A stretch of DNA of 64,000 nt from Streptomyces sp. NBC_00239 (lineage in GTDB: Bacteria; Actinomycetota; Actinomycetes; Streptomycetales; Streptomycetaceae), in contig NZ_CP108095.1 in assembly GCF_036194065.1 (NCBI RefSeq), forward strand, positions 7,068,001-7,132,000, read 5' to 3'. The notes beneath the pieces were generated by a model. It did no database searches. It saw nothing but the letters and a program-made list of their open reading frames with translations, and was not told the origin of the DNA. Position 1 is the first letter of the stretch, and every line of letters begins with the position of its first letter. Shown piece after piece: positions 1-64,000 of this stretch. Made by a program: the position numbers and the translations under genes.

Positions 1-1
1 C

Positions 2-985
2 GTCGTCGACGCCGCCGGCAAGCGCGCCACCCTCGGCCGGGCTACCGTCGACGGACTGCCCGGCACCGAGCGCACCTCCTCGTACTGGGCGCGCGAGGTC
101 CGCGTTCCGCTGGCCGCCGCCGTCCGCGCCGGGCTCGACCTCAAGCACGTCAAGTCCCTGGAACTGACCCCGCGCACCGCCTCCGGCAAGGCGTGGCTGA
201 TGGACGCCTGGGGCTGGCGCCCCGGCACCCCCGCCGTGAAGCCGGCCGGGCTCACCCGCGTCGACATCGGCCGTCTCCAGGTCAAGGAGGGCGACTCCGG
301 CACCAAGACCTACCGGATCCCCGTGCAGGTCACCGGGCACGGCAGCGGGCAGCTGCGGCTGTTCGTCCCGAAGCCGGGCACCGACCAGACCACCAGCCGC
401 CTCGTGACCGTCCGTCCGGGCAGCCAGGCCATCGACGTCCCGGTCTCCGTCACCGGCAACACCCGCTTCGGCTCCTCGATTTCGAGTGACATCTTCGTCA
501 AGGCCGTCCGCGGCGTCGCCGTCGGCAGCCACCGCGGCGGTGTGACCGCGCTGAACGACGACCCCATGCCGAAGGTCACCATGACTCCGGTCGCGGGTGA
601 CGTCGTCGAGGGCAAGAAGCTGACCTGGCGGGTGGCCCTGTCGGCGGTCTCCGACTCGGACATGATGTACCAGTTCGACTTCGCGAAGGTCACCGACGGG
701 ACCGAGCTGTCCACCAAGGACGTCGACCCGGTGTGGCTGAAGGAGACCTTCGACCAGCAGCCCGACCCGGAGCGTCCGCTCTCGAAGATGCTCGCCCAGG
801 GCTCGCCGTCGCTGTGGTTCCACATCCCCGCCGGCAAGCTGCGCACCGACGTGACCGTCCCCACCGTGGCGGACCGGGTGCGCGAGCCGGCGGAGACCGT
901 GCGCGGACAGCTGTTCATGTACGACGAACAGTGGAACCCGAAGCCGGGCCCCGTCGTCACGGGCACGGTACGCGACGCCTCCTAG
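2..985 (+). CDS. C-terminal part of a secreted protein with Calx-beta-like domains (partial)
   Basis: The reading frame is open from base 2 and ends at TAG 983-985, so only the last 327 residues are seen and the start lies upstream. The early part (about residues 1-75) resembles the end of a jelly-roll or lyase-like secreted domain, with a Trp-Gly-Trp segment. Two beta-rich stretches follow, each opening with a VKEGDSG- or VVEGKKL-like motif and containing alternating hydrophobic strands, as in Calx-beta modules of actinobacterial surface and secreted enzymes. No transmembrane segment or sorting signal occurs at the C terminus. The catalytic or binding role lies in the missing part, so no function is assigned. 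Confidence 0.6.
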   Translation, partial: VVDAAGKRATLGRATVDGLPGTERTSSYWAREVRVPLAAAVRAGLDLKHVKSLELTPRTASGKAWLMDAWGWRPGTPAVKPAGLTRVDIGRLQVKEGDSGTKTYRIPVQVTGHGSGQLRLFVPKPGTDQTTSRLVTVRPGSQAIDVPVSVTGNTRFGSSISSDIFVKAVRGVAVGSHRGGVTALNDDPMPKVTMTPVAGDVVEGKKLTWRVALSAVSDSDMMYQFDFAKVTDGTELSTKDVDPVWLKETFDQQPDPERPLSKMLAQGSPSLWFHIPAGKLRTDVTVPTVADRVREPAETVRGQLFMYDEQWNPKPGPVVTGTVRDAS

Positions 986-1024
986 CACCACGGGCACCAC
1001 GAGCACCACGAGCACCACGAGCAC
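986..1024. repeat. 9-bp tandem repeat after the first gene
   Basis: A CACCACGAG-like unit is repeated about four times directly behind the TAG stop of the first gene. It is non-coding in the chosen annotation. No stem structure is evident, so it is reported only as a simple repeat that may vary in length between strains. Confidence 0.6.
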
Positions 1025-1219
1025 CGTGAACTCCCTGTGGAGCCGCGGGCAGTGAACAACGGGCGCCGCCGCGCCGGCCGGACCGGACACCACCGGGACG
1101 GCCGGGCGGCGGCGTCCGCCGTTCCGCCCCGCGCGGGTTTGACGTACGCGGGCAGTGGCGGTGAAGCTCGGCCGGCCGGCACGGACCGGGAAGAGCGACA
1201 TCGCCCAGGGGGCGCTCGG

Positions 1220-2428
1220 ATGGATCGGATGCGTCGGATCGACCACGACGACCGGATCGGCCACACCGACCGGCCGGACCGGATCGGCCACACCGACCGG
1301 CCGGACCGGATGGACCGGCTCGGCGGTGCGGCGGCGGGCTGGGCCGCCGGGCCGGTGTGGGTGGCCGGCGTCGACGTCGGCGGCACCGGCGTGCGCGTCG
1401 CCCTCGCCCGTCTCGACGGCGACGGGGGCGGGCCCGCGGTCGTGGCCCGTACCGACATCGCCGCCGCCACCCGAACCGGCCCCGGCGGCATCGACGCCCG
1501 GGCGCTGCTGGACACCCTGCTGCCCGCCTGCGGCCGGCTGCTCGCCGAGACCGGGGCGCCCGCGGTCCGCACCCTCGCCGTCGGCGCCACCGGGATGGTC
1601 GCCCTCGGCCGGGACCTCGCCGCCCGGCTGCCCGGACCGCTCGCCCGGATCACCGGGGCCGAGCGGCTGGTGCTGGCCTCCGACGCGGTCTGTGCGTACG
1701 CCGGCGCCCTCGGCGCCCGGCCCGGCGTGGTGGTCGCCGCCGGCACCGGAATGATCGCGCTGGGCACCGACCTGGCCACGGGCTGGCGGCGCGCGGACGG
1801 CTGGGGCCACCTGCTGGGCGACTGCGGCGGCGGTGCCTGGATCGGCCGGGCCGCGCTCGACGCGGCGCTGCGCGCGCACGACGGCCGGGACGGCGGGTCC
1901 GCGCCGCTGCTCGCCCGCGTCACCGACCGCTTCGGCCCGCCCGCCGGGCTCCCCGCCGTCTTCCAGGGCTCCGACCGGGCGGCGCTGCTCGCCTCGATCG
2001 CGCCCGACGTGGGCGAGGCCGCCGCCGCGGACCCCGTCGCCGCCGGGATCCTCGCCCGCGCGGCCGCCGAGATCGCCGGCACGGCAGCCGCGGTCGCCTC
2101 CGCGGTCACCCGGCCCGACTCCGACTCCGGTCCCGGATCCGGTGCCGACTCCGGTCCCGGATCCGGCGCCGACTCCGGCCCCGGATCAGGCGGAGGCCCT
2201 GGCGCCGACCCGGGCGCGGGCCCGCGCATCGCGCTCACCGGGCGCCTCTTCGAGCTGGCCGGGCTGCGCGCGGCGGTGGCGGACCGGCTGACGGACGCAG
2301 TGCCGGGGGTCCGGCTGCGTCCCGCCGAGGGCGACCCGCTCCTCGGCGCCCTCCGGCTGGCCGCCGCGGACGGTGGGCCGCCCTGGCCGACCGGCGCGCC
2401 GTGGCTCCAGGTCATCCGCTGTCGGTGA
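1220..2428 (+). CDS. BadF/BadG-type ATPase, probable N-acetylglucosamine kinase
   Basis: ASKHA-fold sugar kinase of the BadF/BadG/BcrA/BcrD group, which in actinomycetes phosphorylates amino sugars such as N-acetylglucosamine in the cytosol. Visible motifs are the phosphate-1 loop VDVGGTGVRVAL (residues about 51-62), the adenosine-side loop AAGTGMIALG, and GDCGGGAWIG. The ATG at 1220 is preceded by CCAGGGGGC. A later ATG at 1310 is possible and would remove a nine-residue DRIGHTDRP repeat (two copies). A second low-complexity stretch rich in Gly, Pro, Ser and Asp (24-bp DNA period, 2123-2190) interrupts the C-terminal lobe before the conserved ALTGRLF strand. Both are unlike usual kinases of this family and look like repeat expansions. 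Substrate is inferred from family. Confidence 0.72.
   Translation: MDRMRRIDHDDRIGHTDRPDRIGHTDRPDRMDRLGGAAAGWAAGPVWVAGVDVGGTGVRVALARLDGDGGGPAVVARTDIAAATRTGPGGIDARALLDTLLPACGRLLAETGAPAVRTLAVGATGMVALGRDLAARLPGPLARITGAERLVLASDAVCAYAGALGARPGVVVAAGTGMIALGTDLATGWRRADGWGHLLGDCGGGAWIGRAALDAALRAHDGRDGGSAPLLARVTDRFGPPAGLPAVFQGSDRAALLASIAPDVGEAAAADPVAAGILARAAAEIAGTAAAVASAVTRPDSDSGPGSGADSGPGSGADSGPGSGGGPGADPGAGPRIALTGRLFELAGLRAAVADRLTDAVPGVRLRPAEGDPLLGALRLAAADGGPPWPTGAPWLQVIRCR
1250..1303 (+). repeat. 27-bp direct repeat at the kinase N terminus
   Basis: Two exact 27-base copies (1250-1276 and 1277-1303) followed by a partial third copy encode DRIGHTDRP twice. A period that is a multiple of three keeps the frame open. 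It lies before the conserved kinase fold. Confidence 0.8.
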
Positions 2429-2498
2429 GCTCCTGCCGGGCGGAAGCGAGTTGTCCACAGGTTGGCCGGAGCCGGTCGGCCGTGTCGTCACCGGCCGC

Positions 2499-2510
2499 TA
2501 GGCTTCTGGA
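2499..2510 (+). promoter_or_regulatory. Candidate -10 element for leaderless recQ mRNA
   Basis: TAGGCT at 2499-2504 fits the TANNNT -10 pattern and lies six bases before the ATG at 2511. No convincing Shine-Dalgarno is present. That spacing is typical of streptomycete leaderless transcripts, where transcription begins at or next to the start codon. No -35 match was seen. Confidence 0.4.
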
Positions 2511-4571
<2,061 letters not shown>

Positions 4572-4580
4572 GCGTCCACG

Positions 4581-4699
4581 GGGCCCGGACCAGCACGGAA
4601 GCGGGCCCGGACCAGCACGGAAGCGGGCCCGGACCAGGCACGGAAGCGGGCCCGGACCAACGCGGGGGAGAGGGCCCGGACCAGGCCGTCCGGGCCCGG
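4581..4699. repeat. 22-bp tandem repeat behind recQ
   Basis: Five imperfect copies of a unit beginning GGGCCCGGACCA start at 4581, 4603, 4625, 4648 and 4672; the first two are identical 22-mers. Each unit carries the palindrome GGGCCC. The block occupies most of the 225-base gap between recQ and the GAPDH gene. It may fold into GC-rich hairpins that end recQ transcription, though no T run follows. Confidence 0.75.
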
Positions 4700-4796
4700 C
4701 GGGAGGGGTGGCGGGTGCTCCGGGGGGCACCCCCTGAGTGCTCGGAGCGGCGGGGGGTTAGCATATGAGCGCCGCCTAGCTCGAAAGATAAAACCT

Positions 4797-6254
4797 GTGA
4801 CTGTCAACGAGGACTCGTTCACCGACTGGAAGAACCGCGAGGAGATCGCGGAATCGATGATCCCGATCATCGGGAAGCTGCACCGGGAGCAGGACGTCAC
4901 GATCCTGCTGCACAGCCGCTCCCTGGTGAACAAGTCGGTCGTCAGCATTCTCAAGACCCACCGATTCGCCCGTCAGATCGACGGTGAGGAACTCTCCGTC
5001 ACCGAGACGCTGCCGTTCCTGCAGGCGCTCACCGCGCTCGACCTCGGCCCGTCCCAGATCGACATCGGCATGCTCGCCGCGGAGTACAAGAACGACGACC
5101 GCGGTCTGTCGGTGGCGGAGTTCACCGCCGATGCCGTCGTCGGCGCCACGGGTGCCAACAAGATCGAGCGCCGCGAGGCCCGCGACGTGGTCCTCTACGG
5201 CTTCGGCCGGATCGGCCGCCTCGTCGCCCGCCTGCTCATCGAGAAGGCCGGCTCCGGCAACGGTCTGCGCCTGCGCGCCATCGTCGTCCGCGGTGGCGGC
5301 GACCAGGACCTCGTCAAGCGCGCGTCGCTGCTGCGCCGCGACTCGATCCACGGCCAGTTCCAGGGCACGATCACGGTCGACGAGGCGAACAGCACGATCG
5401 TCGCCAACGGCAACGCGATCAAGGTGATCTACGCCAACGACCCCTCCGAGGTCGACTACACGGCGTACGGCATCAAGAACGCCATCCTCATCGACAACAC
5501 GGGCAAGTGGCGCGACCGCGCGGGCCTGTCGAACCACCTGCGCCCCGGCATCGACAAGGTCGTCCTGACCGCCCCGGGCAAGGGCGACGTCCCGAACATC
5601 GTGCACGGTGTCAACCACGACATGATCAAGCCGGACGAGCAGATCCTGTCCTGCGCGTCGTGCACCACCAACGCCATCGTCCCGCCGCTGAAGGCGATGA
5701 ACGACGAGTACGGCGTGCTGCGCGGTCACGTGGAGACCGTCCACTCGTTCACGAACGACCAGAACCTGCTGGACAACTACCACAAGGCCGACCGTCGCGG
5801 CCGCTCCGCGCCGCTCAACATGGTCATCACCGAGACCGGTGCCGCCTCCGCCGTCGCCAAGGCGCTGCCGGAGCTCGAGGCCCCGATCACGGGCAGCTCG
5901 ATCCGCGTGCCGGTGCCGGACGTCTCGATCGCGATCCTCAGCCTGCGCCTGGGCCGCGAGACCACCCGCGAGGAAGTCCTCGACTACCTCCGCGACGTCT
6001 CGCTGCACTCGCCGCTGAAGCGTCAGATCGACTTCACGACCGCTCCCGACGCCGTCTCCATGGACTTCGTGGGATCGCGTCACGCGTCGATCGTCGACGC
6101 CGGCGCCACCAAGGTCGACGGCGACAACGCGATCCTCTACCTCTGGTACGACAACGAGTTCGGCTACTCCTGCCAGGTCATCCGCGTCGTCCAGCACGTC
6201 TCGGGCGTCGAGTACCCGACCTACCCGGCTCCGGCCGCGGCTCCGTCGGCCTGA
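4797..6254 (+). CDS. gap: Glyceraldehyde-3-phosphate dehydrogenase, extended form
   Basis: Oxidises glyceraldehyde 3-phosphate to 1,3-bisphosphoglycerate with NAD(P) in central carbon metabolism. The NAD-binding Rossmann motif YGFGRIGR begins near residue 134 and the catalytic Cys is residue 289 in CASCTTN. Both sit about 130-140 positions later than in the usual 335-residue enzyme. The extra N-terminal region (about 1-125, acidic and helical, with no motif I can name) is part of the open frame from GTG 4797 and characterises a long GAPDH class of actinobacteria. The C-terminal catalytic domain contains RVPVPDVS and WYDNEFGYSCQ. A strong terminator follows directly. Whether it runs in the glycolytic or gluconeogenic direction cannot be read from sequence. 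Confidence 0.9.
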   Translation: MTVNEDSFTDWKNREEIAESMIPIIGKLHREQDVTILLHSRSLVNKSVVSILKTHRFARQIDGEELSVTETLPFLQALTALDLGPSQIDIGMLAAEYKNDDRGLSVAEFTADAVVGATGANKIERREARDVVLYGFGRIGRLVARLLIEKAGSGNGLRLRAIVVRGGGDQDLVKRASLLRRDSIHGQFQGTITVDEANSTIVANGNAIKVIYANDPSEVDYTAYGIKNAILIDNTGKWRDRAGLSNHLRPGIDKVVLTAPGKGDVPNIVHGVNHDMIKPDEQILSCASCTTNAIVPPLKAMNDEYGVLRGHVETVHSFTNDQNLLDNYHKADRRGRSAPLNMVITETGAASAVAKALPELEAPITGSSIRVPVPDVSIAILSLRLGRETTREEVLDYLRDVSLHSPLKRQIDFTTAPDAVSMDFVGSRHASIVDAGATKVDGDNAILYLWYDNEFGYSCQVIRVVQHVSGVEYPTYPAPAAAPSA

Positions 6255-6269
6255 TCACGGCGGTCCGAA

Positions 6270-6310
6270 GGGCGTCCGGCCTGGGTTCATCCCAGGCCGG
6301 ACGCCCTTTT
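6270..6310 (+). terminator. Rho-independent terminator of gap
   Basis: A perfect 16-bp stem (6270-6285 with 6291-6306), a five-base loop and TTTT at 6307-6310. It stands 15 bases after the GAPDH stop and 45 bases before the stop of the convergent NRAMP-like gene, so it may serve both strands. Confidence 0.92.
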
Positions 6311-6354
6311 CGTCTTCAGGGAAGAAGATCGGCTCCGGGCGGGCGCGGGCGCCG

Positions 6355-7698
6355 TCACCAGGGCAGTTCGCGCAGCTGCTGCACGCACAGCACCACGAAC
6401 AGCAGGCCGGCGGCCCCGATCATCACATTGCTCACCGGCCCGTTGCGCCAGTCGGCCGGCGTGCGAGCGGAGTTGAGCAGCCACAGCAGCGTCACGGCCA
6501 GGAACGGCATGAAGAGCGCGCCGATCACTCCGTACACCACGACCAGGCCGAAGGGCTGGTCCAGGAAGAGCAGGCTGATCGGCGGGAAGGTGAGCCAGAG
6601 CAGGTAGGCCCGGAAGGGCAGCGACTTCTCGGGGCTCGGCCCGGCGGCCCCGGCGGCCCCGGCAGCCCCGGCGGGCCGGAACTTCGTGACGAAGTCGGCG
6701 AACATCAGGCTCACCCCGTGCCAGACGCCGATCAGTGAGGTGAACGAGGTCGCGAAGAAGCCGATCAGGAAGAGCTTCGCGGTCGCCGCCCCGTACCGCT
6801 CCTCCAGGATGGTGCTCAGGCTGAGCAGGCCCTTGTCGCCCTTGGCCAGCGCCACACCCGACGCATGCAGGAGCTCGGCCCCGACGAAGAGCATGGCCAC
6901 GACGAAGAGGCCGGTGGTCAGGTAGGCGACGCGGTTGTCGAGGCGCATGACCTTCATCCAGCCCGTGTCCGTCCAGCCCTTGGCGTTGACCCAGTAGCCG
7001 TACGCGGCGAGCGTGATCGTGCCGCCGACACCACCGATCAGGCCGAGCGTGTAGAACAGCGAACCGTCCGGCAGGACGGGCACGAGGCCGGCCGCGGCGG
7101 CGCCGAGGTGGGGCGTGACCCTGATCGCGAGGTAGACGGTGACCAGGAACATCACACCGACGAGGACCGTCATGACCTTCTCGAACACGGCGTACTGGTT
7201 GAACCACACGAAGACGAGTCCCACCAGTCCGCAGAGCACGGCCCAGACCTTCAGGTCCATCGTGTCCGGGAAGAGCGCGGCCAGCGGCAGTGCGCTGGAG
7301 GACATCGCGGCGGCGCCGTAGACGAAGCCCCAGACGACGACGTAGCCGGCGAAGTAGACCGTGGTCCACGAGCCGAGGCTGCGCCAGCCGTCGAAGAGCG
7401 TACGGCCGGTGGCGAGGTGCCAGCGGCCGGCGGCCTCGGCGAGCGAGATCTTGACCAGACAGCCGATGACGGCCGCCCACAGCAGGGTGTAGCCGAACTT
7501 GCCGCCCGCGATGAGGGTGGCGACGAGGTCACCGGCCCCGACGCCGGTCGCCGCGACGACGACGCCCGGCCCGATGGACCGCCAACTCGCCCTCCGGGGC
7601 GTGTGGTATCCGCTGCCGCCGGTGCCGGTGCCGGTGCCGGTGCTTTCGGGTCCGGGTTCCGGCCCGGATCCGGGCCCGGTCCGGGTGGTGTCCGTCAT
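6355..7698 (-). CDS. NRAMP-family transporter lacking the canonical metal motifs
   Basis: Integral membrane carrier with about eleven hydrophobic segments in the NRAMP (LeuT-fold) arrangement. Family members usually import Mn2+ or Fe2+ with protons. The TM1 signature, normally DPGN, reads ATGVGAGDL here, and the TM6 metal-ligand region, normally with a conserved Met, reads GGVGGTITLAAYGYW. The known metal ligands are therefore not conserved and the substrate is open: Mg2+-type NRAMP relatives and non-metal relatives both show such changes. The N terminus (about 35 residues) and one cytoplasmic loop (GAAGAAGAAG) are repeat-rich. The ATG at 7698 has GGGAAGG nine bases upstream. It is convergent with gap and divergent from the VOC gene. 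Confidence 0.8.
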   Translation of the reverse strand: MTDTTRTGPGSGPEPGPESTGTGTGTGGSGYHTPRRASWRSIGPGVVVAATGVGAGDLVATLIAGGKFGYTLLWAAVIGCLVKISLAEAAGRWHLATGRTLFDGWRSLGSWTTVYFAGYVVVWGFVYGAAAMSSSALPLAALFPDTMDLKVWAVLCGLVGLVFVWFNQYAVFEKVMTVLVGVMFLVTVYLAIRVTPHLGAAAAGLVPVLPDGSLFYTLGLIGGVGGTITLAAYGYWVNAKGWTDTGWMKVMRLDNRVAYLTTGLFVVAMLFVGAELLHASGVALAKGDKGLLSLSTILEERYGAATAKLFLIGFFATSFTSLIGVWHGVSLMFADFVTKFRPAGAAGAAGAAGPSPEKSLPFRAYLLWLTFPPISLLFLDQPFGLVVVYGVIGALFMPFLAVTLLWLLNSARTPADWRNGPVSNVMIGAAGLLFVVLCVQQLRELPW

Positions 7699-7883
7699 CC
7701 GTGGTGGCCTTCCCGTTCGCCTCTGAAGTGACCTGGATCACCAAATCGCCCGGGCGGCGGTCGGCGCAAGAGGGCCTCCGCCCGGCGGCCGGAACCGGTC
7801 GGGCGTTTCGGCTGCGTACCGGCGCATCCGTACGCGACGGTGGGACGGCCGGATCCCGCCGGCCCTTGCTGAGGAGACTCGCC

Positions 7884-8315
7884 GTGAACTGGACCCTCGA
7901 AGTCGTCCCGCTCCCTGTCGCCGACATGGACCGGGCGAAGACGTTCTACGCCGACAAGGTCGGCTTCAAGGTCGACCTCGACGACGAGGTCGCCCCCGGC
8001 ATGCGCATCATCCAGCTGACCCCGCCCGGCTCGCGCTGTTCGATCGCCATGCTGCAGGGGATGCCCGCGGCGCCCGGCACGAAGCCGATGGCCCCCGGGA
8101 CGCTGCAGGGGCTGCAGCTCTGCGTCACCGACATCGAAGCGGCCCGCGAGGAACTGGCCGGCCGCGGCGTCGACGTCTCGCCGGTCCGCCACGTCGGCGA
8201 GACGGGTTGGGAGGACGGCAAGGGCGGCACCTGGAACTCGTTCATGACGTTCGAGGACCCCGACGGCAACGGATGGGTGGTCCAGGAAGCTCCGTCGGAG
8301 CTGTCCGAGCGCTGA
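7884..8315 (+). CDS. VOC-family (glyoxalase/bleomycin-resistance fold) protein
   Basis: A 143-residue protein with one VOC module: an N-terminal beta-alpha-beta half with MDRAKTFYADKVGFKVD and a C-terminal half with FEDPDGNGWVVQE, the usual metal-glutamate strand. The GTG at 7884 is chosen because CTGAGGAGACTC lies just upstream and the fold begins immediately. VOC proteins of this size act as lyases, dioxygenases or sequestration proteins, and the substrate cannot be inferred. It is divergent from the NRAMP-like gene and followed by the PadR gene. Confidence 0.8.
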   Translation: MNWTLEVVPLPVADMDRAKTFYADKVGFKVDLDDEVAPGMRIIQLTPPGSRCSIAMLQGMPAAPGTKPMAPGTLQGLQLCVTDIEAAREELAGRGVDVSPVRHVGETGWEDGKGGTWNSFMTFEDPDGNGWVVQEAPSELSER

Positions 8316-8399
8316 CCACTGCGCTGACCGCCGCGCTCGCCGCGGCGCCGACCGCGGCGCGCGGGGTGAGCCGTGTCTCACCCGCGCGCCGCCGCTTGT

Positions 8400-8419
8400 C
8401 TATGCAACGAGTTGCATAG
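8400..8419. promoter_or_regulatory. Palindromic operator before the PadR gene
   Basis: CTATGCAAC-GA-GTTGCATAG is a perfect 9-2-9 palindrome ending 12 bases before the PadR ATG. Its position and the ATGCAA/TTGCAT half sites suggest autoregulation by the PadR protein, and possibly of the downstream acyl-CoA dehydrogenase. Confidence 0.75.
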
Positions 8420-8431
8420 CAGGATCGCGGT

Positions 8432-9052
8432 ATGGCGCTCGACCACGCGATCCTCGTCTCCCTGCTGGAGAAGCCGGGCTCCGGCTACGAGCTGGCCCGC
8501 CGGTTCGAGCGGTCCATCGGCTACTTCTGGACCGCCACCCACCAGCAGATCTACCGCGTGCTCAAGCGCATGGAGACCGACGGCATGCTCGCCGTCCGCG
8601 AGGTGCCCCAGCAGGGCCGGCCGGACAAGAAGGAGTACTCCGTCGCCGCCCCCGGCCGGGCCGCGCTCGCCGCCTGGCTGCACGAGCCGATCGAACCCGA
8701 GAGCCTGCGGCACGACCTCGCCGTGAAGATCCGCGGCGCCGCCTTCGACGACCCGGCCGCCCTGATCCGCGAGGTCGAGCGGCACCACCAGGTGCACAGC
8801 GGCCGGCTCGCGCACTACCTCGCCGGCGAACTGCGGGACTTCACCGGGCCCGAGGCCCCCGTGCCGCTCGACGCGGGCCGCGAACTCCAGCACGTCGTGC
8901 TGCGCGGCGGCATCGCGTACGAGCGGATGACGATCGCCTGGCTCGACGACGTCCTCGCCACCCTCCACCGGCTCGCCGGTTCCGCACCCTCGCCCGCGGC
9001 CGGTTCCGCGCCCGCGCCCGCGGCCGGGCCCGCGGCCCCGGCTTCCGTCTGA
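8432..9052 (+). CDS. PadR-family transcriptional regulator
   Basis: A 206-residue regulator. The PadR winged helix covers about residues 1-80 (HAILVSLLEKPGSGYELARR, then TATHQQIYRVLKRMETDGML). A C-terminal helical dimerisation domain of the Vir type follows, then an Ala/Pro-rich tail of about 25 residues. PadR proteins are mostly repressors that release DNA on binding phenolic or lipophilic ligands. A perfect palindrome lies directly upstream. The acyl-CoA dehydrogenase gene starts 45 bases after its stop and is the likely target or operon partner. Confidence 0.9.
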   Translation: MALDHAILVSLLEKPGSGYELARRFERSIGYFWTATHQQIYRVLKRMETDGMLAVREVPQQGRPDKKEYSVAAPGRAALAAWLHEPIEPESLRHDLAVKIRGAAFDDPAALIREVERHHQVHSGRLAHYLAGELRDFTGPEAPVPLDAGRELQHVVLRGGIAYERMTIAWLDDVLATLHRLAGSAPSPAAGSAPAPAAGPAAPASV

Positions 9053-9096
9053 ACGACCTTCGACCGACTCCCAACCCCTCGGAAGGTGGACCTCCC

Positions 9097-10815
9097 ATGT
9101 CCGACCCCCTCCTGTTCAACCCGCGCACCTACGACCCGCAGCACTTCGACGCCGAGACCCGCAGGCTGCTGCGCGCCACCGTCGACTGGTTCGAGGCGCG
9201 CGGCAAGCGTCGGCTGATCGAGGACTACCGCACCCGGGCCTGGCTGGGCGACTTCCTCGCGTTCGCCGCCAAGGAAGGCCTGTTCGCCACCTTCCTCACC
9301 CCGGCCGCGAACGCCGGACGGGAGGACCAGCGCTGGGACACCGCCCGGATCGCCGCCCTCAACGAGATCTTCGGCTTCTACGGCCTCGACTACTGGTACG
9401 CGTGGCAGGTGACCATCCTCGGTCTCGGCCCGGTCTGGCAGAGCGACAACGCCGCCGCCCGCGACCGCGCCGCGGAACTCCTCTCCCAGGGCGAGGTGTT
9501 CGCCTTCGGCCTGTCCGAGAAGACGCACGGCGCCGACATCTACTCCACCGACATGCTGCTGGAGCCCACCGGCGACGGCGGCTTCCGGGCGAGCGGCTCC
9601 AAGTACTACATCGGCAACGGCAACGCCGCCGGCCTGGTGTCCGTCTTCGGCCGCCGCACCGACATCGAGGGCCCGGACGGGTACGTCTTCTTCGCGGCCG
9701 ACAGCCGCCACCCGGCCTACCACCTCGTCAAGAACGTCGTCGACTCCTCGAAGTACGTGAGCGAGTTCCGGCTGGCGGATTACCCGGTGGCCGCAGAGGA
9801 CGTCCTGCACACCGGCCGCGCCGCCTTCGACGCCGCCCTCAACACCGTGAACGTCGGCAAGTTCAACCTCTGCACCGCCTCGATCGGCATCTGCGAGCAC
9901 GCGATGTACGAGGCCGTCACCCACGCGCACGGCCGCATCCTCTACGGCCGCCCCGTCACCGCCTTCCCGCACGTGCGCCGCGAGCTGGCGGACGCGTACG
10001 TACGCCTCGTCGGCATGAAGCTGTTCAGCGACCGCGCCGTCGACTACTTCCGCTCGGCCGGCCCCGACGACCGCCGCTACCTGCTCTTCAACCCGATGAC
10101 GAAGATGAAGGTGACCACCGAGGGCGAGAAGGTCATCGACCTGATGTGGGACGTCATCGCGGCCAAGGGCTTCGAGAAGGACACCTACTTCGCCAACGCG
10201 GCCGTCGAGATCCGCGGACTGCCCAAGCTCGAGGGGACGGTCCACGTCAACCTCGCCCTGATCCTCAAGTTCATGCGCAACCACCTGCTGGACCCGGTCG
10301 ACTACCCTGCCGTGCCGACCCGCCTGGACGCGGCCGACGACGCGTTCCTCTTCCGGCAGGGCCCGGCCCGGGGCCTCGGCTCCGTACGCTTCCACGACTG
10401 GCGCCCCGCCTTCGACGCGTACGCCGACGTCCCGAACGTCGCCCGGTTCCGCGAACAGGCCGACGCCCTGTGCGAGTTCGTCACCACGGCGGCCCCGGAC
10501 GAGCAGCAGAGCCGCGACCTCGACCTGCTCCTCGCCGTCGGCCAGCTCTTCGCGCTCGTCGTGCACGGCCAGCTGATCCTGGAGCAGGCCCGCCTGACCG
10601 GCCTCGACGAGGACGTTCTCGACGAGCTCTTCGCCGTCCTCGTACGGGACTTCTCCGCGCACGCCGTCGAGCTGCACGGCAAGGACTCCGCCACCGAGCA
10701 GCAGCAGCGCTGGGCGCTCGGCGCGGTCCGCCGCCCCGTCGTCGACGAAGCGCGCGCGGCGCGCGTCTGGGAGCGCGTCGAGGCCCTCGCCGGGGCCTAC
10801 GAGATGGCTCCGTAG
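9097..10815 (+). CDS. Acyl-CoA dehydrogenase family flavoprotein
   Basis: FAD enzyme of 572 residues, predicted to introduce a double bond in an acyl-CoA or similar thioester. The middle domain has FGLSEKTHGADIYSTDM (the flavin/substrate strand) and SKYYIGNGNAAGLVSVFGR. The helical domain includes FNLCTASIGICEHAMYEAVTHA, and the C-terminal region is long and helical, as in larger ACAD and acyl-CoA oxidase relatives. The ATG at 9097 follows GGAAGGTGG. It is probably co-transcribed with the PadR gene. The acyl substrate is unknown. Confidence 0.85.
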   Translation: MSDPLLFNPRTYDPQHFDAETRRLLRATVDWFEARGKRRLIEDYRTRAWLGDFLAFAAKEGLFATFLTPAANAGREDQRWDTARIAALNEIFGFYGLDYWYAWQVTILGLGPVWQSDNAAARDRAAELLSQGEVFAFGLSEKTHGADIYSTDMLLEPTGDGGFRASGSKYYIGNGNAAGLVSVFGRRTDIEGPDGYVFFAADSRHPAYHLVKNVVDSSKYVSEFRLADYPVAAEDVLHTGRAAFDAALNTVNVGKFNLCTASIGICEHAMYEAVTHAHGRILYGRPVTAFPHVRRELADAYVRLVGMKLFSDRAVDYFRSAGPDDRRYLLFNPMTKMKVTTEGEKVIDLMWDVIAAKGFEKDTYFANAAVEIRGLPKLEGTVHVNLALILKFMRNHLLDPVDYPAVPTRLDAADDAFLFRQGPARGLGSVRFHDWRPAFDAYADVPNVARFREQADALCEFVTTAAPDEQQSRDLDLLLAVGQLFALVVHGQLILEQARLTGLDEDVLDELFAVLVRDFSAHAVELHGKDSATEQQQRWALGAVRRPVVDEARAARVWERVEALAGAYEMAP

Positions 10816-10978
10816 GGTTCCGGATGCCCGGGGCGGTCCGGCCGGCCCGCCCCGGGCCCCACTGTCAGCGGCACGTCAGCGGGACGTCAGCGGAACGGCA
10901 GGGCGGGCCCCGAAGCTGGGGGACCACGAACCAACCCCTCGCGCGGGTGGTGATCAGCTCGGGCTCTCGGAGGCATCC

Positions 10979-12406
10979 ATGCAGCGACGTACGTTCCTCA
11001 CCGGCACCCTGCTCGGGGCGGCGGCCGCCGCCGCGCCGTTCTCGGTCCTGACGGCCGGCACCGCCTCGGCGGCCACGGTGACGGTCGGCTCCGTGAGCGA
11101 CCTCCAGAAGGCGATCGACCGGGCGGTGGCGGGCGACCGGATCGTCCTCGCCGACGGCACGTACACCGTCCCCTCGGGCGGCATAGCGATCTCCGGCAGG
11201 AACGGCACCACCAGCGCGCCGATCACGATCGTCGCGGAATCCCGCGGTGGCGCGGTGCTCCAGGGCCAGCGCGGCTTCGTCCTCGCCAACTCGAGCAACA
11301 TCACCATCAGCGGCTTCGCCTTCCGCCAGAGCACCACCCTGGAGATCCCGGCGAGCTGCCCGCGCATCCGGCTCACCCGCAACGACTTCCGGTTCGCCGA
11401 CGTCAGCGGCCTCGACTGGGTCGTCGTACGCGGCGACGACGCCAAGATCGACCGGAACTCCTTCCACGACAAGACGACCGAGGGCATCTTCGTCGTCCTC
11501 GACGGCCCCGGCACGACCGCCGTCGCACAGCGCCTGACGCTCCTGCGCAACCACTTCTCCGACCACAGCTACGCCGGCGCCAACGGTGGCGAGTCGATCC
11601 GGCTCGGCGTCAGCAGCCGCGCGCTGTCCGTCGCCGACGCGGTCGTCGAGTACAACCTGTTCGAGCGGTGCGACGGCGACCCCGAGGCCGTCTCCGTGAA
11701 GTCCTCCGGCAACACGATCCGCTACAACACGCTGCGCGACAGCCGCGGCGGCATCGTGCTGCGGCACGGCAACGAGACCACCGTCGAGGGCAACCACCTG
11801 CTCGACGGCGGCGAGGGCATCCGCGTCTACGGGAACGACCACCTGGTCGTCAACAACCTCCTCGCCGGACTCTCCGGCCGGGCCCTGGTCATCGGCAGCG
11901 GCACCACCCGCGACCACCACGCGGGCGAGAGCACCGAGGAGCGCCGCGGCAACGACGCCTGCGACCGCGCGCTGATCCTCCACAACACCCTCGTCGGCAA
12001 CACCGGTTCGCTCTCGGGCGAGACCCGCACCTACGAGCCGAAGGACGTGGTCATCGCCGACAACCTCCTGGTCGGCAGCGCCGGCAACCTGGTCGCCATG
12101 GGCAAGACCACCGGCTTCACCTGGCAGGGCAACATCCTGTGGGGGACCGCCGCCAACGGCACCATCCCCGCCGGCGGCTACCGCCGGGTCGACCCGCTCC
12201 TGCGGAAGGAGTCCGACGGCGCCTTCCGGCTGGCGGCGGGCAGCCCGGCGATCGGCGCGGCGACCTTCACCGGCGTGTCCGTGGCCGAGGACGTCGACGG
12301 CCACGCGCGCGGCAGCGCCCGCGACGTCGGCGCCGACGAGTACACGACCGCGACCCCGGTCCGCCGCCCCCTCACCACGGCCGACGTCGGCCCGAACGCC
12401 GCGTAA
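10979..12406 (+). CDS. Exported polysaccharide lyase family 6 (alginate lyase / chondroitinase B-like)
   Basis: Right-handed beta-helix lyase of 475 residues that breaks uronic-acid polysaccharides by beta-elimination outside the cell. It begins with a twin-arginine signal (QRRTFLTGT, then an Ala-rich core, AXA cleavage near residue 31). Family PL6 landmarks are present: NGGESIRLG (about 202-210), SVKSSGNTIRYNT with the expected catalytic Lys241, and GIVLRHGN with the expected catalytic Arg262. A C-terminal GSPAIGAA/VGADEY coil closes the helix, as in many pectate-lyase-like proteins. CGGAGG precedes the ATG. It is monocistronic, with a hairpin behind it. Whether alginate or a glycosaminoglycan is the substrate is not decided by these motifs. 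Confidence 0.88.
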   Translation: MQRRTFLTGTLLGAAAAAAPFSVLTAGTASAATVTVGSVSDLQKAIDRAVAGDRIVLADGTYTVPSGGIAISGRNGTTSAPITIVAESRGGAVLQGQRGFVLANSSNITISGFAFRQSTTLEIPASCPRIRLTRNDFRFADVSGLDWVVVRGDDAKIDRNSFHDKTTEGIFVVLDGPGTTAVAQRLTLLRNHFSDHSYAGANGGESIRLGVSSRALSVADAVVEYNLFERCDGDPEAVSVKSSGNTIRYNTLRDSRGGIVLRHGNETTVEGNHLLDGGEGIRVYGNDHLVVNNLLAGLSGRALVIGSGTTRDHHAGESTEERRGNDACDRALILHNTLVGNTGSLSGETRTYEPKDVVIADNLLVGSAGNLVAMGKTTGFTWQGNILWGTAANGTIPAGGYRRVDPLLRKESDGAFRLAAGSPAIGAATFTGVSVAEDVDGHARGSARDVGADEYTTATPVRRPLTTADVGPNAA

Positions 12407-12424
12407 CCGCTCTCCTGTCGCCCA

Positions 12425-12460
12425 AGGCGCCCGGTCCGGCACCCGCCGGGCCGGGCGCCT
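12425..12460 (+). terminator. Hairpin behind the PL6 lyase gene
   Basis: A 16-bp stem with one G-T pair (12425-12440 with 12445-12460) around a four-base loop, 19 bases after the stop. No T run follows, which is common for streptomycete terminators. Confidence 0.65.
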
Positions 12461-12520
12461 GCGTGCTTCGCGGGGCCGTCCGCCCGACGGATACGTCCCG
12501 ACACCGGTCCACATGGTGGG

Positions 12521-12530
12521 ACTGGTCTGG
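12521..12530 (+). promoter_or_regulatory. Candidate MocR site (ACTGGTCTGG) before the B3/4 gene
   Basis: The decamer ACTGGTCTGG is found again, exactly, at 16892-16901 in front of the ATP-grasp gene, next to the MocR gene. Here it stands 95 bases before the GTG at 12625, with a GGTCCA/TGGACC inverted pair around it. A shared site would place both transcription units under one MocR regulator. Confidence 0.4.
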
Positions 12531-12624
12531 ACCGCACCGCTCCGAGTGGACTTGGGGGCACCGCTTCCGGCTGTTGGAATGATCAAGCCAGACTTGACCA
12601 GCACATCCAACCGGGAGAATCCCT

Positions 12625-13266
12625 GTGAGAGCCCCAGCACTGAGGGCGGGCGGGAAGCCGCCCGGAGCGGCCGGGCCGACCCGCTTCGCCGCCGTCGTGG
12701 CAGCGGTGGACCCCGCTGCCCTCGGCACCCTCCTCGAACGGCGCCGCCAGGAACTGGCGGAGTCGGACGGGGTGTTCGCACGCGCGGCGGAGGTCGCCGA
12801 GGTCTACGCCCGCTGGTTCGACGCCCACGGCGTCACCTGCCCGCTGCCCGGCCAGATCGCCGGCGCCCGCCGCAAGGGCCTGCCCGCGATCGGGCCGGCC
12901 GTCGACACCCTGCTGTACGCCGAGCTGACCACGGGCGTGCTGATGGGAGTCCAGGACGCCGACACCATCGACGGCGACCTGCTCTTCGACCGGGCGGAGC
13001 AGGGCGAGACCTTCGAGGGCTTCCGCACCACCGTCACCTGCGCGCAGGACGAGCCCGTGGTCCGGGACGGGACCGCGATCGTCGCCTCCGTGATCCAGGG
13101 CCCCGACCGCCGCACCAGCGTCACCAAGGCCTCCCGGCACCTCGTCTTCACCGTGTACGACGCACCCGGCCTGGCCGCCGCGGACTTCGACGGCGGCGTC
13201 CACCTCCTGAGCGAACTCCTCACCGCGTCCGGGGCCGTCCCCGAGGTGCTGGAGGTACGGCTGTGA
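12625..13266 (+). CDS. B3/4 (PheT-like tRNA-editing) domain protein
   Basis: A 213-residue free-standing B3/4-type domain, related to the editing domain of phenylalanyl-tRNA synthetase beta. Supporting stretches are KGLPAIGPAVDTLLYAELTT, then TIDGDLLFDRAEQGETFEGF and VIQGPDRRTSVT, the usual conserved block of this fold. Free-standing relatives are thought to bind or hydrolyse misacylated tRNA or small amino-acid derivatives. GTG 12625 follows CGGGAG. The next gene starts inside its stop (GTGA), so the two are translationally coupled. In this cluster it may bind or process an aminoacyl intermediate, which is inference. Confidence 0.6.
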   Translation: MRAPALRAGGKPPGAAGPTRFAAVVAAVDPAALGTLLERRRQELAESDGVFARAAEVAEVYARWFDAHGVTCPLPGQIAGARRKGLPAIGPAVDTLLYAELTTGVLMGVQDADTIDGDLLFDRAEQGETFEGFRTTVTCAQDEPVVRDGTAIVASVIQGPDRRTSVTKASRHLVFTVYDAPGLAAADFDGGVHLLSELLTASGAVPEVLEVRL

Positions 13267-13949
13267 CCGAGCCCGCGGCGGCCGGGTTCGGGGAACTCCC
13301 GCGGGAGTCCCTGCCCAGCCGCCACCAGCGGCGCATCCTCATATGCGCCGAGCCGGAGCCGGCCGGCCACCCGTACGGCCAGCCCGGCCTGCACCCGGCC
13401 GCGGCCCGCTGGCAGCGCCAGTACGTCGGCGGGGTCTACGTGCGCGTCCCGGGCGGCACCGGGCCGCAGCAGCGCGCCGCCGTCGCCCGCTTCACCGCGG
13501 CCGGATGCACCCTTCAGGCCACCCACTTCTACCGGCCGGCGGACGTCCCGGCCCTCGCCCCGCTGGCCCGGCTGCTGGAAACCCTGCCGGTCGGCGACGG
13601 CTTCGACCCGCTGCGGGTCGCCGAGCTGCTCGTGCTCGGCGCGACCGACGTGGTCGGCCCGTACCCGCAGCAGGACCTGGCCGCCGCACGGGCCGCGGTC
13701 TCGTACGTCAACGACCGGCTCGGCGACAACTGGCTGGCACTGCCCATGGTGACCAGGGTGGAGGGGGCGACGTTCGCGGCCGGGGGACCGCAGACGCAGC
13801 ACCCCGCCCAGGACGCGCTCGACGACCACTTCGCCGACACGGCGAGGGCGCTGGCCGCCGAGGCGGAGAGCCGCCTGGAGGTCCTGGAGCGGCTGACGGG
13901 GCACGGACCGGCCGTCCCGCACCCGACGGCGGCGCTCGGCGCCGAGTGA
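13263..13949 (+). CDS. Unrecognised 228-residue protein coupled to the B3/4 gene
   Basis: Starts at GTG 13263, overlapping the TGA of the preceding gene by four bases, so it is translated as a pair with it. No signal peptide or membrane segment. It contains a beta-alpha stretch GGVYVRVPGGTGPQQRAAVARFTAAG, a segment rich in Asp and Pro around residues 110-140, and a Glu/Ala-rich helical C terminus (about 185-215). I do not recognise the family. Codon use is like its neighbours. The dioxygenase-like gene follows 55 bases later, so the three probably form one operon. Confidence 0.75.
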   Translation: MTEPAAAGFGELPRESLPSRHQRRILICAEPEPAGHPYGQPGLHPAAARWQRQYVGGVYVRVPGGTGPQQRAAVARFTAAGCTLQATHFYRPADVPALAPLARLLETLPVGDGFDPLRVAELLVLGATDVVGPYPQQDLAAARAAVSYVNDRLGDNWLALPMVTRVEGATFAAGGPQTQHPAQDALDDHFADTARALAAEAESRLEVLERLTGHGPAVPHPTAALGAE

Positions 13950-14004
13950 CCTGCCGCACCACGTACCGCACGAGCGCCACAAGCGATCTGGGGGGAACTG
14001 CGCC

Positions 14005-15351
14005 ATGCGCACCACCGCTACTCTGCGCGCCGTACTCGGCTTCGACCTGACCGAGTACGTCGGCCACGCCCGCGCCGTGGGCCGGGACCGGCTCGACCCG
14101 GAACTGCGCGCCTGGATGGCCGGGATCTACGAGGACTTGGTCGTCCTCCTCGCCCTCGACCGGGACCGGCTCGACCGCCGGGAACACGCGTTACTCCGCT
14201 TCGCCGAACTCGTCTTCCAGGCCGAATGGAAACTGGCCGTCCCCGAGGGGGAGAGCCCCCAGCAGGTCGCCGCCCGGGGCGGCGGACCGCTGGACCGGCG
14301 CGGCAAGCGCTACCAGCCCTACGGCAACGTACGGCTCCTCAACCACGTGCTCGGCACCCGCAGCCACGCCCCGGACGGTGCCGTCGAGCGGGCCTGCTGG
14401 CAGGCGGTCCGCGCCACCGCCGAGAGCTGGCGGGCGTACGAGCAGCGCACGGCCGACGGCACCGAGAAGTGGGCGCAGGACGCCGTACCCGAGCCGGCGC
14501 AGCTGGCGGAGCGCATCACCCGGCTCGGCGCGCTGGTCGCCTCGACCGCCGGGCGGGCTCCCGCCCTGCCGCCCGCCGCGGCCGAACCGCCGCGCCACTG
14601 GCGGGACTACGTGCTCCAGCCGAACGGACCGGCGAACATCCTGGAGCACCTGGCGGTGCTGCCGCAGACCACCCAGCACGACGAGGTCACCTTCCTGCGG
14701 GTGATCCACCTCGTCGAGGCCACCACGTGGGGGGTGCTCGCCCGGGTCATGTCGGCCGCGGAGTGGCTGCGCGGCGGACGCTGGGACTACGCCGCGGCAT
14801 GCCTGGAACGGGCCGCCGAGCTGGCCGCCGCCCAGACCGCGGCGCTGCTCGTGATGCGCAGGACCATGCCGGTGGAGCACTTCGGCGGCTTCCGGGAGGC
14901 CACCGGCGACGCCAGCGCCGTGCAGGCGTACCCGACCCAGCTGCTGCACATCCACCTGCTGGGGGTGCACCCGGAGAAGACCGGGGCGCTCGGCGAGGCC
15001 ACCGAGAACGCGTACGTCCTGATGCACCAGAACCCGGACTTCGAGCCGCTGCGCGAGCTGCTGCGCTGGGTGCCGGACGAGGCGACGGGACGGCAGGTGC
15101 TGGACGCGGCCCACCGGCTCGACGAGGAGCTGTACGCCTGGCGGAAGATCCACTACGGGGTCGCGCTGCGCTACCTGCCCGCGGAGACCACGGGTTCGGG
15201 CGGCACGTCGGGAGCCCCGTACCTGCGGAGCTTCTACCAGGACCGGTTGTTCGACGCGGACCGCTCGCTGCTGCCGCAGCACCGCTTCGGGCAGGCGGCG
15301 GTGCTCAGTCCCTGGGTCCGGTCCCGGTCGGCTCTCTCCCCCTACAACTGA
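14005..15351 (+). CDS. Tryptophan 2,3-dioxygenase superfamily haem enzyme, N-terminally extended
   Basis: A 448-residue cytosolic haem enzyme. The C-terminal half matches TDO: QHDEVTF with His225 at the active-site base position, EHFGGFREATGDASAVQ with the carboxylate-binding Arg, and WRKIHYGVALR with His383 as expected haem ligand, followed by GSGGTSGAPYL. TDO itself opens tryptophan to N-formylkynurenine. Paralogues in secondary metabolism hydroxylate or rearrange aromatic amino acids. About 170 extra residues precede the TDO-like fold. Codon 63 is TTA (14191-14193), the only TTA codon I found in a called gene here, so translation should depend on the bldA tRNA. RBS GGGGGAA precedes the ATG. 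Exact reaction unknown. Confidence 0.8.
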   Translation: MRTTATLRAVLGFDLTEYVGHARAVGRDRLDPELRAWMAGIYEDLVVLLALDRDRLDRREHALLRFAELVFQAEWKLAVPEGESPQQVAARGGGPLDRRGKRYQPYGNVRLLNHVLGTRSHAPDGAVERACWQAVRATAESWRAYEQRTADGTEKWAQDAVPEPAQLAERITRLGALVASTAGRAPALPPAAAEPPRHWRDYVLQPNGPANILEHLAVLPQTTQHDEVTFLRVIHLVEATTWGVLARVMSAAEWLRGGRWDYAAACLERAAELAAAQTAALLVMRRTMPVEHFGGFREATGDASAVQAYPTQLLHIHLLGVHPEKTGALGEATENAYVLMHQNPDFEPLRELLRWVPDEATGRQVLDAAHRLDEELYAWRKIHYGVALRYLPAETTGSGGTSGAPYLRSFYQDRLFDADRSLLPQHRFGQAAVLSPWVRSRSALSPYN

Positions 15352-15369
15352 CCGGGAACCGGGTCCTGT

Positions 15370-16773
15370 TCAGACGGCCGGCGGGCGCGCCGCGGCGGGC
15401 TGCTGCGCGTAGGCCTCTCCGATGCGCCGGACCGCCTCGGAGATGCCCGACCGGCCCAGGGCGGTGTACCCGAGGACCAGCCCGGGCCGGGCCGTCGACG
15501 GATCGTCGTAGTACGCCTTGCTCCCCTTGACCAGGACGGACCGCTGGAGGGCCTGGGCGACCAGGTGGTCCTCGTCCGCGCCGTGCGGGAGCGCGGCGAC
15601 GACGTGCAGGCCGGCGACGGGCCCGAGGAGGGTCGCGGCCGGCAGGTACTGCTCGACGGCCTGCGTCAGCATCGCGTGCTGGGCCCGGTAGCGGGTGCGC
15701 ATCTTGCGCAGGTGCCCGTCGAGGAGACCGCTGCGCAGGAAGTCCGCGAAGGCCAGCTGCATCAGTCCGTCGCAGCCCAGGTCGCGCCTGACCCGGATCA
15801 TCTCCATCATCCGGGTCAGCGCGGCCGGCAGCACCAGCCAGCCCAGCCGCAGGCCGGGCGCGAGGAGTTTGCTCGCCGTGCCGGCGTAGATCACGCGGTC
15901 GGGGTCGACGGGCTGGAGCGCCAGGTGGCGGCCGCGGTGCTCCAGCCAGAGCCCGCCGTCGTAGTCGTCCTCGATGATCCAGCCGTCGGTGTCCCGCGCC
16001 CAGCGCACCAGCTCCTGCTGCCGATGCGCGGACATGGGCACGCCGAGCGGGAACTGGTGCGAGGGCGTGACCAGGACGGCCCGAACGCCGCTGGCGTAGA
16101 GCTGCTCGATCTCCACGCCCTCCGGGCCCACCGGCACGGCCAGGGTGCGGATCCCGTTCTCCTCGATGAACTGGCGCTGCCGGTCGTGGCTGGGGTCCTC
16201 GACCGCCAGCCGGTCGATGCCCAGTTCGCGCAGGGCCGCGCAGATGAGCCCCAGGCCGTGCGCGAAGCCGCCCGTCACCATGGTGTTGTCGGCGTGCCCC
16301 AGCACGCCGCGGACCCGGCCGAGGTAGGCGACCAGCTCCGTGCGCAGCTGGTCGACGCCGAGCAGGGGCGGGTAGCCGAGGCCCTGGTAGCGGGCGGTGG
16401 TCACGGCCCGCTGGTAGGAGGCCGTCCATTCGCGGTGCGGGAACGTCGCCGCGTTCGGCGTGCCCGGCAGGAGGTTGAAACGGGCCGAGGGGACGGTCCG
16501 GTCGACGAGCACCACGGGTTTCCTGATCCGGGTGTCGGCGTGGGCGGCGACCCGGGTGCCGGAGCCGCGGACGGACTCCAGCAGGCCTTCCCCGGTGAGC
16601 TTTTCGTACACCTCGACCACGACGCTGCGGGACACCTGCAGGTCCTGGGCGAGTTGACGGCTGGACGGCAGTCTCGTGCGGGGCGCGAGCCGCCCCTGCT
16701 CCACTTGTCGGCGCAGCTGGTCGGCGATCTGGGAACCCAGTGGTTCCTCACTGTCGCGCCGCACCTCCAACAT
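15370..16773 (-). CDS. MocR/GntR-type PLP-dependent regulator
   Basis: A 467-residue fusion of a GntR winged helix (about 1-75: PLGSQIADQLRRQVEQGRLA, RTRLPSSRQLAQDLQVSR) with a type I aminotransferase domain that binds pyridoxal phosphate as effector (IEDDYDGGLW; the lysine motif is YAGTASKLLAPGLRLGW). Such proteins sense amino acids or PLP and regulate their divergent neighbour. I start at ATG 16773 because a promoter (CTGAAA, 17 bp, TACAAT) ends just upstream and the domain begins directly. ATG 16809 would lie inside that promoter. A palindrome overlaps the start. Likely controls the ATP-grasp operon and perhaps the 12.6 kb operon. Confidence 0.88.
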   Translation of the reverse strand: MLEVRRDSEEPLGSQIADQLRRQVEQGRLAPRTRLPSSRQLAQDLQVSRSVVVEVYEKLTGEGLLESVRGSGTRVAAHADTRIRKPVVLVDRTVPSARFNLLPGTPNAATFPHREWTASYQRAVTTARYQGLGYPPLLGVDQLRTELVAYLGRVRGVLGHADNTMVTGGFAHGLGLICAALRELGIDRLAVEDPSHDRQRQFIEENGIRTLAVPVGPEGVEIEQLYASGVRAVLVTPSHQFPLGVPMSAHRQQELVRWARDTDGWIIEDDYDGGLWLEHRGRHLALQPVDPDRVIYAGTASKLLAPGLRLGWLVLPAALTRMMEMIRVRRDLGCDGLMQLAFADFLRSGLLDGHLRKMRTRYRAQHAMLTQAVEQYLPAATLLGPVAGLHVVAALPHGADEDHLVAQALQRSVLVKGSKAYYDDPSTARPGLVLGYTALGRSGISEAVRRIGEAYAQQPAAARPPAV

Positions 16774-16817
16774 GACGTGCCACGTCACATTGTACCCCCA
16801 ATTGCTCATGTTTTCAG
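16773..16817 (-). promoter_or_regulatory. Promoter and palindrome of the MocR gene
   Basis: On the minus strand, CTGAAA (16817-16812), a 17-base spacer and TACAAT (16794-16789) form a good sigma-70-type promoter. Transcription would begin near 16782, giving an almost leaderless mRNA. The perfect 15-base palindrome TGACGTGCCACGTCA (16773-16787) overlaps the likely transcription and translation start and may be an operator. Confidence 0.6.
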
Positions 16818-16853
16818 CGGTCTTCACAAAATCTAGCGGTCTTCACAGAATCT
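16816..16853. repeat. Two tandem 19-bp repeats in the MocR/ATP-grasp divergent region
   Basis: AGCGGTCTTCACAAAATCT (16816-16834) is followed immediately by a copy with one change (16835-16853). MocR dimers characteristically bind direct rather than inverted repeats. These overlap the -35 side of the MocR promoter, fitting autorepression. Confidence 0.75.
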
Positions 16854-16891
16854 ACAGGCGGGCCGGGATTGGTCCGGTGGCGAGCCGCCGA

Positions 16892-16901
16892 ACTGGTCTG
16901 G
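16892..16901 (+). promoter_or_regulatory. Candidate MocR site before the ATP-grasp operon
   Basis: ACTGGTCTGG, identical to 12521-12530, with a related ATTGGTCCGG 24 bases earlier (16868-16877). It lies 57 bases before the ATP-grasp ATG, where an activator would bind. Confidence 0.4.
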
Positions 16902-16957
16902 CGTGCACGTTTCCCGCTCACCAGACTGCTAAGCCCCGGCCGAAAGGTGCATGTGCC

Positions 16958-18223
16958 ATGCCGTCCCCGTCCCCGACGGACCCGCTCGACCGCGGTGACC
17001 ACCCGCTGCTCCTCCTGATCAGCCCCATGGACCAGGAGACCCGCGGCCACCTGCTGGAGTCCGTGGCGCGCGACCACCGGATCTGGCTCTTCTCCGACCG
17101 CGAGCCCGGCTGGGAGACGCCGTTCATCACCGGTCACACGCGCGTCGACACCCTGGACGCCGACGGCATGACCCGGGCGGCCCTCGCCGTGGCCCCCGAC
17201 GCGGTCCTGTGCTGGGACGAGACCCGCATCCTCCCGGCCGCCCGGGTGGCCCGCGCCCTCGGCCTGCCGGGGCTCACCCCGGAAGCCGTACTGACCTGCC
17301 GGGACAAGCACCTCACCCGCCTCGCGGTGGCCGAGGCCGGCGGCCCGCAGGCCCGCTCCACCGCCGTCTCGACGCTCACCGAGGCGTACGAGGCGGCCGC
17401 GGCGACCGGCTACCCGGTCGTGGTCAAGCCCCGCGCGCTCGTGGGCAGCACGGGCACCCGGCTGGCCCGCACCCCCGAGGAACTCGCCGAGGTCTTCCCC
17501 GGCATCCGCGGCACCACCATGGACGAGGTCCGCGAGCGCTTCGAACAGCCCGTGCTCGTCGAGGAGTACCTCGACGGCCCCGAGATCAGCGTCGACGCGC
17601 TGATCTGGGACGGCGAGGTGACCCCGCTCTTCGTCGCCCGCAAGGAACTCAGCCCGCCCCCGCACTTCGAGGAAGTCGGCCACGGCGTCGACGCCGCCGA
17701 CCCGCTGCTCGCCGACCCCGAACTGCTGCGCGCCCTGACCACCGTGCACGCCGCCGTCGGCGTCACCCGCGGCTGGACGCACTCCGAGTGGCGCCTCACC
17801 GCCCGCGGACCCGCACTGGTCGAGGTCAACGCCCGCAGCGGCGGCGACTTCATCTCCTACCTCGGCCTGCTGGCCACCGGCTGGGACGCCGGCCTGGCGG
17901 CCGCCCGGCTCTCGCTCGGACAGCGCCCCGAACAGGGCGAGGCGAGCTGCGGGGCCGCCGCCGTACGCTTCCTCTACCCCGACGAGGAGACCGTCGTCGG
18001 ACGCGTCACCATCGACCGCGACCGGCTGCCCGCCGGCATCCGGATCGCCCGGGTGGTCGCACGGCCCGGCCACGTCCTGGAACTCCCGCCCGCCTCGCAC
18101 ACCGGCCGGTACGCCATGCTCGTCGCGGCCGCCGACGGCGCGGAGGGCTGCCGGGCGACGCTCGACGCGGCCGAGGACGCGGTCCTCCTCGAAGCCGCCG
18201 AGCCGCTCCCGATCCCCCGGTGA
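16958..18223 (+). CDS. ATP-grasp carboxylate-amine ligase
   Basis: A 421-residue ATP-grasp enzyme: N-terminal pre-ATP domain (about 1-115), then GYPVVVKPRALVGSTGTRLA with the nucleotide-binding Lys157, EQPVLVEEYLDGPEISVDAL, and the Mg-ligand strand ALVEVNARSGGDFISY. Enzymes of this type activate a carboxylate as acyl phosphate and join it to an amine, often making a dipeptide or amide in small biosynthetic clusters. ATG 16958 follows CGAAAGG. The MFS gene starts at GTG 18220 inside its stop, so product formation and export are coupled. The clustered dioxygenase, monooxygenase and prenyltransferase suggest a tryptophan-derived substrate, which is inference. Confidence 0.85.
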   Translation: MPSPSPTDPLDRGDHPLLLLISPMDQETRGHLLESVARDHRIWLFSDREPGWETPFITGHTRVDTLDADGMTRAALAVAPDAVLCWDETRILPAARVARALGLPGLTPEAVLTCRDKHLTRLAVAEAGGPQARSTAVSTLTEAYEAAAATGYPVVVKPRALVGSTGTRLARTPEELAEVFPGIRGTTMDEVRERFEQPVLVEEYLDGPEISVDALIWDGEVTPLFVARKELSPPPHFEEVGHGVDAADPLLADPELLRALTTVHAAVGVTRGWTHSEWRLTARGPALVEVNARSGGDFISYLGLLATGWDAGLAAARLSLGQRPEQGEASCGAAAVRFLYPDEETVVGRVTIDRDRLPAGIRIARVVARPGHVLELPPASHTGRYAMLVAAADGAEGCRATLDAAEDAVLLEAAEPLPIPR

Positions 18224-19494
18224 GCGTGGCGGGGGAGACCCGTACCGGCGAGGCCGAGGCGGCCGGCGTCCTGCTCACCTGGCGCGAGGCACCCCTGCCG
18301 GTCAAGGCGGTCATCGCCGGCATCATGGTGAACCGGCTCGGCGGCTTCCTCCAGGTGTTCCTGGTGCTCTACATGGTCGCCGGCGGATATCCGGAGGTGC
18401 GGGCGGGATTCGCGCTCGCCGCACACGGCGCGGGCGCGGTGGCGGGCATCCTCCTCGGCGGCTGGCTCGTCGGCCGGATCGGCGTCCGGGCCTCGATCGT
18501 CTCCTCGATGACGGCCAACGCGGCCCTCACCGCAGCGCTCCTGTACGCCGGGTCCTACCCGGTGATGCTGCTTCTCGCGGCCGGCACCGGCGCGGCGAGC
18601 CAGGTCTACCGGCCCGCGTCGGCCGAACTGGTCAGCCGGCTCACCGGCGAGGAGCGCCGCGTGATGGTGTTCGCCATGTACCGGCTCGCCACCAACATCG
18701 GGACCACCGCGGCGCCGCTGATCGGCGCCGCGCTCGTCGCCCACTCGTACACCCTGCTCTTCTGGGCGGAGGCGGCCGCCGCCCTGGCCGTCGCCGTGTT
18801 CGCCGCCCGGATCCTCCCGCGCGACCGGCCCGGCGCCGCGACGGCCGCCGGCCCGGCGGGCCACGGCGGCGCGCGGGCGCAGGAGGCACAGGAGGCGGCG
18901 GGCGGGGGCGGCTACCGGGCGGTGCTGCGCGACCGCGGCTTCGTCCTGTTCCTCCTCGCCATCCTCGGCTTCTCCGCGGTCTACACCCAGTACCTGTCGA
19001 CGCTCCCGCTCGCCGTCCGCGAGCGCGGCCTGGACGTCTTCGTGTACGGGGTCCTCGTCGCCGTCAACGGCCTGATCGTCATCCTGTGCGAGCTGGCGGT
19101 GACCCGTAAGGTGCAGCGGTGGCCGGCCCGGGTCGCCACCCTCGCCGGCATCCTCGCCGTCGGCATCGGCCTCGCCGCCTACGCGCTGCCCTGGGGGATC
19201 GTCGGCCTGGTGGCCGCCACCGTCGTGTGGTCGGCCGGCGAGATCATCGGCTCGCCGACCATGACCGCCTACCCCGCGCTGGCCGCCGCGCCCGAGAACC
19301 GCAGCCGGTATCTGGGAGCCTCCCAGGCCATGTTCGGGGTGGGTTCGGCCGTGGGGCCCGCCGCGGGTGTCGCCGCGTGGTCGCTGATGGGCGACGCGGT
19401 GTGGCTCGCCTGCGCGGCCGTCGCCGCGCTCGCCGCGGCCGCCGCCTACGCCGGCATGCCCGCCGCGGCGAACCGCCCGGCGAAGTCCGGCTGA
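18220..19494 (+). CDS. MFS exporter of the biosynthetic cluster
   Basis: A 424-residue major facilitator with about twelve membrane segments. The first half carries the loop 2-3 motif [18 protein letters not shown] basic Arg/Pro/Ala-rich central loop follows (about 195-225). GTG 18220 overlaps the ATP-grasp stop by four bases. This arrangement is usual for self-resistance or product efflux in antibiotic-type clusters. Substrate inferred only from context. Confidence 0.85.
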
Positions 19495-19633
19495 TCCGTC
19501 AAGTCGCCCACCCCCGCCCGGGAATGGGGCCGCGGCAGCCGCTCGGTATCGTGAGGCCGATGGGCTCCCGCGCGTGGGCGGCCGCGACATCCGTCGCGGC
19601 CGTCCACGCGCTGTTGTGGACGGATGGTGTGCT

Positions 19634-21022
19634 GTGGAGGGTTCGTTGGGCGGGGCACGGGCCGGCGGCGATCGCGCCGCGGCCGCCGTGTGCGTCATCG
19701 GCGCGGGCCTGTCGGGGCTCGCGACGGCGCACGCGCTGGCGGCCAGGGGCGTCGACTTCGTCTGTCTGGAGAAGGCGCCGGACGTCGGAGGGATGTGGCG
19801 CCAGGAGGGCGCCGGCGAGCGGGGCCCCGGCTACCGGTCGCTGCACCTCAACACCGCCAAACAGCTCACCGGTTACGCCGACTTCCCGATGGCGGCCGAC
19901 CTGCCCCTCTACCCGCGGCACAGCGAGGTCGCCGCGTACCTGCGCTCCTTCGCCGAGTGGGCCGGGCTGCTGCCCCGCATCGAACTGCGCACCGAAGTGC
20001 TCTCCGTACGGCAGGACGGCGACCGCGCCGCGGACGGACACGGCGCCGGCGCGGCCACCGGCGGCGGCTGGACGGTCACCAGCCGGGACGCCCGGGGGGC
20101 GGTGACACGGCGGCGGTTCACGCACGTGGTCGTCGCCTCCGGCCACAACACGGAGGCCGCGCTGCCCGATCCGCTGCCGCCGGGCGCCGCGTCCTTCTCC
20201 GGACGGATCCTGCACTCCCTCGACTACCGCGACGGCGGCGACTTCGCCGGGCAGCGGGTCGTCGTCGTCGGCATGGGCGCGTCGGGCGTGGACATCGCCT
20301 CGGACCTCTCCCGGCACGCCGCGCGGACCGTGCTGTCCGTCCGCCGCAGCCTGCACGTCGTGCCCAAGCAGCTCTACGGCATCTCCGTGGACCTGATCGC
20401 GGAGGCGCCGTGGTGGAACGAGATGTCCTTCCCCGAGCAGCGCACCTTCGTCGAGCAGGCGCTGTACGTGGCGCGGGGCAAGGTGTCGGACTACGGCCTG
20501 CCCGAGCCCGACCACCCGATCTTCGCCTCGGCCGTGACCATCTCGGACGAGATCCTCAGCCGGATCCGGCACGGCGCGGTCGTCCCGCGGCCCGCGATCC
20601 ACGCCCTCGACGGCAGCCGCGTGTCCTTCGCCGACGGCACTTCGGAGGAGGCCGACGCGATCGTCTACTGCACCGGATTCCGCATGGCGTTCCCCTTCCT
20701 GGCCGAGGGCTGCCCGGCGGACCCGCTGGAGCGGGCCGTGCGGCTGTACAAGCGGGTGGTCGCGCCCGACCGCCCCGGCCTGTACTTCGTCGGTCTGATC
20801 CGCCCCGTGGGCTCGATCACCCGCCTCGTGGAAGCCCAGTCGCGGTGGGTGGCCGGGATCGCCGCCGGGGACGTCACCCTGCCGTCCGAGGACTCCATGC
20901 GCGAGGAGATCGGCGCGTACCTGCGCGCCATCGAGAAGCGCTACGGGCGGACGGAGGGTGCTTCCATCCAGGTGGACGTCGGCCCTTACCTGCGGGAGCT
21001 GCGCGAGCTCCAGGAGGCGTAG
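19634..21022 (+). CDS. Flavin-containing monooxygenase (FMO), possible aldoxime-forming
   Basis: Cytosolic FAD/NADPH N-oxygenase. FAD motif [10 protein letters not shown] (about residues 19-28), the FMO fingerprint [11 protein letters not shown], and NADPH motif [13 protein letters not shown] occur in order. A C-terminal [10 protein letters not shown] strand is typical. Start is uncertain: GTG 19574, GTG 19634 and TTG 19646 (after GGAGGG) are in frame; 19634 is a compromise. The neighbouring convergent gene is a DMATS prenyltransferase. In Streptomyces coelicolor such a pair (SCO7467/SCO7468) makes 5-dimethylallylindole-3-acetonitrile, the FMO turning prenyl-tryptophan into its acetaldoxime. 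The same role is likely here but not proven. Confidence 0.8.
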
Positions 21023-21029
21023 CGCCGGC

Positions 21030-22358
21030 TCACAGGGCGGCCCCGGCCGGTACGCGCACCTCGGCGGCCGGCGGCCGGACCGCGTACGCCTCCGACGAGA
21101 CGTAGGCGGTGATCCGCGGCGGCCGGCCCTGCTGGTGGACGAGCGCGAGGTAGGCGATCAGGCCCACGCCGTCCTCGGGGCGCCGCGCGGTGACGGCGGA
21201 CAGCGCGCGGACCAGCGGGGCGGGGTCCATGCCGTGGCGGCGGAGCACGGCCACCGCCCGGTCGAGGGCCTCCCCGTCGTGGCGGGCGTAGTCGCGTACC
21301 GGGATGTGGAGGGTGAATCCGCTGGGCCGGGCGCTACCGGTCTCGGTGAAGGCGTGGCAGGTGATGCCGGGCCGCCGGTGCAGTGACGGGCCCGTCCCGG
21401 CCGGGGAATCGCGGCCGCCGGTGCCGGCGGCGGTGCCGTGTCCGGCCGCCGTGCGGAAGAACCTCTCGACCTCCGACCGCGTCGGGCCGCCGTCCATGCG
21501 GGACAGGCCGGCGGCGGCCGTGGCCGACAGGTTCCGGTGCGTGAGGTACACCTTCGCCCGGGGTTTCTCCCACGCGCCCAGGTCCAGCGCGAAGAAGAGG
21601 TGGCGGTCGCCCTCGGGCAGCGCGGCGAACGCCTGCCGGTGGCCGAGGCGGTGCAGCGCCTCGCGCACGGTATCGGCGGAACGTTCCTGCCCGGCCGCGG
21701 CGGGGTTCAGGTACACCTTGACCTTGGGGACCCCGCCGGGCAGCAGTTCCAGCGCGCACCAGAGCGCCAGGGGCCCTTCGGGGGCCGGCGGGAAGAAGAG
21801 GTCTTCCAGCTCGTCCAGCCGCCTCGTCCCGAACCCCCAACGGCGCGCCATGGCGCGGACCGCCCGCAGTCCGCTCCGCCCGTTCGCCGCCAGTCCGTCG
21901 GCGCCGAACCCCGGCTCCAGCAGCACGCGCAGCGTCGGGGCCGCACCGGGAACGAAGGAGAGCGAGAACTCCACCGGCGTGTGGTCGTCGGAGAGGAAGC
22001 AGTCGGCGGACGGCGGTAGGGCGAGCGGCCGTTCGGCGGCCGGGCCCAGTGCCGCCAGCAGCGTACGGGCGTAGTCCGCGGAGTCGGCCCCGCCCAGTCC
22101 TGCGGCCTCGCACAGCCGCAGGACCTGTCTTGACGTGTGACCGCCCAGTGTCTCCCCACCGGGTGGTGAACCGGGCCGCGAGTCGGGCCGCGAGCCGGCC
22201 CGCGCGTCAGGCCGCGAGGCGGGCCGTGACTCCGTTGCCGTACGTCCTGCCCCGGTCCGGAGCGCCCAAGAAGATACCCGCCCGGAGGGGCGGGTATCGA
22301 GGGGGCCCGGCTCGGTGGTGAGCGGGGGGACAGCGGCGTCGGCGGATATGCGGTCCAC
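21030..22358 (-). CDS. DMATS-type aromatic (indole) prenyltransferase
   Basis: ABBA-fold prenyltransferase of 442 residues that transfers dimethylallyl from DMAPP to an indole, usually tryptophan, without needing an Asp-rich motif. Barrel strands with the diphosphate-binding basic residues are visible: PVEFSLSF, PKVKVYLNP, RAKVYLTHRN, TCHAFTE, GFTLHIPVRDY and RITAYVSSEAY. The first 75 residues are a low-complexity Arg/Pro/Ser/Asp segment with 12-base DNA repeats, so the real fold begins near GETLGGHT. GTG 22358 has the excellent site TAAGGAGGTG. It follows the conservon P450 by about 100 bases on the same strand and ends 7 bases from the FMO stop. Regiochemistry cannot be told. Confidence 0.85.
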   Translation of the reverse strand: MDRISADAAVPPLTTEPGPLDTRPSGRVSSWALRTGAGRTATESRPASRPDARAGSRPDSRPGSPPGGETLGGHTSRQVLRLCEAAGLGGADSADYARTLLAALGPAAERPLALPPSADCFLSDDHTPVEFSLSFVPGAAPTLRVLLEPGFGADGLAANGRSGLRAVRAMARRWGFGTRRLDELEDLFFPPAPEGPLALWCALELLPGGVPKVKVYLNPAAAGQERSADTVREALHRLGHRQAFAALPEGDRHLFFALDLGAWEKPRAKVYLTHRNLSATAAAGLSRMDGGPTRSEVERFFRTAAGHGTAAGTGGRDSPAGTGPSLHRRPGITCHAFTETGSARPSGFTLHIPVRDYARHDGEALDRAVAVLRRHGMDPAPLVRALSAVTARRPEDGVGLIAYLALVHQQGRPPRITAYVSSEAYAVRPPAAEVRVPAGAAL

Positions 22359-22462
22359 GACACCTCCTTAGCCTCGTAAGCACGTCGGAATAACGCGTTC
22401 CTCACTACCCCCGAGGCCGACCGTTCATGCGGTGGCAGAGGGTCCGGCCGGTGTCGGGTGGA

Positions 22463-23812
22463 TCACTTCGTGAGCCAGTTGAGGAACTGGCTCCACTTTC
22501 CGCCGCGTTCAGGCTTGCCCGCGGCCTGGGCCGCCTCGGTGCGCACGGCTGCCTCGGGGCGCGCCTGAGGCACGCCGCGGTGCGTCGGCCCGGCCGGGGT
22601 GAACCGCGCGGGCAGCGCGGCGAGGGCGCGGTTGAAGGGGCCGGGACGCCAGATGAGGCTGTCCTCGGGGACCGCGAGTTCGACGTCGGGGAGCGCGTTG
22701 AGCAGGCTCTCGATCGCGGTCACGGTGATCTGCCGGGCGGGCTCCTTCGACGGGCAGGCGTGCGAGCCCGCGCTCCACGCCAGGTGCGCCCGGTTGCTGC
22801 CGGCCTGGCGGGCGGCGGTCAGCGCCGGACCCGTGTTGGCGGCCGCGAAACTGACCAGCATCAGATCGCCCGCCCGCAGCGTCCGCCCGGCGAACTCCAT
22901 GTCGGCGGCCGGATAGTGCGGCGCGTAGTTCGACATCGGCGGGTTGTCCCACAGCGTGTCGTCGATGGCCTCGTCGATCAGGCCGCCGCCGTCGGCGTAC
23001 CGGTCGTCGGTGAGCAGCCGGTGCAGGGTGTTGGCGATGAGGTTGCGCAGCGGCTCGGCGCCCGCGCCCAGGAGCAGGGCGAGCTGGTGCATCATCTCGT
23101 CGTCGGTCAGCTGTGCTTGATGCTGCATCAGCCAGGAGGTGACGTCGTCGCCGGGCCGGTTCCGCTTGAGCGCGATCAGTTCGCCCACGGCCCCGAACAG
23201 CACTTCGGTCGCCTTCTCGGCGTTGACGCCGTCGAACATCCCGGAAATGCCGAACAGGACCCGGTCGCCGATCTCCGCGGGGCAGCCGAACAGTTCGTTG
23301 AACACGAACAGCGGCAGCTGCCGGGCGTAGTCGCCGAGCAGGTCGGCCGAACCGCGGGTGGAGAACTGCGAGATCAGGTAGGCGGATATCTGCTCGGTGC
23401 TCCGGCTCAGCTTGCGCTGGTCGACCCGCGCCATGCTGTCGGTGACCGCCTGGCGCAGCCGAAGGTGCTCGGCGCCGTCGGTGAACATGCAGTTGGGCCG
23501 GTACGCGAGCAGCGGCACGACCGGGCTGTCCGGCGGGACCTGGCCCTCGCCCAGGGCCCGCCAGCGGCGCGAGTCCTTGCGGAAGGAGCTGGAGTCCTGG
23601 AGCAGTTGCAGCGCCGCCGAGTAGTCGGTGACCAAGGTGGCCTCCACGCCCGGAGCGAGCTCCACGGGCGCGGTCGGACCGTGGTGGCGCAGGTAGGCGT
23701 AGTACGCCTGGGGATCGGCCGCGAACCCCGGTCCGTACAGCGGCACTCTGCCGCCGGCTTCGTGGGCAGGGCACCCGGGCGGGGGCACGGGGGCGGTGGG
23801 CTGGGTGTGCAT
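22463..23812 (-). CDS. cvnE: Conservon cytochrome P450, CYP157-like, without ExxR
   Basis: A 449-residue P450 with the haem-ligating Cys353 in HLAWSAGSHACPS. The loop lacks the usual Phe before GxG. The I-helix reads LLGAGAEPLRN, so the acid/alcohol Thr pair is absent. The K-helix ExxR position reads DDTLWDNPP, with Asp for Glu and Trp for Arg. Loss of ExxR is known for the CYP157 family of streptomycetes, whose genes sit in conservons. Normal monooxygenase activity is doubtful; a structural or signalling role with the GTPase system is possible. The start lies 9 bases after the GTPase stop. Fifth gene of the conservon. Confidence 0.85.
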   Translation of the reverse strand: MHTQPTAPVPPPGCPAHEAGGRVPLYGPGFAADPQAYYAYLRHHGPTAPVELAPGVEATLVTDYSAALQLLQDSSSFRKDSRRWRALGEGQVPPDSPVVPLLAYRPNCMFTDGAEHLRLRQAVTDSMARVDQRKLSRSTEQISAYLISQFSTRGSADLLGDYARQLPLFVFNELFGCPAEIGDRVLFGISGMFDGVNAEKATEVLFGAVGELIALKRNRPGDDVTSWLMQHQAQLTDDEMMHQLALLLGAGAEPLRNLIANTLHRLLTDDRYADGGGLIDEAIDDTLWDNPPMSNYAPHYPAADMEFAGRTLRAGDLMLVSFAAANTGPALTAARQAGSNRAHLAWSAGSHACPSKEPARQITVTAIESLLNALPDVELAVPEDSLIWRPGPFNRALAALPARFTPAGPTHRGVPQARPEAAVRTEAAQAAGKPERGGKWSQFLNWLTK

Positions 23813-23821
23813 GGTCTGCTC

Positions 23822-24415
23822 CTAGCGAGCGCGGTGCAGCAAATAGCGGACGAGTGTGATCAGCGCGTCGGCGGACGACTTCTCGTCGCGCGCGTCGCAG
23901 GTGACGACCGGGGTGTCGTCGAGCAGGTCGAGCGCCTCGCGCAGCGCCCGCGCCTCGCGGTCGGCGGTGCCGTCGAAGCGGTTGACGGCGATGGCGTAGT
24001 CGAGGCCGTACTGCTCGATCAGGTCGATCACCGGGAAGGAGTCCGCCAGCCGTTCGGGGTCCACGAGCACGAGCGCGCCGAGCGCACCGCGTGCCATGTC
24101 CTCCCACATCTGAACGAAACGCTGCTGACCGGGCGTTCCGAACAGGTACAGCACCACGCGGTCGCTGATGGTCAGGCGGCCGAAGTCCATGGCCACCGTG
24201 GTGGTGGTCTTGCCCCGGACGCCCTTGAGGTCGTCGAAGGACTCGCCGGCGCGAGTCATCGTCTCCTCGGTGGACAGCGGGGGGATCTCCGAGATCGTAC
24301 GGATGAAGGTGGTCTTGCCCACGGCGAAGTGCCCCACGACGAGGATCTTCACCGCGGTCTGCGTGGCTCCGCCGCGGACGTACGCCTGGCTACCCAAACT
24401 TGGCGCGGAGTCCAT
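23822..24415 (-). CDS. cvnD: Conservon small GTP-binding protein CvnD
   Basis: A 197-residue MglA/Ras-like GTPase. P-loop GHFAVGKTT, switch II LFGTPGQQRF, base motif NRFD and G5 TCDAR are present. The switch II Thr-Pro in place of Ala-Gly is normal for this class. In conservons it forms a membrane-associated complex with the kinase, roadblock and DUF742 proteins. Its start overlaps the DUF742 gene by 26 bases, indicating translational coupling. Confidence 0.92.
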   Translation of the reverse strand: MDSAPSLGSQAYVRGGATQTAVKILVVGHFAVGKTTFIRTISEIPPLSTEETMTRAGESFDDLKGVRGKTTTTVAMDFGRLTISDRVVLYLFGTPGQQRFVQMWEDMARGALGALVLVDPERLADSFPVIDLIEQYGLDYAIAVNRFDGTADREARALREALDLLDDTPVVTCDARDEKSSADALITLVRYLLHRAR

Positions 24416-24767
24416 TCAGCACCTCCTCCAGGATGTGTCTGTCGGTGAGCGCGGCACGCTGCACGGGCGGGCGGGTGATCAGGTAGCCGCCCTCGGTGAG
24501 GGCGGACAGGAGGATCTTCACCACACCCATCGGCAGCTGCGTGTGCCCCGCTATCTCGGCGACCGACAGGTAGCCGGCGGTGCACAGGTCCAGCAGACCC
24601 TTCTCCTCGGGGGACAGCCGGGTCGGCCGCTGCTGGTCGTCGCCCGCGGCGGTGACCAGGGTGATCAGGGAGAGCTGCTCCTCGTCGGGCAGCCCGCGCC
24701 CCTTCGTGATGACGTACGGGCGGACTAAACCGGCGGCCTCGGGCTCGTGGTCCCCGGGGCCGTTCAC
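24390..24767 (-). CDS. cvnC: Conservon DUF742 protein CvnC
   Basis: A 125-residue DUF742 protein with the family opening AGLVRPYVITKGRGLP and the helix-turn-helix-like stretch YLSVAEIAGHTQLPMGVVKI, closing with ALTDRHILEEVLNGLRAKFG. GTG 24767 overlaps the stop of the roadblock gene by four bases. DUF742 proteins bridge the roadblock protein and the GTPase in conservon complexes. Confidence 0.92.
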   Translation of the reverse strand: MNGPGDHEPEAAGLVRPYVITKGRGLPDEEQLSLITLVTAAGDDQQRPTRLSPEEKGLLDLCTAGYLSVAEIAGHTQLPMGVVKILLSALTEGGYLITRPPVQRAALTDRHILEEVLNGLRAKFG

Positions 24768-25165
24768 GAGCGCGCGCCGAGGTTCTCGCGCGGCGGCGTC
24801 GTCAGCGCCTTGCCCAGCCTGCCGACGAGCTGCTGCATCCGGAAGGTGATGTCCTGCATGTCGACGTCCTGGGAGGCCGAGACACCGAGGTACGCGCCCT
24901 CCCCGGCGGAGATCAGGAAGACCCAGCCGCCGTCGAACTCGACCACGGTCTGGCGCCACTGCATCCGGCCGCCGTCGACGAAGAAGCCGAGCGAGCGGCT
25001 GAGCGACTGCACGCCGCTCATCGCGGCGGCCACTGTGTCCGCGTTGTCCTTGTCGAAGTCCTTGGTCCGAGCCATCAGCAGACCGTCGGCGGAGACCAGG
25101 ACCGCGTGCAGCGCCCCGGGAATCTCCAAGGCGCTGTCAAGCATCCATGACAGATCGTCGTTCAC
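24764..25165 (-). CDS. cvnB: Conservon roadblock/LC7 protein CvnB
   Basis: A 133-residue roadblock/LC7 domain protein (LSWMLDSALEIPGALHAVLV, SADGLLMARTKDF, then VVEFDGGWVFLISAGEGAYLG in two pieces). Such proteins act as GTPase regulators or scaffolds. Its ATG at 25165 overlaps the kinase stop by four bases, and its own stop overlaps the next start, so the conservon is tightly coupled. Confidence 0.92.
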   Translation of the reverse strand: MNDDLSWMLDSALEIPGALHAVLVSADGLLMARTKDFDKDNADTVAAAMSGVQSLSRSLGFFVDGGRMQWRQTVVEFDGGWVFLISAGEGAYLGVSASQDVDMQDITFRMQQLVGRLGKALTTPPRENLGARS

Positions 25166-26331
25166 GAGACCTCATGCCCTTCGCTGCTTGCATCACGTGT
25201 GCTGCTCGTCTGGTCCGGAGCGTCCGGCCGGGTGGCCCGTCCGGATTGCGTCCCCCGTTGGAACGCCCCCATGATCGCCGCGGTCTCCGCGCCGGAGCGG
25301 GCCGCCGGGAGCGACGGCGAGGTGCCTCCGGGCACGATGGCCATCGGCCGCTTGCGGCTGCGCTTGGGCAGGCCGTCGGCGGTGGAGGCCGTGGCCACCG
25401 CGGCTTCGGGACCGCCGCCCGGTTCCGCCGCGGCGACGGGGGAGGCGGGCGCCGGGGCCTTCCGCTCGGGCATGGCCGTGAGCAGCGCGTGCGGCAGCAG
25501 GAGGACCGCGCGGACGCCGCCGTACGGGGAGCTGGAATCCACGGACACCTCGAATCCGAAGCGCTCGCAGAGCACGCCGATCACCGCGAAACCGAACTGC
25601 GGGGGACTGCCGAGTCCCGAAACGCCGGTGACCCGCTCCGTCGAAAGGAGCTTTTCGGCCCGGGCCCGCTCCTCGTCGTTCATGCCGACACCGGCGTCGT
25701 CGACGACGATGCAAATTCCCTTGGGCACGGTGCGAATGTTGATTTCGACCACGGTGTCCGGGCTGGAATAGCTGGTCGCGTTGTCGAGCAGCTCGGCGAG
25801 AGCCAGCGCCACGGGCTCGACGGTCCGGTTGGTGATGCCGAAGTCGACCTGCGAAAGGATTTCCACCCGCCGGAAATGGCGGATCCTGCCCTGCGCGCTG
25901 CGCACGACGTCGTAAACCGAGGCGACCTCGCGCTGCCGGCCCAGCCAGCCGTCGCACAACACGGCGATGGACTGGGCGCGCCGGCCGAACTGAGAGTTCG
26001 TGTGGTCGATCTCCAGGAGGTCCTGGAGGATGACGGACTCGCCGTATTTGCTCTGCAGGCCGGAGATGACCGACTGCTGTTCGGCGGCGAGGCCCTGAAG
26101 CGTCCGCATCGCGGACTTCAGGACCGTTTTCGTCGCGTCCTGGGCCTGTTCTTTTTCGGCCTCGACGGACTTCGAGAAACTGTTCTCCAGTGTGATGTAG
26201 TGGGCCTTGACCTCTTCGATCTCATTCCGCAGGACTCGTGCCGCCCTGCGCTGGCGAACGATGACGACGACGGCGCCGATGATGGCGACGAGGAGGGCCC
26301 AGAGCACTGGGTTCTGCATGTAATCCGTCAT
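25162..26331 (-). CDS. cvnA: Conservon sensor histidine kinase-like protein CvnA
   Basis: A 389-residue membrane protein: one N-terminal transmembrane helix (about residues 9-26), a coiled-coil linker, then DHTNSQFGRRAQS at the phosphoacceptor-like position and a HATPase domain with N-box ALAELLDNATSYSSP and D-box VDDAGVGM. The last 110 residues are a disordered Ala/Pro/Ser tail. No response regulator gene is adjacent, as usual for conservons, where signal passes to the GTPase complex. It is first in the cvnA-B-C-D-P450 operon. Confidence 0.9.
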   Translation of the reverse strand: MTDYMQNPVLWALLVAIIGAVVVIVRQRRAARVLRNEIEEVKAHYITLENSFSKSVEAEKEQAQDATKTVLKSAMRTLQGLAAEQQSVISGLQSKYGESVILQDLLEIDHTNSQFGRRAQSIAVLCDGWLGRQREVASVYDVVRSAQGRIRHFRRVEILSQVDFGITNRTVEPVALALAELLDNATSYSSPDTVVEINIRTVPKGICIVVDDAGVGMNDEERARAEKLLSTERVTGVSGLGSPPQFGFAVIGVLCERFGFEVSVDSSSPYGGVRAVLLLPHALLTAMPERKAPAPASPVAAAEPGGGPEAAVATASTADGLPKRSRKRPMAIVPGGTSPSLPAARSGAETAAIMGAFQRGTQSGRATRPDAPDQTSSTRDASSEGHEVS

Positions 26332-26953
26332 AAGACTCTCTTCGGGCGACCGACGGCCAGTTGCTGAATTCCGTCAATGCGGGTGGACCGGCGGCCGTCG
26401 GTACCGGGGGTAACTTCCCGGGTGGCCGCCGGGGGCGGAGATGTCGTCGTGCGCCCATCCGCCGCTCCGCAAGCGCGATGATCGTATCACCGGGCATGTG
26501 CAGGTGACCGACCGTCAACAGGGGGTTCGACGGTGGGCATTGGCCTGATTCGGTCGACTTCACGAGAAGTTAATGCAGTACGGGGAGCCGCTCGCGGCCG
26601 AGTTGAGTCGCGCGGCGGCGAACTGTCCGATTAGGACCGTCAATTGGCATTCGCGACTTGCTCTCCTCTGGCTGGATGCCCGGTCTTCGATAGCTGTCCG
26701 GGTGCTCTTGTCCGGGCGTTCGGGGACGGTGGGCACCGTCGTGCACCGGCGGCCGGAGGGCGCGCGCGGTGCCGGGACTTCACCGGGATGCGATGAATGG
26801 CTTGGAATTGCTCTCCACCGGCGGCGGCCCGGCCCGCGGCGGCCCGGGCGGCGGCGGGGGCGGCCGTCCGGCCCGGATAATGACCCTTCCCGGGCTGCCC
26901 GCCGCGCGTGCGCGGCGGCGGCCGACCGAACGACCGGAAGAGACGAAGGAACG
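26332..26953. other. Long intergenic region upstream of the conservon
   Basis: These 622 bases separate the divergent cvnA and the 26,954 gene. Short open frames on both strands lack streptomycete codon bias or a ribosome site. The middle (about 26,470-26,720) is less GC-rich than surrounding genes and probably holds both promoters. I could not fix a convincing -35/-10 pair or hairpin. Confidence 0.5.
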
Positions 26954-27355
26954 ATGAGGTTCACAGAGGGTCGGCGGGTGAAGCTGGTGGCGGACCTCAG
27001 GCTGGCCGGCGAGGCCACCCTGGCCGTCGACGCGCCCGACTCCCCGGCGGCGGGCGCCTCCGCCGGGTTCCTGGCCCTGGCGTCGGGCACCGAGGGGACC
27101 GTCGAGCGGGTCGATGCCCACGAGCGGGAGCAGAGCCACGGAGCCCGCGAGTACGAACGGCTCACCTCCCTCCTCGGCGACTTCGGCCACCAGATGCCCC
27201 CGGCCAGCCGGCAGCAGCTGGAAGACCGGATCGGCGAGTTGGAAGCGGAGTGGCGCGCCTTTCAGGAGCGGAAGGACCGGGTGACGGTCCGCGTCCGCTT
27301 CGACAACGGGTTCGTCCTCGACGGCGCGGACCAGGAGGCCTTCGCCGCCGTCTGA
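26954..27355 (+). CDS. Hypothetical 133-residue protein
   Basis: ATG 26954 follows GACGAAGGA. The protein opens with FTEGRRVKLVADLRL, has a central stretch of charged helix (REQSHGAREYERLTSLLGDF, then a coiled segment LEDRIGELEAEWRAFQERKD), and ends with VRVRFDNGFVLDGADQEAF. Two short beta-rich ends around a helical hairpin resemble small SH3-like or KOW-like folds, but I do not recognise the family. No signal peptide. It is convergent with the following MFS gene, whose stop lies 8 bases away. Confidence 0.7.
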   Translation: MRFTEGRRVKLVADLRLAGEATLAVDAPDSPAAGASAGFLALASGTEGTVERVDAHEREQSHGAREYERLTSLLGDFGHQMPPASRQQLEDRIGELEAEWRAFQERKDRVTVRVRFDNGFVLDGADQEAFAAV

Positions 27356-27363
27356 CGGCCGGG

Positions 27364-28596
27364 CTACCGCCGCGCGTGGGCGGTCGGTCCCGCCGCCCCT
27401 GTCGCCCCCGCCGCCCCGGCCGCCCGGGCCCGGGCCCGGCGCGCAGGGCCGATGAGCGGTTCGACGACGAGGAGTTGCGCGGCCGCCAGCGCCAGGCAGA
27501 GGACCGCGGTGCCGGCCCACAGCGTGGTGGCGCCGAGGTGTTCGAGCGCCTGCGTGGCCGTGACGGGGGCGGTGACCGTGGCGATGCCCCAGCTGATGCC
27601 GTAGGCGGCGAGGTAGCGGTCCGCGCCGCCCGGCGGGGCGAGGTCGGCCACGATGCCGAGCACCCGGCCCAGGACGAGCACGTCGCCCAGGCTCCACAGG
27701 ACCGTGGCCGCCAGGAACCCGGGGAGCGCGGACGCCGTCGCGTACCCGGCGAGGCCGGCCGCCAGCAGGACGTGGCCGAGCGCGAGGGTCGCGGAGTCGG
27801 GCAGTGAGGCCACGCGGCGCAGGCGCAGCGCCGGCTGGCACGCCACGACGGTCACCGCCGAGGCGGTGAACAGCAGTCCGGCGTCGGCGGGTTCGAGGCC
27901 GCGCCGGGCGAGGGTCAGCGGCAGCCCCATCGTGATCTGTAGCGAGACGACTGCGAAGAGGGTGCCCGAAAGGAACACCGCCCGCAGCGCGCGGTCCCGC
28001 CAGGGGTGGACGGGCCCGGAGCGCCGGCCGGGCCGGGCGGCCGGGTGGCCGGCGTGGTCGGCGGGCAGCGCGATGCGCAGCACCAGCGCGCACAGCAGGC
28101 AGGTGAACGCGTCGGCGACGAACAGCCAGCGCAGGTCCCAGCGCCCCAGGGCCGCGGCCAGCAGGCCCGCCCCGGTGCCGCCCACCGCGAGGGCGGCGTT
28201 CAGCAGGCCGTACGCGCGGACCCGCTCGGCGGGGCCGACCGCGTCGGCGATCAGCGCCTGGCTGGGCGGCTCGTACAGCTCGAAGGCCAGGCCGAGCAGG
28301 ATCGCGAAGAGCGTCACCGCGGCGAGGGATCCGGCGGCGGCGATGCCCAGCTGGGCGAGGGCGCATCCGGTGAGGCCGAACACGATCGTGCGGCGCCGCC
28401 CGAGGCGGGTCGCGAGCCTGCCTCCGGCCAGCCGGGACGGGATCGTCGCCAGTCCGAAGGCCGCCGAGACCAGGCCCGCCGTGGTGGCGCCCGCGCCGAA
28501 GTCGGCGCTGATCAGGACGGTCAGGAAGGGCAGGGAGAAGGCGCCGAGGCGGTTGATCGCGCGTGCCGCCACCAGCAGCCATACGGTCCGGGGCAT
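27364..28596 (-). CDS. MFS efflux transporter
   Basis: A 410-residue major facilitator with twelve predicted membrane segments. It has the motif A-like loop GGRLATRLGRRRTIVFG and family stretches LAFELYEPPSQALIADAV and RVRAYGLLNAALAVGG. ATG 28596 follows GTGAAGGGTGG. It diverges from a CGNR zinc-finger gene, the two sharing an 86-base region with a perfect inverted repeat, so the CGNR protein probably regulates it. Substrate unknown. Confidence 0.85.
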   Translation of the reverse strand: MPRTVWLLVAARAINRLGAFSLPFLTVLISADFGAGATTAGLVSAAFGLATIPSRLAGGRLATRLGRRRTIVFGLTGCALAQLGIAAAGSLAAVTLFAILLGLAFELYEPPSQALIADAVGPAERVRAYGLLNAALAVGGTGAGLLAAALGRWDLRWLFVADAFTCLLCALVLRIALPADHAGHPAARPGRRSGPVHPWRDRALRAVFLSGTLFAVVSLQITMGLPLTLARRGLEPADAGLLFTASAVTVVACQPALRLRRVASLPDSATLALGHVLLAAGLAGYATASALPGFLAATVLWSLGDVLVLGRVLGIVADLAPPGGADRYLAAYGISWGIATVTAPVTATQALEHLGATTLWAGTAVLCLALAAAQLLVVEPLIGPARRARARAAGAAGATGAAGPTAHARR

Positions 28597-28608
28597 GCGA
28601 CCACCCTT

Positions 28609-28694
28609 CACGTGACTGTCGTATCGAGTATCGTCAGTGACGAACGCTAGCCATCGAAGGAGTGACTGGTCAAGTGATGTTCGACAGTCACGTG
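28609..28694. promoter_or_regulatory. Divergent control region with 13-bp inverted repeat
   Basis: CACGTGACTGTCG (28609-28621) and its exact reverse complement (28682-28694) flank 60 bases between the MFS and CGNR start codons. A shorter palindrome, TCGTCAGTGACGA, lies between them (28631-28643). The right arm lies within the first codons of the CGNR gene. The layout suits cooperative or looping repression. Confidence 0.6.
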
Positions 28695-29309
28695 GCGGTA
28701 CTGCTGGACCACGCCGTATCGCTCGTGAACACGCTGACCGACGGAGAGGCGCGCGGCCGCCCGTACGCCGCACCCCGCGGAGCCGGGCTGCCGGACGCGG
28801 TCGCCGCCGCCGTGTCGGACGTCGCGGGCTCCCTCCCGCGCGTCGTCGACGCCGCCCAGGCGGACTACCTGGTGGCGACGGCGCGGGGCATGCGCGAGGT
28901 CTTCGAGGCCATGCACGACGGCCGGCCGGACGAGGCGGCCGGCACCGTGAACCGCCTGCTGCGCGACAGCGGAGCCCGGCCGTGCCTGGACCGGGCCCCG
29001 GGCGGGACCGAGGGCGCGGGGGAGAGCGTGGCCGCGGGGGAGGACGGTAGCGGCGGGCCGCGATGGCGGCTGCACTTCCACGGGGCCGACGACTCCTTCG
29101 CCGTGGGCCACACCGCGAGCTGCGCCACGGCGCTGGCCCTCGCCGTGGGCGGCAGTCTGGCGGGCCGGCTGGGCGTCTGCAGGGCGGACCGCTGCGACCG
29201 CGTCTATGTCGACGGCTCCCGGAACGCGGCCCGCCAGTTCTGCTCCACGGCCTGCCAGAACCGCACCAAGGCCGCGGCCTTCCGTGCCCGCAAGGGCGCC
29301 GCCGGCTGA
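28674..29309 (+). CDS. CGNR zinc-finger (ABATE-type) regulator
   Basis: A 211-residue protein. The N-terminal ABATE-like helical domain (VAVLLDHAVSLVNTLTDGEA) is followed by a C-terminal CGNR zinc finger: GVCRADRCDRVYVDGSRNAA, then QFCSTACQNRTKAAAFRARK, giving Cys-x4-Cys and Cys-x3-Cys ligands. CGNR proteins are probable stress-linked transcription factors. Start could be GTG 28662, GTG 28674 or ATG 28677; 28674 is chosen for its 10-base distance from AAGGAG. Divergent from the MFS gene, its likely target. Confidence 0.85.
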   Translation: MMFDSHVAVLLDHAVSLVNTLTDGEARGRPYAAPRGAGLPDAVAAAVSDVAGSLPRVVDAAQADYLVATARGMREVFEAMHDGRPDEAAGTVNRLLRDSGARPCLDRAPGGTEGAGESVAAGEDGSGGPRWRLHFHGADDSFAVGHTASCATALALAVGGSLAGRLGVCRADRCDRVYVDGSRNAARQFCSTACQNRTKAAAFRARKGAAG

Positions 29310-29400
29310 CGGCGGACGGGGGCTGCCGGCGGCGCGGCGGCGGGCCGTCCGGCGGCCCGGGGCCGGCCGGACGGAGCCTGCGGGCGGGGCCGCGCCGCGG

Positions 29401-29787
29401 TCAGGGGCGGTGGCGCAGCGGGTGGTCCGCGGGCACCTCCACGACGGCGATGCGTACGCCGTCGGGGTCGGCGATCCACATCTCGATCAGCCCCCAGGGC
29501 TCGCGCAGCGGCGGCCGCAGGACCTCGGCACCCCCCTCGCGCAGTTCCTCGTACGCGGCCTGCGCGTCCGCGACCTGGAGCCACAGCTCCAGCCCGGGCG
29601 CGGGCGGCGCCCCGGCGCGCCCGGACACCTCCAGGAACCCGCCGCCGAGGAAGTACACCGTGCCGCGCTCCGGGCCGGTGCCGAACTCGCGGTAGACGGC
29701 GAGCCCCAGGGTCTCGCCGTAGAAGACGCGCGAGCGCTCGGGGTCCGTGGGGTGCAGCAGAACCCTGCTGCCCAGTACATGCACCAT
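29401..29787 (-). CDS. VOC-family protein
   Basis: A 128-residue single-module VOC protein: LLHPTDPERSRVFYGETLGL in the first half and WIADPDGVRIAVVEVP in the second, with the metal-ligand Glu conserved. ATG 29787 is chosen over upstream in-frame starts because the fold begins here and GTGGGGG precedes it. No operon partner; function not inferable beyond the fold. Confidence 0.8.
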   Translation of the reverse strand: MVHVLGSRVLLHPTDPERSRVFYGETLGLAVYREFGTGPERGTVYFLGGGFLEVSGRAGAPPAPGLELWLQVADAQAAYEELREGGAEVLRPPLREPWGLIEMWIADPDGVRIAVVEVPADHPLRHRP

Positions 29788-29922
29788 GCCCCCACTGTGA
29801 CCCATCCGGCCCCTCGCCGGGCCGCCTTCCCGCAACGTCTACGGCGCCGCCACCGGGGCAGGAGCGCGGTGCGGGGCACCACCGACCCCGGGCTGCCCGC
29901 GCGATCCGGCCGAGGAGTCACC

Positions 29923-30246
29923 ATGCCCAGAGGATCCAGCCCCAAGCGGGAACGCCAGTACGAGCACATCAAGGAGAGCGCCGAGGAGCGGGGCGAGAGC
30001 CCCGAGCGGGCCAAGGAGATCGCGGCCCGCACCGTCAACAAGGAACGGGCCCGCGCGGGCGAGTCGAAGACCGCGAGCCGCTCCTCCCTGGAGGACATCT
30101 CCTCCGGCCGGCGCGGCGGCCTGCGCTCCCACACCGGCGCCCAGGGCCCGACGAAGGAGCAGCTCTACAACGAGGCCAGGCAGCGCAACATCACGGGCCG
30201 CTCGCAGATGGACAAGGCGGAACTCAAGCGCGCCCTCGGCCGCTGA
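29923..30246 (+). CDS. Small basic protein with Rho-N-like C terminus
   Basis: A 107-residue, highly charged soluble protein. The first half (MPRGSSPKRERQYEHIKESA, then ERAKEIAARTVNKERARAGE) is helical and recurs in many streptomycete proteins annotated as plasmid stabilisation proteins. The end, TKEQLYNEARQRNITGRSQM plus DKAELKRALGR, matches the Rho N-terminal SAP-like helix-hairpin that binds nucleic acid. RBS CGAGGAG precedes ATG 29923. Likely a nucleic-acid-binding stress protein; no partner gene supports a plasmid function. Confidence 0.75.
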   Translation: MPRGSSPKRERQYEHIKESAEERGESPERAKEIAARTVNKERARAGESKTASRSSLEDISSGRRGGLRSHTGAQGPTKEQLYNEARQRNITGRSQMDKAELKRALGR

Positions 30247-30306
30247 CGGCGCCCTCGGCCACGAGATGCCGCCCCGGGTGGATCGGGCCGCGAGGCGGCG
30301 GTGGCG

Positions 30307-30332
30307 GGATTGGCAGCCGCCCGCCCGGGTAG
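30307..30332 (+). promoter_or_regulatory. Possible SigB-type promoter of the STAS gene
   Basis: GGAT, 16 bases, then GGGTAG resembles the streptomycete SigB consensus GNNT-N14-16-GGGTAC/T except for the last base. It stands 60 bases before the STAS ATG. Weak alone, but the sigma gene of this cassette has a full match. Confidence 0.3.
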
Positions 30333-30391
30333 GGGCCGTGCAGAGTCACACCGACAGCCAGAGCCACAGCCAGAGCCGGGAAGGGGATCCC

Positions 30392-30763
30392 ATGGCTTCG
30401 ACAGCGGAGGGCGACCGGTTCACCGTCGAGGTGCGCCTCCTGCCGGGGGTCGCCGTCCTCAAGCTCGCCGGAGAGCTCGACAACGACACGGCCGAGCCGC
30501 TGGCCGCGGCGCTCCGAGGGCTCCTGGGCACCGCCGACCGCGTCCTGGTGGACTTCTCCGAAGTGGGATTCTGCGATTCGACCGGACTGAACGTCCTGCT
30601 GCGCGCACGCCTCTCGGCCGAGCGCGCGGAGACGGCCATCGAGCTCGTGGGACTTCGCGGGCCGGTCCGGCGGATGTTCCGCATCACCGGCGCGGACGAG
30701 GTCTTTCCCGTGTACGCGGACGTCGCGGAGGCGCTGGCGGTCCCACCGCAGCACCCCCAGTAG
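30392..30763 (+). CDS. STAS-domain anti-anti-sigma factor (RsbV-like)
   Basis: A 123-residue STAS protein. The phosphorylatable Ser lies in VGFCDSTGLNVLLRAR, as in RsbV/SpoIIAA. In the partner-switch scheme the unphosphorylated form captures the anti-sigma kinase and frees a SigB-type sigma factor. ATG 30392 follows GGGAAGGGGAT. The RsbW-like ATPase gene starts 26 bases downstream on the same strand. Confidence 0.9.
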   Translation: MASTAEGDRFTVEVRLLPGVAVLKLAGELDNDTAEPLAAALRGLLGTADRVLVDFSEVGFCDSTGLNVLLRARLSAERAETAIELVGLRGPVRRMFRITGADEVFPVYADVAEALAVPPQHPQ

Positions 30764-30789
30764 GCGCGCAGCACGAGCGGAGGCGTGAG

Positions 30790-31230
30790 ATGAGCGAGGG
30801 CCGCCCACCGGACGGCAGCCGGGTGTTCGTCCTCGGCGCAGGGGACGAGAACGTCGTCACCCAGTGCCGGGACTTCACCCGGCGGGCCCTGACCGACTGG
30901 CAGTGGCTGCCCGCGGCCGGGCCCGACGCCGAGGCGGACGCCGAGGACGTCCTGCTCCTGGTGTCCGAGCTGGTGGCCAATGCGCGCCTGCACGGCGGCG
31001 GCCCGAGTTCGCTGGTGCTCCGGCGCACCGCGGGCGGACTGCGCATCGAGGTGACCGACCGGAGCCCGGCCCTGCCGGTGCTCCGGCGCCCCGCGCACCC
31101 CGCCCGGCCCGGCGGGCACGGCCTGCTGATCGTGGACCGGCTGGCGCGGCGCTGGGGTGCGGAGCCGCTGGACGGCGGCAAGTGCGTCTGGCTGGAGGTC
31201 ACGGCACACCAGGCGTACGACCCGTCGTAG
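30790..31230 (+). CDS. RsbW-like anti-sigma ATPase / serine kinase
   Basis: A 146-residue HATPase_c protein: N-box LLLVSELVANARLHGGGPSS (Asn present), D-box-like VTDRSPALPVLRRP, and G-box PGGHGLLIVDRLARRWG. Predicted to bind the SigB-type sigma factor encoded on the other strand and to phosphorylate the STAS protein. The D-box lacks the usual DxGxG glycines, as often in actinobacterial regulatory HATPases. Translation is close behind the STAS gene, so the two form an operon. Confidence 0.88.
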   Translation: MSEGRPPDGSRVFVLGAGDENVVTQCRDFTRRALTDWQWLPAAGPDAEADAEDVLLLVSELVANARLHGGGPSSLVLRRTAGGLRIEVTDRSPALPVLRRPAHPARPGGHGLLIVDRLARRWGAEPLDGGKCVWLEVTAHQAYDPS

Positions 31231-31254
31231 CGGGCGGTGACCGACCCTGCGGAC

Positions 31255-31302
31255 ATGCGGACCGGCGGACATGCGGACCGGCGGACATGCGGACCGGCGG
31301 AC
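31255..31302. repeat. Three tandem 16-bp repeats
   Basis: ATGCGGACCGGCGGAC occurs three times without change (31255, 31271, 31287). The third copy forms the base of the adjoining 24-bp hairpin, so the repeat may be a duplication of one terminator arm. Confidence 0.85.
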
Positions 31303-31338
31303 GGGGGCGAGCGCCTCGCCCCCGTCCGCCGGTCCGCA
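31288..31338. terminator. Perfect 24-bp hairpin between convergent sigma and anti-sigma genes
   Basis: 31288-31311 pairs exactly with 31315-31338 around a three-base loop. It lies between the RsbW-like gene (plus, ends 31230) and the sigma gene (minus, ends 31357), so it probably ends transcription from both sides. There is no T run. Confidence 0.85.
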
Positions 31339-31356
31339 GGGTGTGGCGGCCGCGCC

Positions 31357-32250
31357 TCAGTCGGCCGGTTCGCCGTCGGCCTCGGCCGGCTCCGGCGGGT
31401 CGTCCGTCAGCAGTCCGGCCCGCAGCTTCGCCATGATCCGGCCCAGCAGCCGGGAGACCTGCATCTGGGAGACGCCGAGCCGTTCGCCGATCTCGGCCTG
31501 GGTCAGGTCCTCGCCGAAGCGCAGCGACAGGACCAGCCGGTCCCGTTCGCCGAGGCCGTCGACGAGCGGCTTCAGCGACTCCAGGCTTTCGATCAGGTCG
31601 TAGGCGCCCTCTTCGAACCCCAGCGCGGGCATCGACCCGTTCGCCTCGGGCTCGTCCCCGACCGGGGCGTCGAAGGAGCCCGCGCTGTACCCGTTCGCGG
31701 CCCGACGGCCCTCGGCGAGGGCCTCCTCGTCGATGTCGAGGTGCTCCGCGAGCTCCTGGTCGGTGGGCCGCCTGCCCAGCCGCTGCTCCAGCGCGTCGTG
31801 CCCCTTCGCGATGTCGAGCCGCAGCTCCTGGAGGCGCCTGGGGACCTTCACGGCCCACGAGGTGTCCCGGAAGAAGCGTTTCATCTCACCGGTGATCGTC
31901 GGCAGCGCGAACGTGGCGAATTCGACGCCGCGCTCGACGTCGTACCGGTTGATGGCCTTGATCAGGCCGATCGTGCCCACCTGGACGATGTCCTCCACGG
32001 GCTCGCTGCGGTTGCGGAACCGGCGGGCGGCATACTTCACCAGGCTGAGATTGAGCTCGACGAGCGTGTTGCGCACGTACGAGTACTCGGGGCTGCCCTC
32101 GGTGAGCTCGTTCAGGCGGCGGAACAGGACGACGGAGAGGGTCCGGGCGCAGGAGGTGCTGACGCCGAGCGGATCCTCGGGAATGCCGAGGTCGGCTGTC
32201 GTCTGCCCGGTATGGACGGGCTCCGCTGTGGCGCGGGAAAGGGTCGACAT
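31357..32250 (-). CDS. SigB/SigF-family stress sigma factor
   Basis: A 297-residue RNA polymerase sigma factor of the SigB/SigF/SigG group. Region 2 spans VRNTLVELNLSLVKYAARRF to VEFATFALPTITGEMKRFFR. Region 3 includes VKVPRRLQELRLDIAKGHDA. Region 4 helix-turn-helix is LTQAEIGERLGVSQMQVSRL. No extracytoplasmic features. RBS GGAGGA precedes ATG 32250, and a SigB-type promoter lies upstream, so it may activate itself. The opposing STAS and RsbW-like genes probably control its activity post-translationally. Confidence 0.92.
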   Translation of the reverse strand: MSTLSRATAEPVHTGQTTADLGIPEDPLGVSTSCARTLSVVLFRRLNELTEGSPEYSYVRNTLVELNLSLVKYAARRFRNRSEPVEDIVQVGTIGLIKAINRYDVERGVEFATFALPTITGEMKRFFRDTSWAVKVPRRLQELRLDIAKGHDALEQRLGRRPTDQELAEHLDIDEEALAEGRRAANGYSAGSFDAPVGDEPEANGSMPALGFEEGAYDLIESLESLKPLVDGLGERDRLVLSLRFGEDLTQAEIGERLGVSQMQVSRLLGRIMAKLRAGLLTDDPPEPAEADGEPAD

Positions 32251-32316
32251 GAGAATCCTCCGACGGAGTGGTCCGGCGCCGGGCGGCGCATCGGGACCGT
32301 CGTGGTCTCAGGGGAT

Positions 32317-32342
32317 ATACCCATCAGAGGGTGGTTTGACCC
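32317..32342 (-). promoter_or_regulatory. SigB-type promoter of the sigma gene
   Basis: On the minus strand GGGT (32342-32339), 16 bases, then GGGTAT (32322-32317) fits the streptomycete SigB consensus GNNT-N14-16-GGGTAC/T. Start of transcription would lie about 60 bases before the sigma ATG, consistent with autoactivation. Confidence 0.6.
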
Positions 32343-32499
32343 ATGACGGCGACCTCGCCGCCCCGCAGACGCGACCTCGGCGCCGCCGTGGACGCCATTT
32401 CTCCGGCTCCCCCTGACGCGCTTTCCCCGCCTCCGGTGTCACATGCGCCCCACCGGTGTCAGACGACATGCCCGTCGGTGCCGTCGGCACCCCGCGGTG

Positions 32500-33210
32500 T
32501 CACGCCCCAGGCTCGCCGGCCGCCCGCATGGCCGCGGCCCTCGTCTCGATGGCGGTGATCAGCGCCTCGACCCGGACGTCGAAGATCTGCTCCTCCGTCA
32601 CCTCGGCCAACTCGGAGCTGAGGCGGGTGATGTGGGGGAACTTCTGCGGGTCGACGAGGCGGTACTCGCGGCTCCAGGCGGACTCGTCGGCCTCCCGGAT
32701 CTCCGCGTCGAAGAGCAGGTAGGCGGCCCGCTGGCCCACGAAGGCGAGGAGCGAGTCGCCCACCATCCGGTAGTGGACGGCCGCCTCGGCGCCGTGGAGC
32801 CCCGCCTCGGTGACGGCGCCGAGGATGAGCTCGACGACCCGGAACTCGTTGGGCCGCCGGGTGGTGCGGCTGGTCATGATCGAGCCGACGACCGGGTAGC
32901 GGAGGGCGACTTCCAGCGACCCGGCGGCCAGGGCCCGGATGCGGCCCTTCCAGTCGAGGCCGGCCGGGATGCGGTCGAGGACCTCGCCGAGCGTGCGGTC
33001 CGCCACGGACAGCAGCAGTTCGTCCTTGTCGCGGAAGTGGCGGTAGATCGCGGTCGGGTCGGCCCCGAGCTCCTCGCCCAGGCGTCGGACCGTGAACGCG
33101 TCCTCGCTTCCGCGGGCCGCGATGCGCAGGCTCGCTTCGATGATCGCGTCGGGGGTGAGCTGGCTGCCCGCGCGCTTGGTCCGGGCGGTGGTGGCAGGTG
33201 ACTTCGGCAT
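32500..33210 (-). CDS. TetR-family regulator, divergent from the amidohydrolase operon
   Basis: A 236-residue TetR protein. The DNA-binding domain reads TPDAIIEASLRIAARGSEDA, FTVRRLGEELGADPTAIYRH, FRDKDELL. The ligand domain is long and helical, with HYRMVGDSLLAFVGQRAAYL. It is divergent from the amidohydrolase/ABC operon, with a perfect inverted repeat and a TTGACA box between them, so it is the probable repressor of that operon. It belongs to a different TetR branch from the other three regulators of the island. Confidence 0.88.
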   Translation of the reverse strand: MPKSPATTARTKRAGSQLTPDAIIEASLRIAARGSEDAFTVRRLGEELGADPTAIYRHFRDKDELLLSVADRTLGEVLDRIPAGLDWKGRIRALAAGSLEVALRYPVVGSIMTSRTTRRPNEFRVVELILGAVTEAGLHGAEAAVHYRMVGDSLLAFVGQRAAYLLFDAEIREADESAWSREYRLVDPQKFPHITRLSSELAEVTEEQIFDVRVEALITAIETRAAAMRAAGEPGA

Positions 33211-33243
33211 GGTGCGGCCAGTGTATCGATTTGGAACAAGGCG

Positions 33244-33274
33244 AGCGCAACACCGTTGACAACATTGTTGCGCT
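33244..33274. promoter_or_regulatory. Candidate TetR operator and promoter of the amidohydrolase operon
   Basis: AGCGCAAC (33244-33251) and its exact reverse complement GTTGCGCT (33267-33274) enclose TTGACA (33256-33261), a consensus -35 box. TTCACT at 33279-33284 is a weak -10 at 17-base spacing. A repressor bound to the inverted repeat would cover the -35. Confidence 0.6.
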
Positions 33275-33336
33275 GCCGTTCACTCCTCCTCAACACAAGC
33301 CGAGCGGGTCCGCCCGCCGAGCCGGAGGATGCGTTG

Positions 33337-35019
33337 ATGGCGAACACCAGCCAGCGGGCCGACACCCTTTTCGTGGGAGGACGGGTCTTCACCGGGACGG
33401 CGGACGCCCCGGTCGACGCGGCCGTCGCCGTCGCCGACGGCAAGATCATCGCCGTCGGCGACGAGACCGGGATCCGCTCGCTCGCGGACGCCGCCACGGA
33501 GGTCGTCGACCTCGCCGGCGGACTGCTCGTCCCCGGCTTCCAGGACGCCCACGTCCACCCCGCCGTCGCCGGCGTCCAGATGCTCGGCTGCGACCTGAGC
33601 GAGGAGCGCACCATCGACGGCTACCTGGCCGCGGTGGCCCGCTACGCCGAGAAGCACCCGGCCTCGCCCTGGATCCGCGGCGGCGGCTGGTCGATGGACA
33701 TCTTCCCCGGCGGCACGCCGACCCGAGCCATGCTCGACGCCGTCGTACCGGACCGGCCCGTCATGCTCACCAACCGCGACGGCCACGGTGCCTGGGCCAA
33801 CACCCGCGCCCTCGAGACATCGGGCGTCGACCGCGACACCCCCGACCCGGTGGACGGACGGATCGAGCGGGAGGCCGACGGCACCCCGGCCGGCACCCTC
33901 CAGGAGGGCGCCGTGGACCTGGTCGCCCGCCACATGCCCATCGCGACCGCGGACGAGGCGCACGCCGGCCTGCTCGCCGCCCAGGAGCACCTGTTCTCCC
34001 TCGGCGTCACCAGCTGGCAGGACGCCATGATCGGCGTCTTCCCCGGCAACCCCGACAACTACGGCGTCTACCTGCGCGCCGCAGAGGAGGGCTCGCTGCG
34101 CGCCCGCGTCGTCGGCGCCCTCTGGTGGGACCGCGAGCGCGGCCTGGAACAGGTCCCGGAGCTGGAGGAACGCCGCCGCACCGGCCGCGTCGGCCGGTTC
34201 AGCGCCACCAGCGTGAAGATCATGCAGGACGGCATCGCCGAGAACTTCACCGCCGGCATGCTGGAGCCCTACCTCGACGGCTGCGGCTGCGCCACCGCCA
34301 ACTCCGGACTCAGCTTCATCGAACCCGCCCTCCTCACCGAGGCCGTGTGCGCCCTCGACGCCAAGGGCTTCCAGGTCCACTTCCACGCGCTCGGCGACCG
34401 CGCCGTACGGGAGGTCCTCGACGCCCTGGCCGCGGCCCGCGAGGCCAACGGCGCCAACGACAACCGGCACCACCTGGCCCACCTCCAGGTCGTCCACCCC
34501 GACGACATCGCGCGCTTCGCGGACCTGGGCGCCGCCGCCAACATCCAGGCCCTGTGGGCCGCGCACGAACCGCAGATGGACGAGCTGACCATCCCCTTCC
34601 TGGGCCCCGAACGCGCCGCCCTCCAGTACCCGTTCGGCGACCTCCAGCGCGCCGGCACCCGCCTGGTCGCCGGCAGCGACTGGTCGGTGAGCAGCCCCAA
34701 CCCGCTGTGGGGCATCCACGTCGCCGTCAACCGGATCGTCCCCGTCGAGGCGCCCAACGCCCCCGGGGAGCCCGAGCCCTGCGCCCCGTTCTTCCCCGAG
34801 CAGGCCCTGACCCTGGCCCAGGCCCTCACCGCGTACACCGCCGGCAGCGCCTGGGCGAACCACCAGGACGACATCACCGGCACCATCGAGCCCGGCAAGT
34901 GCGCGGACCTCGTCGTCCTGGACCGGGACCCCTTCGCCCACCCCTCCCTCGAGATCGCCGAGACCCGGGTGCTCCGTACCTACATCGACGGGGAGCTCGT
35001 CTTCGCCGCGAACGGCTGA
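33337..35019 (+). CDS. Amidohydrolase family protein (YtcJ-like)
   Basis: A 560-residue metal-dependent hydrolase of the amidohydrolase-3 type. It opens with the beta-sandwich strand ADTLFVGGRVFTGTADAP, then the metal motif FQDAHVHP, later VHFHALGDRAVREVL, HHLAHLQVVHPDD and the C-terminal metal Asp region LVAGSDWSVSSPNPLWG. Such enzymes hydrolyse C-N bonds in amides, ureides or imines. No signal peptide, so cytosolic. RBS CCGGAGGAT precedes ATG 33337. It leads the operon encoding ABC importer A, so it probably acts on an imported amide- or guanidine-type compound, which is inference. Confidence 0.85.
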   Translation: MANTSQRADTLFVGGRVFTGTADAPVDAAVAVADGKIIAVGDETGIRSLADAATEVVDLAGGLLVPGFQDAHVHPAVAGVQMLGCDLSEERTIDGYLAAVARYAEKHPASPWIRGGGWSMDIFPGGTPTRAMLDAVVPDRPVMLTNRDGHGAWANTRALETSGVDRDTPDPVDGRIEREADGTPAGTLQEGAVDLVARHMPIATADEAHAGLLAAQEHLFSLGVTSWQDAMIGVFPGNPDNYGVYLRAAEEGSLRARVVGALWWDRERGLEQVPELEERRRTGRVGRFSATSVKIMQDGIAENFTAGMLEPYLDGCGCATANSGLSFIEPALLTEAVCALDAKGFQVHFHALGDRAVREVLDALAAAREANGANDNRHHLAHLQVVHPDDIARFADLGAAANIQALWAAHEPQMDELTIPFLGPERAALQYPFGDLQRAGTRLVAGSDWSVSSPNPLWGIHVAVNRIVPVEAPNAPGEPEPCAPFFPEQALTLAQALTAYTAGSAWANHQDDITGTIEPGKCADLVVLDRDPFAHPSLEIAETRVLRTYIDGELVFAANG

Positions 35020-35099
35020 ACCGCCACCGGCGGCGCAGCAGCACCACGTACGTCCCCTCAAGCTCCCCCCTGAGCTCCCCCCTGACGGAGGTAGAGACG

Positions 35100-36761
35100 A
35101 TGACCTCAGCCCGAGCGACGACGCGAACGCCCCGAAGGCCGCGCCACACCCTAAGGACCGTCCTCGCGGCGGCGGCGGTACTCATCACGAGCGCGTGCAG
35201 CGGCGCCGCGGACCCGGAAGCCGGCCTCGTCGCGTACGAGCTCACGGACAAGACCCCGGCCGCGGCGGGCGACCTGGACTCCTTCACCTGGTCGATCTTC
35301 GCCGAGCCGACCTCGATCGACTACACGTACGCCTTCGACTACCCGCCCAACCAGGTCCTCGCCAACGTCTGCGAGAGCCTGCTGCGCTGGAACCCCGACC
35401 TGACGACCTCGCCGAACCTGGCGTCCTCGTACACCAACCCGACCCCCACCACCTGGGTGTACAAGATCCGCTCCGGCGTCCGCTTCCACGACGGCACGGC
35501 GCTCACCGCGGACGACGTCGTCGCCTCGCTGCGCCGCAACCTCGACCCCCAGACGTCCAGCGTGTGGGCCTACCCGTTCCGGAACGTGAAGTCGGTCGGC
35601 AAGACGGGCCCGATGGAGGTCACCGTCACCCTGGCCCGCCCCGACTCGACCTTCAACAAGTACCTGGCGGCCAGCCCCGGCACCGTCGAGTCCGCGGCCA
35701 CCCTCAAGAAGGCCGGCAAGGACTACGGCAGCCCCAAGACCGGCGTCAACTGCACCGGCCCGTTCTCGTTCGGCTCCTGGACGTCCGGCCAGTCCCTCGT
35801 GCTCAAGCGCTTCGACGACTACTGGAACCCACAGCTCAAGGCCAAGTCCGGCCAGGTGAAGTTCGTCTTCCTCGGCGACGCCACCACCCGCGTCAACGCC
35901 TTCCAGAGCGGTGAGGTCGACGGCGGCTGGATGGTCCCGCCCAGCTCCTACTCCCGGCTGAAGACGAGCACCGCCGGCACCCTCTACTTCGGCCGCAACA
36001 CCACGGTCGCCGACGAGGTCGTCAGCAACCTCGACGGCCCCCTGGGCGACAAGCGGATCCGCCAGGCCCTGCTCATGGCCATCGACCGCAAGGGCATCAT
36101 CAAGGCCGGCGCCGGCGGCGTCGGCGAGGTCGCCGACTCCCTCGTCACCCCCAACCTCTGGAACGACGCACCCGCCGCGGCCCGCAAGGACATCCTGGAC
36201 GCCGTGCCGCGCTACCCGTACGACCTGGCCAAGGCGAAGGAACTCGCCGCGCAGGCCGGGGTGTCCGGACAGCAGATCGTGATCGCCACCAGCCCGCTGG
36301 ACTCCCAGACCACGATCATCACCCAGGCCGTCGCCCAGGCGGCCAAGGCGATCGGGCTCACGCCGCGCATCGACACCATCTCCGCGGAGAAGTACTCGGC
36401 GCTGTTCACCGACCCGGCCGCCCGCAAGGGCATCGACCTCTTCCTCACCTTCTGGTACACCTCGATCACCGACCCGCTGGACATGTACGGCTCCCTGCGG
36501 ACCGGGGCGTTCAGCAACTACGGCAGCTGGTCCGAACCCCGCTTCGACGCCGCGATCGACCGGGCCATCGACACGTACGACCCGGCCGGGCACGCCGCCG
36601 CCAACGCCGAGGCCGAGCGGATCGCCCTGCGCGAGCTGCCCTGGCTGCCCCTGTACACCCAGCCCGTGAGCGTCTTCCTCGGCAAGCGGATCACCGGCGT
36701 CCAGCCCTCGATCGCCTACCTCTACTACCCGTGGGCGGCCGAGATCGGGGCGAAGGGATGA
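35100..36761 (+). CDS. ABC importer A: peptide-type substrate-binding lipoprotein
   Basis: A 553-residue family 5 (DppA/OppA) binding protein. N terminus RTPRRPRHTLRTVLAAAAVL then ITSACSG gives a lipoprotein signal with Cys33. Family blocks: RWNPDLTTSPNLASSY, VYKIRSGVRFHDGTALTADD, RIRQALLMAIDRKGIIKAG. ATG 35100 follows ACGGAGGTAG. Clearly paralogous to the 51,408 protein (shared NVCESLLRW, TWVYxxRSGVRFHDG and DxLDM/L blocks). Start overlaps nothing upstream, but its stop overlaps the first permease gene (ATGA). Ligand could be a dipeptide or a cationic amine; family does not decide. Confidence 0.9.
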   Translation: MTSARATTRTPRRPRHTLRTVLAAAAVLITSACSGAADPEAGLVAYELTDKTPAAAGDLDSFTWSIFAEPTSIDYTYAFDYPPNQVLANVCESLLRWNPDLTTSPNLASSYTNPTPTTWVYKIRSGVRFHDGTALTADDVVASLRRNLDPQTSSVWAYPFRNVKSVGKTGPMEVTVTLARPDSTFNKYLAASPGTVESAATLKKAGKDYGSPKTGVNCTGPFSFGSWTSGQSLVLKRFDDYWNPQLKAKSGQVKFVFLGDATTRVNAFQSGEVDGGWMVPPSSYSRLKTSTAGTLYFGRNTTVADEVVSNLDGPLGDKRIRQALLMAIDRKGIIKAGAGGVGEVADSLVTPNLWNDAPAAARKDILDAVPRYPYDLAKAKELAAQAGVSGQQIVIATSPLDSQTTIITQAVAQAAKAIGLTPRIDTISAEKYSALFTDPAARKGIDLFLTFWYTSITDPLDMYGSLRTGAFSNYGSWSEPRFDAAIDRAIDTYDPAGHAAANAEAERIALRELPWLPLYTQPVSVFLGKRITGVQPSIAYLYYPWAAEIGAKG

Positions 36762-37738
36762 CGACCGCGGCACACAGGGGCCTGGCGCGGGCCGTACGGG
36801 TCCTGCGCCGGCTCGCCGGGATGGCGGCCACCCTCCTGGTGACCTCCTTCCTGGTGTTCTCCTCGCTCTACCTGGCACCGGGCGACCCGGCGAGCTTCCT
36901 GGTACGGGGACGCAGCGCGAGCCCCGAGGAACTGGCCGCGATCCGCAGCCAGTACGGCTTCGACGAGCCCTTCCCGGTCCGCTACTGGAACTGGCTCGAA
37001 GGCGTCCTGCACGGCGACCTCGGCCGCTCGTACCTCTTCCACCAGGACGTCAGCGCCGTCATCTGGTCCCGGCTGCCGGCCTCCCTCCTGCTGGTCGCCG
37101 TCGCGACGCTGATGATCGCCGTCGTGGGCGTCGCCGCCGGCGTGATCGGCGCGCTGCGCCGGGGCACCCGTACCGACACCACGCTCATGCTGCTGGTGAC
37201 GGTCGGGGCCGCCGCCCCCGCCTTCGTCGTCGCCCTCGTGCTGCGCTCGGTGTTCGGAGTGGAGCTCGGCTGGTTCCCCACCATCGGCAACGGCAGCGGC
37301 GTACTCGGCCGGCTGCACCACGTCGTCCTGCCGGCGGTCGCGCTGTCCGTGACCTTCATGGCGCTCGTGACCCGCGTTACCCGCTCGGCGATGCTCGACG
37401 AACTCCGGCGCGAACACGTCGAGGTCGCACTGAGCCGCGGCACACCCCGCCGGACCGTGATCCGGCGGCACGTGCTGCGCAACGCACTCGGACCGATCGT
37501 GACGGTCTCGGCGCTGCTCGTGTCGGGGATGCTCGTCAGCACCGCGATCGTCGAGACGGCGTTCGGCATGTCCGGGGTGGGATCGCTGCTCGTGCAGTCG
37601 GTCAACCAGCTCGACTTCCAGGTGGTGCAGGCCATCGTCCTGCTGGTGGTGGCCGCGTTCGTGGTGGTCAACGCCCTGGTCGACCTCGTCCACCCGCTCA
37701 TCGACCCCCGGGTCGCGGCCGCAGGGAGCGCACGATGA
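36758..37738 (+). CDS. ABC importer A: DppB-type permease
   Basis: A 326-residue membrane permease with six predicted helices. N-terminal motif LYLAPGDPASFLVRGRSASP and a typical EAA loop, HVEVALSRGTPRRTVIRRHV, contact the ATPases. Start ATG 36758 shares ATGA with the binding-protein stop. Forms the transmembrane pore with the next gene product. Confidence 0.92.
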   Translation: MTTAAHRGLARAVRVLRRLAGMAATLLVTSFLVFSSLYLAPGDPASFLVRGRSASPEELAAIRSQYGFDEPFPVRYWNWLEGVLHGDLGRSYLFHQDVSAVIWSRLPASLLLVAVATLMIAVVGVAAGVIGALRRGTRTDTTLMLLVTVGAAAPAFVVALVLRSVFGVELGWFPTIGNGSGVLGRLHHVVLPAVALSVTFMALVTRVTRSAMLDELRREHVEVALSRGTPRRTVIRRHVLRNALGPIVTVSALLVSGMLVSTAIVETAFGMSGVGSLLVQSVNQLDFQVVQAIVLLVVAAFVVVNALVDLVHPLIDPRVAAAGSAR

Positions 37739-38601
37739 GCGCATGGACCGCAGGGGTCGTGCGCGGCCCGCTCGCACGGCTGCGGGCCCTCGGCGGCGGT
37801 CCGCTCCAGCGGATCTGCCTGGTGCTCCTGGGCCTCTTCGTCCTGGTCGCACTCTTCGCACCCTGGCTCGCGCCGCAGGACCCGACCTTCGGCGAGCTGG
37901 GCGAGACCCTCTCCCCGCCGAGCGCCGCCCACTGGCTGGGCACCGACCAGGGCGGGCACGACACCTTCTCGGCGCTGATCGAGGGCGCCCGAACCAGCCT
38001 GGCCGGACCGCTCGCCGTGGTGCTGTTCTCCACGCTCGCCGGCATCGCCGTCGGCCTGCTCGCGGCATGGCGGGGCGGCTGGGCCGACACCCTCATCAAC
38101 CGGATCCTCGACATCGTGTTCGCCTTCCCCGCGCTGCTGCTCGCGATCCTCGCGGTGGCCGTGTTCGGCAAGGGCATGACCGCACCGGTCCTGGCCATGG
38201 CGATCGCGTACATGCCGTACACGGCCCGCCTGGTGCGCGGCCTGGCCGCGCAGGAGAAGGCCCGCCCGTACATCGCCGCCTACCGGGTGCAAGGACACTC
38301 CGGCCCGTACGTCGCGGTCCGCAGACTGCTGCCGAACATCGGCCCGACCGTGCTCGCCCAGTCCACCGTCAACTTCGGCTACGTCCTGCTCGACCTGGCC
38401 GCCCTGTCCTTCCTCGGCCTCGGCGTCCAGCCCCCGACACCCGACTGGGGAGCCATGATCAACCAGGGCCAGGCGGCCGTCCTCGAAGGCAGGCCGCTCT
38501 CCGCGACCGCGCCCGCCATGGCGATCGTGCTCGTGGTCGTCGCCTTCAACGTCGTCGGGGAGAGCCTCGGCGACCGGCTCGCGGGGAGGGAATCCCGATG
38601 A
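37735..38601 (+). CDS. ABC importer A: DppC-type permease
   Basis: A 288-residue permease with six predicted helices. It has the DppC N-terminal region APWLAPQDPTFGELGETLSP, the loop IAAYRVQGHSGPYVAVRRLL, and the typical ending GLGVQPPTPDWGAMI. ATG 37735 overlaps the preceding stop by four bases. Confidence 0.92.
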   Translation: MSAWTAGVVRGPLARLRALGGGPLQRICLVLLGLFVLVALFAPWLAPQDPTFGELGETLSPPSAAHWLGTDQGGHDTFSALIEGARTSLAGPLAVVLFSTLAGIAVGLLAAWRGGWADTLINRILDIVFAFPALLLAILAVAVFGKGMTAPVLAMAIAYMPYTARLVRGLAAQEKARPYIAAYRVQGHSGPYVAVRRLLPNIGPTVLAQSTVNFGYVLLDLAALSFLGLGVQPPTPDWGAMINQGQAAVLEGRPLSATAPAMAIVLVVVAFNVVGESLGDRLAGRESR

Positions 38602-39668
38602 CACTGCTCGCCTACGACGACCTGCGGATCACCCTTCCCGGGATGGCCCGCCCGGTCCTGGACGGCATCACGCTGAACGTGTCCGCCGGAGAGGTCGTCG
38701 CCCTCGTCGGCGAATCCGGCTCCGGCAAGTCGGTCACCGCCCGCGCCGCCCTCGGCCTCTTCCCGGCCGGCGCCGGGATCGGCGGCCGGGTGCGCGTGGA
38801 AGGCACCGACCTCGTCGGCGCCGACGCCGCCGCCCTGCGCGACGTACGCACCTCCAAAGCGTCGATGATCTTCCAGGACCCGCGCGCCGGCATCAACCCG
38901 GTACGGCGCATCGGGGACTTCCTCACCGAGTCGCTGCGCCGGCGCAGCGGCTGGACCAAGGAACGCGCCAACGCCCGCGCCGCCGAACTCCTCGACGCGG
39001 TCGGCCTGCCCGACCCCGTCCGGCACCTGCGCCAGTACCCGCACGAACTGTCCGGCGGCATGCTCCAACGCGTCATGATCGCCGGCGCGCTCACGGCCGA
39101 CCCCCGGCTGCTGCTGTGCGACGAACCGACCACCGCCCTCGACGTCAGCACCCAGGCCGAGATCATGGCGATCCTGGGCAGGCTCCAGCGCGAACACGGC
39201 CTGGGCATGCTCCTGATCACGCACGACGTGGAACTCGCGGCCGCCGCCTGCGACCGGATCTACGTGATGTACGCGGGACGGATCGTCGAAACCGCCACCC
39301 GCACCGAGCTGTTCGCCACGCCCCGGCACCCGTACACGGCCGGCCTGCTCGGATCCTCCCCGCCCCTGGAAGGCCCGGTCGGCCGCCTCGCCCCCATCCC
39401 CGGCGCCCCGATGGGACTGCTGGACTCCGCGCCGGGCTGTTCCTTCGCACCCCGCTGCGGCTTTGCCCAGCCCGGCCGCTGCGACCAGTCCCCGCCGCCG
39501 CTGCTCCCGCACGGCCCGGCGCTGGTGGCCTGCCACCGGGCAGGCGAACTCACCGGCCCGGCCGGTGCGCCGCAGCCCGTGACCGCGGGCCGCGCCGTCA
39601 CGCCGGACCCGCCCGTCCTGCCGGTCCCGTCCCTCCTGTCCGCTCCATCCTCCGAGGAGGACCGGTGA
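38598..39668 (+). CDS. ABC importer A: DppD-type ATPase
   Basis: A 356-residue ATPase: Walker A GESGSGKS, Q-loop FQDPRAGINPV, signature LSGGMLQRVMIAGAL, Walker B LLLCDEPTTALD, H-loop THD. The C-terminal oligopeptide-transporter extension has PRHPYTAGLL and Cys residues that usually bind an iron-sulfur cluster (CSFAPRCGFAQPGRCDQ). ATG 38598 overlaps the permease stop by four bases. Confidence 0.93.
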   Translation: MTLLAYDDLRITLPGMARPVLDGITLNVSAGEVVALVGESGSGKSVTARAALGLFPAGAGIGGRVRVEGTDLVGADAAALRDVRTSKASMIFQDPRAGINPVRRIGDFLTESLRRRSGWTKERANARAAELLDAVGLPDPVRHLRQYPHELSGGMLQRVMIAGALTADPRLLLCDEPTTALDVSTQAEIMAILGRLQREHGLGMLLITHDVELAAAACDRIYVMYAGRIVETATRTELFATPRHPYTAGLLGSSPPLEGPVGRLAPIPGAPMGLLDSAPGCSFAPRCGFAQPGRCDQSPPPLLPHGPALVACHRAGELTGPAGAPQPVTAGRAVTPDPPVLPVPSLLSAPSSEEDR

Positions 39669-40540
39669 CCACGGTGAACACCCCGCCCCAGCCGTCCGCG
39701 GGCCCGGCCGCCGCGGCCCGCACCTTGCTCCAGGTGAACGGCCTGCGCAAGACCTACCGCACGGGGACGACCGAGGTGGTCGCCGTCGACGACCTGTCGT
39801 TCTCCCTGCGGGCCGGCGGCGCGCTCGGCATCGTCGGGGAGTCAGGATCCGGGAAGACCACCACGGCCCGCATGCTCGTCGGGCTGGAACACCCGGACGC
39901 GGGGGAGATCCTCGTCCAGGGGAAGCCGCCGGCCGCGGCCGTACGCGGCAGGGCGGCGAGGCTGGCCCGCGCGAAGGCGGTCCAGATCGTCTTCCAGGAC
40001 CCGTACCTCTCACTGGACGCCCGCATCGGCATCGGCGACACCGTCGACGGGGTGCTGCGGCTCCACGGCCTCCGCGATCCGGCGGCCCGGGCCGCCCGGG
40101 TCAGGGAGCTGCTGGCCCAGGTCGGCCTCGGCGACCGCGAGGCGGCCGCGCTGCCCCGCCGGCTCTCCGGCGGACAGCGCCAGCGCGCTGCGATCGCACG
40201 GGCGCTGGCCGTCGAGCCGGCCGTCCTCGTCCTCGACGAGGCGGTGTCCGCCCTGGACGTCTCGGTGCAGGCGCAGGTCCTCAACCTGCTGTCCGACATC
40301 CGCCGCGACACCGGCATCGGCCTCGTCTTCGTCAGCCACGACCTCGCGGTCGTCCGGTACGTCTGCGACGAGGCGCTCGTCCTCTACCGCGGCCGGACCA
40401 TCGAACACCGGCCCGTCGCGGACCTGCTGGCCACCCCCGAACACCCCTACACCCGCCTGCTGCTGGCCTCGGTGCCCCGCCCCGGCTGGGACCCCGGCTC
40501 CATCAGCCGGCGCCGCCGGGAGCTCGACGCCCCGGGGTGA
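39665..40540 (+). CDS. ABC importer A: DppF-type ATPase
   Basis: A 291-residue ATPase: Walker A GESGSGKTT, Q-loop FQDPYLSLDARI, signature LSGGQRQRAAIARAL, Walker B LVLDEAVSALD, then TPEHPYTRLLLASVP. GTG 39665 overlaps the previous stop by four bases. Last gene of the 33,337-40,540 operon. Confidence 0.93.
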   Translation: MTTVNTPPQPSAGPAAAARTLLQVNGLRKTYRTGTTEVVAVDDLSFSLRAGGALGIVGESGSGKTTTARMLVGLEHPDAGEILVQGKPPAAAVRGRAARLARAKAVQIVFQDPYLSLDARIGIGDTVDGVLRLHGLRDPAARAARVRELLAQVGLGDREAAALPRRLSGGQRQRAAIARALAVEPAVLVLDEAVSALDVSVQAQVLNLLSDIRRDTGIGLVFVSHDLAVVRYVCDEALVLYRGRTIEHRPVADLLATPEHPYTRLLLASVPRPGWDPGSISRRRRELDAPG

Positions 40541-40687
40541 GGCGGGCGCACCGCGATCCGGCCGGGGCCGGGGAACGCCGGCAGCGGACCGGACCGGGCC
40601 GGGCGCGGGCGCACCGCGATCCGGCCGGGCCGCGACGCGGCGGGAACCCTCCTGGGCATCGGGCCTCCGGTGCCACAGGATCAACGG
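40541..40687. repeat. Direct repeats behind importer A
   Basis: GCGCACCGCGATCCGGCCGG at 40546 recurs at about 40608 in a very GC-rich stretch that can form several short stems. No open frame here has a ribosome site. It probably ends the long operon, although no single terminator stands out. Confidence 0.5.
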
Positions 40688-40876
40688 GTGACCGGACACG
40701 ACCACGCGCACCCGGCGGCCGACATCCTGCTCACCGGGGCGGCCGGCCGGATCGGCCGGATGCTCCGCCCCGGCCTGGCGGCACGCGGCTGGACCGTGCG
40801 CCCGTACGACCTGCAACCCGCGCCCCGCACTGGCCGGACGCGTCCCCGCAACGGCTCGTACGCCCGCACCCGGTGA
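40688..40876 (+). pseudogene. Truncated NAD(P)-dependent epimerase/dehydratase remnant
   Basis: GTG 40688 opens a 62-residue frame whose centre, ADILLTGAAGRIGRMLRPGL, is the first strand, glycine-rich GxxGxxG turn and helix of a Rossmann-fold sugar epimerase or uronate dehydrogenase-like protein. The second strand, WTVRPYDL, follows at the right distance. After PAPRTG the frame drifts into Arg-rich sequence and stops. The remaining 200 or so residues of the family are missing, so this is a decayed gene start. Confidence 0.6.
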
Positions 40877-40921
40877 CAGGCCGCGTACGCCCGCCCGGGT
40901 ACGCCCCGGTAAGGTCGGCGC

Positions 40922-41503
40922 ATGGCGTCTCGCAGTACTCAGATCCTCGAAGCGGCCGCCCGGGTGATCGCCCGGCGCGGGGTCCGCGGGCTGCGCGTGG
41001 AAGAGCTCGCGGCCGAGGCCGGCGTCTCCACCGCCCTGATCTACTACCACTTCAAGGACCGCACGGGCGTCCTGCGCCACACCCTGGAATTCATCAACGA
41101 CAGGGCAGAGCGCTACACGACCGACCGCGACCCGGACGCCCCGCCGCTCACTCCCCGCGAGGAGCTGGAGGAGACCCTGCTGCTGGAGCTCCAGGACTCC
41201 GTGGAGGTCCGGGAGAACAGCTCGGCCTGGGGCGAACTGCGGGCCAGCGCCGTCTTCGACGAGGTGCTGCGCGAGGATCTGGCCCGCGCCACCCTGGTGT
41301 GGGTCCAGGAGGTGGCCGCGCTGCTGGGCCAGGTCCAGCCGATGGCGCCGGCCTCGTCGCTCGCCGCCGCGGCCGAGCGGCTCACCGCACTGCTGGAGGG
41401 GCTCAGCATGCGCTGGCTCAGCGGCGGCATCAAGATCACCCACGCCCGGGACCTCATGCGCGGCGCCGTCGACGCCGAACTGGCCGGGCTCCGGCAGAAC
41501 TGA
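40922..41503 (+). CDS. TetR-family regulator, paralogue of the 43.8 kb regulator
   Basis: A 193-residue TetR protein. DNA-binding part: ILEAAARVIARRGVRGLRVE, ELAAEAGVSTALIYYHFKDR. It closely matches the 43,812-44,396 protein along its whole length, including the ligand-domain blocks ENSSAWGELRASAVFD and RLTALLEGLSMRWLSGG, so the two arose by duplication and may share DNA sites. No GACTGAA-type palindrome is seen in front of this gene. The N-formylglutamate amidohydrolase gene starts 11 bases after its stop. Confidence 0.88.
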   Translation: MASRSTQILEAAARVIARRGVRGLRVEELAAEAGVSTALIYYHFKDRTGVLRHTLEFINDRAERYTTDRDPDAPPLTPREELEETLLLELQDSVEVRENSSAWGELRASAVFDEVLREDLARATLVWVQEVAALLGQVQPMAPASSLAAAAERLTALLEGLSMRWLSGGIKITHARDLMRGAVDAELAGLRQN

Positions 41504-41514
41504 CGGGCCCGGAC

Positions 41515-42312
41515 ATGGACCGATCGACCGCGTCCTTCCGGCTGCTTCCCGGAGCCGCCGCCTCACCGGTGATCCTGCACGTGCCGCACTCCTCGCGGGT
41601 CGTCCCGGAGTCCGTCCGCGCCGGCATCCTGCTGGACGACCCGTCGCTGGAGCGGGAGCTGGACCACATCACCGACTCCCACACCGCCGCGATCGCGGCC
41701 GCCGCCGCGGCGCGTTCGGCCGTCACGCCGTGGCAGTTCGTCAACGGGCTGTCCCGGCTGGTCGTCGACCCCGAGCGGTTCCCCGACGAGCGCGAGGAGA
41801 TGCTGGCCGCGGGCATGGGAGCGGTGTACACGCGCACCACGCACGGGGAGCGGCTGCGACCGGACGGCTTCGACGGCCGGCCGCTGACCGACCGCTGGTT
41901 CCACCCGTACGCGGACGCGATGACGCGGGCCGTGGCCGACCGGCTGGAGACCGTCGGGCGGGCCGTCGTCATCGACGTGCACTCGTACCCGACCCGGCCC
42001 CTGCCGTACGAACTCCACGGCGCCGGGCCCCGCCCGCCGATCTGCCTCGGGACGGACCGCTTCCACACCCCGGCGACCCTCCTCGACGTGGCGGGGGAGG
42101 CCTTCGGGGGCTTCGGCGGCACCGGGCTCGACACCCCCTTCGCGGGGACGTACGTACCGCTGGAGTACTACGGGACGGACGACCGGGTCAGTGCGCTGAT
42201 GATCGAGATCCGGCGGGACACCTACATGTCCGAGCCCGGCGGTCCGCCCGGCCCCGGCCTGCCGGCACTGGCCGCGGCCCTGGCGGAACTCGTCGACGCC
42301 CTGCACCCGTAG
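41515..42312 (+). CDS. N-formylglutamate amidohydrolase family protein
   Basis: A 265-residue zinc hydrolase of the N-formylglutamate deformylase (HutG-type 2) family. Motifs: LHVPHSSRVVPESV, ELDHITDSHT, FVNGLSRLVVDPERF, and the metal/acid block VIDVHSYPTRPLPYEL. Classical members remove formate from N-formyl-L-glutamate in histidine breakdown; paralogues act on other formyl- or carbamoyl-amino acids. No hut genes are near, so its position between a TetR gene and a deiminase gene suggests another N-acyl substrate. Start ATG 41515 has only a weak upstream ribosome site, consistent with coupling to the TetR gene. Confidence 0.85.
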   Translation: MDRSTASFRLLPGAAASPVILHVPHSSRVVPESVRAGILLDDPSLERELDHITDSHTAAIAAAAAARSAVTPWQFVNGLSRLVVDPERFPDEREEMLAAGMGAVYTRTTHGERLRPDGFDGRPLTDRWFHPYADAMTRAVADRLETVGRAVVIDVHSYPTRPLPYELHGAGPRPPICLGTDRFHTPATLLDVAGEAFGGFGGTGLDTPFAGTYVPLEYYGTDDRVSALMIEIRRDTYMSEPGGPPGPGLPALAAALAELVDALHP

Positions 42313-42350
42313 GCCGTCCGGTGCGGTGGACCGGTGACCCCTTGCCGTGA

Positions 42351-43523
42351 TCAGGCGGCGGGCTTGCCGGGCTGGTCGTGGGTGGCGCAGTGGATACCGC
42401 CGCCGCCGGTGGCGATGGTGTCGATCTTGACGGGCACGATGTCCCGCTTGGGGAAGTGCTCCTGGAGGATGCCGCGCGCGCGGTCGTCGGCCTTCCGGTC
42501 GCCGAAGCGCGGCATGAAGACGGAGTCGTTGGCGACGTAGAAATTGGCGTAGGTGGAGAGGAAGTCGTCGCCGCGGCCGGTGATCCCGTACGGGTCGGGC
42601 TGGGGCAGGTCGATGACCTCGAACCGGCGTCCCCGCGCGTCGGTCGCCTGGTCGAGCACGGACTTGGCCTGGTCGGACGAGCGCGACCAGGAGTCGGCGG
42701 GGGTGCCCGGGTAGGCCCGGTCCAGCAGGATCACCCCGGGAGCGGTGAACCGTACGAGGCTGTCGACGTGGGCGTCGGTGATGTCCTCGCCGCGTACGCC
42801 GGCCAGCCAGATCACCTTGTTCACGCCCAGGAGCCGCTTGAGCTCGGCCTCGATCGCGTCGCGGCTCTTGCCCCGGTTGCGGTTGTCGTTGACGATCGAG
42901 CTCTCGGTGATCAGCAGGGTGCCCTCGCCGTCGGTCTCGAAGGAGCCGCCTTCGGCGACCAGGGGCGCCTGCACCCGGGGAACGCGATACGTGGACAGCA
43001 GGTTCCGGCCGACCTTGCCGTCGTTCGTGTGCTGCTGCTTGTTGCCCCAGCCGTTGAAGTTGAAGTCGACGCCGATGACGTCGCCGGCCTCCTCGACGAA
43101 CACGGGGACCGTGTCGCGGGCCCACAGGTCGTCGACGGCCAGCGGGATCACCTCGACCTGGGAGCCGCACGCCTTCTGGGCCGCGTTCACCTGGTCCGGC
43201 CTGGCCATCATGACGACGTACTCGTAATCGGCGATGGCGCGGGCCACCCGCGCGATGTCCTGCCGCACGTAGGGCAGGTCCTCCTCCCAGACCGACTTCA
43301 GGGCGGGCCAGGACATGAAGGTGCGGGTGTGGCTCTCCCACTCGGCTCCGAGCCGGCGCCCTCCGGTCTGCCGGGCGGCCTGCTGAGCCGCACCGGAGGC
43401 ACCCGTGGAGGCGGCCGATCCGGCGGAATCGCCGGGCCCGCACGCCGAGGCGCCGAAGGCGAACGCGGAGACGCCGGCGAGCGCACGCAGGGCCGTGCGG
43501 CGGGATGGGAGGAGTGCGGACAT
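42351..43523 (-). CDS. Agmatine/peptidylarginine-type deiminase 1, Tat lipoprotein
   Basis: A 390-residue pentein-fold deiminase converting a guanidino group to a ureido group plus ammonia. Active-site blocks: DDLWARDTVP, EGGSFETDGEGTLL, DITDAHVD with His252, and GGGGIHCATHDQP with nucleophile Cys379. The N terminus SRRTALRALAGVSAFAFG then ASACG is a twin-arginine signal ending in a lipobox (Cys28), so the enzyme should be anchored outside the membrane. ATG 43523 has CGGAG upstream. A GACTGAA/TTCAGTC palindrome overlaps the -35 of its promoter at 43,700. Convergent with the N-formylglutamate amidohydrolase gene. Agmatine or exposed arginine groups are the likely substrates. Confidence 0.88.
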   Translation of the reverse strand: MSALLPSRRTALRALAGVSAFAFGASACGPGDSAGSAASTGASGAAQQAARQTGGRRLGAEWESHTRTFMSWPALKSVWEEDLPYVRQDIARVARAIADYEYVVMMARPDQVNAAQKACGSQVEVIPLAVDDLWARDTVPVFVEEAGDVIGVDFNFNGWGNKQQHTNDGKVGRNLLSTYRVPRVQAPLVAEGGSFETDGEGTLLITESSIVNDNRNRGKSRDAIEAELKRLLGVNKVIWLAGVRGEDITDAHVDSLVRFTAPGVILLDRAYPGTPADSWSRSSDQAKSVLDQATDARGRRFEVIDLPQPDPYGITGRGDDFLSTYANFYVANDSVFMPRFGDRKADDRARGILQEHFPKRDIVPVKIDTIATGGGGIHCATHDQPGKPAA

Positions 43524-43699
43524 GAGGGGCTCCGATCGTGAACGTGCCTGACCGGGAACCGGGCGGCGAGAGGGCGGGCGCCGTGGGAGACGGGAGCGCG
43601 GGTCGCCGCCGGATCCTGGTGTGATCAGGGTGCACAGACTGCACCGGGAATCGCCGCTCGCGCGGAGCGGATGCGGATTCCGTGTCTCCACACTGGCAC

Positions 43700-43717
43700 T
43701 GACTGAAAATTCAGTCA
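43700..43717. promoter_or_regulatory. Island operator 1 (before deiminase 1)
   Basis: TGACTGAAAATTCAGTCA, an 8-2-8 palindrome. On the minus strand TTGACT (43718-43713) forms a -35 inside it, with CAGTGT at 17-base spacing. It lies 180 bases before the deiminase 1 ATG. Confidence 0.75.
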
Positions 43718-43811
43718 AGTTCGAGGGTGGGGTGCAGGGGGCGAAGGTGAGGGCGCGGGGGTGGCATGGGCTCGGGTGCGGGTGTGGTGGTGTCCTTCGC
43801 GCGGCGCGGGG

Positions 43812-44396
43812 TCAGTGGCGGGACAGCTGCCCGATCTCCACGGAGACCGCTTCCCGCATCAGCTCGCGGGCGTGCGTCAGGGGCAGGGCGCCGCTCAGCC
43901 AGCGGGTGCTGAGTCCTTCCAGCAGGGCCGTGAGCCGTTCGGCGGCGCAGGTGAGGGCGGGGGCGGGCGCCGTCGGGTGGATGCGACCCAGGTACTCGGC
44001 GACTTCGTGCACCCAGATCAGGCCGGCCCTGGCCAGGTCGTCGCGCAGCTCGGGGTCGAAGACGGCGCTGGCCCGGAGCTCTCCCCACGCGGTGCTGTTC
44101 TCGCGCACCTCGGGCAGGTCCTGGAATTCGAGCAGCAGCGACTGCTCCAGCTCCTGCCGGGCGTCGAGGGGGCCGGCGGCCTGGCAGGCCGCGGCCGTGT
44201 ACCGTTCCGCGCGGTCGCTGATGAACTCGAGCGTGTGGTGCAGGACGCCCGCGCGGTCCTTGAAGTGGTAGTAGATCAGCGCGGTGGAAACGCCCGCCTC
44301 GGTGGCGAGCTCCTCCACCCGCAGCCCGCGGACCCCCCGGCGGGCTATGACCCGGGCGGCTCCTTCCAAGATTGCCGTTCGGCGGTCCGTCGCCAC
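43812..44396 (-). CDS. TetR-family regulator, probable master repressor of the deiminase island
   Basis: A 194-residue TetR protein. DNA-binding part: ILEGAARVIARRGVRGLRVE, ELATEAGVSTALIYYHFKDR. GTG 44396 follows CCAGGAGGAGACG. Its own promoter region carries a degenerate copy of the palindrome found before deiminases 1, 2 and 3, the usual layout for an autoregulated TetR repressor. A near-identical paralogue lies at 40,922. Divergent from the Ser/Thr kinase gene. Confidence 0.9.
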   Translation of the reverse strand: MATDRRTAILEGAARVIARRGVRGLRVEELATEAGVSTALIYYHFKDRAGVLHHTLEFISDRAERYTAAACQAAGPLDARQELEQSLLLEFQDLPEVRENSTAWGELRASAVFDPELRDDLARAGLIWVHEVAEYLGRIHPTAPAPALTCAAERLTALLEGLSTRWLSGALPLTHARELMREAVSVEIGQLSRH

Positions 44397-44438
44397 GTCG
44401 TCTCCTCCTGGTGATCTCGCCGGCCAGTGTCTCATATT

Positions 44439-44454
44439 GACTGAATCTTTAGTT
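44439..44454. promoter_or_regulatory. Island operator 2, degenerate (TetR/kinase divergent region)
   Basis: GACTGAA-TC-TTTAGTT: the left half is identical to the other sites, the right half matches at five of seven positions. It stands 42 bases before the TetR GTG and 112 before the kinase ATG, so it may tune both. Confidence 0.6.
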
Positions 44455-44565
44455 AGTGCCAGGCTGCCGGGGCCGGACGTCCACGCACCCGGCTGTGACG
44501 CCCCTGCTCGCGGGTGCGGGGCTCCGGCCCGCGCGCCTCGCTCCGTTCGTTGAAAGAGCCACCGC

Positions 44566-46197
44566 ATGTCCGCTCGCATCCCTGGTGTGCAGCCCGCCCG
44601 CACGGCCTTGTCCGCCGACGACCCGCGCGAGATCGGCGGCTACCGGCTCCACGCCCGGCTGGGCTCGGGCGGCATGGGCGTGGTGTACCTGGCGCACACC
44701 CCCGGCGGCCGCCCCATCGCCCTGAAGGCCGTACGGGCGGAGTTCGCGGGCGACCCCGAGTTCCGCCGGAGGTTCGCCCAGGAGGTGGCCAGCGCCCGGC
44801 GCATCCACGGCCTGTTCACCGCGCAGGTCGTGGACTCCGGAGCCGACGCCCCGACCCCCTGGCTGGCCACCGCCTATGTACCGGGGCCCTCCCTGCAGCA
44901 GGTGGTCCAGCGCCACGGTCCGCTGCCCGAGCGCACGGTCCTGCTGCTCGTGGCCGGCATCGCCGAGGCGCTCCAGGCGATCCACCGGGCGGGCGTCGTC
45001 CACCGCGACCTCAAGCCCGCCAACGTGCTGATCGCGGAGGACGGACCCCGGGTGATCGACTTCGGGATCGCCCGCGCGGCCGACACCGTCGCGCTCACCG
45101 GGACCGGGCTGACGGTCGGGACCGCGGCGTTCATGGCTCCCGAACAGGCTCAAGGCCTGTCGGTGGCGCCCGCCACGGACGTCTTCGCCCTGGGGGCGCT
45201 CGCCGTGTACGTGGCGGGAGGCACGGCGCCCTTCGGGCCCGGCCCCGAATCGGCCGTCCTCTACCGGGTGGTGCACGGGCAGCCCGATCTCGCCCGGGTG
45301 CCCGCCGGCCTGCGGGACCTGCTGTGGCAGTGCCTGGCCAAGGAGCCGCGGGACCGGCCCACGACCGGGCAGCTGATCGCGGCCGTCCGGGCCCATCCTC
45401 TGGTGGGTCCGCAGGCGGAGTTCGCCGAGGGCTGGCTGCCCCAGCCGGTCAGGAGCGAGATCGCGGGGCGCGGCGTGGAGCCGGTGCCGGTCTCGATTCC
45501 GGCGCCGGGCTCGCATCCGATGCCGGCGCCGACTCCGTTGCCGGCGCCGGTGTACCGGCCCACCCTCGCGGCCGCCGCCGTCCATGACACGCAGACCCGG
45601 ACCGGCCCGCGCGCGGACGCGCGTACCCGCCGGGCGCGCAGGGGCCGCCACCGGCTGCGGGTGGCGGCGCTCGCCGCCGCGGCCGTGGCGGTCGCCGCAG
45701 GGGTGGGCGCCGCCGCCGTCCACCTGGACCGCCCGCGGGGGGCGGAGGGGGCGTCCGAGGCGCCGGGCGCGAGCGCGGCCCCCGGTGCGAGCGCCGCGCC
45801 GCCGGCGCGTCCGCCCGCTCCCGCCGGCTACCTGCCGGTGCGCACCGAGGTCGAGCTGACCTCCCCGGACGCGGGGTACGAGTTCGACCTGAAGGCCGGG
45901 AAGGTGGTCCCCGAGGAGAACGCCGCCTGGTATCTGGCGCGGACCGGCGAGGAGTTCGTGCTGCCGGAGGACAGTGACGCGTTCGTCGCCGCCGGGGACG
46001 TGCTCGGCCCCGCCGACTGCGTCCGCGGGATCGAGACGCAGCCGGTCACCGTGCTCCCCTTCGGCGAGCTGGGCGAGCGCCCCTTCTGCGTCCGCAGCGC
46101 GGACCAGAAGGACATCGTCGTCGTGCGTCTGATCGAGGCGCCGACGGACGGCGGGTCTGTGACCGTGGTGCTCGATCAGTACCGCCGGACCCCGTGA
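44566..46197 (+). CDS. Membrane Ser/Thr protein kinase (PknB type)
   Basis: A 543-residue kinase. The catalytic domain (about 26-280) has RLGSGGMGVVY, Lys54, HRDLKPAN with Asp148, DFGIAR and GTAAFMAPEQ. A Pro/Ala-rich linker (300-360), one transmembrane helix (about 366-387) and an extracellular domain of about 150 residues follow. The outer part has no PASTA repeats and contains LPVRTEVELTSPDAGYEFDL plus two Cys that may pair. Placed inside the deiminase island between a TetR gene and deiminase 2. It could sense an outside signal for the system, but no substrate is evident. Confidence 0.9.
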   Translation: MSARIPGVQPARTALSADDPREIGGYRLHARLGSGGMGVVYLAHTPGGRPIALKAVRAEFAGDPEFRRRFAQEVASARRIHGLFTAQVVDSGADAPTPWLATAYVPGPSLQQVVQRHGPLPERTVLLLVAGIAEALQAIHRAGVVHRDLKPANVLIAEDGPRVIDFGIARAADTVALTGTGLTVGTAAFMAPEQAQGLSVAPATDVFALGALAVYVAGGTAPFGPGPESAVLYRVVHGQPDLARVPAGLRDLLWQCLAKEPRDRPTTGQLIAAVRAHPLVGPQAEFAEGWLPQPVRSEIAGRGVEPVPVSIPAPGSHPMPAPTPLPAPVYRPTLAAAAVHDTQTRTGPRADARTRRARRGRHRLRVAALAAAAVAVAAGVGAAAVHLDRPRGAEGASEAPGASAAPGASAAPPARPPAPAGYLPVRTEVELTSPDAGYEFDLKAGKVVPEENAAWYLARTGEEFVLPEDSDAFVAAGDVLGPADCVRGIETQPVTVLPFGELGERPFCVRSADQKDIVVVRLIEAPTDGGSVTVVLDQYRRTP

Positions 46198-46214
46198 GCG
46201 ACGACCGTGGACAT

Positions 46215-46239
46215 TCAGGCCTGAGTAAAATATCAGGCC
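46215..46239. promoter_or_regulatory. Inverted repeat in the AT-rich gap behind the kinase gene
   Basis: TCAGGCCTGA (46215-46224) is itself a palindrome and is followed after GTAAAATA by TCAGGCC (46233-46239), which pairs with GGCCTGA. It lies 18 bases after the kinase stop in unusually AT-rich sequence. It could be a terminator or an additional operator. Confidence 0.4.
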
Positions 46240-46367
46240 GTGTCGGATGCCGGACTTTGCGTTAAAAGTAGAGGTCAGGCCGCAATACTTCGCCACTTCG
46301 CTGAGTCGATGGCGAGGTGCCCATGCTCCTTTTTGCGCGCCGGACGATTTTTGGCCTCCAGATCATT

Positions 46368-46383
46368 GACTGAATTTTCAGTC
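46368..46383. promoter_or_regulatory. Island operator 3 (before deiminase 2 and the urease-like genes)
   Basis: GACTGAA-TT-TTCAGTC, a perfect 7-2-7 palindrome whose left part overlaps TTGACT (46366-46371). CATGCT at 46389-46394 is a weak -10 with 17-base spacing. The deiminase 2 ATG is 49 bases further. Confidence 0.78.
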
Positions 46384-46432
46384 CGGGCCATGCTGTGGCA
46401 CATCCCCTCCCGCCCCTCATCAGGGAGTCCCC

Positions 46433-47590
46433 ATGAACACGCCAGTCACCTCCCGGCGCCGGATCCTCCAGCTCGGTGCGGCGGCGCTGCCGCTCGCGGC
46501 CCTCGGGTCCGCCGTCCCCGCCGCCCGCGCTGCCACGGCCCCCGCCGACGCCACGCTGCGGATGCCCGCCGAGGACGTGCGGCACGTACGCACCTACATG
46601 GCGTGGCCCGCGCTGTCCTCGGTCTGGTCGAACCGGCTCGGGGGAGTACGACGCGACATCGCGACCGTCGCCGACACGATCTCGCGGTACGAGCCCGTCG
46701 TGGTGCTGGCCCGCCCCGGGCAGGCCGCCGACGCCCGCTACGAGTGCGGGGGCGGCGCGTACCACGGCATCCAGGTCGTCGAGATCGCCAACGACGACCT
46801 GTGGATCCGCGACTTCGGCCCCACCTTCCTGGTCGCCCCGGGCGCCGTCGTCGGGGTGGACACCAACTTCAACGGCTGGGGCAAGACGGGAACCCCGTAC
46901 GAGCAGCCCTTCGTCAACGATGCGGCGGCGGCCGCGACGCTCCTCGCCGAGTACGGGATCGGCCGCCGTCGGGCCTCGTTCGTGGGCGAGGGCGGCTCGC
47001 TGGAGACCGACGGCCAGGGCACCCTGCTCGCCACGGTCAGCTCTCTGGTGAACGGCAACCGCAACCCCGGCATGTCCCAGGCCGAGGTGGAGCGGGCGCT
47101 GATGTCGGACCTCGGCATGGACAAGGTGGTCTGGGTCCCGGGCCTGGCCGGCCAGGACATCACCGACTGCCACATCGACTGCCTGGCGCGGTTCGTCGCA
47201 CCCGGCCACGTCATGCTCGACCGGCCCGGCCCCGGCGCCGACAGCAAGTGGGTCGCCGTCTACGAGGAGACCAAGCGGGTGCTGCAGAGCGCCGTCGACG
47301 CCCGCGGCCGGAGCCTGCGGATCACCGAACTCCCCGGGCCCGACCGCCGCCACATCCGTGGCCGGGGCGAGGAGTTCCTCTCCAGCTACACCAACTACTA
47401 CCTCGTGAACGGCGCGGTCCTCGTGCCCCGGTTCGGCGACGGCCAGGCCGACGACGCCGCCCACGCGATCCTGCGGGCCTCCTACCCGGGCCGCGACATC
47501 GTTCAGCTCGACATCGACAACATCGCGAGCGGCGGCGGGGGCATCCACTGCGCCACCCAGCAGCAGCCGGCCGTTCCGCCGGCGGTCTGA
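46433..47590 (+). CDS. Agmatine/peptidylarginine-type deiminase 2, Tat-exported
   Basis: A 385-residue pentein deiminase with a twin-arginine signal (TSRRRILQLGAAALPLAALG, cleavage after ARA near residue 33). Active-site blocks: DDLWIRDFGP, EGGSLETDGQGTLL, QDITDCHIDC with His247, GGGGIHCATQQQP with Cys373. No lipobox, so released or cell-wall held. Classical agmatine deiminase is cytosolic; the fold with an export signal recalls secreted peptidylarginine deiminase. It is followed after 93 bases by the fused urease gamma-beta gene and probably transcribed with it from the palindrome-controlled promoter. Confidence 0.88.
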   Translation: MNTPVTSRRRILQLGAAALPLAALGSAVPAARAATAPADATLRMPAEDVRHVRTYMAWPALSSVWSNRLGGVRRDIATVADTISRYEPVVVLARPGQAADARYECGGGAYHGIQVVEIANDDLWIRDFGPTFLVAPGAVVGVDTNFNGWGKTGTPYEQPFVNDAAAAATLLAEYGIGRRRASFVGEGGSLETDGQGTLLATVSSLVNGNRNPGMSQAEVERALMSDLGMDKVVWVPGLAGQDITDCHIDCLARFVAPGHVMLDRPGPGADSKWVAVYEETKRVLQSAVDARGRSLRITELPGPDRRHIRGRGEEFLSSYTNYYLVNGAVLVPRFGDGQADDAAHAILRASYPGRDIVQLDIDNIASGGGGIHCATQQQPAVPPAV

Positions 47591-47683
47591 GGCGCGACCG
47601 TCCCGCGCGGCCGGCGGCCGCCGTGAAGAGAAGGAAGGAAGACACACCGTGCGTCCGACCGGACCCCGAGACCAGGGGGAACC

Positions 47684-48379
47684 ATGCCTCTGACCCCCAC
47701 TGAGCGCGACCGACTGCTGCTCTTCAGCGCCGCCGAACTCGCGCGGTCGCGCCTCGGGCGCGGGCTCCGCCTCAACGTGCCGGAAGCGACAGCCCTGATC
47801 GCCGACACGGTGTGCGAGGCGGCGCGTGACGGACTGCGGCTGGCCGCGGCCATCGAGCGCGGCCGCGGCGTACTCGGCCCGGACGACGTACTCCCCGGCG
47901 TCACCGACGTCGTGACGGAGGTCCACGTCGAGGCCGTGTTCGACGACGGCACCCGGCTCGCCGTCATCAGCGACCCGTTCGGTGAGGTGGAGCACGGTGA
48001 CGACGCCCCCGGCGCGGTCCTTCCCCACGAGGACACCGTGCCGGAAGCGGCGCCGGCCATCACGTTGGAGGTCCGCAACACGGCGCCCGTCCCGGTGAGC
48101 GTGACCTCGCACTTCCACTTCTTCGAGGCGAACCCGCGGCTCGACTTCGACCGGGCGGCCGCCTACGGAATGCGGCTCGCCGTCCCGGCCGGATCGTCCA
48201 CCCGCTTCGACCCCGGCGCCGCCGTCGAGGTGGGGCTCGTACCCATGGGCGGTGACCGGATCGCGATCGGCTTCGCGGGCCTGGTCGACGGGCCGCTGGA
48301 CGCGCCCGGCGCGAAGGAAGAGGCCCTCCGCAAGGCCGCGGCCTGCGGCTACCTGGGAGCAGAGGAAGTACCGAGATGA
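47684..48379 (+). CDS. ureAB: Fused urease gamma-beta subunit homologue
   Basis: A 231-residue fusion. Residues 1-100 are UreA-like (LTPTERDRLLLFSAAELARS, RGLRLNVPEATALIADTVCE, ARDG, EVHVEAVFDDGTRLAVISDP). Residues about 115-220 are UreB-like (SHFHFFEANPRLDFDRAAAY, GMRLAVPAGSSTRFDPG). The linker is short. Fusions of these subunits occur naturally in some ureases. ATG 47684 has GGGGGAACC upstream, and its stop overlaps the alpha-subunit start (ATGA). No UreD, E, F or G accessory gene is in the window. Confidence 0.88.
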   Translation: MPLTPTERDRLLLFSAAELARSRLGRGLRLNVPEATALIADTVCEAARDGLRLAAAIERGRGVLGPDDVLPGVTDVVTEVHVEAVFDDGTRLAVISDPFGEVEHGDDAPGAVLPHEDTVPEAAPAITLEVRNTAPVPVSVTSHFHFFEANPRLDFDRAAAYGMRLAVPAGSSTRFDPGAAVEVGLVPMGGDRIAIGFAGLVDGPLDAPGAKEEALRKAAACGYLGAEEVPR

Positions 48380-50127
48380 GCAGACCCACCAAACACAGCG
48401 ACCACTGTTTGCCCGGCGGCAGCCGGCACATCGACCCTCAGGAGTACGCGGCGGTGTTCGGTCCGCGTGCCGGTGACCGGGTGCGGCTCGGGGACTCGGG
48501 GCTGACCGTGCGGGTGGAGTCGGACGCGCAGAAGGCGGGTGACGAGTTCCTGGCGGGTTTCGGGAAGACGGCCCGGGACGGTCTGCACCTGAAGGCGGCG
48601 GCGGTCCGTGACACGTGTGACGTGGTGATCAGCAACGTTCTGGTGATCGATGCGGTGCTCGGCATCCGGAAGGTGTCGATCGGCATCCGTGAGGGCCGCA
48701 TCCACGCGATCGGCCGGGCCGGCAACCCCGACACCCTCGACGGCGTCGACGTCGTCGTGGGCACGGGTACGACCATCGTCTCCGGCGAGGGCCTCATCGC
48801 CACCGCCGGAGCCGTGGACACCCACGTGCACCTGCTCTCCCCGCGCATCATGGAAGCCTCGCTGGCCGCAGGCGTCACCACGATCATCGGCCAGGAGATC
48901 GGGCCGGTCTGGGGCGTCGGGGTGAACTCACCGTGGGCGCTGAAGCACGGGTTCAACGCCTTCGACGCCTGGCCGGTCAACATCGGCTTCCTGGCGCGCG
49001 GTTCCTCGTCGGACGCCGCCCCGCTGGTCGAGGCCCTCGCCGAGGGTGGTGCCTGCGGCTTCAAGGTGCACGAGGACATGGGCGCCCACACGCGCGCCCT
49101 GGACACCGCGTTGCGGGTGGCCGAGGAGCACGACGTGCAGGTGGCGCTGCACTCGGACGGCCTCAACGAGTGCCTCTCCGTCGAGGACACCCTGCGGGTC
49201 CTGGAAGGCCGCACGATCCACGCGTTCCACATCGAGGGCTGTGGTGGCGGGCACGTGCCGAACGTGCTGAAGATGGCGGGCGTGCCGAACGTCATCGGCT
49301 CCTCCACCAACCCCACCCTGCCCTTCGGCCGCGACGCCATCGCGGAGCACTACGGCATGATCGTCTCCGTCCATGCGCTCAAGACGGACCTGCCGGGTGA
49401 CGCGGCGATGGCCCGCGACCGGATCCGCGCCGGGACCATGGGCGCCGAAGACGTCCTGCACGACCTCGGGGCCATCGGCATCACCTCCTCCGACGCCCAG
49501 GGCATGGGCCGCGCCGGCGAGACCATCCGCCGCACCTTCGCCATGGCCGCCAAGATGAAGGCCGAACTCGGCCCGCTCGAAGGCGACGGCGCGGGCGACG
49601 ACAACGCCCGCGTGCTGCGCTACATGGCCAAGCTGACCATCAACCCGGCCATCGCCCACGGCCTCGCCCACGAGATCGGCTCCATCGAGGTCGGCAAACT
49701 CGCCGACATCGTCCTGTGGCGCCCCCCGTTCTTCGGCGCCAAACCACAGCTCGTCCTCAAGTCCGGCTTCCCCGCGTACGGGGTCACCGGTGACCCGAAC
49801 GCCGCCACCGACAGCTGCGAGCCCCTGGTGCTCGGGCCTCTGTTCGGCGCCCATGGAGCGGCACCGGCCGATCTCTCCGTGGCCTTCGTCAGCCGGGCCG
49901 CCGCCGAGTCCGGCTCCTTCGGAAGACCCCACGACACGCTGGGCACCCGGCGCCGGCGGGTGGCCGTCCGGGGAACCCGCGGCATCGGACCCGCCGACAT
50001 GGTGCACAACGCCCGCCTGGGCCGGGTCGACGTCGACCCCCGCAGCGGTCTCGTCACCCTCGACGGTGATCCGATGCGCTCCGAACCCGCGGACGAGGTC
50101 TCGCTGAGCCGCCTGTACTTCCTGTGA
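48376..50127 (+). CDS. ureC: Urease alpha-subunit homologue with altered active-site flap
   Basis: A 583-residue UreC-like nickel amidohydrolase. The metal set is intact: His150 and His152 (THVHLLSP), Lys230 for carbamylation (GFKVHEDMG), His259 (ALHSDGLNE), His285 and His293 (FHIEGCGGGHVP), Asp373 (SSDAQGMGR). Differences from classical urease: the mobile flap, normally VCHHL, reads SVHAL, so the flap Cys is Val and only one His remains (His333); and the segment normally GTGPAAGTHATTCTPGPW is rewritten and about four residues shorter (IGPVWGVGVNSPW). ATG 48376 overlaps the fused gamma-beta stop. It may hydrolyse urea slowly or a substituted urea; the neighbouring deiminases produce ureido compounds. 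Confidence 0.88.
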   Translation: MSRPTKHSDHCLPGGSRHIDPQEYAAVFGPRAGDRVRLGDSGLTVRVESDAQKAGDEFLAGFGKTARDGLHLKAAAVRDTCDVVISNVLVIDAVLGIRKVSIGIREGRIHAIGRAGNPDTLDGVDVVVGTGTTIVSGEGLIATAGAVDTHVHLLSPRIMEASLAAGVTTIIGQEIGPVWGVGVNSPWALKHGFNAFDAWPVNIGFLARGSSSDAAPLVEALAEGGACGFKVHEDMGAHTRALDTALRVAEEHDVQVALHSDGLNECLSVEDTLRVLEGRTIHAFHIEGCGGGHVPNVLKMAGVPNVIGSSTNPTLPFGRDAIAEHYGMIVSVHALKTDLPGDAAMARDRIRAGTMGAEDVLHDLGAIGITSSDAQGMGRAGETIRRTFAMAAKMKAELGPLEGDGAGDDNARVLRYMAKLTINPAIAHGLAHEIGSIEVGKLADIVLWRPPFFGAKPQLVLKSGFPAYGVTGDPNAATDSCEPLVLGPLFGAHGAAPADLSVAFVSRAAAESGSFGRPHDTLGTRRRRVAVRGTRGIGPADMVHNARLGRVDVDPRSGLVTLDGDPMRSEPADEVSLSRLYFL

Positions 50128-50174
50128 GTCCGGCCGCGGCCGCTTCGTCCCTGTAGACCCACATCCCCACTCTT

Positions 50175-50190
50175 GACTGAATTTTCAGTC
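50175..50190. promoter_or_regulatory. Island operator 4 (before deiminase 3 and importer B)
   Basis: GACTGAA-TT-TTCAGTC, identical to 46368-46383, again overlapping TTGACT (50173-50178). GAAGAT at 50196-50201 could be the -10 at 17-base spacing. Deiminase 3 starts 110 bases later. Confidence 0.78.
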
Positions 50191-50299
50191 GAGAGGAAGA
50201 TTCCGTTCACTACCGCGTACCCGTCCCGCGCCTCTGCCGGACACCGAGCTGCCGGCCACCGCCGACGGGTACTTCTGGCGAGAAGAAGAGAGACCCGCG

Positions 50300-51322
50300 A
50301 TGACTGCATTCCGTATGCCCGCCGAGTGGTCCGCGCACGACGGGTGCCTGATGGCCTGGCCCACCCGCCAGGACCTGTGGGGGAGCGTGCTGGACGAGGC
50401 CAAGGAGGAGTACGCCGACGTCGCCCGGGCCATCGCCGGATTCGAGCCCGTGACCATGGTCGCGCCGCCCGGCCACGGGGAGGAGGCCCGCACCCGCTGC
50501 GGCACCGACGTCACCGTGATCGAGCTGCCCCTCGACGACTCCTGGTTCCGGGATTCCGCCCCGCTGTTCGTCCTCGACGGCGACGGCAACCGCGCCGGCG
50601 TGGACTTCCGCTTCAACGCCTGGGGCGGCAAGCACCACCCCTTCGACGCCGACGACCGGATCAGCTCCCTGCTGCTGGAGCACCTCGGAGTCGACCGGAT
50701 CGCCTCCGACATGATCCTCGAAGGCGGCGCGATCACCGTCGACGGCGAGGGCACGCTGATCACCACCGAGCAGTGCCTGCTGCACCCCAACCGCAACCCC
50801 GGCCTGACCCGTGACGAGATCGAGGCCGAACTGAAGACCCGGCTCGGGGTCACCAAGGTCATCTGGCTGCCCTACGGCGGTCTGCTCGACACCGAGACCG
50901 ACGGCCACGTCGACGGGGTCTGCGCCTTCGCCGCGCCCGGCACGGTCGTCGTCTCGCTCCCCTCCGACCCGGACCACCCCGACTACGCCCGGATGCGCGC
51001 CAACCGCGCCGTGCTCGACGCCTCCACCGACGCCCGCGGCCGCCGGCTGGAGATCATCGACGTACCCCAGACGGCCTTCGCCGACCTCGCCGGCGGCGAG
51101 ATCGAGGTGTCCTACCTGAACTACTACGTCGCCAACGGCGGCGTGGTCGTTCCGGTGGCCGGCATGCCCCAGGACGACGAGGCCCTCGCGGTGATCGCCT
51201 CGGCCCACCCCGGCCGCAAGGTCGTCGGCGTGCGCGCCCTCGCCATCGCCTTCGGCGGCGGCGGAGTCCACTGCATCACCCAGCAGGTCCCCGCCACGCG
51301 CACCACCGCGGCCGCCGGCTGA
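50300..51322 (+). CDS. aguA: Agmatine deiminase 3, cytosolic
   Basis: A 340-residue enzyme without signal peptide, closest of the four to classical agmatine deiminase (agmatine to N-carbamoylputrescine plus ammonia). It opens at once with FRMPAEWSAHDGCLMAWPTR. Active-site blocks: DDSWFRDSAPLF, EGGAITVDGEGTLI, DTETDGHVDG with His203 (the typical DTDGHVD form), GGGGVHCITQQVP with Cys325. Start ATG 50300 follows GAAGAAGAGAGA. The importer B binding protein starts 85 bases downstream on the same strand, so the enzyme probably handles what importer B brings in. No AguB (N-carbamoylputrescine amidohydrolase) gene is present. Confidence 0.9.
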   Translation: MTAFRMPAEWSAHDGCLMAWPTRQDLWGSVLDEAKEEYADVARAIAGFEPVTMVAPPGHGEEARTRCGTDVTVIELPLDDSWFRDSAPLFVLDGDGNRAGVDFRFNAWGGKHHPFDADDRISSLLLEHLGVDRIASDMILEGGAITVDGEGTLITTEQCLLHPNRNPGLTRDEIEAELKTRLGVTKVIWLPYGGLLDTETDGHVDGVCAFAAPGTVVVSLPSDPDHPDYARMRANRAVLDASTDARGRRLEIIDVPQTAFADLAGGEIEVSYLNYYVANGGVVVPVAGMPQDDEALAVIASAHPGRKVVGVRALAIAFGGGGVHCITQQVPATRTTAAAG

Positions 51323-51407
51323 CCCGCACACCCGCCGTTCCCGGCGGTCCGCCCCGGCGGTCCGCCCGCTCCTCCCCCCGCATCCCTCACGGAAAGAGAG
51401 CGCGACG

Positions 51408-53072
51408 ATGACCACCTCCCCACCCCGCGCGAGCAGACGCCCCTACCGCGCCGGCCGCCGCAGCGCGGGCCTCGCCACCGCCGTTCTGACCTCTTCCGCC
51501 CTGCTCGCGGCCTGTGCGGGTCCGCCCAAGGGCGACCCCGGCAACGTCACCGACGTGCACCTCTCCGCGTCCACGCCCACCGCCCGCGGCGAGATCGACT
51601 CCTTCACCTGGGCCGTCTACGCCGAACCGCCCACCCTCGACTACACGGTGGCGTTCGACTACCCGCAGAACACGATCCTCTCCAACGTGTGCGAGAGCCT
51701 CATGCGCTGGACCCCGGAGCTGACCACCGAGCCCGGGCTGGCCGTCAAAGCCGCCAACCCCGACCCCACCACGTGGGTCTACGACCTGCGCTCCGGCGTC
51801 CGCTTCCACGACGGCGGCATCATGACCGCCGACGACGTGGTCTACAGCCTCGGCCGCCAGATGGACCCGGACAACGCCGCCGCCTGGGCCCAGGTCTTCC
51901 AGAACGTCGCCGGCGTGACCAAGACCGGCCCCCTCCAGGTCACCGTCAAGCTCAAGAAGCCCGACTCCCAGTTCCCCCAGTACATGGCGACCGCCGCCGG
52001 AGTGGTGGCCTCCAAGGCCGGCATCGAAGCGGCGGGCAAGGACTACGGCACCGCCGGCAGCCTCGCCTGCACCGGTCCCTTCAAACTCGGCACCTGGAAC
52101 AAGGGCCAGTCGATCGAACTCGAACGCTTCGACGGCTACCGCGGCGAGAAGGCCAAGTCCAGGAAGGCCGTCTTCCGGGTCCTCACCGACCCCTCCGCCC
52201 GCACCAACGCCCTGCTCAGCGGAGAAGCCGACGGCGGTTACCTCATCCCCACCGAGAGCTACGCCCGGCTGCGCGGCAGCGGCGTCGGCACGCTGTACTT
52301 CGGCGAGGGCCTGAGCACGGTCAACGTCAACGTCACCAACATGAAGGGCCCGCTCGGCGACGTCCGCGTACGGCGCGCCCTGTCCCTGGCCCTCGACCGC
52401 TCCGGATTCGTCAAGGCCGGACTCGGCGGCGCCGGCACGGTCACGAACTCGCTCACCACCCGGGCCGCCTGGGCCGCCGCCCCCGAGAACACCCTGAAGG
52501 TCGCCCTCGACAGCCTGCCGCGCCCCGACCGGGACATCGAGAAGGCGAAGGCGCTGATCAAGGAGGCGGGTGCCACCGGCAGGACGCTGACCGTCGCCAC
52601 CAGCTCCATCGGCCAGGACGTCTCCCTCCTCGCCACCGCGGTCCAGGCCGCCGGCACCCAGATCGGCCTGGACATCCGGCTCAAGACGATCGCCCCGAAC
52701 GCCTTCACCGCGCTGTTCACCGATCCCAAGGCGCGCGAGGGCATCGACATGTTCCCGCTCACCTACTACGACTCGATCACCGATCCGCTGGACCTGCTCA
52801 CGGCCTTCAAGACCGGCGCCTACCTGAACTTCGCCGGCTACAGCGACAAGAAGTACGACGCGCTGGTCGACCGGGCCACCGCGACGTACGACCGGCGGGC
52901 GCGGCTCGCCGTCGAGGCCGAACTCCAGAAGCGGGCCGCCGAACAGCTGCTGTGGATCCCGGTGGCCGAATGGCCCACCGCGATGTTCCTCAACAAGAGG
53001 ATCACCGGCGCCCCCACGACCATCTCCTACATGTACCACCCGTGGGCCGCCGGCGTGGGGGCAGCCCAGTGA
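51408..53072 (+). CDS. ABC importer B: peptide-type substrate-binding lipoprotein
   Basis: A 554-residue family 5 binding protein with signal RRSAGLATAVLTSSALLAAC (lipobox Cys at LLAAC). Blocks shared with importer A protein: [89 protein letters not shown] precedes ATG 51408. The stop overlaps the permease start (GTGA). Being transcribed with deiminase 3, its ligand is plausibly agmatine, an arginine peptide, or the ureido product of the exported deiminases. Confidence 0.9.
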   Translation: MTTSPPRASRRPYRAGRRSAGLATAVLTSSALLAACAGPPKGDPGNVTDVHLSASTPTARGEIDSFTWAVYAEPPTLDYTVAFDYPQNTILSNVCESLMRWTPELTTEPGLAVKAANPDPTTWVYDLRSGVRFHDGGIMTADDVVYSLGRQMDPDNAAAWAQVFQNVAGVTKTGPLQVTVKLKKPDSQFPQYMATAAGVVASKAGIEAAGKDYGTAGSLACTGPFKLGTWNKGQSIELERFDGYRGEKAKSRKAVFRVLTDPSARTNALLSGEADGGYLIPTESYARLRGSGVGTLYFGEGLSTVNVNVTNMKGPLGDVRVRRALSLALDRSGFVKAGLGGAGTVTNSLTTRAAWAAAPENTLKVALDSLPRPDRDIEKAKALIKEAGATGRTLTVATSSIGQDVSLLATAVQAAGTQIGLDIRLKTIAPNAFTALFTDPKAREGIDMFPLTYYDSITDPLDLLTAFKTGAYLNFAGYSDKKYDALVDRATATYDRRARLAVEAELQKRAAEQLLWIPVAEWPTAMFLNKRITGAPTTISYMYHPWAAGVGAAQ

Positions 53073-54028
53073 ACATCGCCAGATTCGCCGTGCGACGGGT
53101 GGCGGAGATGGCCGCCACCCTCCTGGGCGCGTCGTTCGTGGTCTTCGGCGCGATGTACCTCGCGCCGGGCAGCCCCGCCGGCTTTCTGCTCGCCGGCCGC
53201 TCCGCCTCACCCGAAGCGCTCGCCGCGATCAACGCCCGGTACCACCTCGACGACCCCTTCCTCGTCCGGTACCTGCGCTGGCTCGGCGACGTGCTGCAGG
53301 GCGACTTCGGGCGCTCCATCACCTACCGCACCGACGTCTCGCGGCTGCTCGCCGACCGGCTCCCCACCACGCTGCTGCTGATCACGATGGCGCTGGCCGT
53401 GGTCGTCGCCCTCGGGCTGCTGCTCGGCTGGATCGCGGCGGTCCGCGGCGGCGCCACCGACTCCGCCGTCCTGGTCACCACCACGTTCGCCGTCGGCACC
53501 CCGTCCTTCGTCGCGGCCGTCCTGCTCCAGGGCCTGTTCGCCGTCAACCTCGGCTGGTTCCCCAGCAGCGGGGCCGGCGACGGCTTCGGGGACATGGTCT
53601 GGCACCTGACCCTCCCCTCGATCGCGCTGGCCCTGTACCTGATCGGCATGCTGGCCCGCGTCACCCGCTCCGCGATGGCCGAGGCCCTCGACAGCGAGCA
53701 CGTCACGGTCGCCCGCAGCCGCGGCGTCCCCGAACGACAGGTCATCCGCCGCCACGTGTTCCGCAACGCCCTGGGAACCGTCCTGACCACCGGCGGTCTG
53801 ATCGTCTCCACCCTGCTGGTCTGCACGATCCTCGTCGAGACCGCCTTCAGCATCGGCGGCATCGGACAACTCCTCGAACTGTCCACGACCACCAAGGACT
53901 TCCCCACGGTCCAGGCCATCTCCCTCATCATCGTCGCCCTGTTCATGACCGTGAACCTCGTCGTCGACCTGCTGCTGCCCCTGGTGGACCCGCGGATCGC
54001 CCTCGGTTCGAGGAGGTCCTCCGCATGA
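53069..54028 (+). CDS. ABC importer B: DppB-type permease
   Basis: A 319-residue six-helix permease starting at GTG 53069, overlapping the binding-protein stop. It shares MYLAPGSPAGFLLAGRSASP and the EAA loop HVTVARSRGVPERQVIRRHV with the importer A counterpart. Confidence 0.92.
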   Translation: MNIARFAVRRVAEMAATLLGASFVVFGAMYLAPGSPAGFLLAGRSASPEALAAINARYHLDDPFLVRYLRWLGDVLQGDFGRSITYRTDVSRLLADRLPTTLLLITMALAVVVALGLLLGWIAAVRGGATDSAVLVTTTFAVGTPSFVAAVLLQGLFAVNLGWFPSSGAGDGFGDMVWHLTLPSIALALYLIGMLARVTRSAMAEALDSEHVTVARSRGVPERQVIRRHVFRNALGTVLTTGGLIVSTLLVCTILVETAFSIGGIGQLLELSTTTKDFPTVQAISLIIVALFMTVNLVVDLLLPLVDPRIALGSRRSSA

Positions 54029-54879
54029 CCGCCGTCCTGACGCGCCGGCCGGGCCTCGCCCGGATCCGGTCACCGAGGTCCCCGCTGTACGTGCTCTGCA
54101 TGGGGTTCGTCGCCCTCGTGGTGGCGGCGGCACTCCTCGCCCCCTGGGTGGTGCCGTACGACCCCAACGTCATCGACCTGGGCAACGCACTCGCCGGACC
54201 CTCCGCCGGGCACCCGCTCGGCGTGGACGCGGCCGGCCGCGACACCCTCTCGCGGCTGCTGCTGGGCGCGCGCACCTCGCTCCTCGGCCCTCTGGGAGTC
54301 GTGGTCTTCTCCACCGTCGCCGGTGTCGCCATCGGCACGGCCGCCGCCTGGAGGGGCGGCTGGCTCGACTCGGTCCTGTCCCGCAGCACCGAGCTGGTCT
54401 TCGCCTTCCCCGGCATGCTGCTGGCCATCCTGATCATCTCGGTCTACGGCGAAGGCCTGACCGCACCGGTCATCGCCCTCGCCATCGCCTACCTGCCCTA
54501 CGTCAGCCGCCTCACCCGCTCCCTGGTCCTTGCCGAGCGCGAACGCCCCTACGTCAGCGCGTACCAGGTCCAAGGCCACTCGGCGGTGCAGATCTGCCTG
54601 CGCCACGTCCTGCCCAACATCGCCCCCGTGGTCCTCGCCCAGTCCACCATCAACTTCGGCTACGCCCTGATGGACCTCGCCGGTCTCTCGTTCCTCGGGC
54701 TGGGCGTGCCGGCGCTCACCCCCGACTGGGGCCGCATGGTCTTCGACGGGCAGACCGCCGTCCAGCACGGCTACCCGCTGTCCGCGATCCTGCCCTGCGC
54801 CTTCATCGTGCTGACGGTGGTCGCCTTCAACGTGGTCGGGGAACGCTGGGCCGACCGCGTCGCCAGGAGAGACCGATGA
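54025..54879 (+). CDS. ABC importer B: DppC-type permease
   Basis: A 284-residue permease with six predicted helices, loop VSAYQVQGHSAVQICLRHVL and ending GLGVPALTPDWGRMV. ATG 54025 overlaps the preceding stop by four bases. Confidence 0.92.
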   Translation: MTAVLTRRPGLARIRSPRSPLYVLCMGFVALVVAAALLAPWVVPYDPNVIDLGNALAGPSAGHPLGVDAAGRDTLSRLLLGARTSLLGPLGVVVFSTVAGVAIGTAAAWRGGWLDSVLSRSTELVFAFPGMLLAILIISVYGEGLTAPVIALAIAYLPYVSRLTRSLVLAERERPYVSAYQVQGHSAVQICLRHVLPNIAPVVLAQSTINFGYALMDLAGLSFLGLGVPALTPDWGRMVFDGQTAVQHGYPLSAILPCAFIVLTVVAFNVVGERWADRVARRDR

Positions 54880-55940
54880 GCCCCATGAAACCGACCGGCC
54901 CCGCGAGCCCCACCGACCCGGCCCGCCCGACGGATCCGACGCGCACGACGGCGGATGCGTACGTGCTCGACGTCCGGGGACTCAGGATCACCCTGCCCGG
55001 CACCGCGCGCCCCGTCCTCGACGGCGTCGACCTCACCGTCGCGCCCGGCGAGACCGTCGCCCTCGTCGGCGAGTCCGGCTCCGGGAAGACCCTCACCTCC
55101 CGCGCCGCCCTACGGCTGCTCCCGCCCGGCGCCACGGCCGAGGGCTCCGTCCGGGTGGCCGGCCGGGACGTCCTGGCCATGGGCGCCGACGACCTGGGCG
55201 CCCTGCGCACCCGCACCGCGGCCATGGTCTTCCAGGACCCCCGCGCAGCCGTCAACCCGCTCCGCCGGATCGGGGACTTCCTCACCGAGAGCGTCAGGCT
55301 CGCCAGGACGGCGAGCCTGAGCCGGCCCCGGGCGACCGCCCGTGCCGTCGAACTCCTGGAAGCCGTGGGCCTGGACGCCTCGGCCCTCCAGAAGTACCCC
55401 GGCCAGGTCTCCGGCGGAATGCTCCAGCGGGTCGTGATCGCGGCGGCCCTCATGGGGGACCCCGTCCTCCTGCTGGCCGACGAGCCGACCACCGCCCTCG
55501 ACGTCACCACCCAGGCCGAGGTCATCGCCCTGCTGGCCACGCTCCGCGAACGCTTCGGCACCGGCCTGCTCTTCGTCACCCACGACCTCGACCTCGCCGC
55601 CGCCATCAGCGACCGGGTCTGTGTCATGTACGCCGGGCGAATCGTCGAGACCGGCCCGGCCGCGGACCTGTTCGCGCACCCCCGCCACCCGTACACCGCC
55701 GCGCTGCTCGCCTCCACCCCCCGGCCGGCGGCGCCGCGGGGCCGGCTCGCCGCCATCGACGGCCGGCCGCCCGACCTGCGGCAGGAACTCCACGGCTGCT
55801 CCTTCGCCGCCCGCTGCCCGTTCGCCACGGAGATCTGCGACCGGCAGGCCCCGCAGCCGCTGGCCGCCCCGGGACGCCCGGAACACCGGGCCGCCTGCCA
55901 CCACACCGACCGCCTCGAAGGGAGCCCGGCCGATGCCTGA
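54876..55940 (+). CDS. ABC importer B: DppD-type ATPase
   Basis: A 354-residue ATPase with a 25-residue Pro/Thr-rich N-terminal tail, Walker A GESGSGKT, signature VSGGMLQRVVIAAAL, Walker B LLLADEPTTALD, and a Cys-containing oligopeptide-transporter C terminus (CSFAARCPFATEICD). ATG 54876 overlaps the permease stop by four bases. Confidence 0.93.
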   Translation: MSPMKPTGPASPTDPARPTDPTRTTADAYVLDVRGLRITLPGTARPVLDGVDLTVAPGETVALVGESGSGKTLTSRAALRLLPPGATAEGSVRVAGRDVLAMGADDLGALRTRTAAMVFQDPRAAVNPLRRIGDFLTESVRLARTASLSRPRATARAVELLEAVGLDASALQKYPGQVSGGMLQRVVIAAALMGDPVLLLADEPTTALDVTTQAEVIALLATLRERFGTGLLFVTHDLDLAAAISDRVCVMYAGRIVETGPAADLFAHPRHPYTAALLASTPRPAAPRGRLAAIDGRPPDLRQELHGCSFAARCPFATEICDRQAPQPLAAPGRPEHRAACHHTDRLEGSPADA

Positions 55941-56730
55941 GCACGTACTGGAGGCCGTCGGCCTCCACCGCAGCTACGGGACCGTACGGGCCGTGGAAGA
56001 CGTGTCGTTCGTCCTCCCCGAGGGCGGCTCCCTGGGCATCGTGGGCGAGTCCGGCTCCGGCAAGACCACCACCGCCCGGATCGTCGTCGGCCTGGAGCGG
56101 GCCGACTCCGGCGAGGTCCTCGTACGGGGCAAGGCCCGGCCGGCGCACGGGCGCGGTCGCGCACAGCGCCTGGCTCGGGCCCGCGAGGTCCAGATGGTCT
56201 TCCAGGACCCCTACCTCTCCCTCGACCCCAGGACCAGCATCGAAGGGGTCCTCCGCGAGACCCTGCGCCTGCACTTCCCCGGCGGGGACCACGACCGGCG
56301 CGTCCGCGAACTCCTCGACCAGGTCGGCCTCGGCAGCCGGGCGGCGCAGGCCCGGCCCCGCCAGCTCTCCGGCGGTCAGCGCCAGCGGGTCGCCATCGCG
56401 CGCGCCCTGGCCGTCGAGCCGGCCGTGCTCGTCCTCGACGAAGCCGTCGCGGCCCTCGACGTGTCGGTGCAGGCTCAGATCCTCAACCTGCTCGCCGACA
56501 TCCGGGAGGAGACCCGGATCGGCTACCTGTTCATCACCCACGACCTGGGCGTGGTGCGCTGCGTCACGGACGACGTGATCGTCATGCGTGAGGGCCGGAT
56601 CGTCGAGGCGGGCGCCACGGCGGAGGTGCTCGCCGCGCCCCGGCACCCGTACACGCGGCTCCTGATGGAGTCGGTGCCCCGTCCCGGCTGGGATCCCGCG
56701 TCGATCGCCGCCGCCCGCCGGGCCCTGTGA
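55933..56730 (+). CDS. ABC importer B: DppF-type ATPase
   Basis: A 265-residue ATPase: Walker A GESGSGKTT, Q-loop FQDPYLSLDPRT, signature LSGGQRQRVAIARAL, Walker B LVLDEAVAALD. ATG 55933 lies 8 bases inside the preceding gene. Last gene of the deiminase 3/importer B operon. Confidence 0.93.
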   Translation: MPEHVLEAVGLHRSYGTVRAVEDVSFVLPEGGSLGIVGESGSGKTTTARIVVGLERADSGEVLVRGKARPAHGRGRAQRLARAREVQMVFQDPYLSLDPRTSIEGVLRETLRLHFPGGDHDRRVRELLDQVGLGSRAAQARPRQLSGGQRQRVAIARALAVEPAVLVLDEAVAALDVSVQAQILNLLADIREETRIGYLFITHDLGVVRCVTDDVIVMREGRIVEAGATAEVLAAPRHPYTRLLMESVPRPGWDPASIAAARRAL

Positions 56731-56788
56731 CGGGCGGTGGTACCGGCCCTGTTGCGGGCTCTGCGGCAGGGCGTGGGCCGCGGGTGGT

Positions 56789-57469
56789 TCAGGCGCCGGC
56801 GGCGAGCGTGCGCACGAGCACGCGCAGCACCGCGCCCGCGTCGAACTCCGCGTCGAGGGACTGAGCGGCGGCCAGTCCGTCCACGGCCGCGGCCACCGCC
56901 TCGCCCAGCGGGCGGGCGTCGACGTCCTCGCCGCGTTCGTCCGCCAGCACCCGGAACAGGTCCACGAAGCAAGCCCGCCAGCGCCGGTACTCCGCCTCCA
57001 GGGACTCCCGTACGCGCTCGTCGTTCAGCGCGTGCCAGTGCAGCGCGGCGTGCAGGTGCGAGAGGTCGGCGCTCTCGGGCTCCGTCAGTAGGGCGAGGAC
57101 CCGCTCGGCCCGCTCGGCGAAGGCGCCGGGCGCGGACACAGCCTGTTCGAGGGGGGAAATCCACTCGGGCCGGATGTCCTCGACGACCGCCAGGACGAGG
57201 TCGGTGCGGTCCTTGAAGTGGTAGTGGCACATCCCGTGCGAAACCCCGCACAGGGCGGCCACGTTGCGCGTGGTGAAGCGCTCGCTCTGCTCGCCCGCGA
57301 GCAGGGTGCGGGCCGCCGCGACGAGCCGTGCCCGGGTCTGCTCGCCCTTGGCCGACACGCGGGGCCGGCCCGTGGGAGCGGGACCCGCGGGGGCGGGGAC
57401 GGTGCGGGCCGGGACCGTACGGGCGGGGGCCGTGCCGAGATCCCGGGAACTCTTCGCGGATGCTGCCAT
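56789..57469 (-). CDS. TetR-family regulator beside deiminase 4
   Basis: A 226-residue TetR protein with an unusual 40-residue Ala/Pro/Thr-rich N-terminal tail, then the DNA-binding domain (EQTRARLVAAARTLLAGEQS, FTTRNVAALCGVSHGMCHYH, FKDRTDLV). The ligand domain has AALHWHALNDERVRESLEAE. It diverges from deiminase 4, with a perfect palindrome between them (57,592). It is a different branch from the 40.9 and 43.8 kb regulators, so deiminase 4 is probably induced by another signal. Confidence 0.88.
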   Translation of the reverse strand: MAASAKSSRDLGTAPARTVPARTVPAPAGPAPTGRPRVSAKGEQTRARLVAAARTLLAGEQSERFTTRNVAALCGVSHGMCHYHFKDRTDLVLAVVEDIRPEWISPLEQAVSAPGAFAERAERVLALLTEPESADLSHLHAALHWHALNDERVRESLEAEYRRWRACFVDLFRVLADERGEDVDARPLGEAVAAAVDGLAAAQSLDAEFDAGAVLRVLVRTLAAGA

Positions 57470-57591
57470 GGCGCCACTCTAACCAGCGTCCCGGCGCCAC
57501 CTGCGGGTTTCTCCGGTCCGGTCGACATCCGTTCGGCATCCGCCCGGTGTTCGTGCGGCACCCCCCCCCGCAGAACTGGTGTCGAGATTAT

Positions 57592-57609
57592 TGACCGAGC
57601 GCTCGGTCA
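57592..57609. promoter_or_regulatory. Perfect 18-bp palindrome before deiminase 4
   Basis: TGACCGAGCGCTCGGTCA. It overlaps TTGACC (57591-57596, -35); TAGCTT at 57614-57619 is the -10 with 17-base spacing. A bound TetR dimer would block the promoter. Deiminase 4 starts 57 bases downstream. Confidence 0.8.
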
Positions 57610-57666
57610 GTTCTAGCTTCCCTTCAACACCCCATCCAATGCAGGCAGTTGAGACAGGAGACAGCC

Positions 57667-58827
57667 ATGAACGATCACGCTGTGAGTCATCCCTCGGGTG
57701 AGGGGATGGGCAGGCGGAGGTTCCTGACGGTCGCGGGACTGACCGCCGCGGGCGCCGCGCTGGCCGCGGCCGAAGGCCGTGCCCGGGCGGCGTCGCGGAG
57801 GAGCGGCGCCGCGTCGGCGGCCGGCTTCAGCGTCCCGATCGAGGACGTCCGGCACACCCGCACCTGGATGGCCTGGCCCGACAGCACCTCGATCTGGGGC
57901 GGCAAACTCGGCGGCGTGCAGGCGGACATCGCGCTGATCGCGAAGACCATCGCCCGCTACGAACCCGTCGTCATGTGCGCCAACTCCGCGGGCGCCGCCA
58001 AGGCCCGCTCGATGTGCGGCACGTCCGTCACCGTCATCACCTCGATCCCGGTCGACGACTGCTGGATGCGCGACAGCGGACCGGTCTTCCGCACCGACGG
58101 CGCCGGCGGCCTCGACGCCGTCGGACTGAACTTCAACGGCTGGGGCAACAAGCAGACCCACGCCAAGGACGCCCTCGTCGCCGAGCGGATCGCCGCCTAC
58201 GCGGGCGTGCCGTTCAGCCGCGCCGACCTGGTGGGCGAGGGCGGGGCCATCGAACAGGACGGCGCCGGCACCCTGATGGCCACCCGCAGCAGCCTCGTCA
58301 ACCGCAACCGCAACCCCGGGATGTCGCAGGCACAGGTCGAGAGCGCGATGCTCGCCGCCTACGGCGCCTCCAAGGTCATCTGGTTCGACGGCGTCGTCGG
58401 TCAGGACATCACCGACGACCACGTCGACGCCACCTCGCGCTTCCTCGCCCCCGGCAGGGCGCTCGTCCAGATGCCCCTGGCCTCCGACAACGACGTCTAC
58501 GCGAAGGACGCGCGCAAGCAGTACCAGGTCCTGTCCACCGCCACGACGGCGTCCGGCACCCCGATGTCCGTCTCCAGGCTCCAGGGCCCCGACTACTACA
58601 AGATCCGCTCCGCCAACCCGGACTTCCTCGCCTCCTACGCCAACTACTACCTGTGCAACGGCGCCCTCGTCACCGGGCAGTTCGGGGACACCGCCGCCGA
58701 CGCCGCCGCCCGGTCCACTCTCGCCCGGCTCTTCCCCGGCCGCGCCATCGAACAGCTCAACATCGACCGCCTGGGCACCGGCGGCGGCGGTATCCACTGC
58801 GTCACCCAGCAGCAGCCGGTGGCGTGA
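57667..58827 (+). CDS. Agmatine/peptidylarginine-type deiminase 4, Tat-exported
   Basis: A 386-residue pentein deiminase with twin-arginine signal GMGRRRFLTVAGLTAAGAAL and cleavage after ARA near residue 41. Active-site blocks: DDCWMRDSGPV, EGGAIEQDGAGTLM, QDITDDHVDA with His252, GGGGIHCVTQQQP with Cys378. Residues near the substrate carboxylate side (EQDG instead of ETDG) differ from deiminases 1 and 2. ATG 57667 follows GACAGGAGAC. Convergent with the LysR gene, whose stop lies 12 bases away. Confidence 0.88.
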   Translation: MNDHAVSHPSGEGMGRRRFLTVAGLTAAGAALAAAEGRARAASRRSGAASAAGFSVPIEDVRHTRTWMAWPDSTSIWGGKLGGVQADIALIAKTIARYEPVVMCANSAGAAKARSMCGTSVTVITSIPVDDCWMRDSGPVFRTDGAGGLDAVGLNFNGWGNKQTHAKDALVAERIAAYAGVPFSRADLVGEGGAIEQDGAGTLMATRSSLVNRNRNPGMSQAQVESAMLAAYGASKVIWFDGVVGQDITDDHVDATSRFLAPGRALVQMPLASDNDVYAKDARKQYQVLSTATTASGTPMSVSRLQGPDYYKIRSANPDFLASYANYYLCNGALVTGQFGDTAADAAARSTLARLFPGRAIEQLNIDRLGTGGGGIHCVTQQQPVA

Positions 58828-58839
58828 CCCCTGACCGGC

Positions 58840-59808
58840 TCACGCCGACCGCACCCGGGCCGCGCCCGGGTGCCGTAGCCGCCAGTCCGCGTAGACCGGG
58901 CTGGCGGCACACGTCTCCAGGTAGCCGGCCGCCACCGCGCGCAGGATGCCGTCGCCGTGGGGGGCCAGCGGGCCGTCCCGGTGCCAGGCCAGGACGTGGC
59001 GGTACCAGAGCGGGTTTCCCGCGAGGGGGCGGACGGCGATGCCGGGGGTTTCCGAGAAAGTGGCCTGGCAGAGGCTGACGGCCAGGCCCGCGCGGACCAG
59101 TTCGATCAGCTGGCGCCCCTCCGCCTCGTGCGGGGCGGAGGGGCGGCGGCCGGTCAGGGCGCACACCGAGGACCAGTACTCGCGGGTGCGGTCGCCGTCG
59201 GGCCTGGGCATCGCCCAGTCGTGATCGGCGAGTTCGGCCAGGGACACGGCCTCCTGGCCGGCCAGGTGGTGGGCGGCGGGCAGCAGGGCGAAGACGGGTT
59301 CGGTGACGAGGGGAGTGAGGACCACCCCGTCGCGCGGCGGCAGGACCTGCTCCGGGTGGTCCCCGAGGACCGCCGCCTCCAGGCGGCCGGCGGCCAGGTC
59401 GTCCAGGAGCGTGACGGGGGAGTAGTGGCACCGGGAGGTCACCTCCGCCTCGGCCAGCAACGTCCGTACGGCCAGGACGAGGTGGCCGATGAGGGGAGCA
59501 CCTACCGATCCCACGCGGACCCGGTCCGGGGACGCCAGGTGGCGGGCCGCGCGGGCGGTGTCGGCGAGGAGCGCGTCGATGCCGGGCAGCACGGCGTGGG
59601 CCCGGGCCAGCACCAGCTCACCGAAGGCCGTGGGCGTGGCCCCGGCGCGCCGCCGCTCGAAGAGCGCTCCGCCGAGCATCGACTCGATGCGGCGCAACTG
59701 CGTGCTGAGGCCCGGCTGGGTCATGGACAACGCGGCGGCGGCCCGGGTGAGGCTGCCGGCCTCGGCGATCGCGCACACCACACGCAGGTGCCGTACCTCC
59801 AGTTCCAT
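58840..59808 (-). CDS. LysR-family regulator
   Basis: A 322-residue LTTR. N-terminal winged helix: LEVRHLRVVCAIAEAGSLTR, AAAALSMTQPGLSTQLRRIE. The effector domain follows (VRVGSVGAPLIGHLVLAVRT, and LIELVRAGLAVSLCQATF). It lies 3 bases behind the stop of the peptide-binding lipoprotein gene on the same strand, so the two form an operon. Likely to control that gene and perhaps the divergent aminopeptidase gene. Confidence 0.9.
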   Translation of the reverse strand: MELEVRHLRVVCAIAEAGSLTRAAAALSMTQPGLSTQLRRIESMLGGALFERRRAGATPTAFGELVLARAHAVLPGIDALLADTARAARHLASPDRVRVGSVGAPLIGHLVLAVRTLLAEAEVTSRCHYSPVTLLDDLAAGRLEAAVLGDHPEQVLPPRDGVVLTPLVTEPVFALLPAAHHLAGQEAVSLAELADHDWAMPRPDGDRTREYWSSVCALTGRRPSAPHEAEGRQLIELVRAGLAVSLCQATFSETPGIAVRPLAGNPLWYRHVLAWHRDGPLAPHGDGILRAVAAGYLETCAASPVYADWRLRHPGAARVRSA

Positions 59809-59811
59809 GCG

Positions 59812-61560
59812 CTACTTCGCCGGGTCCTTGAGCCCGATGGTGGCGTAGTCGAGCTGGCCGCCGAAGGACGTGTGGCCGAACGCGCCCGCGATGTTGGTGC
59901 CGAGCAGCAGCGGCATGCGCTCGATGACGGCGGGCACCGTCGGGGCCTTGGCGAGGATCTCCCCGTCCAGCTGCCGCCACGCCGCATCGGCCCGCGCGGC
60001 GTCGGTCATGCCGGCGATCTCGTCCATCCGCTTCATCGTCGCCGCGTCGCGGAAGAGCGAGTGGTTGCCGGAGTTCCCCTTCTCCTTGATGTAGCGGCCG
60101 TCGAAGAGGAAGGGCAGGAAGGTGGAGCCGGACGGGTAGTCGGGGCACCAGCCGGTGTAGACGAGGTCGGTGCGGTTCTCGGTGTCGCCGATGGTGTCGT
60201 AGAAGGCCGACGGGTCGACCGCGTCGATCGTGACCTTGATCCCCGCCCGGCCCAGGGACTGCTGGATCGCCTCGGCGACTCCCTTGTCGCCGTTGGAGAC
60301 GGTGATGGTGGTGGCGAATCCGTCCGGCCGGCCCGCCTCCTTGAGGAGCCGCTTCGCCTTCTCCACGTCACCCGTGGCCGGGATCCCCAGCGTGTCGGGC
60401 TGCTTGCCGCCGAAGAGCGAGCCGGGCATGAGGGCGGTGGTGAGGTCGTTGAGCGCGGGACCGCCCGAGGCGGTCAGCACCGCCTCGCGGTCCAGGGCGT
60501 ACAGGACGGCCTGGCGGACCTTGAGGTCGTCGAAGGGGGCGCGTCCCGTGTGCATCTGCACCATCTCGGTGCAGTTGGTGGACTCGGCCAGCAGCCGCGC
60601 CCTGACGTCGGTCTTCGTGAGCACCTTGGGAGTGCTCTCGGGGCGCAGCTTGCTCCAGGGGACGGCAGAGGCGTCCACGCCCTCCGAGGCGATGAGCCGG
60701 TCGTCGATCTGGTTGGCCCTCATCCCCATCATCACGACCAGCTTGTCCGGGTACGCCTTGCGCACGGTGTCGGTCGCCGGGTCCCAGTGCGGGTTGCGGA
60801 CCAGCACGAGCCGCTTGTCCCGGTCGTACGACTCGATCTTGTAGGGGCCCGAGGAGAACGGGCGGCTGTCGTACCGGGGGCCCTTGTCCCGGGCCCTGGG
60901 CACCGGGGCGAAGGTGGGCAGGACGGTGACGTTGCAGAATTCCGCGAAGGGCTTGCGGAGTTCGAAGACGATCGTGTGGTCGTCGGGGGTCCTGACGGAG
61001 TCGAGGTGCTGCCCCCGGGCGGGTCCCCGGTAGCCCTCGCCGCCCACCAGGTAGCGGGCGGCGTAGTCGGGGCCGCCGGCCAGGTCGGGGGAGAAGGACC
61101 GCTCCACGTTGTACTTGACGTCCTGCGCGGTGATCGGGGTGCCGTCCTCGTAACGGAGGCCCCTCTTGAGCTTGAAGGTCCAGGTCCTGGCGCCGTTGGA
61201 GGAGACGCCGAGGTCCTCGGCCAGGTCGGGGACCAGCTCTCCGCCCTTCGCGCCCGGCGCCGCCCTGTACGTCACCAGCGTGCGGTAGAGCAGCCGGGTG
61301 CCGAAGTCCATGTCGCCGATCACCCAGTTGCGGGCCGGGTCGAGGTGGGTGAAGTCCTGGTTGGACAGGACGGTCAGCGTGCCGCCCTTCTGCGGGGTGC
61401 CGCCGACCGTGGCCCCGGCGTTGGCGAGTGCGGGGTTCTTCGGGGCGGCCCCGTCCTGCCGGCCCCCGTCGGAGTGGCTGCCGTTGGAACAGCCCGCCAG
61501 GCCGAGCGTGACGGTCGCCGCCAGGCCGGTGGCGACGGCGTGGAGAGTGCGCTTGTTCAT
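59812..61560 (-). CDS. Orphan peptide-type substrate-binding lipoprotein
   Basis: A 582-residue family 5 binding protein. Signal KRTLHAVATGLAATVTLGLA then GCSNGS gives a lipobox at Cys24. Blocks: GGTLTVLSNQDFTHLDPARN, WTFKLKRGLRYEDGTPITAQ, DLKVRQAVLYALDREAVLTA. No permease or ATPase genes are adjacent, so it must use transporters encoded elsewhere, for example importers A or B. It is not especially close to their binding proteins. Followed by the LysR gene. Peptides are the likely ligand given the aminopeptidase next door. Confidence 0.88.
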   Translation of the reverse strand: MNKRTLHAVATGLAATVTLGLAGCSNGSHSDGGRQDGAAPKNPALANAGATVGGTPQKGGTLTVLSNQDFTHLDPARNWVIGDMDFGTRLLYRTLVTYRAAPGAKGGELVPDLAEDLGVSSNGARTWTFKLKRGLRYEDGTPITAQDVKYNVERSFSPDLAGGPDYAARYLVGGEGYRGPARGQHLDSVRTPDDHTIVFELRKPFAEFCNVTVLPTFAPVPRARDKGPRYDSRPFSSGPYKIESYDRDKRLVLVRNPHWDPATDTVRKAYPDKLVVMMGMRANQIDDRLIASEGVDASAVPWSKLRPESTPKVLTKTDVRARLLAESTNCTEMVQMHTGRAPFDDLKVRQAVLYALDREAVLTASGGPALNDLTTALMPGSLFGGKQPDTLGIPATGDVEKAKRLLKEAGRPDGFATTITVSNGDKGVAEAIQQSLGRAGIKVTIDAVDPSAFYDTIGDTENRTDLVYTGWCPDYPSGSTFLPFLFDGRYIKEKGNSGNHSLFRDAATMKRMDEIAGMTDAARADAAWRQLDGEILAKAPTVPAVIERMPLLLGTNIAGAFGHTSFGGQLDYATIGLKDPAK

Positions 61561-61620
61561 CAGTGGTCACTCCGTGAACGGTCGGGAAGAGCCCTGGAAG
61601 GCTGTGGAATGTGACCCGTA

Positions 61621-61658
61621 ACATAGTTATGTGAAATGGTACCCACAATTGTCGTACC
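61621..61658. promoter_or_regulatory. AT-rich divergent control region of lipoprotein and aminopeptidase genes
   Basis: ACATAGTTATGT (61621-61632) is a 5-2-5 palindrome. GGTAC (61638-61642) and GTACC (61654-61658) enclose ACAATTGT. The region lies 60-100 bases before the lipoprotein ATG on one side and 110-150 before the aminopeptidase ATG on the other, where a LysR regulator would bind. Confidence 0.45.
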
Positions 61659-61768
61659 TCCATAGCGCGGAGTTATGGACAAGTGGGGGCTCCACGGGTT
61701 CCGGCGGCCGCGCCATGCTGTCGTGCAATGTCACACGCCACCGTGCGCCCGCAGCCTGAAAGGGACCC

Positions 61769-63034
61769 ATGAACCCCGCGTACGCGACCGTCGACCACGT
61801 CTTCGCCGTCCCCCTCGACCACGCGGCCCCGCACGGCCCGACCCTGCGGATCTTCGCCCGCGAGGTCACCGACGCGCGCCACGCGGGCCGGCAACTGCCC
61901 TGGCTGCTCTATCTGCAGGGCGGACCCGGCGGCAAGTCCCCCAGACCTACGGCCGGCTCACCCGGATGGCTGCCGCAGGCCCTCAAGACCCACCGGGTCC
62001 TCCTCCTCGACCAGCGCGGCACCGGCCGCTCCACCCCCGTCACCGCCCGGACGGCCTCCCGCTTCGCCTCACCGGCCCGGCTGGCCGACCACCTCGGCCA
62101 CTTCCGCGCCGACTCGATCGTCGCGGACGCCGAACTGATCCGCCGGCAGCTGTGCGGCGACGAACCCTGGGAGACCCTCGGCCAGAGCTACGGCGGGTTC
62201 ATCACCCTCACCTACCTCTCCCAGGCCCCCGAAGGCCTGCGGGCGTGCTACGTGACCGGCGGCCTGCCGGGCCTGTCGGCCACCGCCGACGACGTCTACG
62301 CCCGCACCTACCCCCGGGTCCGGGACCGCGTCCTCGACTTCTACGCCCGCTACCCCGACGACGCCGCCCGGCTGCGGGAACTCGCGCGCCTCCTGGCCGC
62401 CACCGAGGTGCGCCTGCCCGACGGAGACCGGCTCACCCCGCACCGCCTGCGCACCCTCGGCCTCGTCCTCGGCATGGGCGACGGCTTCGAGCGGCTCCAC
62501 TGGCTCCTCGACGAATCCCTCGACGGGGAAGGACAGCCGACCGACACGTTCCTGCACCAGGTGACGGCCCTGACCGGCTTCACCGACAACCCGCTCTTCG
62601 CCGTCATGCAGGAGACCCTGTACGGCCAGGGCGCGGGCCCGACGGGCTGGGCGGCGGCCAGGGCCCTGGCGGACGCCCCCGCGTTCGCCGAGGACGCCGA
62701 CCCCCTCCTGCTCACCGGCGAAATGATCTACCCCTGGATGTTCCGCGAGATCAAGGGACTGCGCCCCTTCGCCCAAGCCGCCGACCTGCTCGCCGAACGC
62801 CCCGACTGGCCGGCGCTGTACGACCCCCGCCGTCTCGCCGCCAACCGGGTGCCACTCGCCGCGATCGTCTACCACGACGACATGTACGTGGACGCCGGGC
62901 TCTCCCTGCGCACCGCCCGCGAGGTCGGCGCCACCCGCGCATGGGTCACCAACGAATGGGAGCACGACGGCATCACCGCCTCCGGCGGCCGCGTGCTGTC
63001 CCGCCTGATGGACCTGGCCGCGGGCCGCGCGTAA
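61769..63034 (+). CDS. Prolyl aminopeptidase-like alpha/beta hydrolase (S33)
   Basis: A 421-residue cytosolic hydrolase. Oxyanion motif LQGGPGGKSPRPT, LLLDQRGTGRSTPV, and nucleophile elbow GQSYGGFITLTYL with Ser in GQSYGG. The closing His is in TNEWEHDGI. The cap domain is large and helical. Family S33 enzymes remove N-terminal Pro or other residues from peptides. AAAGGGACCC precedes ATG 61769. The neighbouring peptide-binding lipoprotein and metalloprotease suggest peptide scavenging. Confidence 0.88.
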   Translation: MNPAYATVDHVFAVPLDHAAPHGPTLRIFAREVTDARHAGRQLPWLLYLQGGPGGKSPRPTAGSPGWLPQALKTHRVLLLDQRGTGRSTPVTARTASRFASPARLADHLGHFRADSIVADAELIRRQLCGDEPWETLGQSYGGFITLTYLSQAPEGLRACYVTGGLPGLSATADDVYARTYPRVRDRVLDFYARYPDDAARLRELARLLAATEVRLPDGDRLTPHRLRTLGLVLGMGDGFERLHWLLDESLDGEGQPTDTFLHQVTALTGFTDNPLFAVMQETLYGQGAGPTGWAAARALADAPAFAEDADPLLLTGEMIYPWMFREIKGLRPFAQAADLLAERPDWPALYDPRRLAANRVPLAAIVYHDDMYVDAGLSLRTAREVGATRAWVTNEWEHDGITASGGRVLSRLMDLAAGRA

Positions 63035-63103
63035 GCCCGCGCCGCCCCTGCCCGGCCGCACCCGCCCCTCGTACCCCCTCAACCTGCCTCCGACGGGAGA
63101 GAC

Positions 63104-64000
63104 ATGACCAGCCCGCTCCACCGCCTGCGGCCGCTCGCCGCGGCCGTCGCCCTCGTCTCCTGCCTGTCCGCGCCCACCGCGGCCGCCGCATCCACCCCCG
63201 CCGCCGCGCCCGGCCGGCCGGCACCCGCCGCCGGCTGCGCCCTCCCCGGCCGGACCGGCTGGACGGACGAGGGCCACGACACCGACCGGAACCGGTTCCA
63301 GCCCGCCACCGGAACCCGCCGCGCCCTGACCCTGTACGTGGACTTCCCGGACGCCCCGGCCGGCGACTCCACCGCGCCGTACGCCGCCCACCTCGCCCCG
63401 GCCGCCGGCTGGATGGGCCGCGCGAGCCACGGCCGCCTGCGCCTGGACAACACCCCGCTGCACCGCTGGATCCGGATGCCCGCCGAGTCCACCTCGTACG
63501 GCTTCGCGCGCGGCCTCACCTTCGAGGCCCACGAGAAGTACCTCCGCGACGCGATCACGGCCGCCGACCCCTACGCGGACTTCTCCCGCTACGACATGGT
63601 CTACGTGGTCCCCGCCAGGACGGCGACCGCCGTTCCCTTCTCCCCGACCTACCTCCACGACCCGGCCACGCCCGGCATCACCGCCGACGGCACCCGCATC
63701 AAATGGGCCGTCACCTTCGGGCAGGACATGTGGCGCTGGGGCCACAAGGTCGTCGCCCACGAGACCGCCCACACCTTCGGACTGCCCGACCTGTACGCGT
63801 TCACCGGCGCCACCCACCGGTACGCGGGCGGCTGGGACGTCATGGGCAACATCGCCGGCCACGCCCCGCAGTACCTCGGCTGGCACTCCTGGAAGCTCGG
63901 CTGGACCCGCGACGACCAGGTCGCCTGCCTGCCCGCCTCCGGTCGCCGGACGGTACGGCTGACCCCGGTGGAACGGCCCGGCGGAACCACCATCGCCGTC
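63104..64000 (+). CDS. Secreted M6-type metalloprotease (partial, 3' end missing)
   Basis: ATG 63104 follows CGACGGGAGAG; the frame is open to the end of the window (299 residues seen). A Sec signal peptide (HRLRPLAAAVALVSCLSAPT, cleavage near AAA) is followed by a protease domain with the zinc motif HETAH (His219, Glu220, His223) in VVAHETAHTFGLPDLY, then GGWDVMG containing the Met-turn. This matches secreted M6/immune-inhibitor-A-like proteases of streptomycetes. The rest of the protein is outside the window. Confidence 0.85.
   Translation, partial: MTSPLHRLRPLAAAVALVSCLSAPTAAAASTPAAAPGRPAPAAGCALPGRTGWTDEGHDTDRNRFQPATGTRRALTLYVDFPDAPAGDSTAPYAAHLAPAAGWMGRASHGRLRLDNTPLHRWIRMPAESTSYGFARGLTFEAHEKYLRDAITAADPYADFSRYDMVYVVPARTATAVPFSPTYLHDPATPGITADGTRIKWAVTFGQDMWRWGHKVVAHETAHTFGLPDLYAFTGATHRYAGGWDVMGNIAGHAPQYLGWHSWKLGWTRDDQVACLPASGRRTVRLTPVERPGGTTIAV

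Follow-up and report, generated by a model that had tools for sequence, protein, structure and literature searches.

The window analysed here is a stretch of 64,000 nucleotides from Streptomyces sp. NBC_00239 (contig NZ_CP108095.1, positions 7,068,001 to 7,132,000, forward strand), and the span of interest covers positions 33337..58827. An earlier note on this DNA had listed in the span four deiminases, a fused gamma-beta plus alpha urease homologue, two importers, an amidohydrolase and an N-formylglutamate amidohydrolase (FGase). Pfam scans confirmed this inventory: the span encodes four of the six PF04371 deiminase matches of the whole genome (the other two lie outside the window), two complete importers, each made up of a solute-binding protein, two permeases and two ATPases, an Amidohydro_3 enzyme and the FGase. 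Of the four TetR genes that had been placed in the span, three lie inside it and the fourth just upstream, and a Ser/Thr kinase gene within the span had been absent from the list. Gene calling used a simple GC-by-codon-position score, and some genes were named by eye only. The features are given below, those from 40922 onward as assigned by Pfam.

32500-33210, fourth TetR gene, just upstream of the span
33337-42312, operon A
40922..41503, +, TetR2 regulator
42351..43523, -, PAD1, Tat/lipoprotein-like deiminase
43812..44435, -, TetR4 regulator
44566..46197, +, Ser/Thr kinase between PAD1/TetR4 and PAD2, an optional island member
46433..47590, +, PAD2, PF04371 deiminase with predicted Tat export, at the head of operon B
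47684..48379, +, UreAB, fused urease gamma/beta subunit (Urease_gamma/beta)
48376..50127, +, UreC-like, divergent urease alpha (Urease_alpha)
50300..51322, +, PAD3, deiminase lacking an export peptide, immediately downstream of UreC
51408..53072, +, family 5 solute-binding protein of importer B
53069..54028, +, importer B permease 1 (within a longer frame, 51689-54028)
54025..54879, +, importer B permease 2
54876..55940, +, importer B ATPase 1
55933..56730, +, importer B ATPase 2
56789..57469, -, TetR3 regulator
57667..58827, +, PAD4, deiminase with predicted Tat export

The 26 kb are composed of two modules, operon A and operon B. The earlier view of a single 26-kb island pathway was ruled out because the amidohydrolase and FGase of operon A are missing from the 60-kb stretches around all eight related islands, so operon A has no conserved link to the remainder. 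A second set of loci, the best 80 of 569 and leaning to close relatives, contains nine island loci. None of these has the FGase within 10-kb flanks, a width that is fair for the FGase only, the amidohydrolase sitting 13 kb from ureC. At the same nine loci PAD4 is always present, PAD1 and TetR4 occur at seven, the kinase at four and TetR3 at three, while a TetR2 homologue occurs at eight and lies directly upstream of UreAB in seven of these. TetR2 and TetR4 are paralogues (72%), as are importers A and B, gene for gene (48-64%). Importer B, whose linkage the earlier note had also proposed to check, is present at seven of eight further island copies, the exception being genome G405.

The conserved core of operon B is the fused UreAB and divergent UreC adjoining an agmatine-deiminase-type enzyme. 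The linkage between deiminase and fused UreAB/UreC that the earlier note proposed to check held in all 98 checkable UreC-like copies, found in 88 of 151 Streptomyces genomes, and the core is thus not special to the island. In 89 copies the neighbor is the core deiminase PADc, at 23-785 bp and on the same strand, and in nine it is PAD3, four of them with one TetR gene in between. The distribution is nested, with both genes in 88 genomes, PADc alone in 12 and UreC-like alone in none. Among the best 80 loci the deiminase is linked in 78, and the other two end within 100 bp of ureC. Matches at 53% identity or less, which are canonical ureases, were left out before counting, and the two samples share members (L059 and L117 represent a single strain). 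The order UreAB-UreC-deiminase recurs in another actinobacterial family (G208), and deiminase-UreAB-UreC in a further one (G007). UreC-like genes with no deiminase in their flanks were seen in four plasmid NRPS clusters, one of these unannotated, and in G218, G127 (a 6.6-kb contig) and G022. This genome itself has a second core locus, whose UreC is 94% identical to that of the window while the deiminases share 44%. This disparity, together with a tree in which island-type UreC branches at more than one point (modest support), suggests that UreC and deiminases have re-associated. By the gene numbers printed in the ArgR paper, the S. coelicolor core is SCO5525-5527; PMC4991794 gives SCO5526 to another gene (nrdABS), probably a misprint.

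The deiminases have intact sites, as had been claimed: all six paralogues of the genome share H203, D205 and C325 (PAD3 numbering), and the Asp after Arg84 is present in five, with Ala in the copy at 567 kb. We take these four positions to be the pentein catalytic residues. Three of the four window deiminases carry twin-arginine-like N-terminal export peptides, read by eye. Among solved structures, PAD1, PAD2 and PAD3 come nearest to agmatine deiminases, PAD3 to the agmatine iminohydrolase/deiminase 1vkp. None of the four is closest to the Porphyromonas peptidyl-arginine deiminase (PPAD) chains (4yt9, 5ak7): PAD1 and PAD2 match PPAD at E about 3e-6 (vs 1e-59 to 1e-64 for agmatine deiminase) and PAD3 at 2e-12 (vs 3e-83). 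The two best PDB matches of PAD4, 6nib and 1xkn, bear the deposited name peptidyl-arginine deiminase, its third is the agmatine deiminase 3h7c, and no PPAD chain matched it at E 0.001.

We propose, with confidence and doubt in about equal measure, that operon B and its simpler twin in the core genome encode a two-step guanidine-to-amine pathway, the substrate of which would most likely be agmatine. In the first step, PAD3 or PADc in the cytosol and PAD1, PAD2 and PAD4 outside the cell would convert an alkylguanidine, most likely agmatine, to an N-substituted urea (N-carbamoylputrescine) and ammonia. In the second, the UreAB-UreC-like complex, seen as a urease whose flap cysteine and part of whose urea-enclosing loop are gone, would hydrolyze this N-substituted urea, giving putrescine as the amine together with CO2 and ammonia, and would in this way stand in for AguB or AguY. 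The urease-like enzyme, which the earlier note took to release ammonia, is probably not a urea-splitting urease and would act on the ureido product of the deiminase. Importer B would carry inward what the exported deiminases make or act on; the direction of transport is one that we infer. The presence of both exported and cytosolic deiminases fits the idea, already put forward for this island, of processing outside followed by uptake. The reading builds on the observed linkage and nested distribution, on the changes in the pocket, on the persistence of UreC-like where accessory genes are absent and on a nitrilase pattern.

The nitrilase pattern concerns genomes that have lost UreAB-UreC and kept the deiminase. 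A nitrilase, NIT2 (at least 85% identity), is present in six of eight clean-loss genomes vs none of 88 UreC-like genomes, a contrast confounded by relatedness, there being three losses on the tree with NIT2 in two of those groups. The clean-loss set excludes G107, G431 and G434, in which the contig ends beside PADc, and the non-syntenic G502. A homologue at 61-65% coexists with UreC-like in four of the 88 genomes. The closest PDB chains of NIT2 are named N-carbamoylputrescine amidohydrolase. The presence of AguB itself was rejected, no score passing the cut-off in any of 20 genomes tested; the best nitrilase of this genome against the AguB model (TIGR03381) reaches 260 of 410 bits, and its locus carries dihydropyrimidinase-like and aminotransferase genes, named by eye. 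Its likely S. coelicolor counterpart, SCO6414, is printed in an ADC-pathway homologue list, a point against our reading. Pfam scans covering operon B and core-locus proteins turned up no amidase-signature (AguY-type) gene.

The same chemistry could be directed not at agmatine but at some other substrate of guanidino or cyclic ureido type, such as an arginine derivative or a compound brought in by an NCS1 permease, and we judge this unlikely, yet worth serious attention. An NCS1 permease lies at 54 of 69 core loci and hints at such a substrate; the NCS1 family is known for nucleobase and hydantoin transport and is not known to carry agmatine. UreC-like genes turn up in the NRPS clusters as well, and none of the deiminases reaches the agmatine deiminase equivalog TIGR03380 (cut-off 381.8), PAD1-4 scoring 235-353 bits (PAD3 352.5) and PADc 310. 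Set against this are the agmatine deiminases closest to PAD1, PAD2 and PAD3, with PPAD entries far weaker, the third match of PAD4 and its lack of any PPAD match, and the resemblance of the nitrilase of the loss genomes to N-carbamoylputrescine amidohydrolase.

The proposed second step would depend on the UreAB-UreC-like complex. UreAB passes the NCBIfam model NF009671 (310.6 bits, cut-off 243). UreC-like passes the broader subfamily model NF009686 (750 vs 354) and falls below the urease equivalog TIGR01792 (645.4 vs 680 bits); two weak PF00449 matches (L010, L011) are also found in the genome. In an alignment with 20 hand-picked comparison ureases, 17 from one listing and three from a UreC search of Streptomyces genomes, H150, H152, K230, H232, H259, H285, H333, R349 and D373 align with canonical ureases, so that the metal ligands, the carbamylated Lys and the catalytic His and Arg positions, roles that we assume from known ureases, are retained. 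We take the flap Cys and the conserved substrate loop to be defining urease features. The flap Cys is replaced by Val in all of the best 80 of 569 loci (by Val or Ala overall), the loop is four residues shorter, and an Ala near the metal Asp has become Gly. The flap change by itself is not diagnostic, because Val also stands at the flap of L144, a urease that has UreG close by and whose loop is canonical. An AlphaFold model (73 alignment rows, pLDDT 84; an earlier one from 11 rows, pLDDT 33, was set aside) matched urease folds first, with TM about 0.9, and adds little on the substrate. No accessory genes lie at the UreAB-UreC-like locus; a canonical urease with UreF, UreG and UreD is encoded elsewhere in the genome (L014). 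Three genomes (G171, G479, G528) keep UreC-like although they lack a canonical UreC and give no score over cut-off for UreD, UreF or UreG, and no UreG match was found in G208, G127, G022 and G007. The metal center would then be assembled without UreD, UreF and UreG.

That the complex is an ordinary, slightly divergent urease, using urea from the environment or from a deiminase acting on free guanidine, seems to us improbable. The retained metal-ligand and catalytic positions and the urease fold agree with it, and the ArgR paper counts SCO5525-5526 among urea-utilizing genes. Against it stand the altered flap and loop, the canonical urease already present with its accessory proteins and the persistence of UreC-like in genomes with no UreD, UreF or UreG over cut-off. 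A deiminase, moreover, yields substituted ureas; it would release urea itself only when acting on guanidine, and neither a guanidine riboswitch nor any other Rfam family scored over threshold in four stretches totaling 124 kb. From sequence, we consider that UreC-like probably splits the substituted urea of the deiminase.

Importer B could alternatively be a nickel importer of the NikABCDE type feeding a metalloenzyme, which we regard as very unlikely. Nickel-transporter models give the highest scores for its binding protein and its two permeases, oligopeptide/dipeptide models for its ATPases. All five proteins, however, miss every NCBIfam cut-off, NikA included (NikA TIGR02294, 94 of 393 bits; NikB TIGR02789, 215 of 447 bits), GsiB and oligopeptide models follow closely behind, and the binding protein has no match at the core loci examined. 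Least credible of all is a chance neighborhood of unrelated nitrogen genes, which is the default for operon A, where the amidohydrolase and FGase show no conserved linkage, but is contradicted for operon B by the 98/98 linkage in Streptomyces and its repeats in two other families.

The proposed two-step pathway can be compared with several known systems. Pseudomonas and plants use the AguA-AguB pathway of agmatine deiminase and N-carbamoylputrescine amidohydrolase. Operon B resembles it in coupling a PF04371 deiminase to a would-be carbamoyl-removing enzyme and differs in that AguB is of the nitrilase family; here a urease-family complex would replace it, with no AguB over cut-off. The canonical nickel urease (UreABC with UreDEFG) shares the fold and metal ligands, and the fused gamma/beta form is known elsewhere, but the present locus has no accessory genes, has lost the flap Cys, has a shortened loop, is deiminase-linked and scores below the TIGR01792 cut-off. 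The iron urease UreA2B2 of Helicobacter mustelae is not known to need accessory proteins, and we know of no deiminase link to it. It is likewise a second urease copy, with a different metal (3qga; PMC3816311, PMC3919588), but it is a true urease and one of many similar fold matches. In the AguA-AguY system of Shewanella and Microterricola (PMC12283126, 2025), the non-homologous N-carbamoylputrescine amidohydrolase (NCPAH) was likewise recognized from its consistent position next to aguA, Actinomycetota included, whereas AguY is homologous to amidases; neither urease nor Streptomyces is mentioned in that text. S. coelicolor and S. avermitilis carry the core form of the operon B genes as a lone ure(AB)C cluster, an arrangement noted in 2008 (PMC2492869). 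A 2008 tree groups the S. coelicolor copy with ureases whose clusters have ureEFGD, which counts against our reading; deiminase linkage, pocket changes and function are not discussed in the passages of PMC2492869 consulted. In the open-licence PMC listings and passages searched, those of PMC9397018, PMC9956245, PMC3293853 and PMC8503589 included, we found no description of a substituted-urea function for a deiminase-linked UreC-like protein.

More tentatively, and with doubt somewhat the stronger, we suggest that this annotated urease-alpha clade of Streptomyces, other Actinomycetota and metagenomes may be not a urease but an accessory-independent, possibly non-nickel N-alkylurea amidohydrolase. 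Added to AguB and AguY, this would make a third N-carbamoylputrescine amidohydrolase of non-homologous origin, one recruited repeatedly to places next to deiminases and also, within plasmid NRPS clusters, into the making of natural products. If this is true, urease, which has long been regarded as a urea-specific enzyme, would gain a natural branch for substituted ureas, with a UreAB-UreC that matures without nickel chaperones. In Streptomyces the deiminase route to putrescine would have the second step that it has lacked, and the convergent NCPAH series reported in 2025 would gain a member.

Operon B of the island is ordered PAD2, UreAB, UreC, PAD3, solute-binding protein, two permeases and two ATPases, with intergenic gaps of -8 to 172 bp (PAD1 to PAD4 are the deiminases of the window, UreAB is a fused urease gamma/beta subunit). 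PAD1, TetR4 and a Ser/Thr kinase gene lie upstream, while TetR3 (minus strand) and then PAD4 (plus strand) follow. Pfam scans bore out the gene inventory claimed for the island, which is carried by a 9.3-Mb genome. Its surroundings are:

33337-42312, ahead of operon B: operon A, which combines an Amidohydro_3 enzyme and an N-formylglutamate amidohydrolase (FGase) with a paralogue of importer B.
31357-32250, 25162-26331 and 30301-31230, upstream of the island: a sigma factor (regions 2, 3 and 4) and two HATPase-type proteins.
58840-63034, after the island: a LysR regulator, a third family-5 binding protein and an alpha/beta hydrolase.

Because importers A and B are paralogous gene for gene (48-64% identity) and TetR2 of operon A is 72% identical to TetR4, the two operons may, judged by sequence, have a common history. 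The single 26-kb pathway of the earlier note did not hold: in 60-kb stretches round eight related islands neither the operon A amidohydrolase nor its FGase was found, and importer A had ATPase matches only (26-38%). Against the HutG model the FGase reached 34.5 bits, far below the 278.75 required.

The expected linkage of a deiminase with fused UreAB/UreC in other genomes held for every Streptomyces copy found. A search of 151 Streptomyces genomes gave 98 copies of the divergent urease alpha subunit (UreC-like) in 88 genomes, at 77-100% identity, and all 98 adjoin a deiminase. In 89 this is PADc, the deiminase of the core locus UreAB-UreC-PADc, 23-785 bp away on the same strand; in the other nine, window included, it is PAD3, with one TetR gene between in four. 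Importer B, also expected to stay linked, was present at seven of the eight PAD3-type copies other than the window and missing from the eighth, in genome G405. PADc occurs without UreC-like in 12 of the 151 genomes and UreC-like without PADc in none (Fisher p about 4e-29, relatedness ignored). Among the best 80 of 569 loci, a deiminase match lies at most 213 bp away in 78, and the layout is core in 69 and island (PAD3 plus the importer B binding protein) in nine, while two loci end within 100 bp of ureC. L024 is mixed: PAD3 and importer B occupy the core site. Across 396 sampled genomes of the phylum, no UreC match from outside the window's genus exceeded 53%; Kitasatospora, absent from that sample, has matches of up to 88%.

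The window's genome has three full ureC genes: the window copy, a canonical one close to subunit genes, UreF, UreG and UreD, and one at 2.70 Mb in the order UreAB-UreC-PADc-TetR, adjoining an NCS1 permease and, by eye, relatives of leuB, ilvE and cimA. The window and 2.70-Mb UreC proteins are 94% identical, their neighbouring deiminases 44%, and the 89% DNA match is confined to UreAB-UreC, so a near-identical urease relative stands beside two different deiminases. A sixth deiminase paralogue (L013:9568-10590, at 567 kb) lies beside an AurF-type N-oxygenase and a class II tRNA-synthetase-like gene; an acyl-carrier-like gene was also recognised there by eye. It has Ala where the other five keep an Asp, and may have been repurposed within a biosynthetic cluster.

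In a UreC tree with seven other ureases added for contrast, the Streptomyces UreC-like proteins group (support 0.99) with copies from G208/G218, G007/G022/G127 and plasmid NRPS clusters:

L099-L102, Streptomycetaceae plasmids NZ_CP108786.1, NZ_CP109401.1, NZ_CP109047.1 and NZ_CP109408.1: UreAB/UreC-like pairs adjoining condensation/adenylation NRPS genes, a phosphotransferase and a 2OG-Fe oxygenase-like gene (three plasmids annotated, the fourth read by gene caller only).

The plasmid proteins are 65-67% identical to the window UreC, no deiminase was found in the annotated flanks, and this urease relative was apparently recruited to natural-product synthesis. In 20 ureases hand-picked from the phylum-sample and Streptomyces matches, with up to 12 kb of sequence read for each, UreG is close by in 15 of 15 other ureases versus none of five group members. 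Two of the five, in G208 (family-5 importer upstream) and G007, have a deiminase next door, and the other three have none within those stretches. Metal ligands are retained throughout. Within the group the flap residue is Val or Ala; of the 15 others, 14 have Cys and L144 has Val. The group's substrate loop is at least four residues shorter. Q173, W179, N184, G262, V332 and G376 are invariant in 73 Streptomyces and G208-type proteins; in the plasmid copies, two of these six positions have the Thr and Ala of canonical ureases, and a few island copies carry Ala at the flap position. The predicted structure has the urease fold (pLDDT 84, TM about 0.92). Searching with the G208 protein gave 1353 matches at E 1e-150 or better; most of the 120 that were listed are unnamed or metagenomic, and one is named as Gaiellales. 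The tree neighbours of the group, L140 and L145 (G218, G074), have a fused or UreAB-like partner with UreG and UreD close by, keep the flap Cys, have a different, shorter substrate loop and are possibly another urease variant.

Three genomes with UreC-like and PADc (G171, G479, G528) have no second UreC at E 1e-100 and no UreF; their UreG matches stay under the cut-off (24-31 of 204 bits), and UreD likewise never reaches its own (partial match in G171, 23 bits against 27). No UreG match was found in G208, G127 (85% complete), G022 or G007. The simplest reading is that UreC-like assembles independently of accessory proteins; counting against it, in a 2008 tree (PMC2492869) the S. coelicolor copy falls among ureases encoded in clusters with ureEFGD.

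By the established chemistry of their family, these deiminases would yield a substituted urea. The nearest solved relatives of PAD1-PAD3 are agmatine deiminases; those of PAD4 are 6nib and 1xkn, deposited as peptidyl-arginine deiminase, with agmatine deiminase third, and none of the four reached the agmatine-deiminase equivalog cut-off. The N-carbamoylputrescine amidohydrolase AguB was over cut-off in none of 20 genomes tested. The best nitrilase of this genome lies in a locus read by eye as pyrimidine breakdown; its counterpart is probably SCO6414, listed among ADC-pathway homologues in an ArgR paper (PMC3293853). Eight genomes show clean loss of UreAB-UreC with PADc retained, and NIT2, a nitrilase closest among solved structures to one named N-carbamoylputrescine amidohydrolase, occurs (at least 85% identity) in six of them versus none of the 88 UreC-like genomes (p about 3e-8). 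A cimA+PADc tree places three losses, two with NIT2, so the independent evidence amounts to at most two events. NIT2 reaches only 217 of 410 bits against the AguB model, occurs in G469, which has neither PADc nor UreC-like, and has a 61-65% homologue alongside UreC-like in four of 88 genomes.

We regard it as evenly balanced whether the urease relative hydrolyses the deiminase's ureido product, with N-carbamoylputrescine as main substrate. The strongest hint at another substrate is the NCS1 permease adjoining 54 of 69 core loci. The amidase homologue AguY, another N-carbamoylputrescine amidohydrolase, was found in 2025 by the same kind of gene juxtaposition (PMC12283126), which provides a ready-made test for UreC-like. 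The island is a putative scavenging version of a deiminase/urease-relative pair widespread in Streptomyces.
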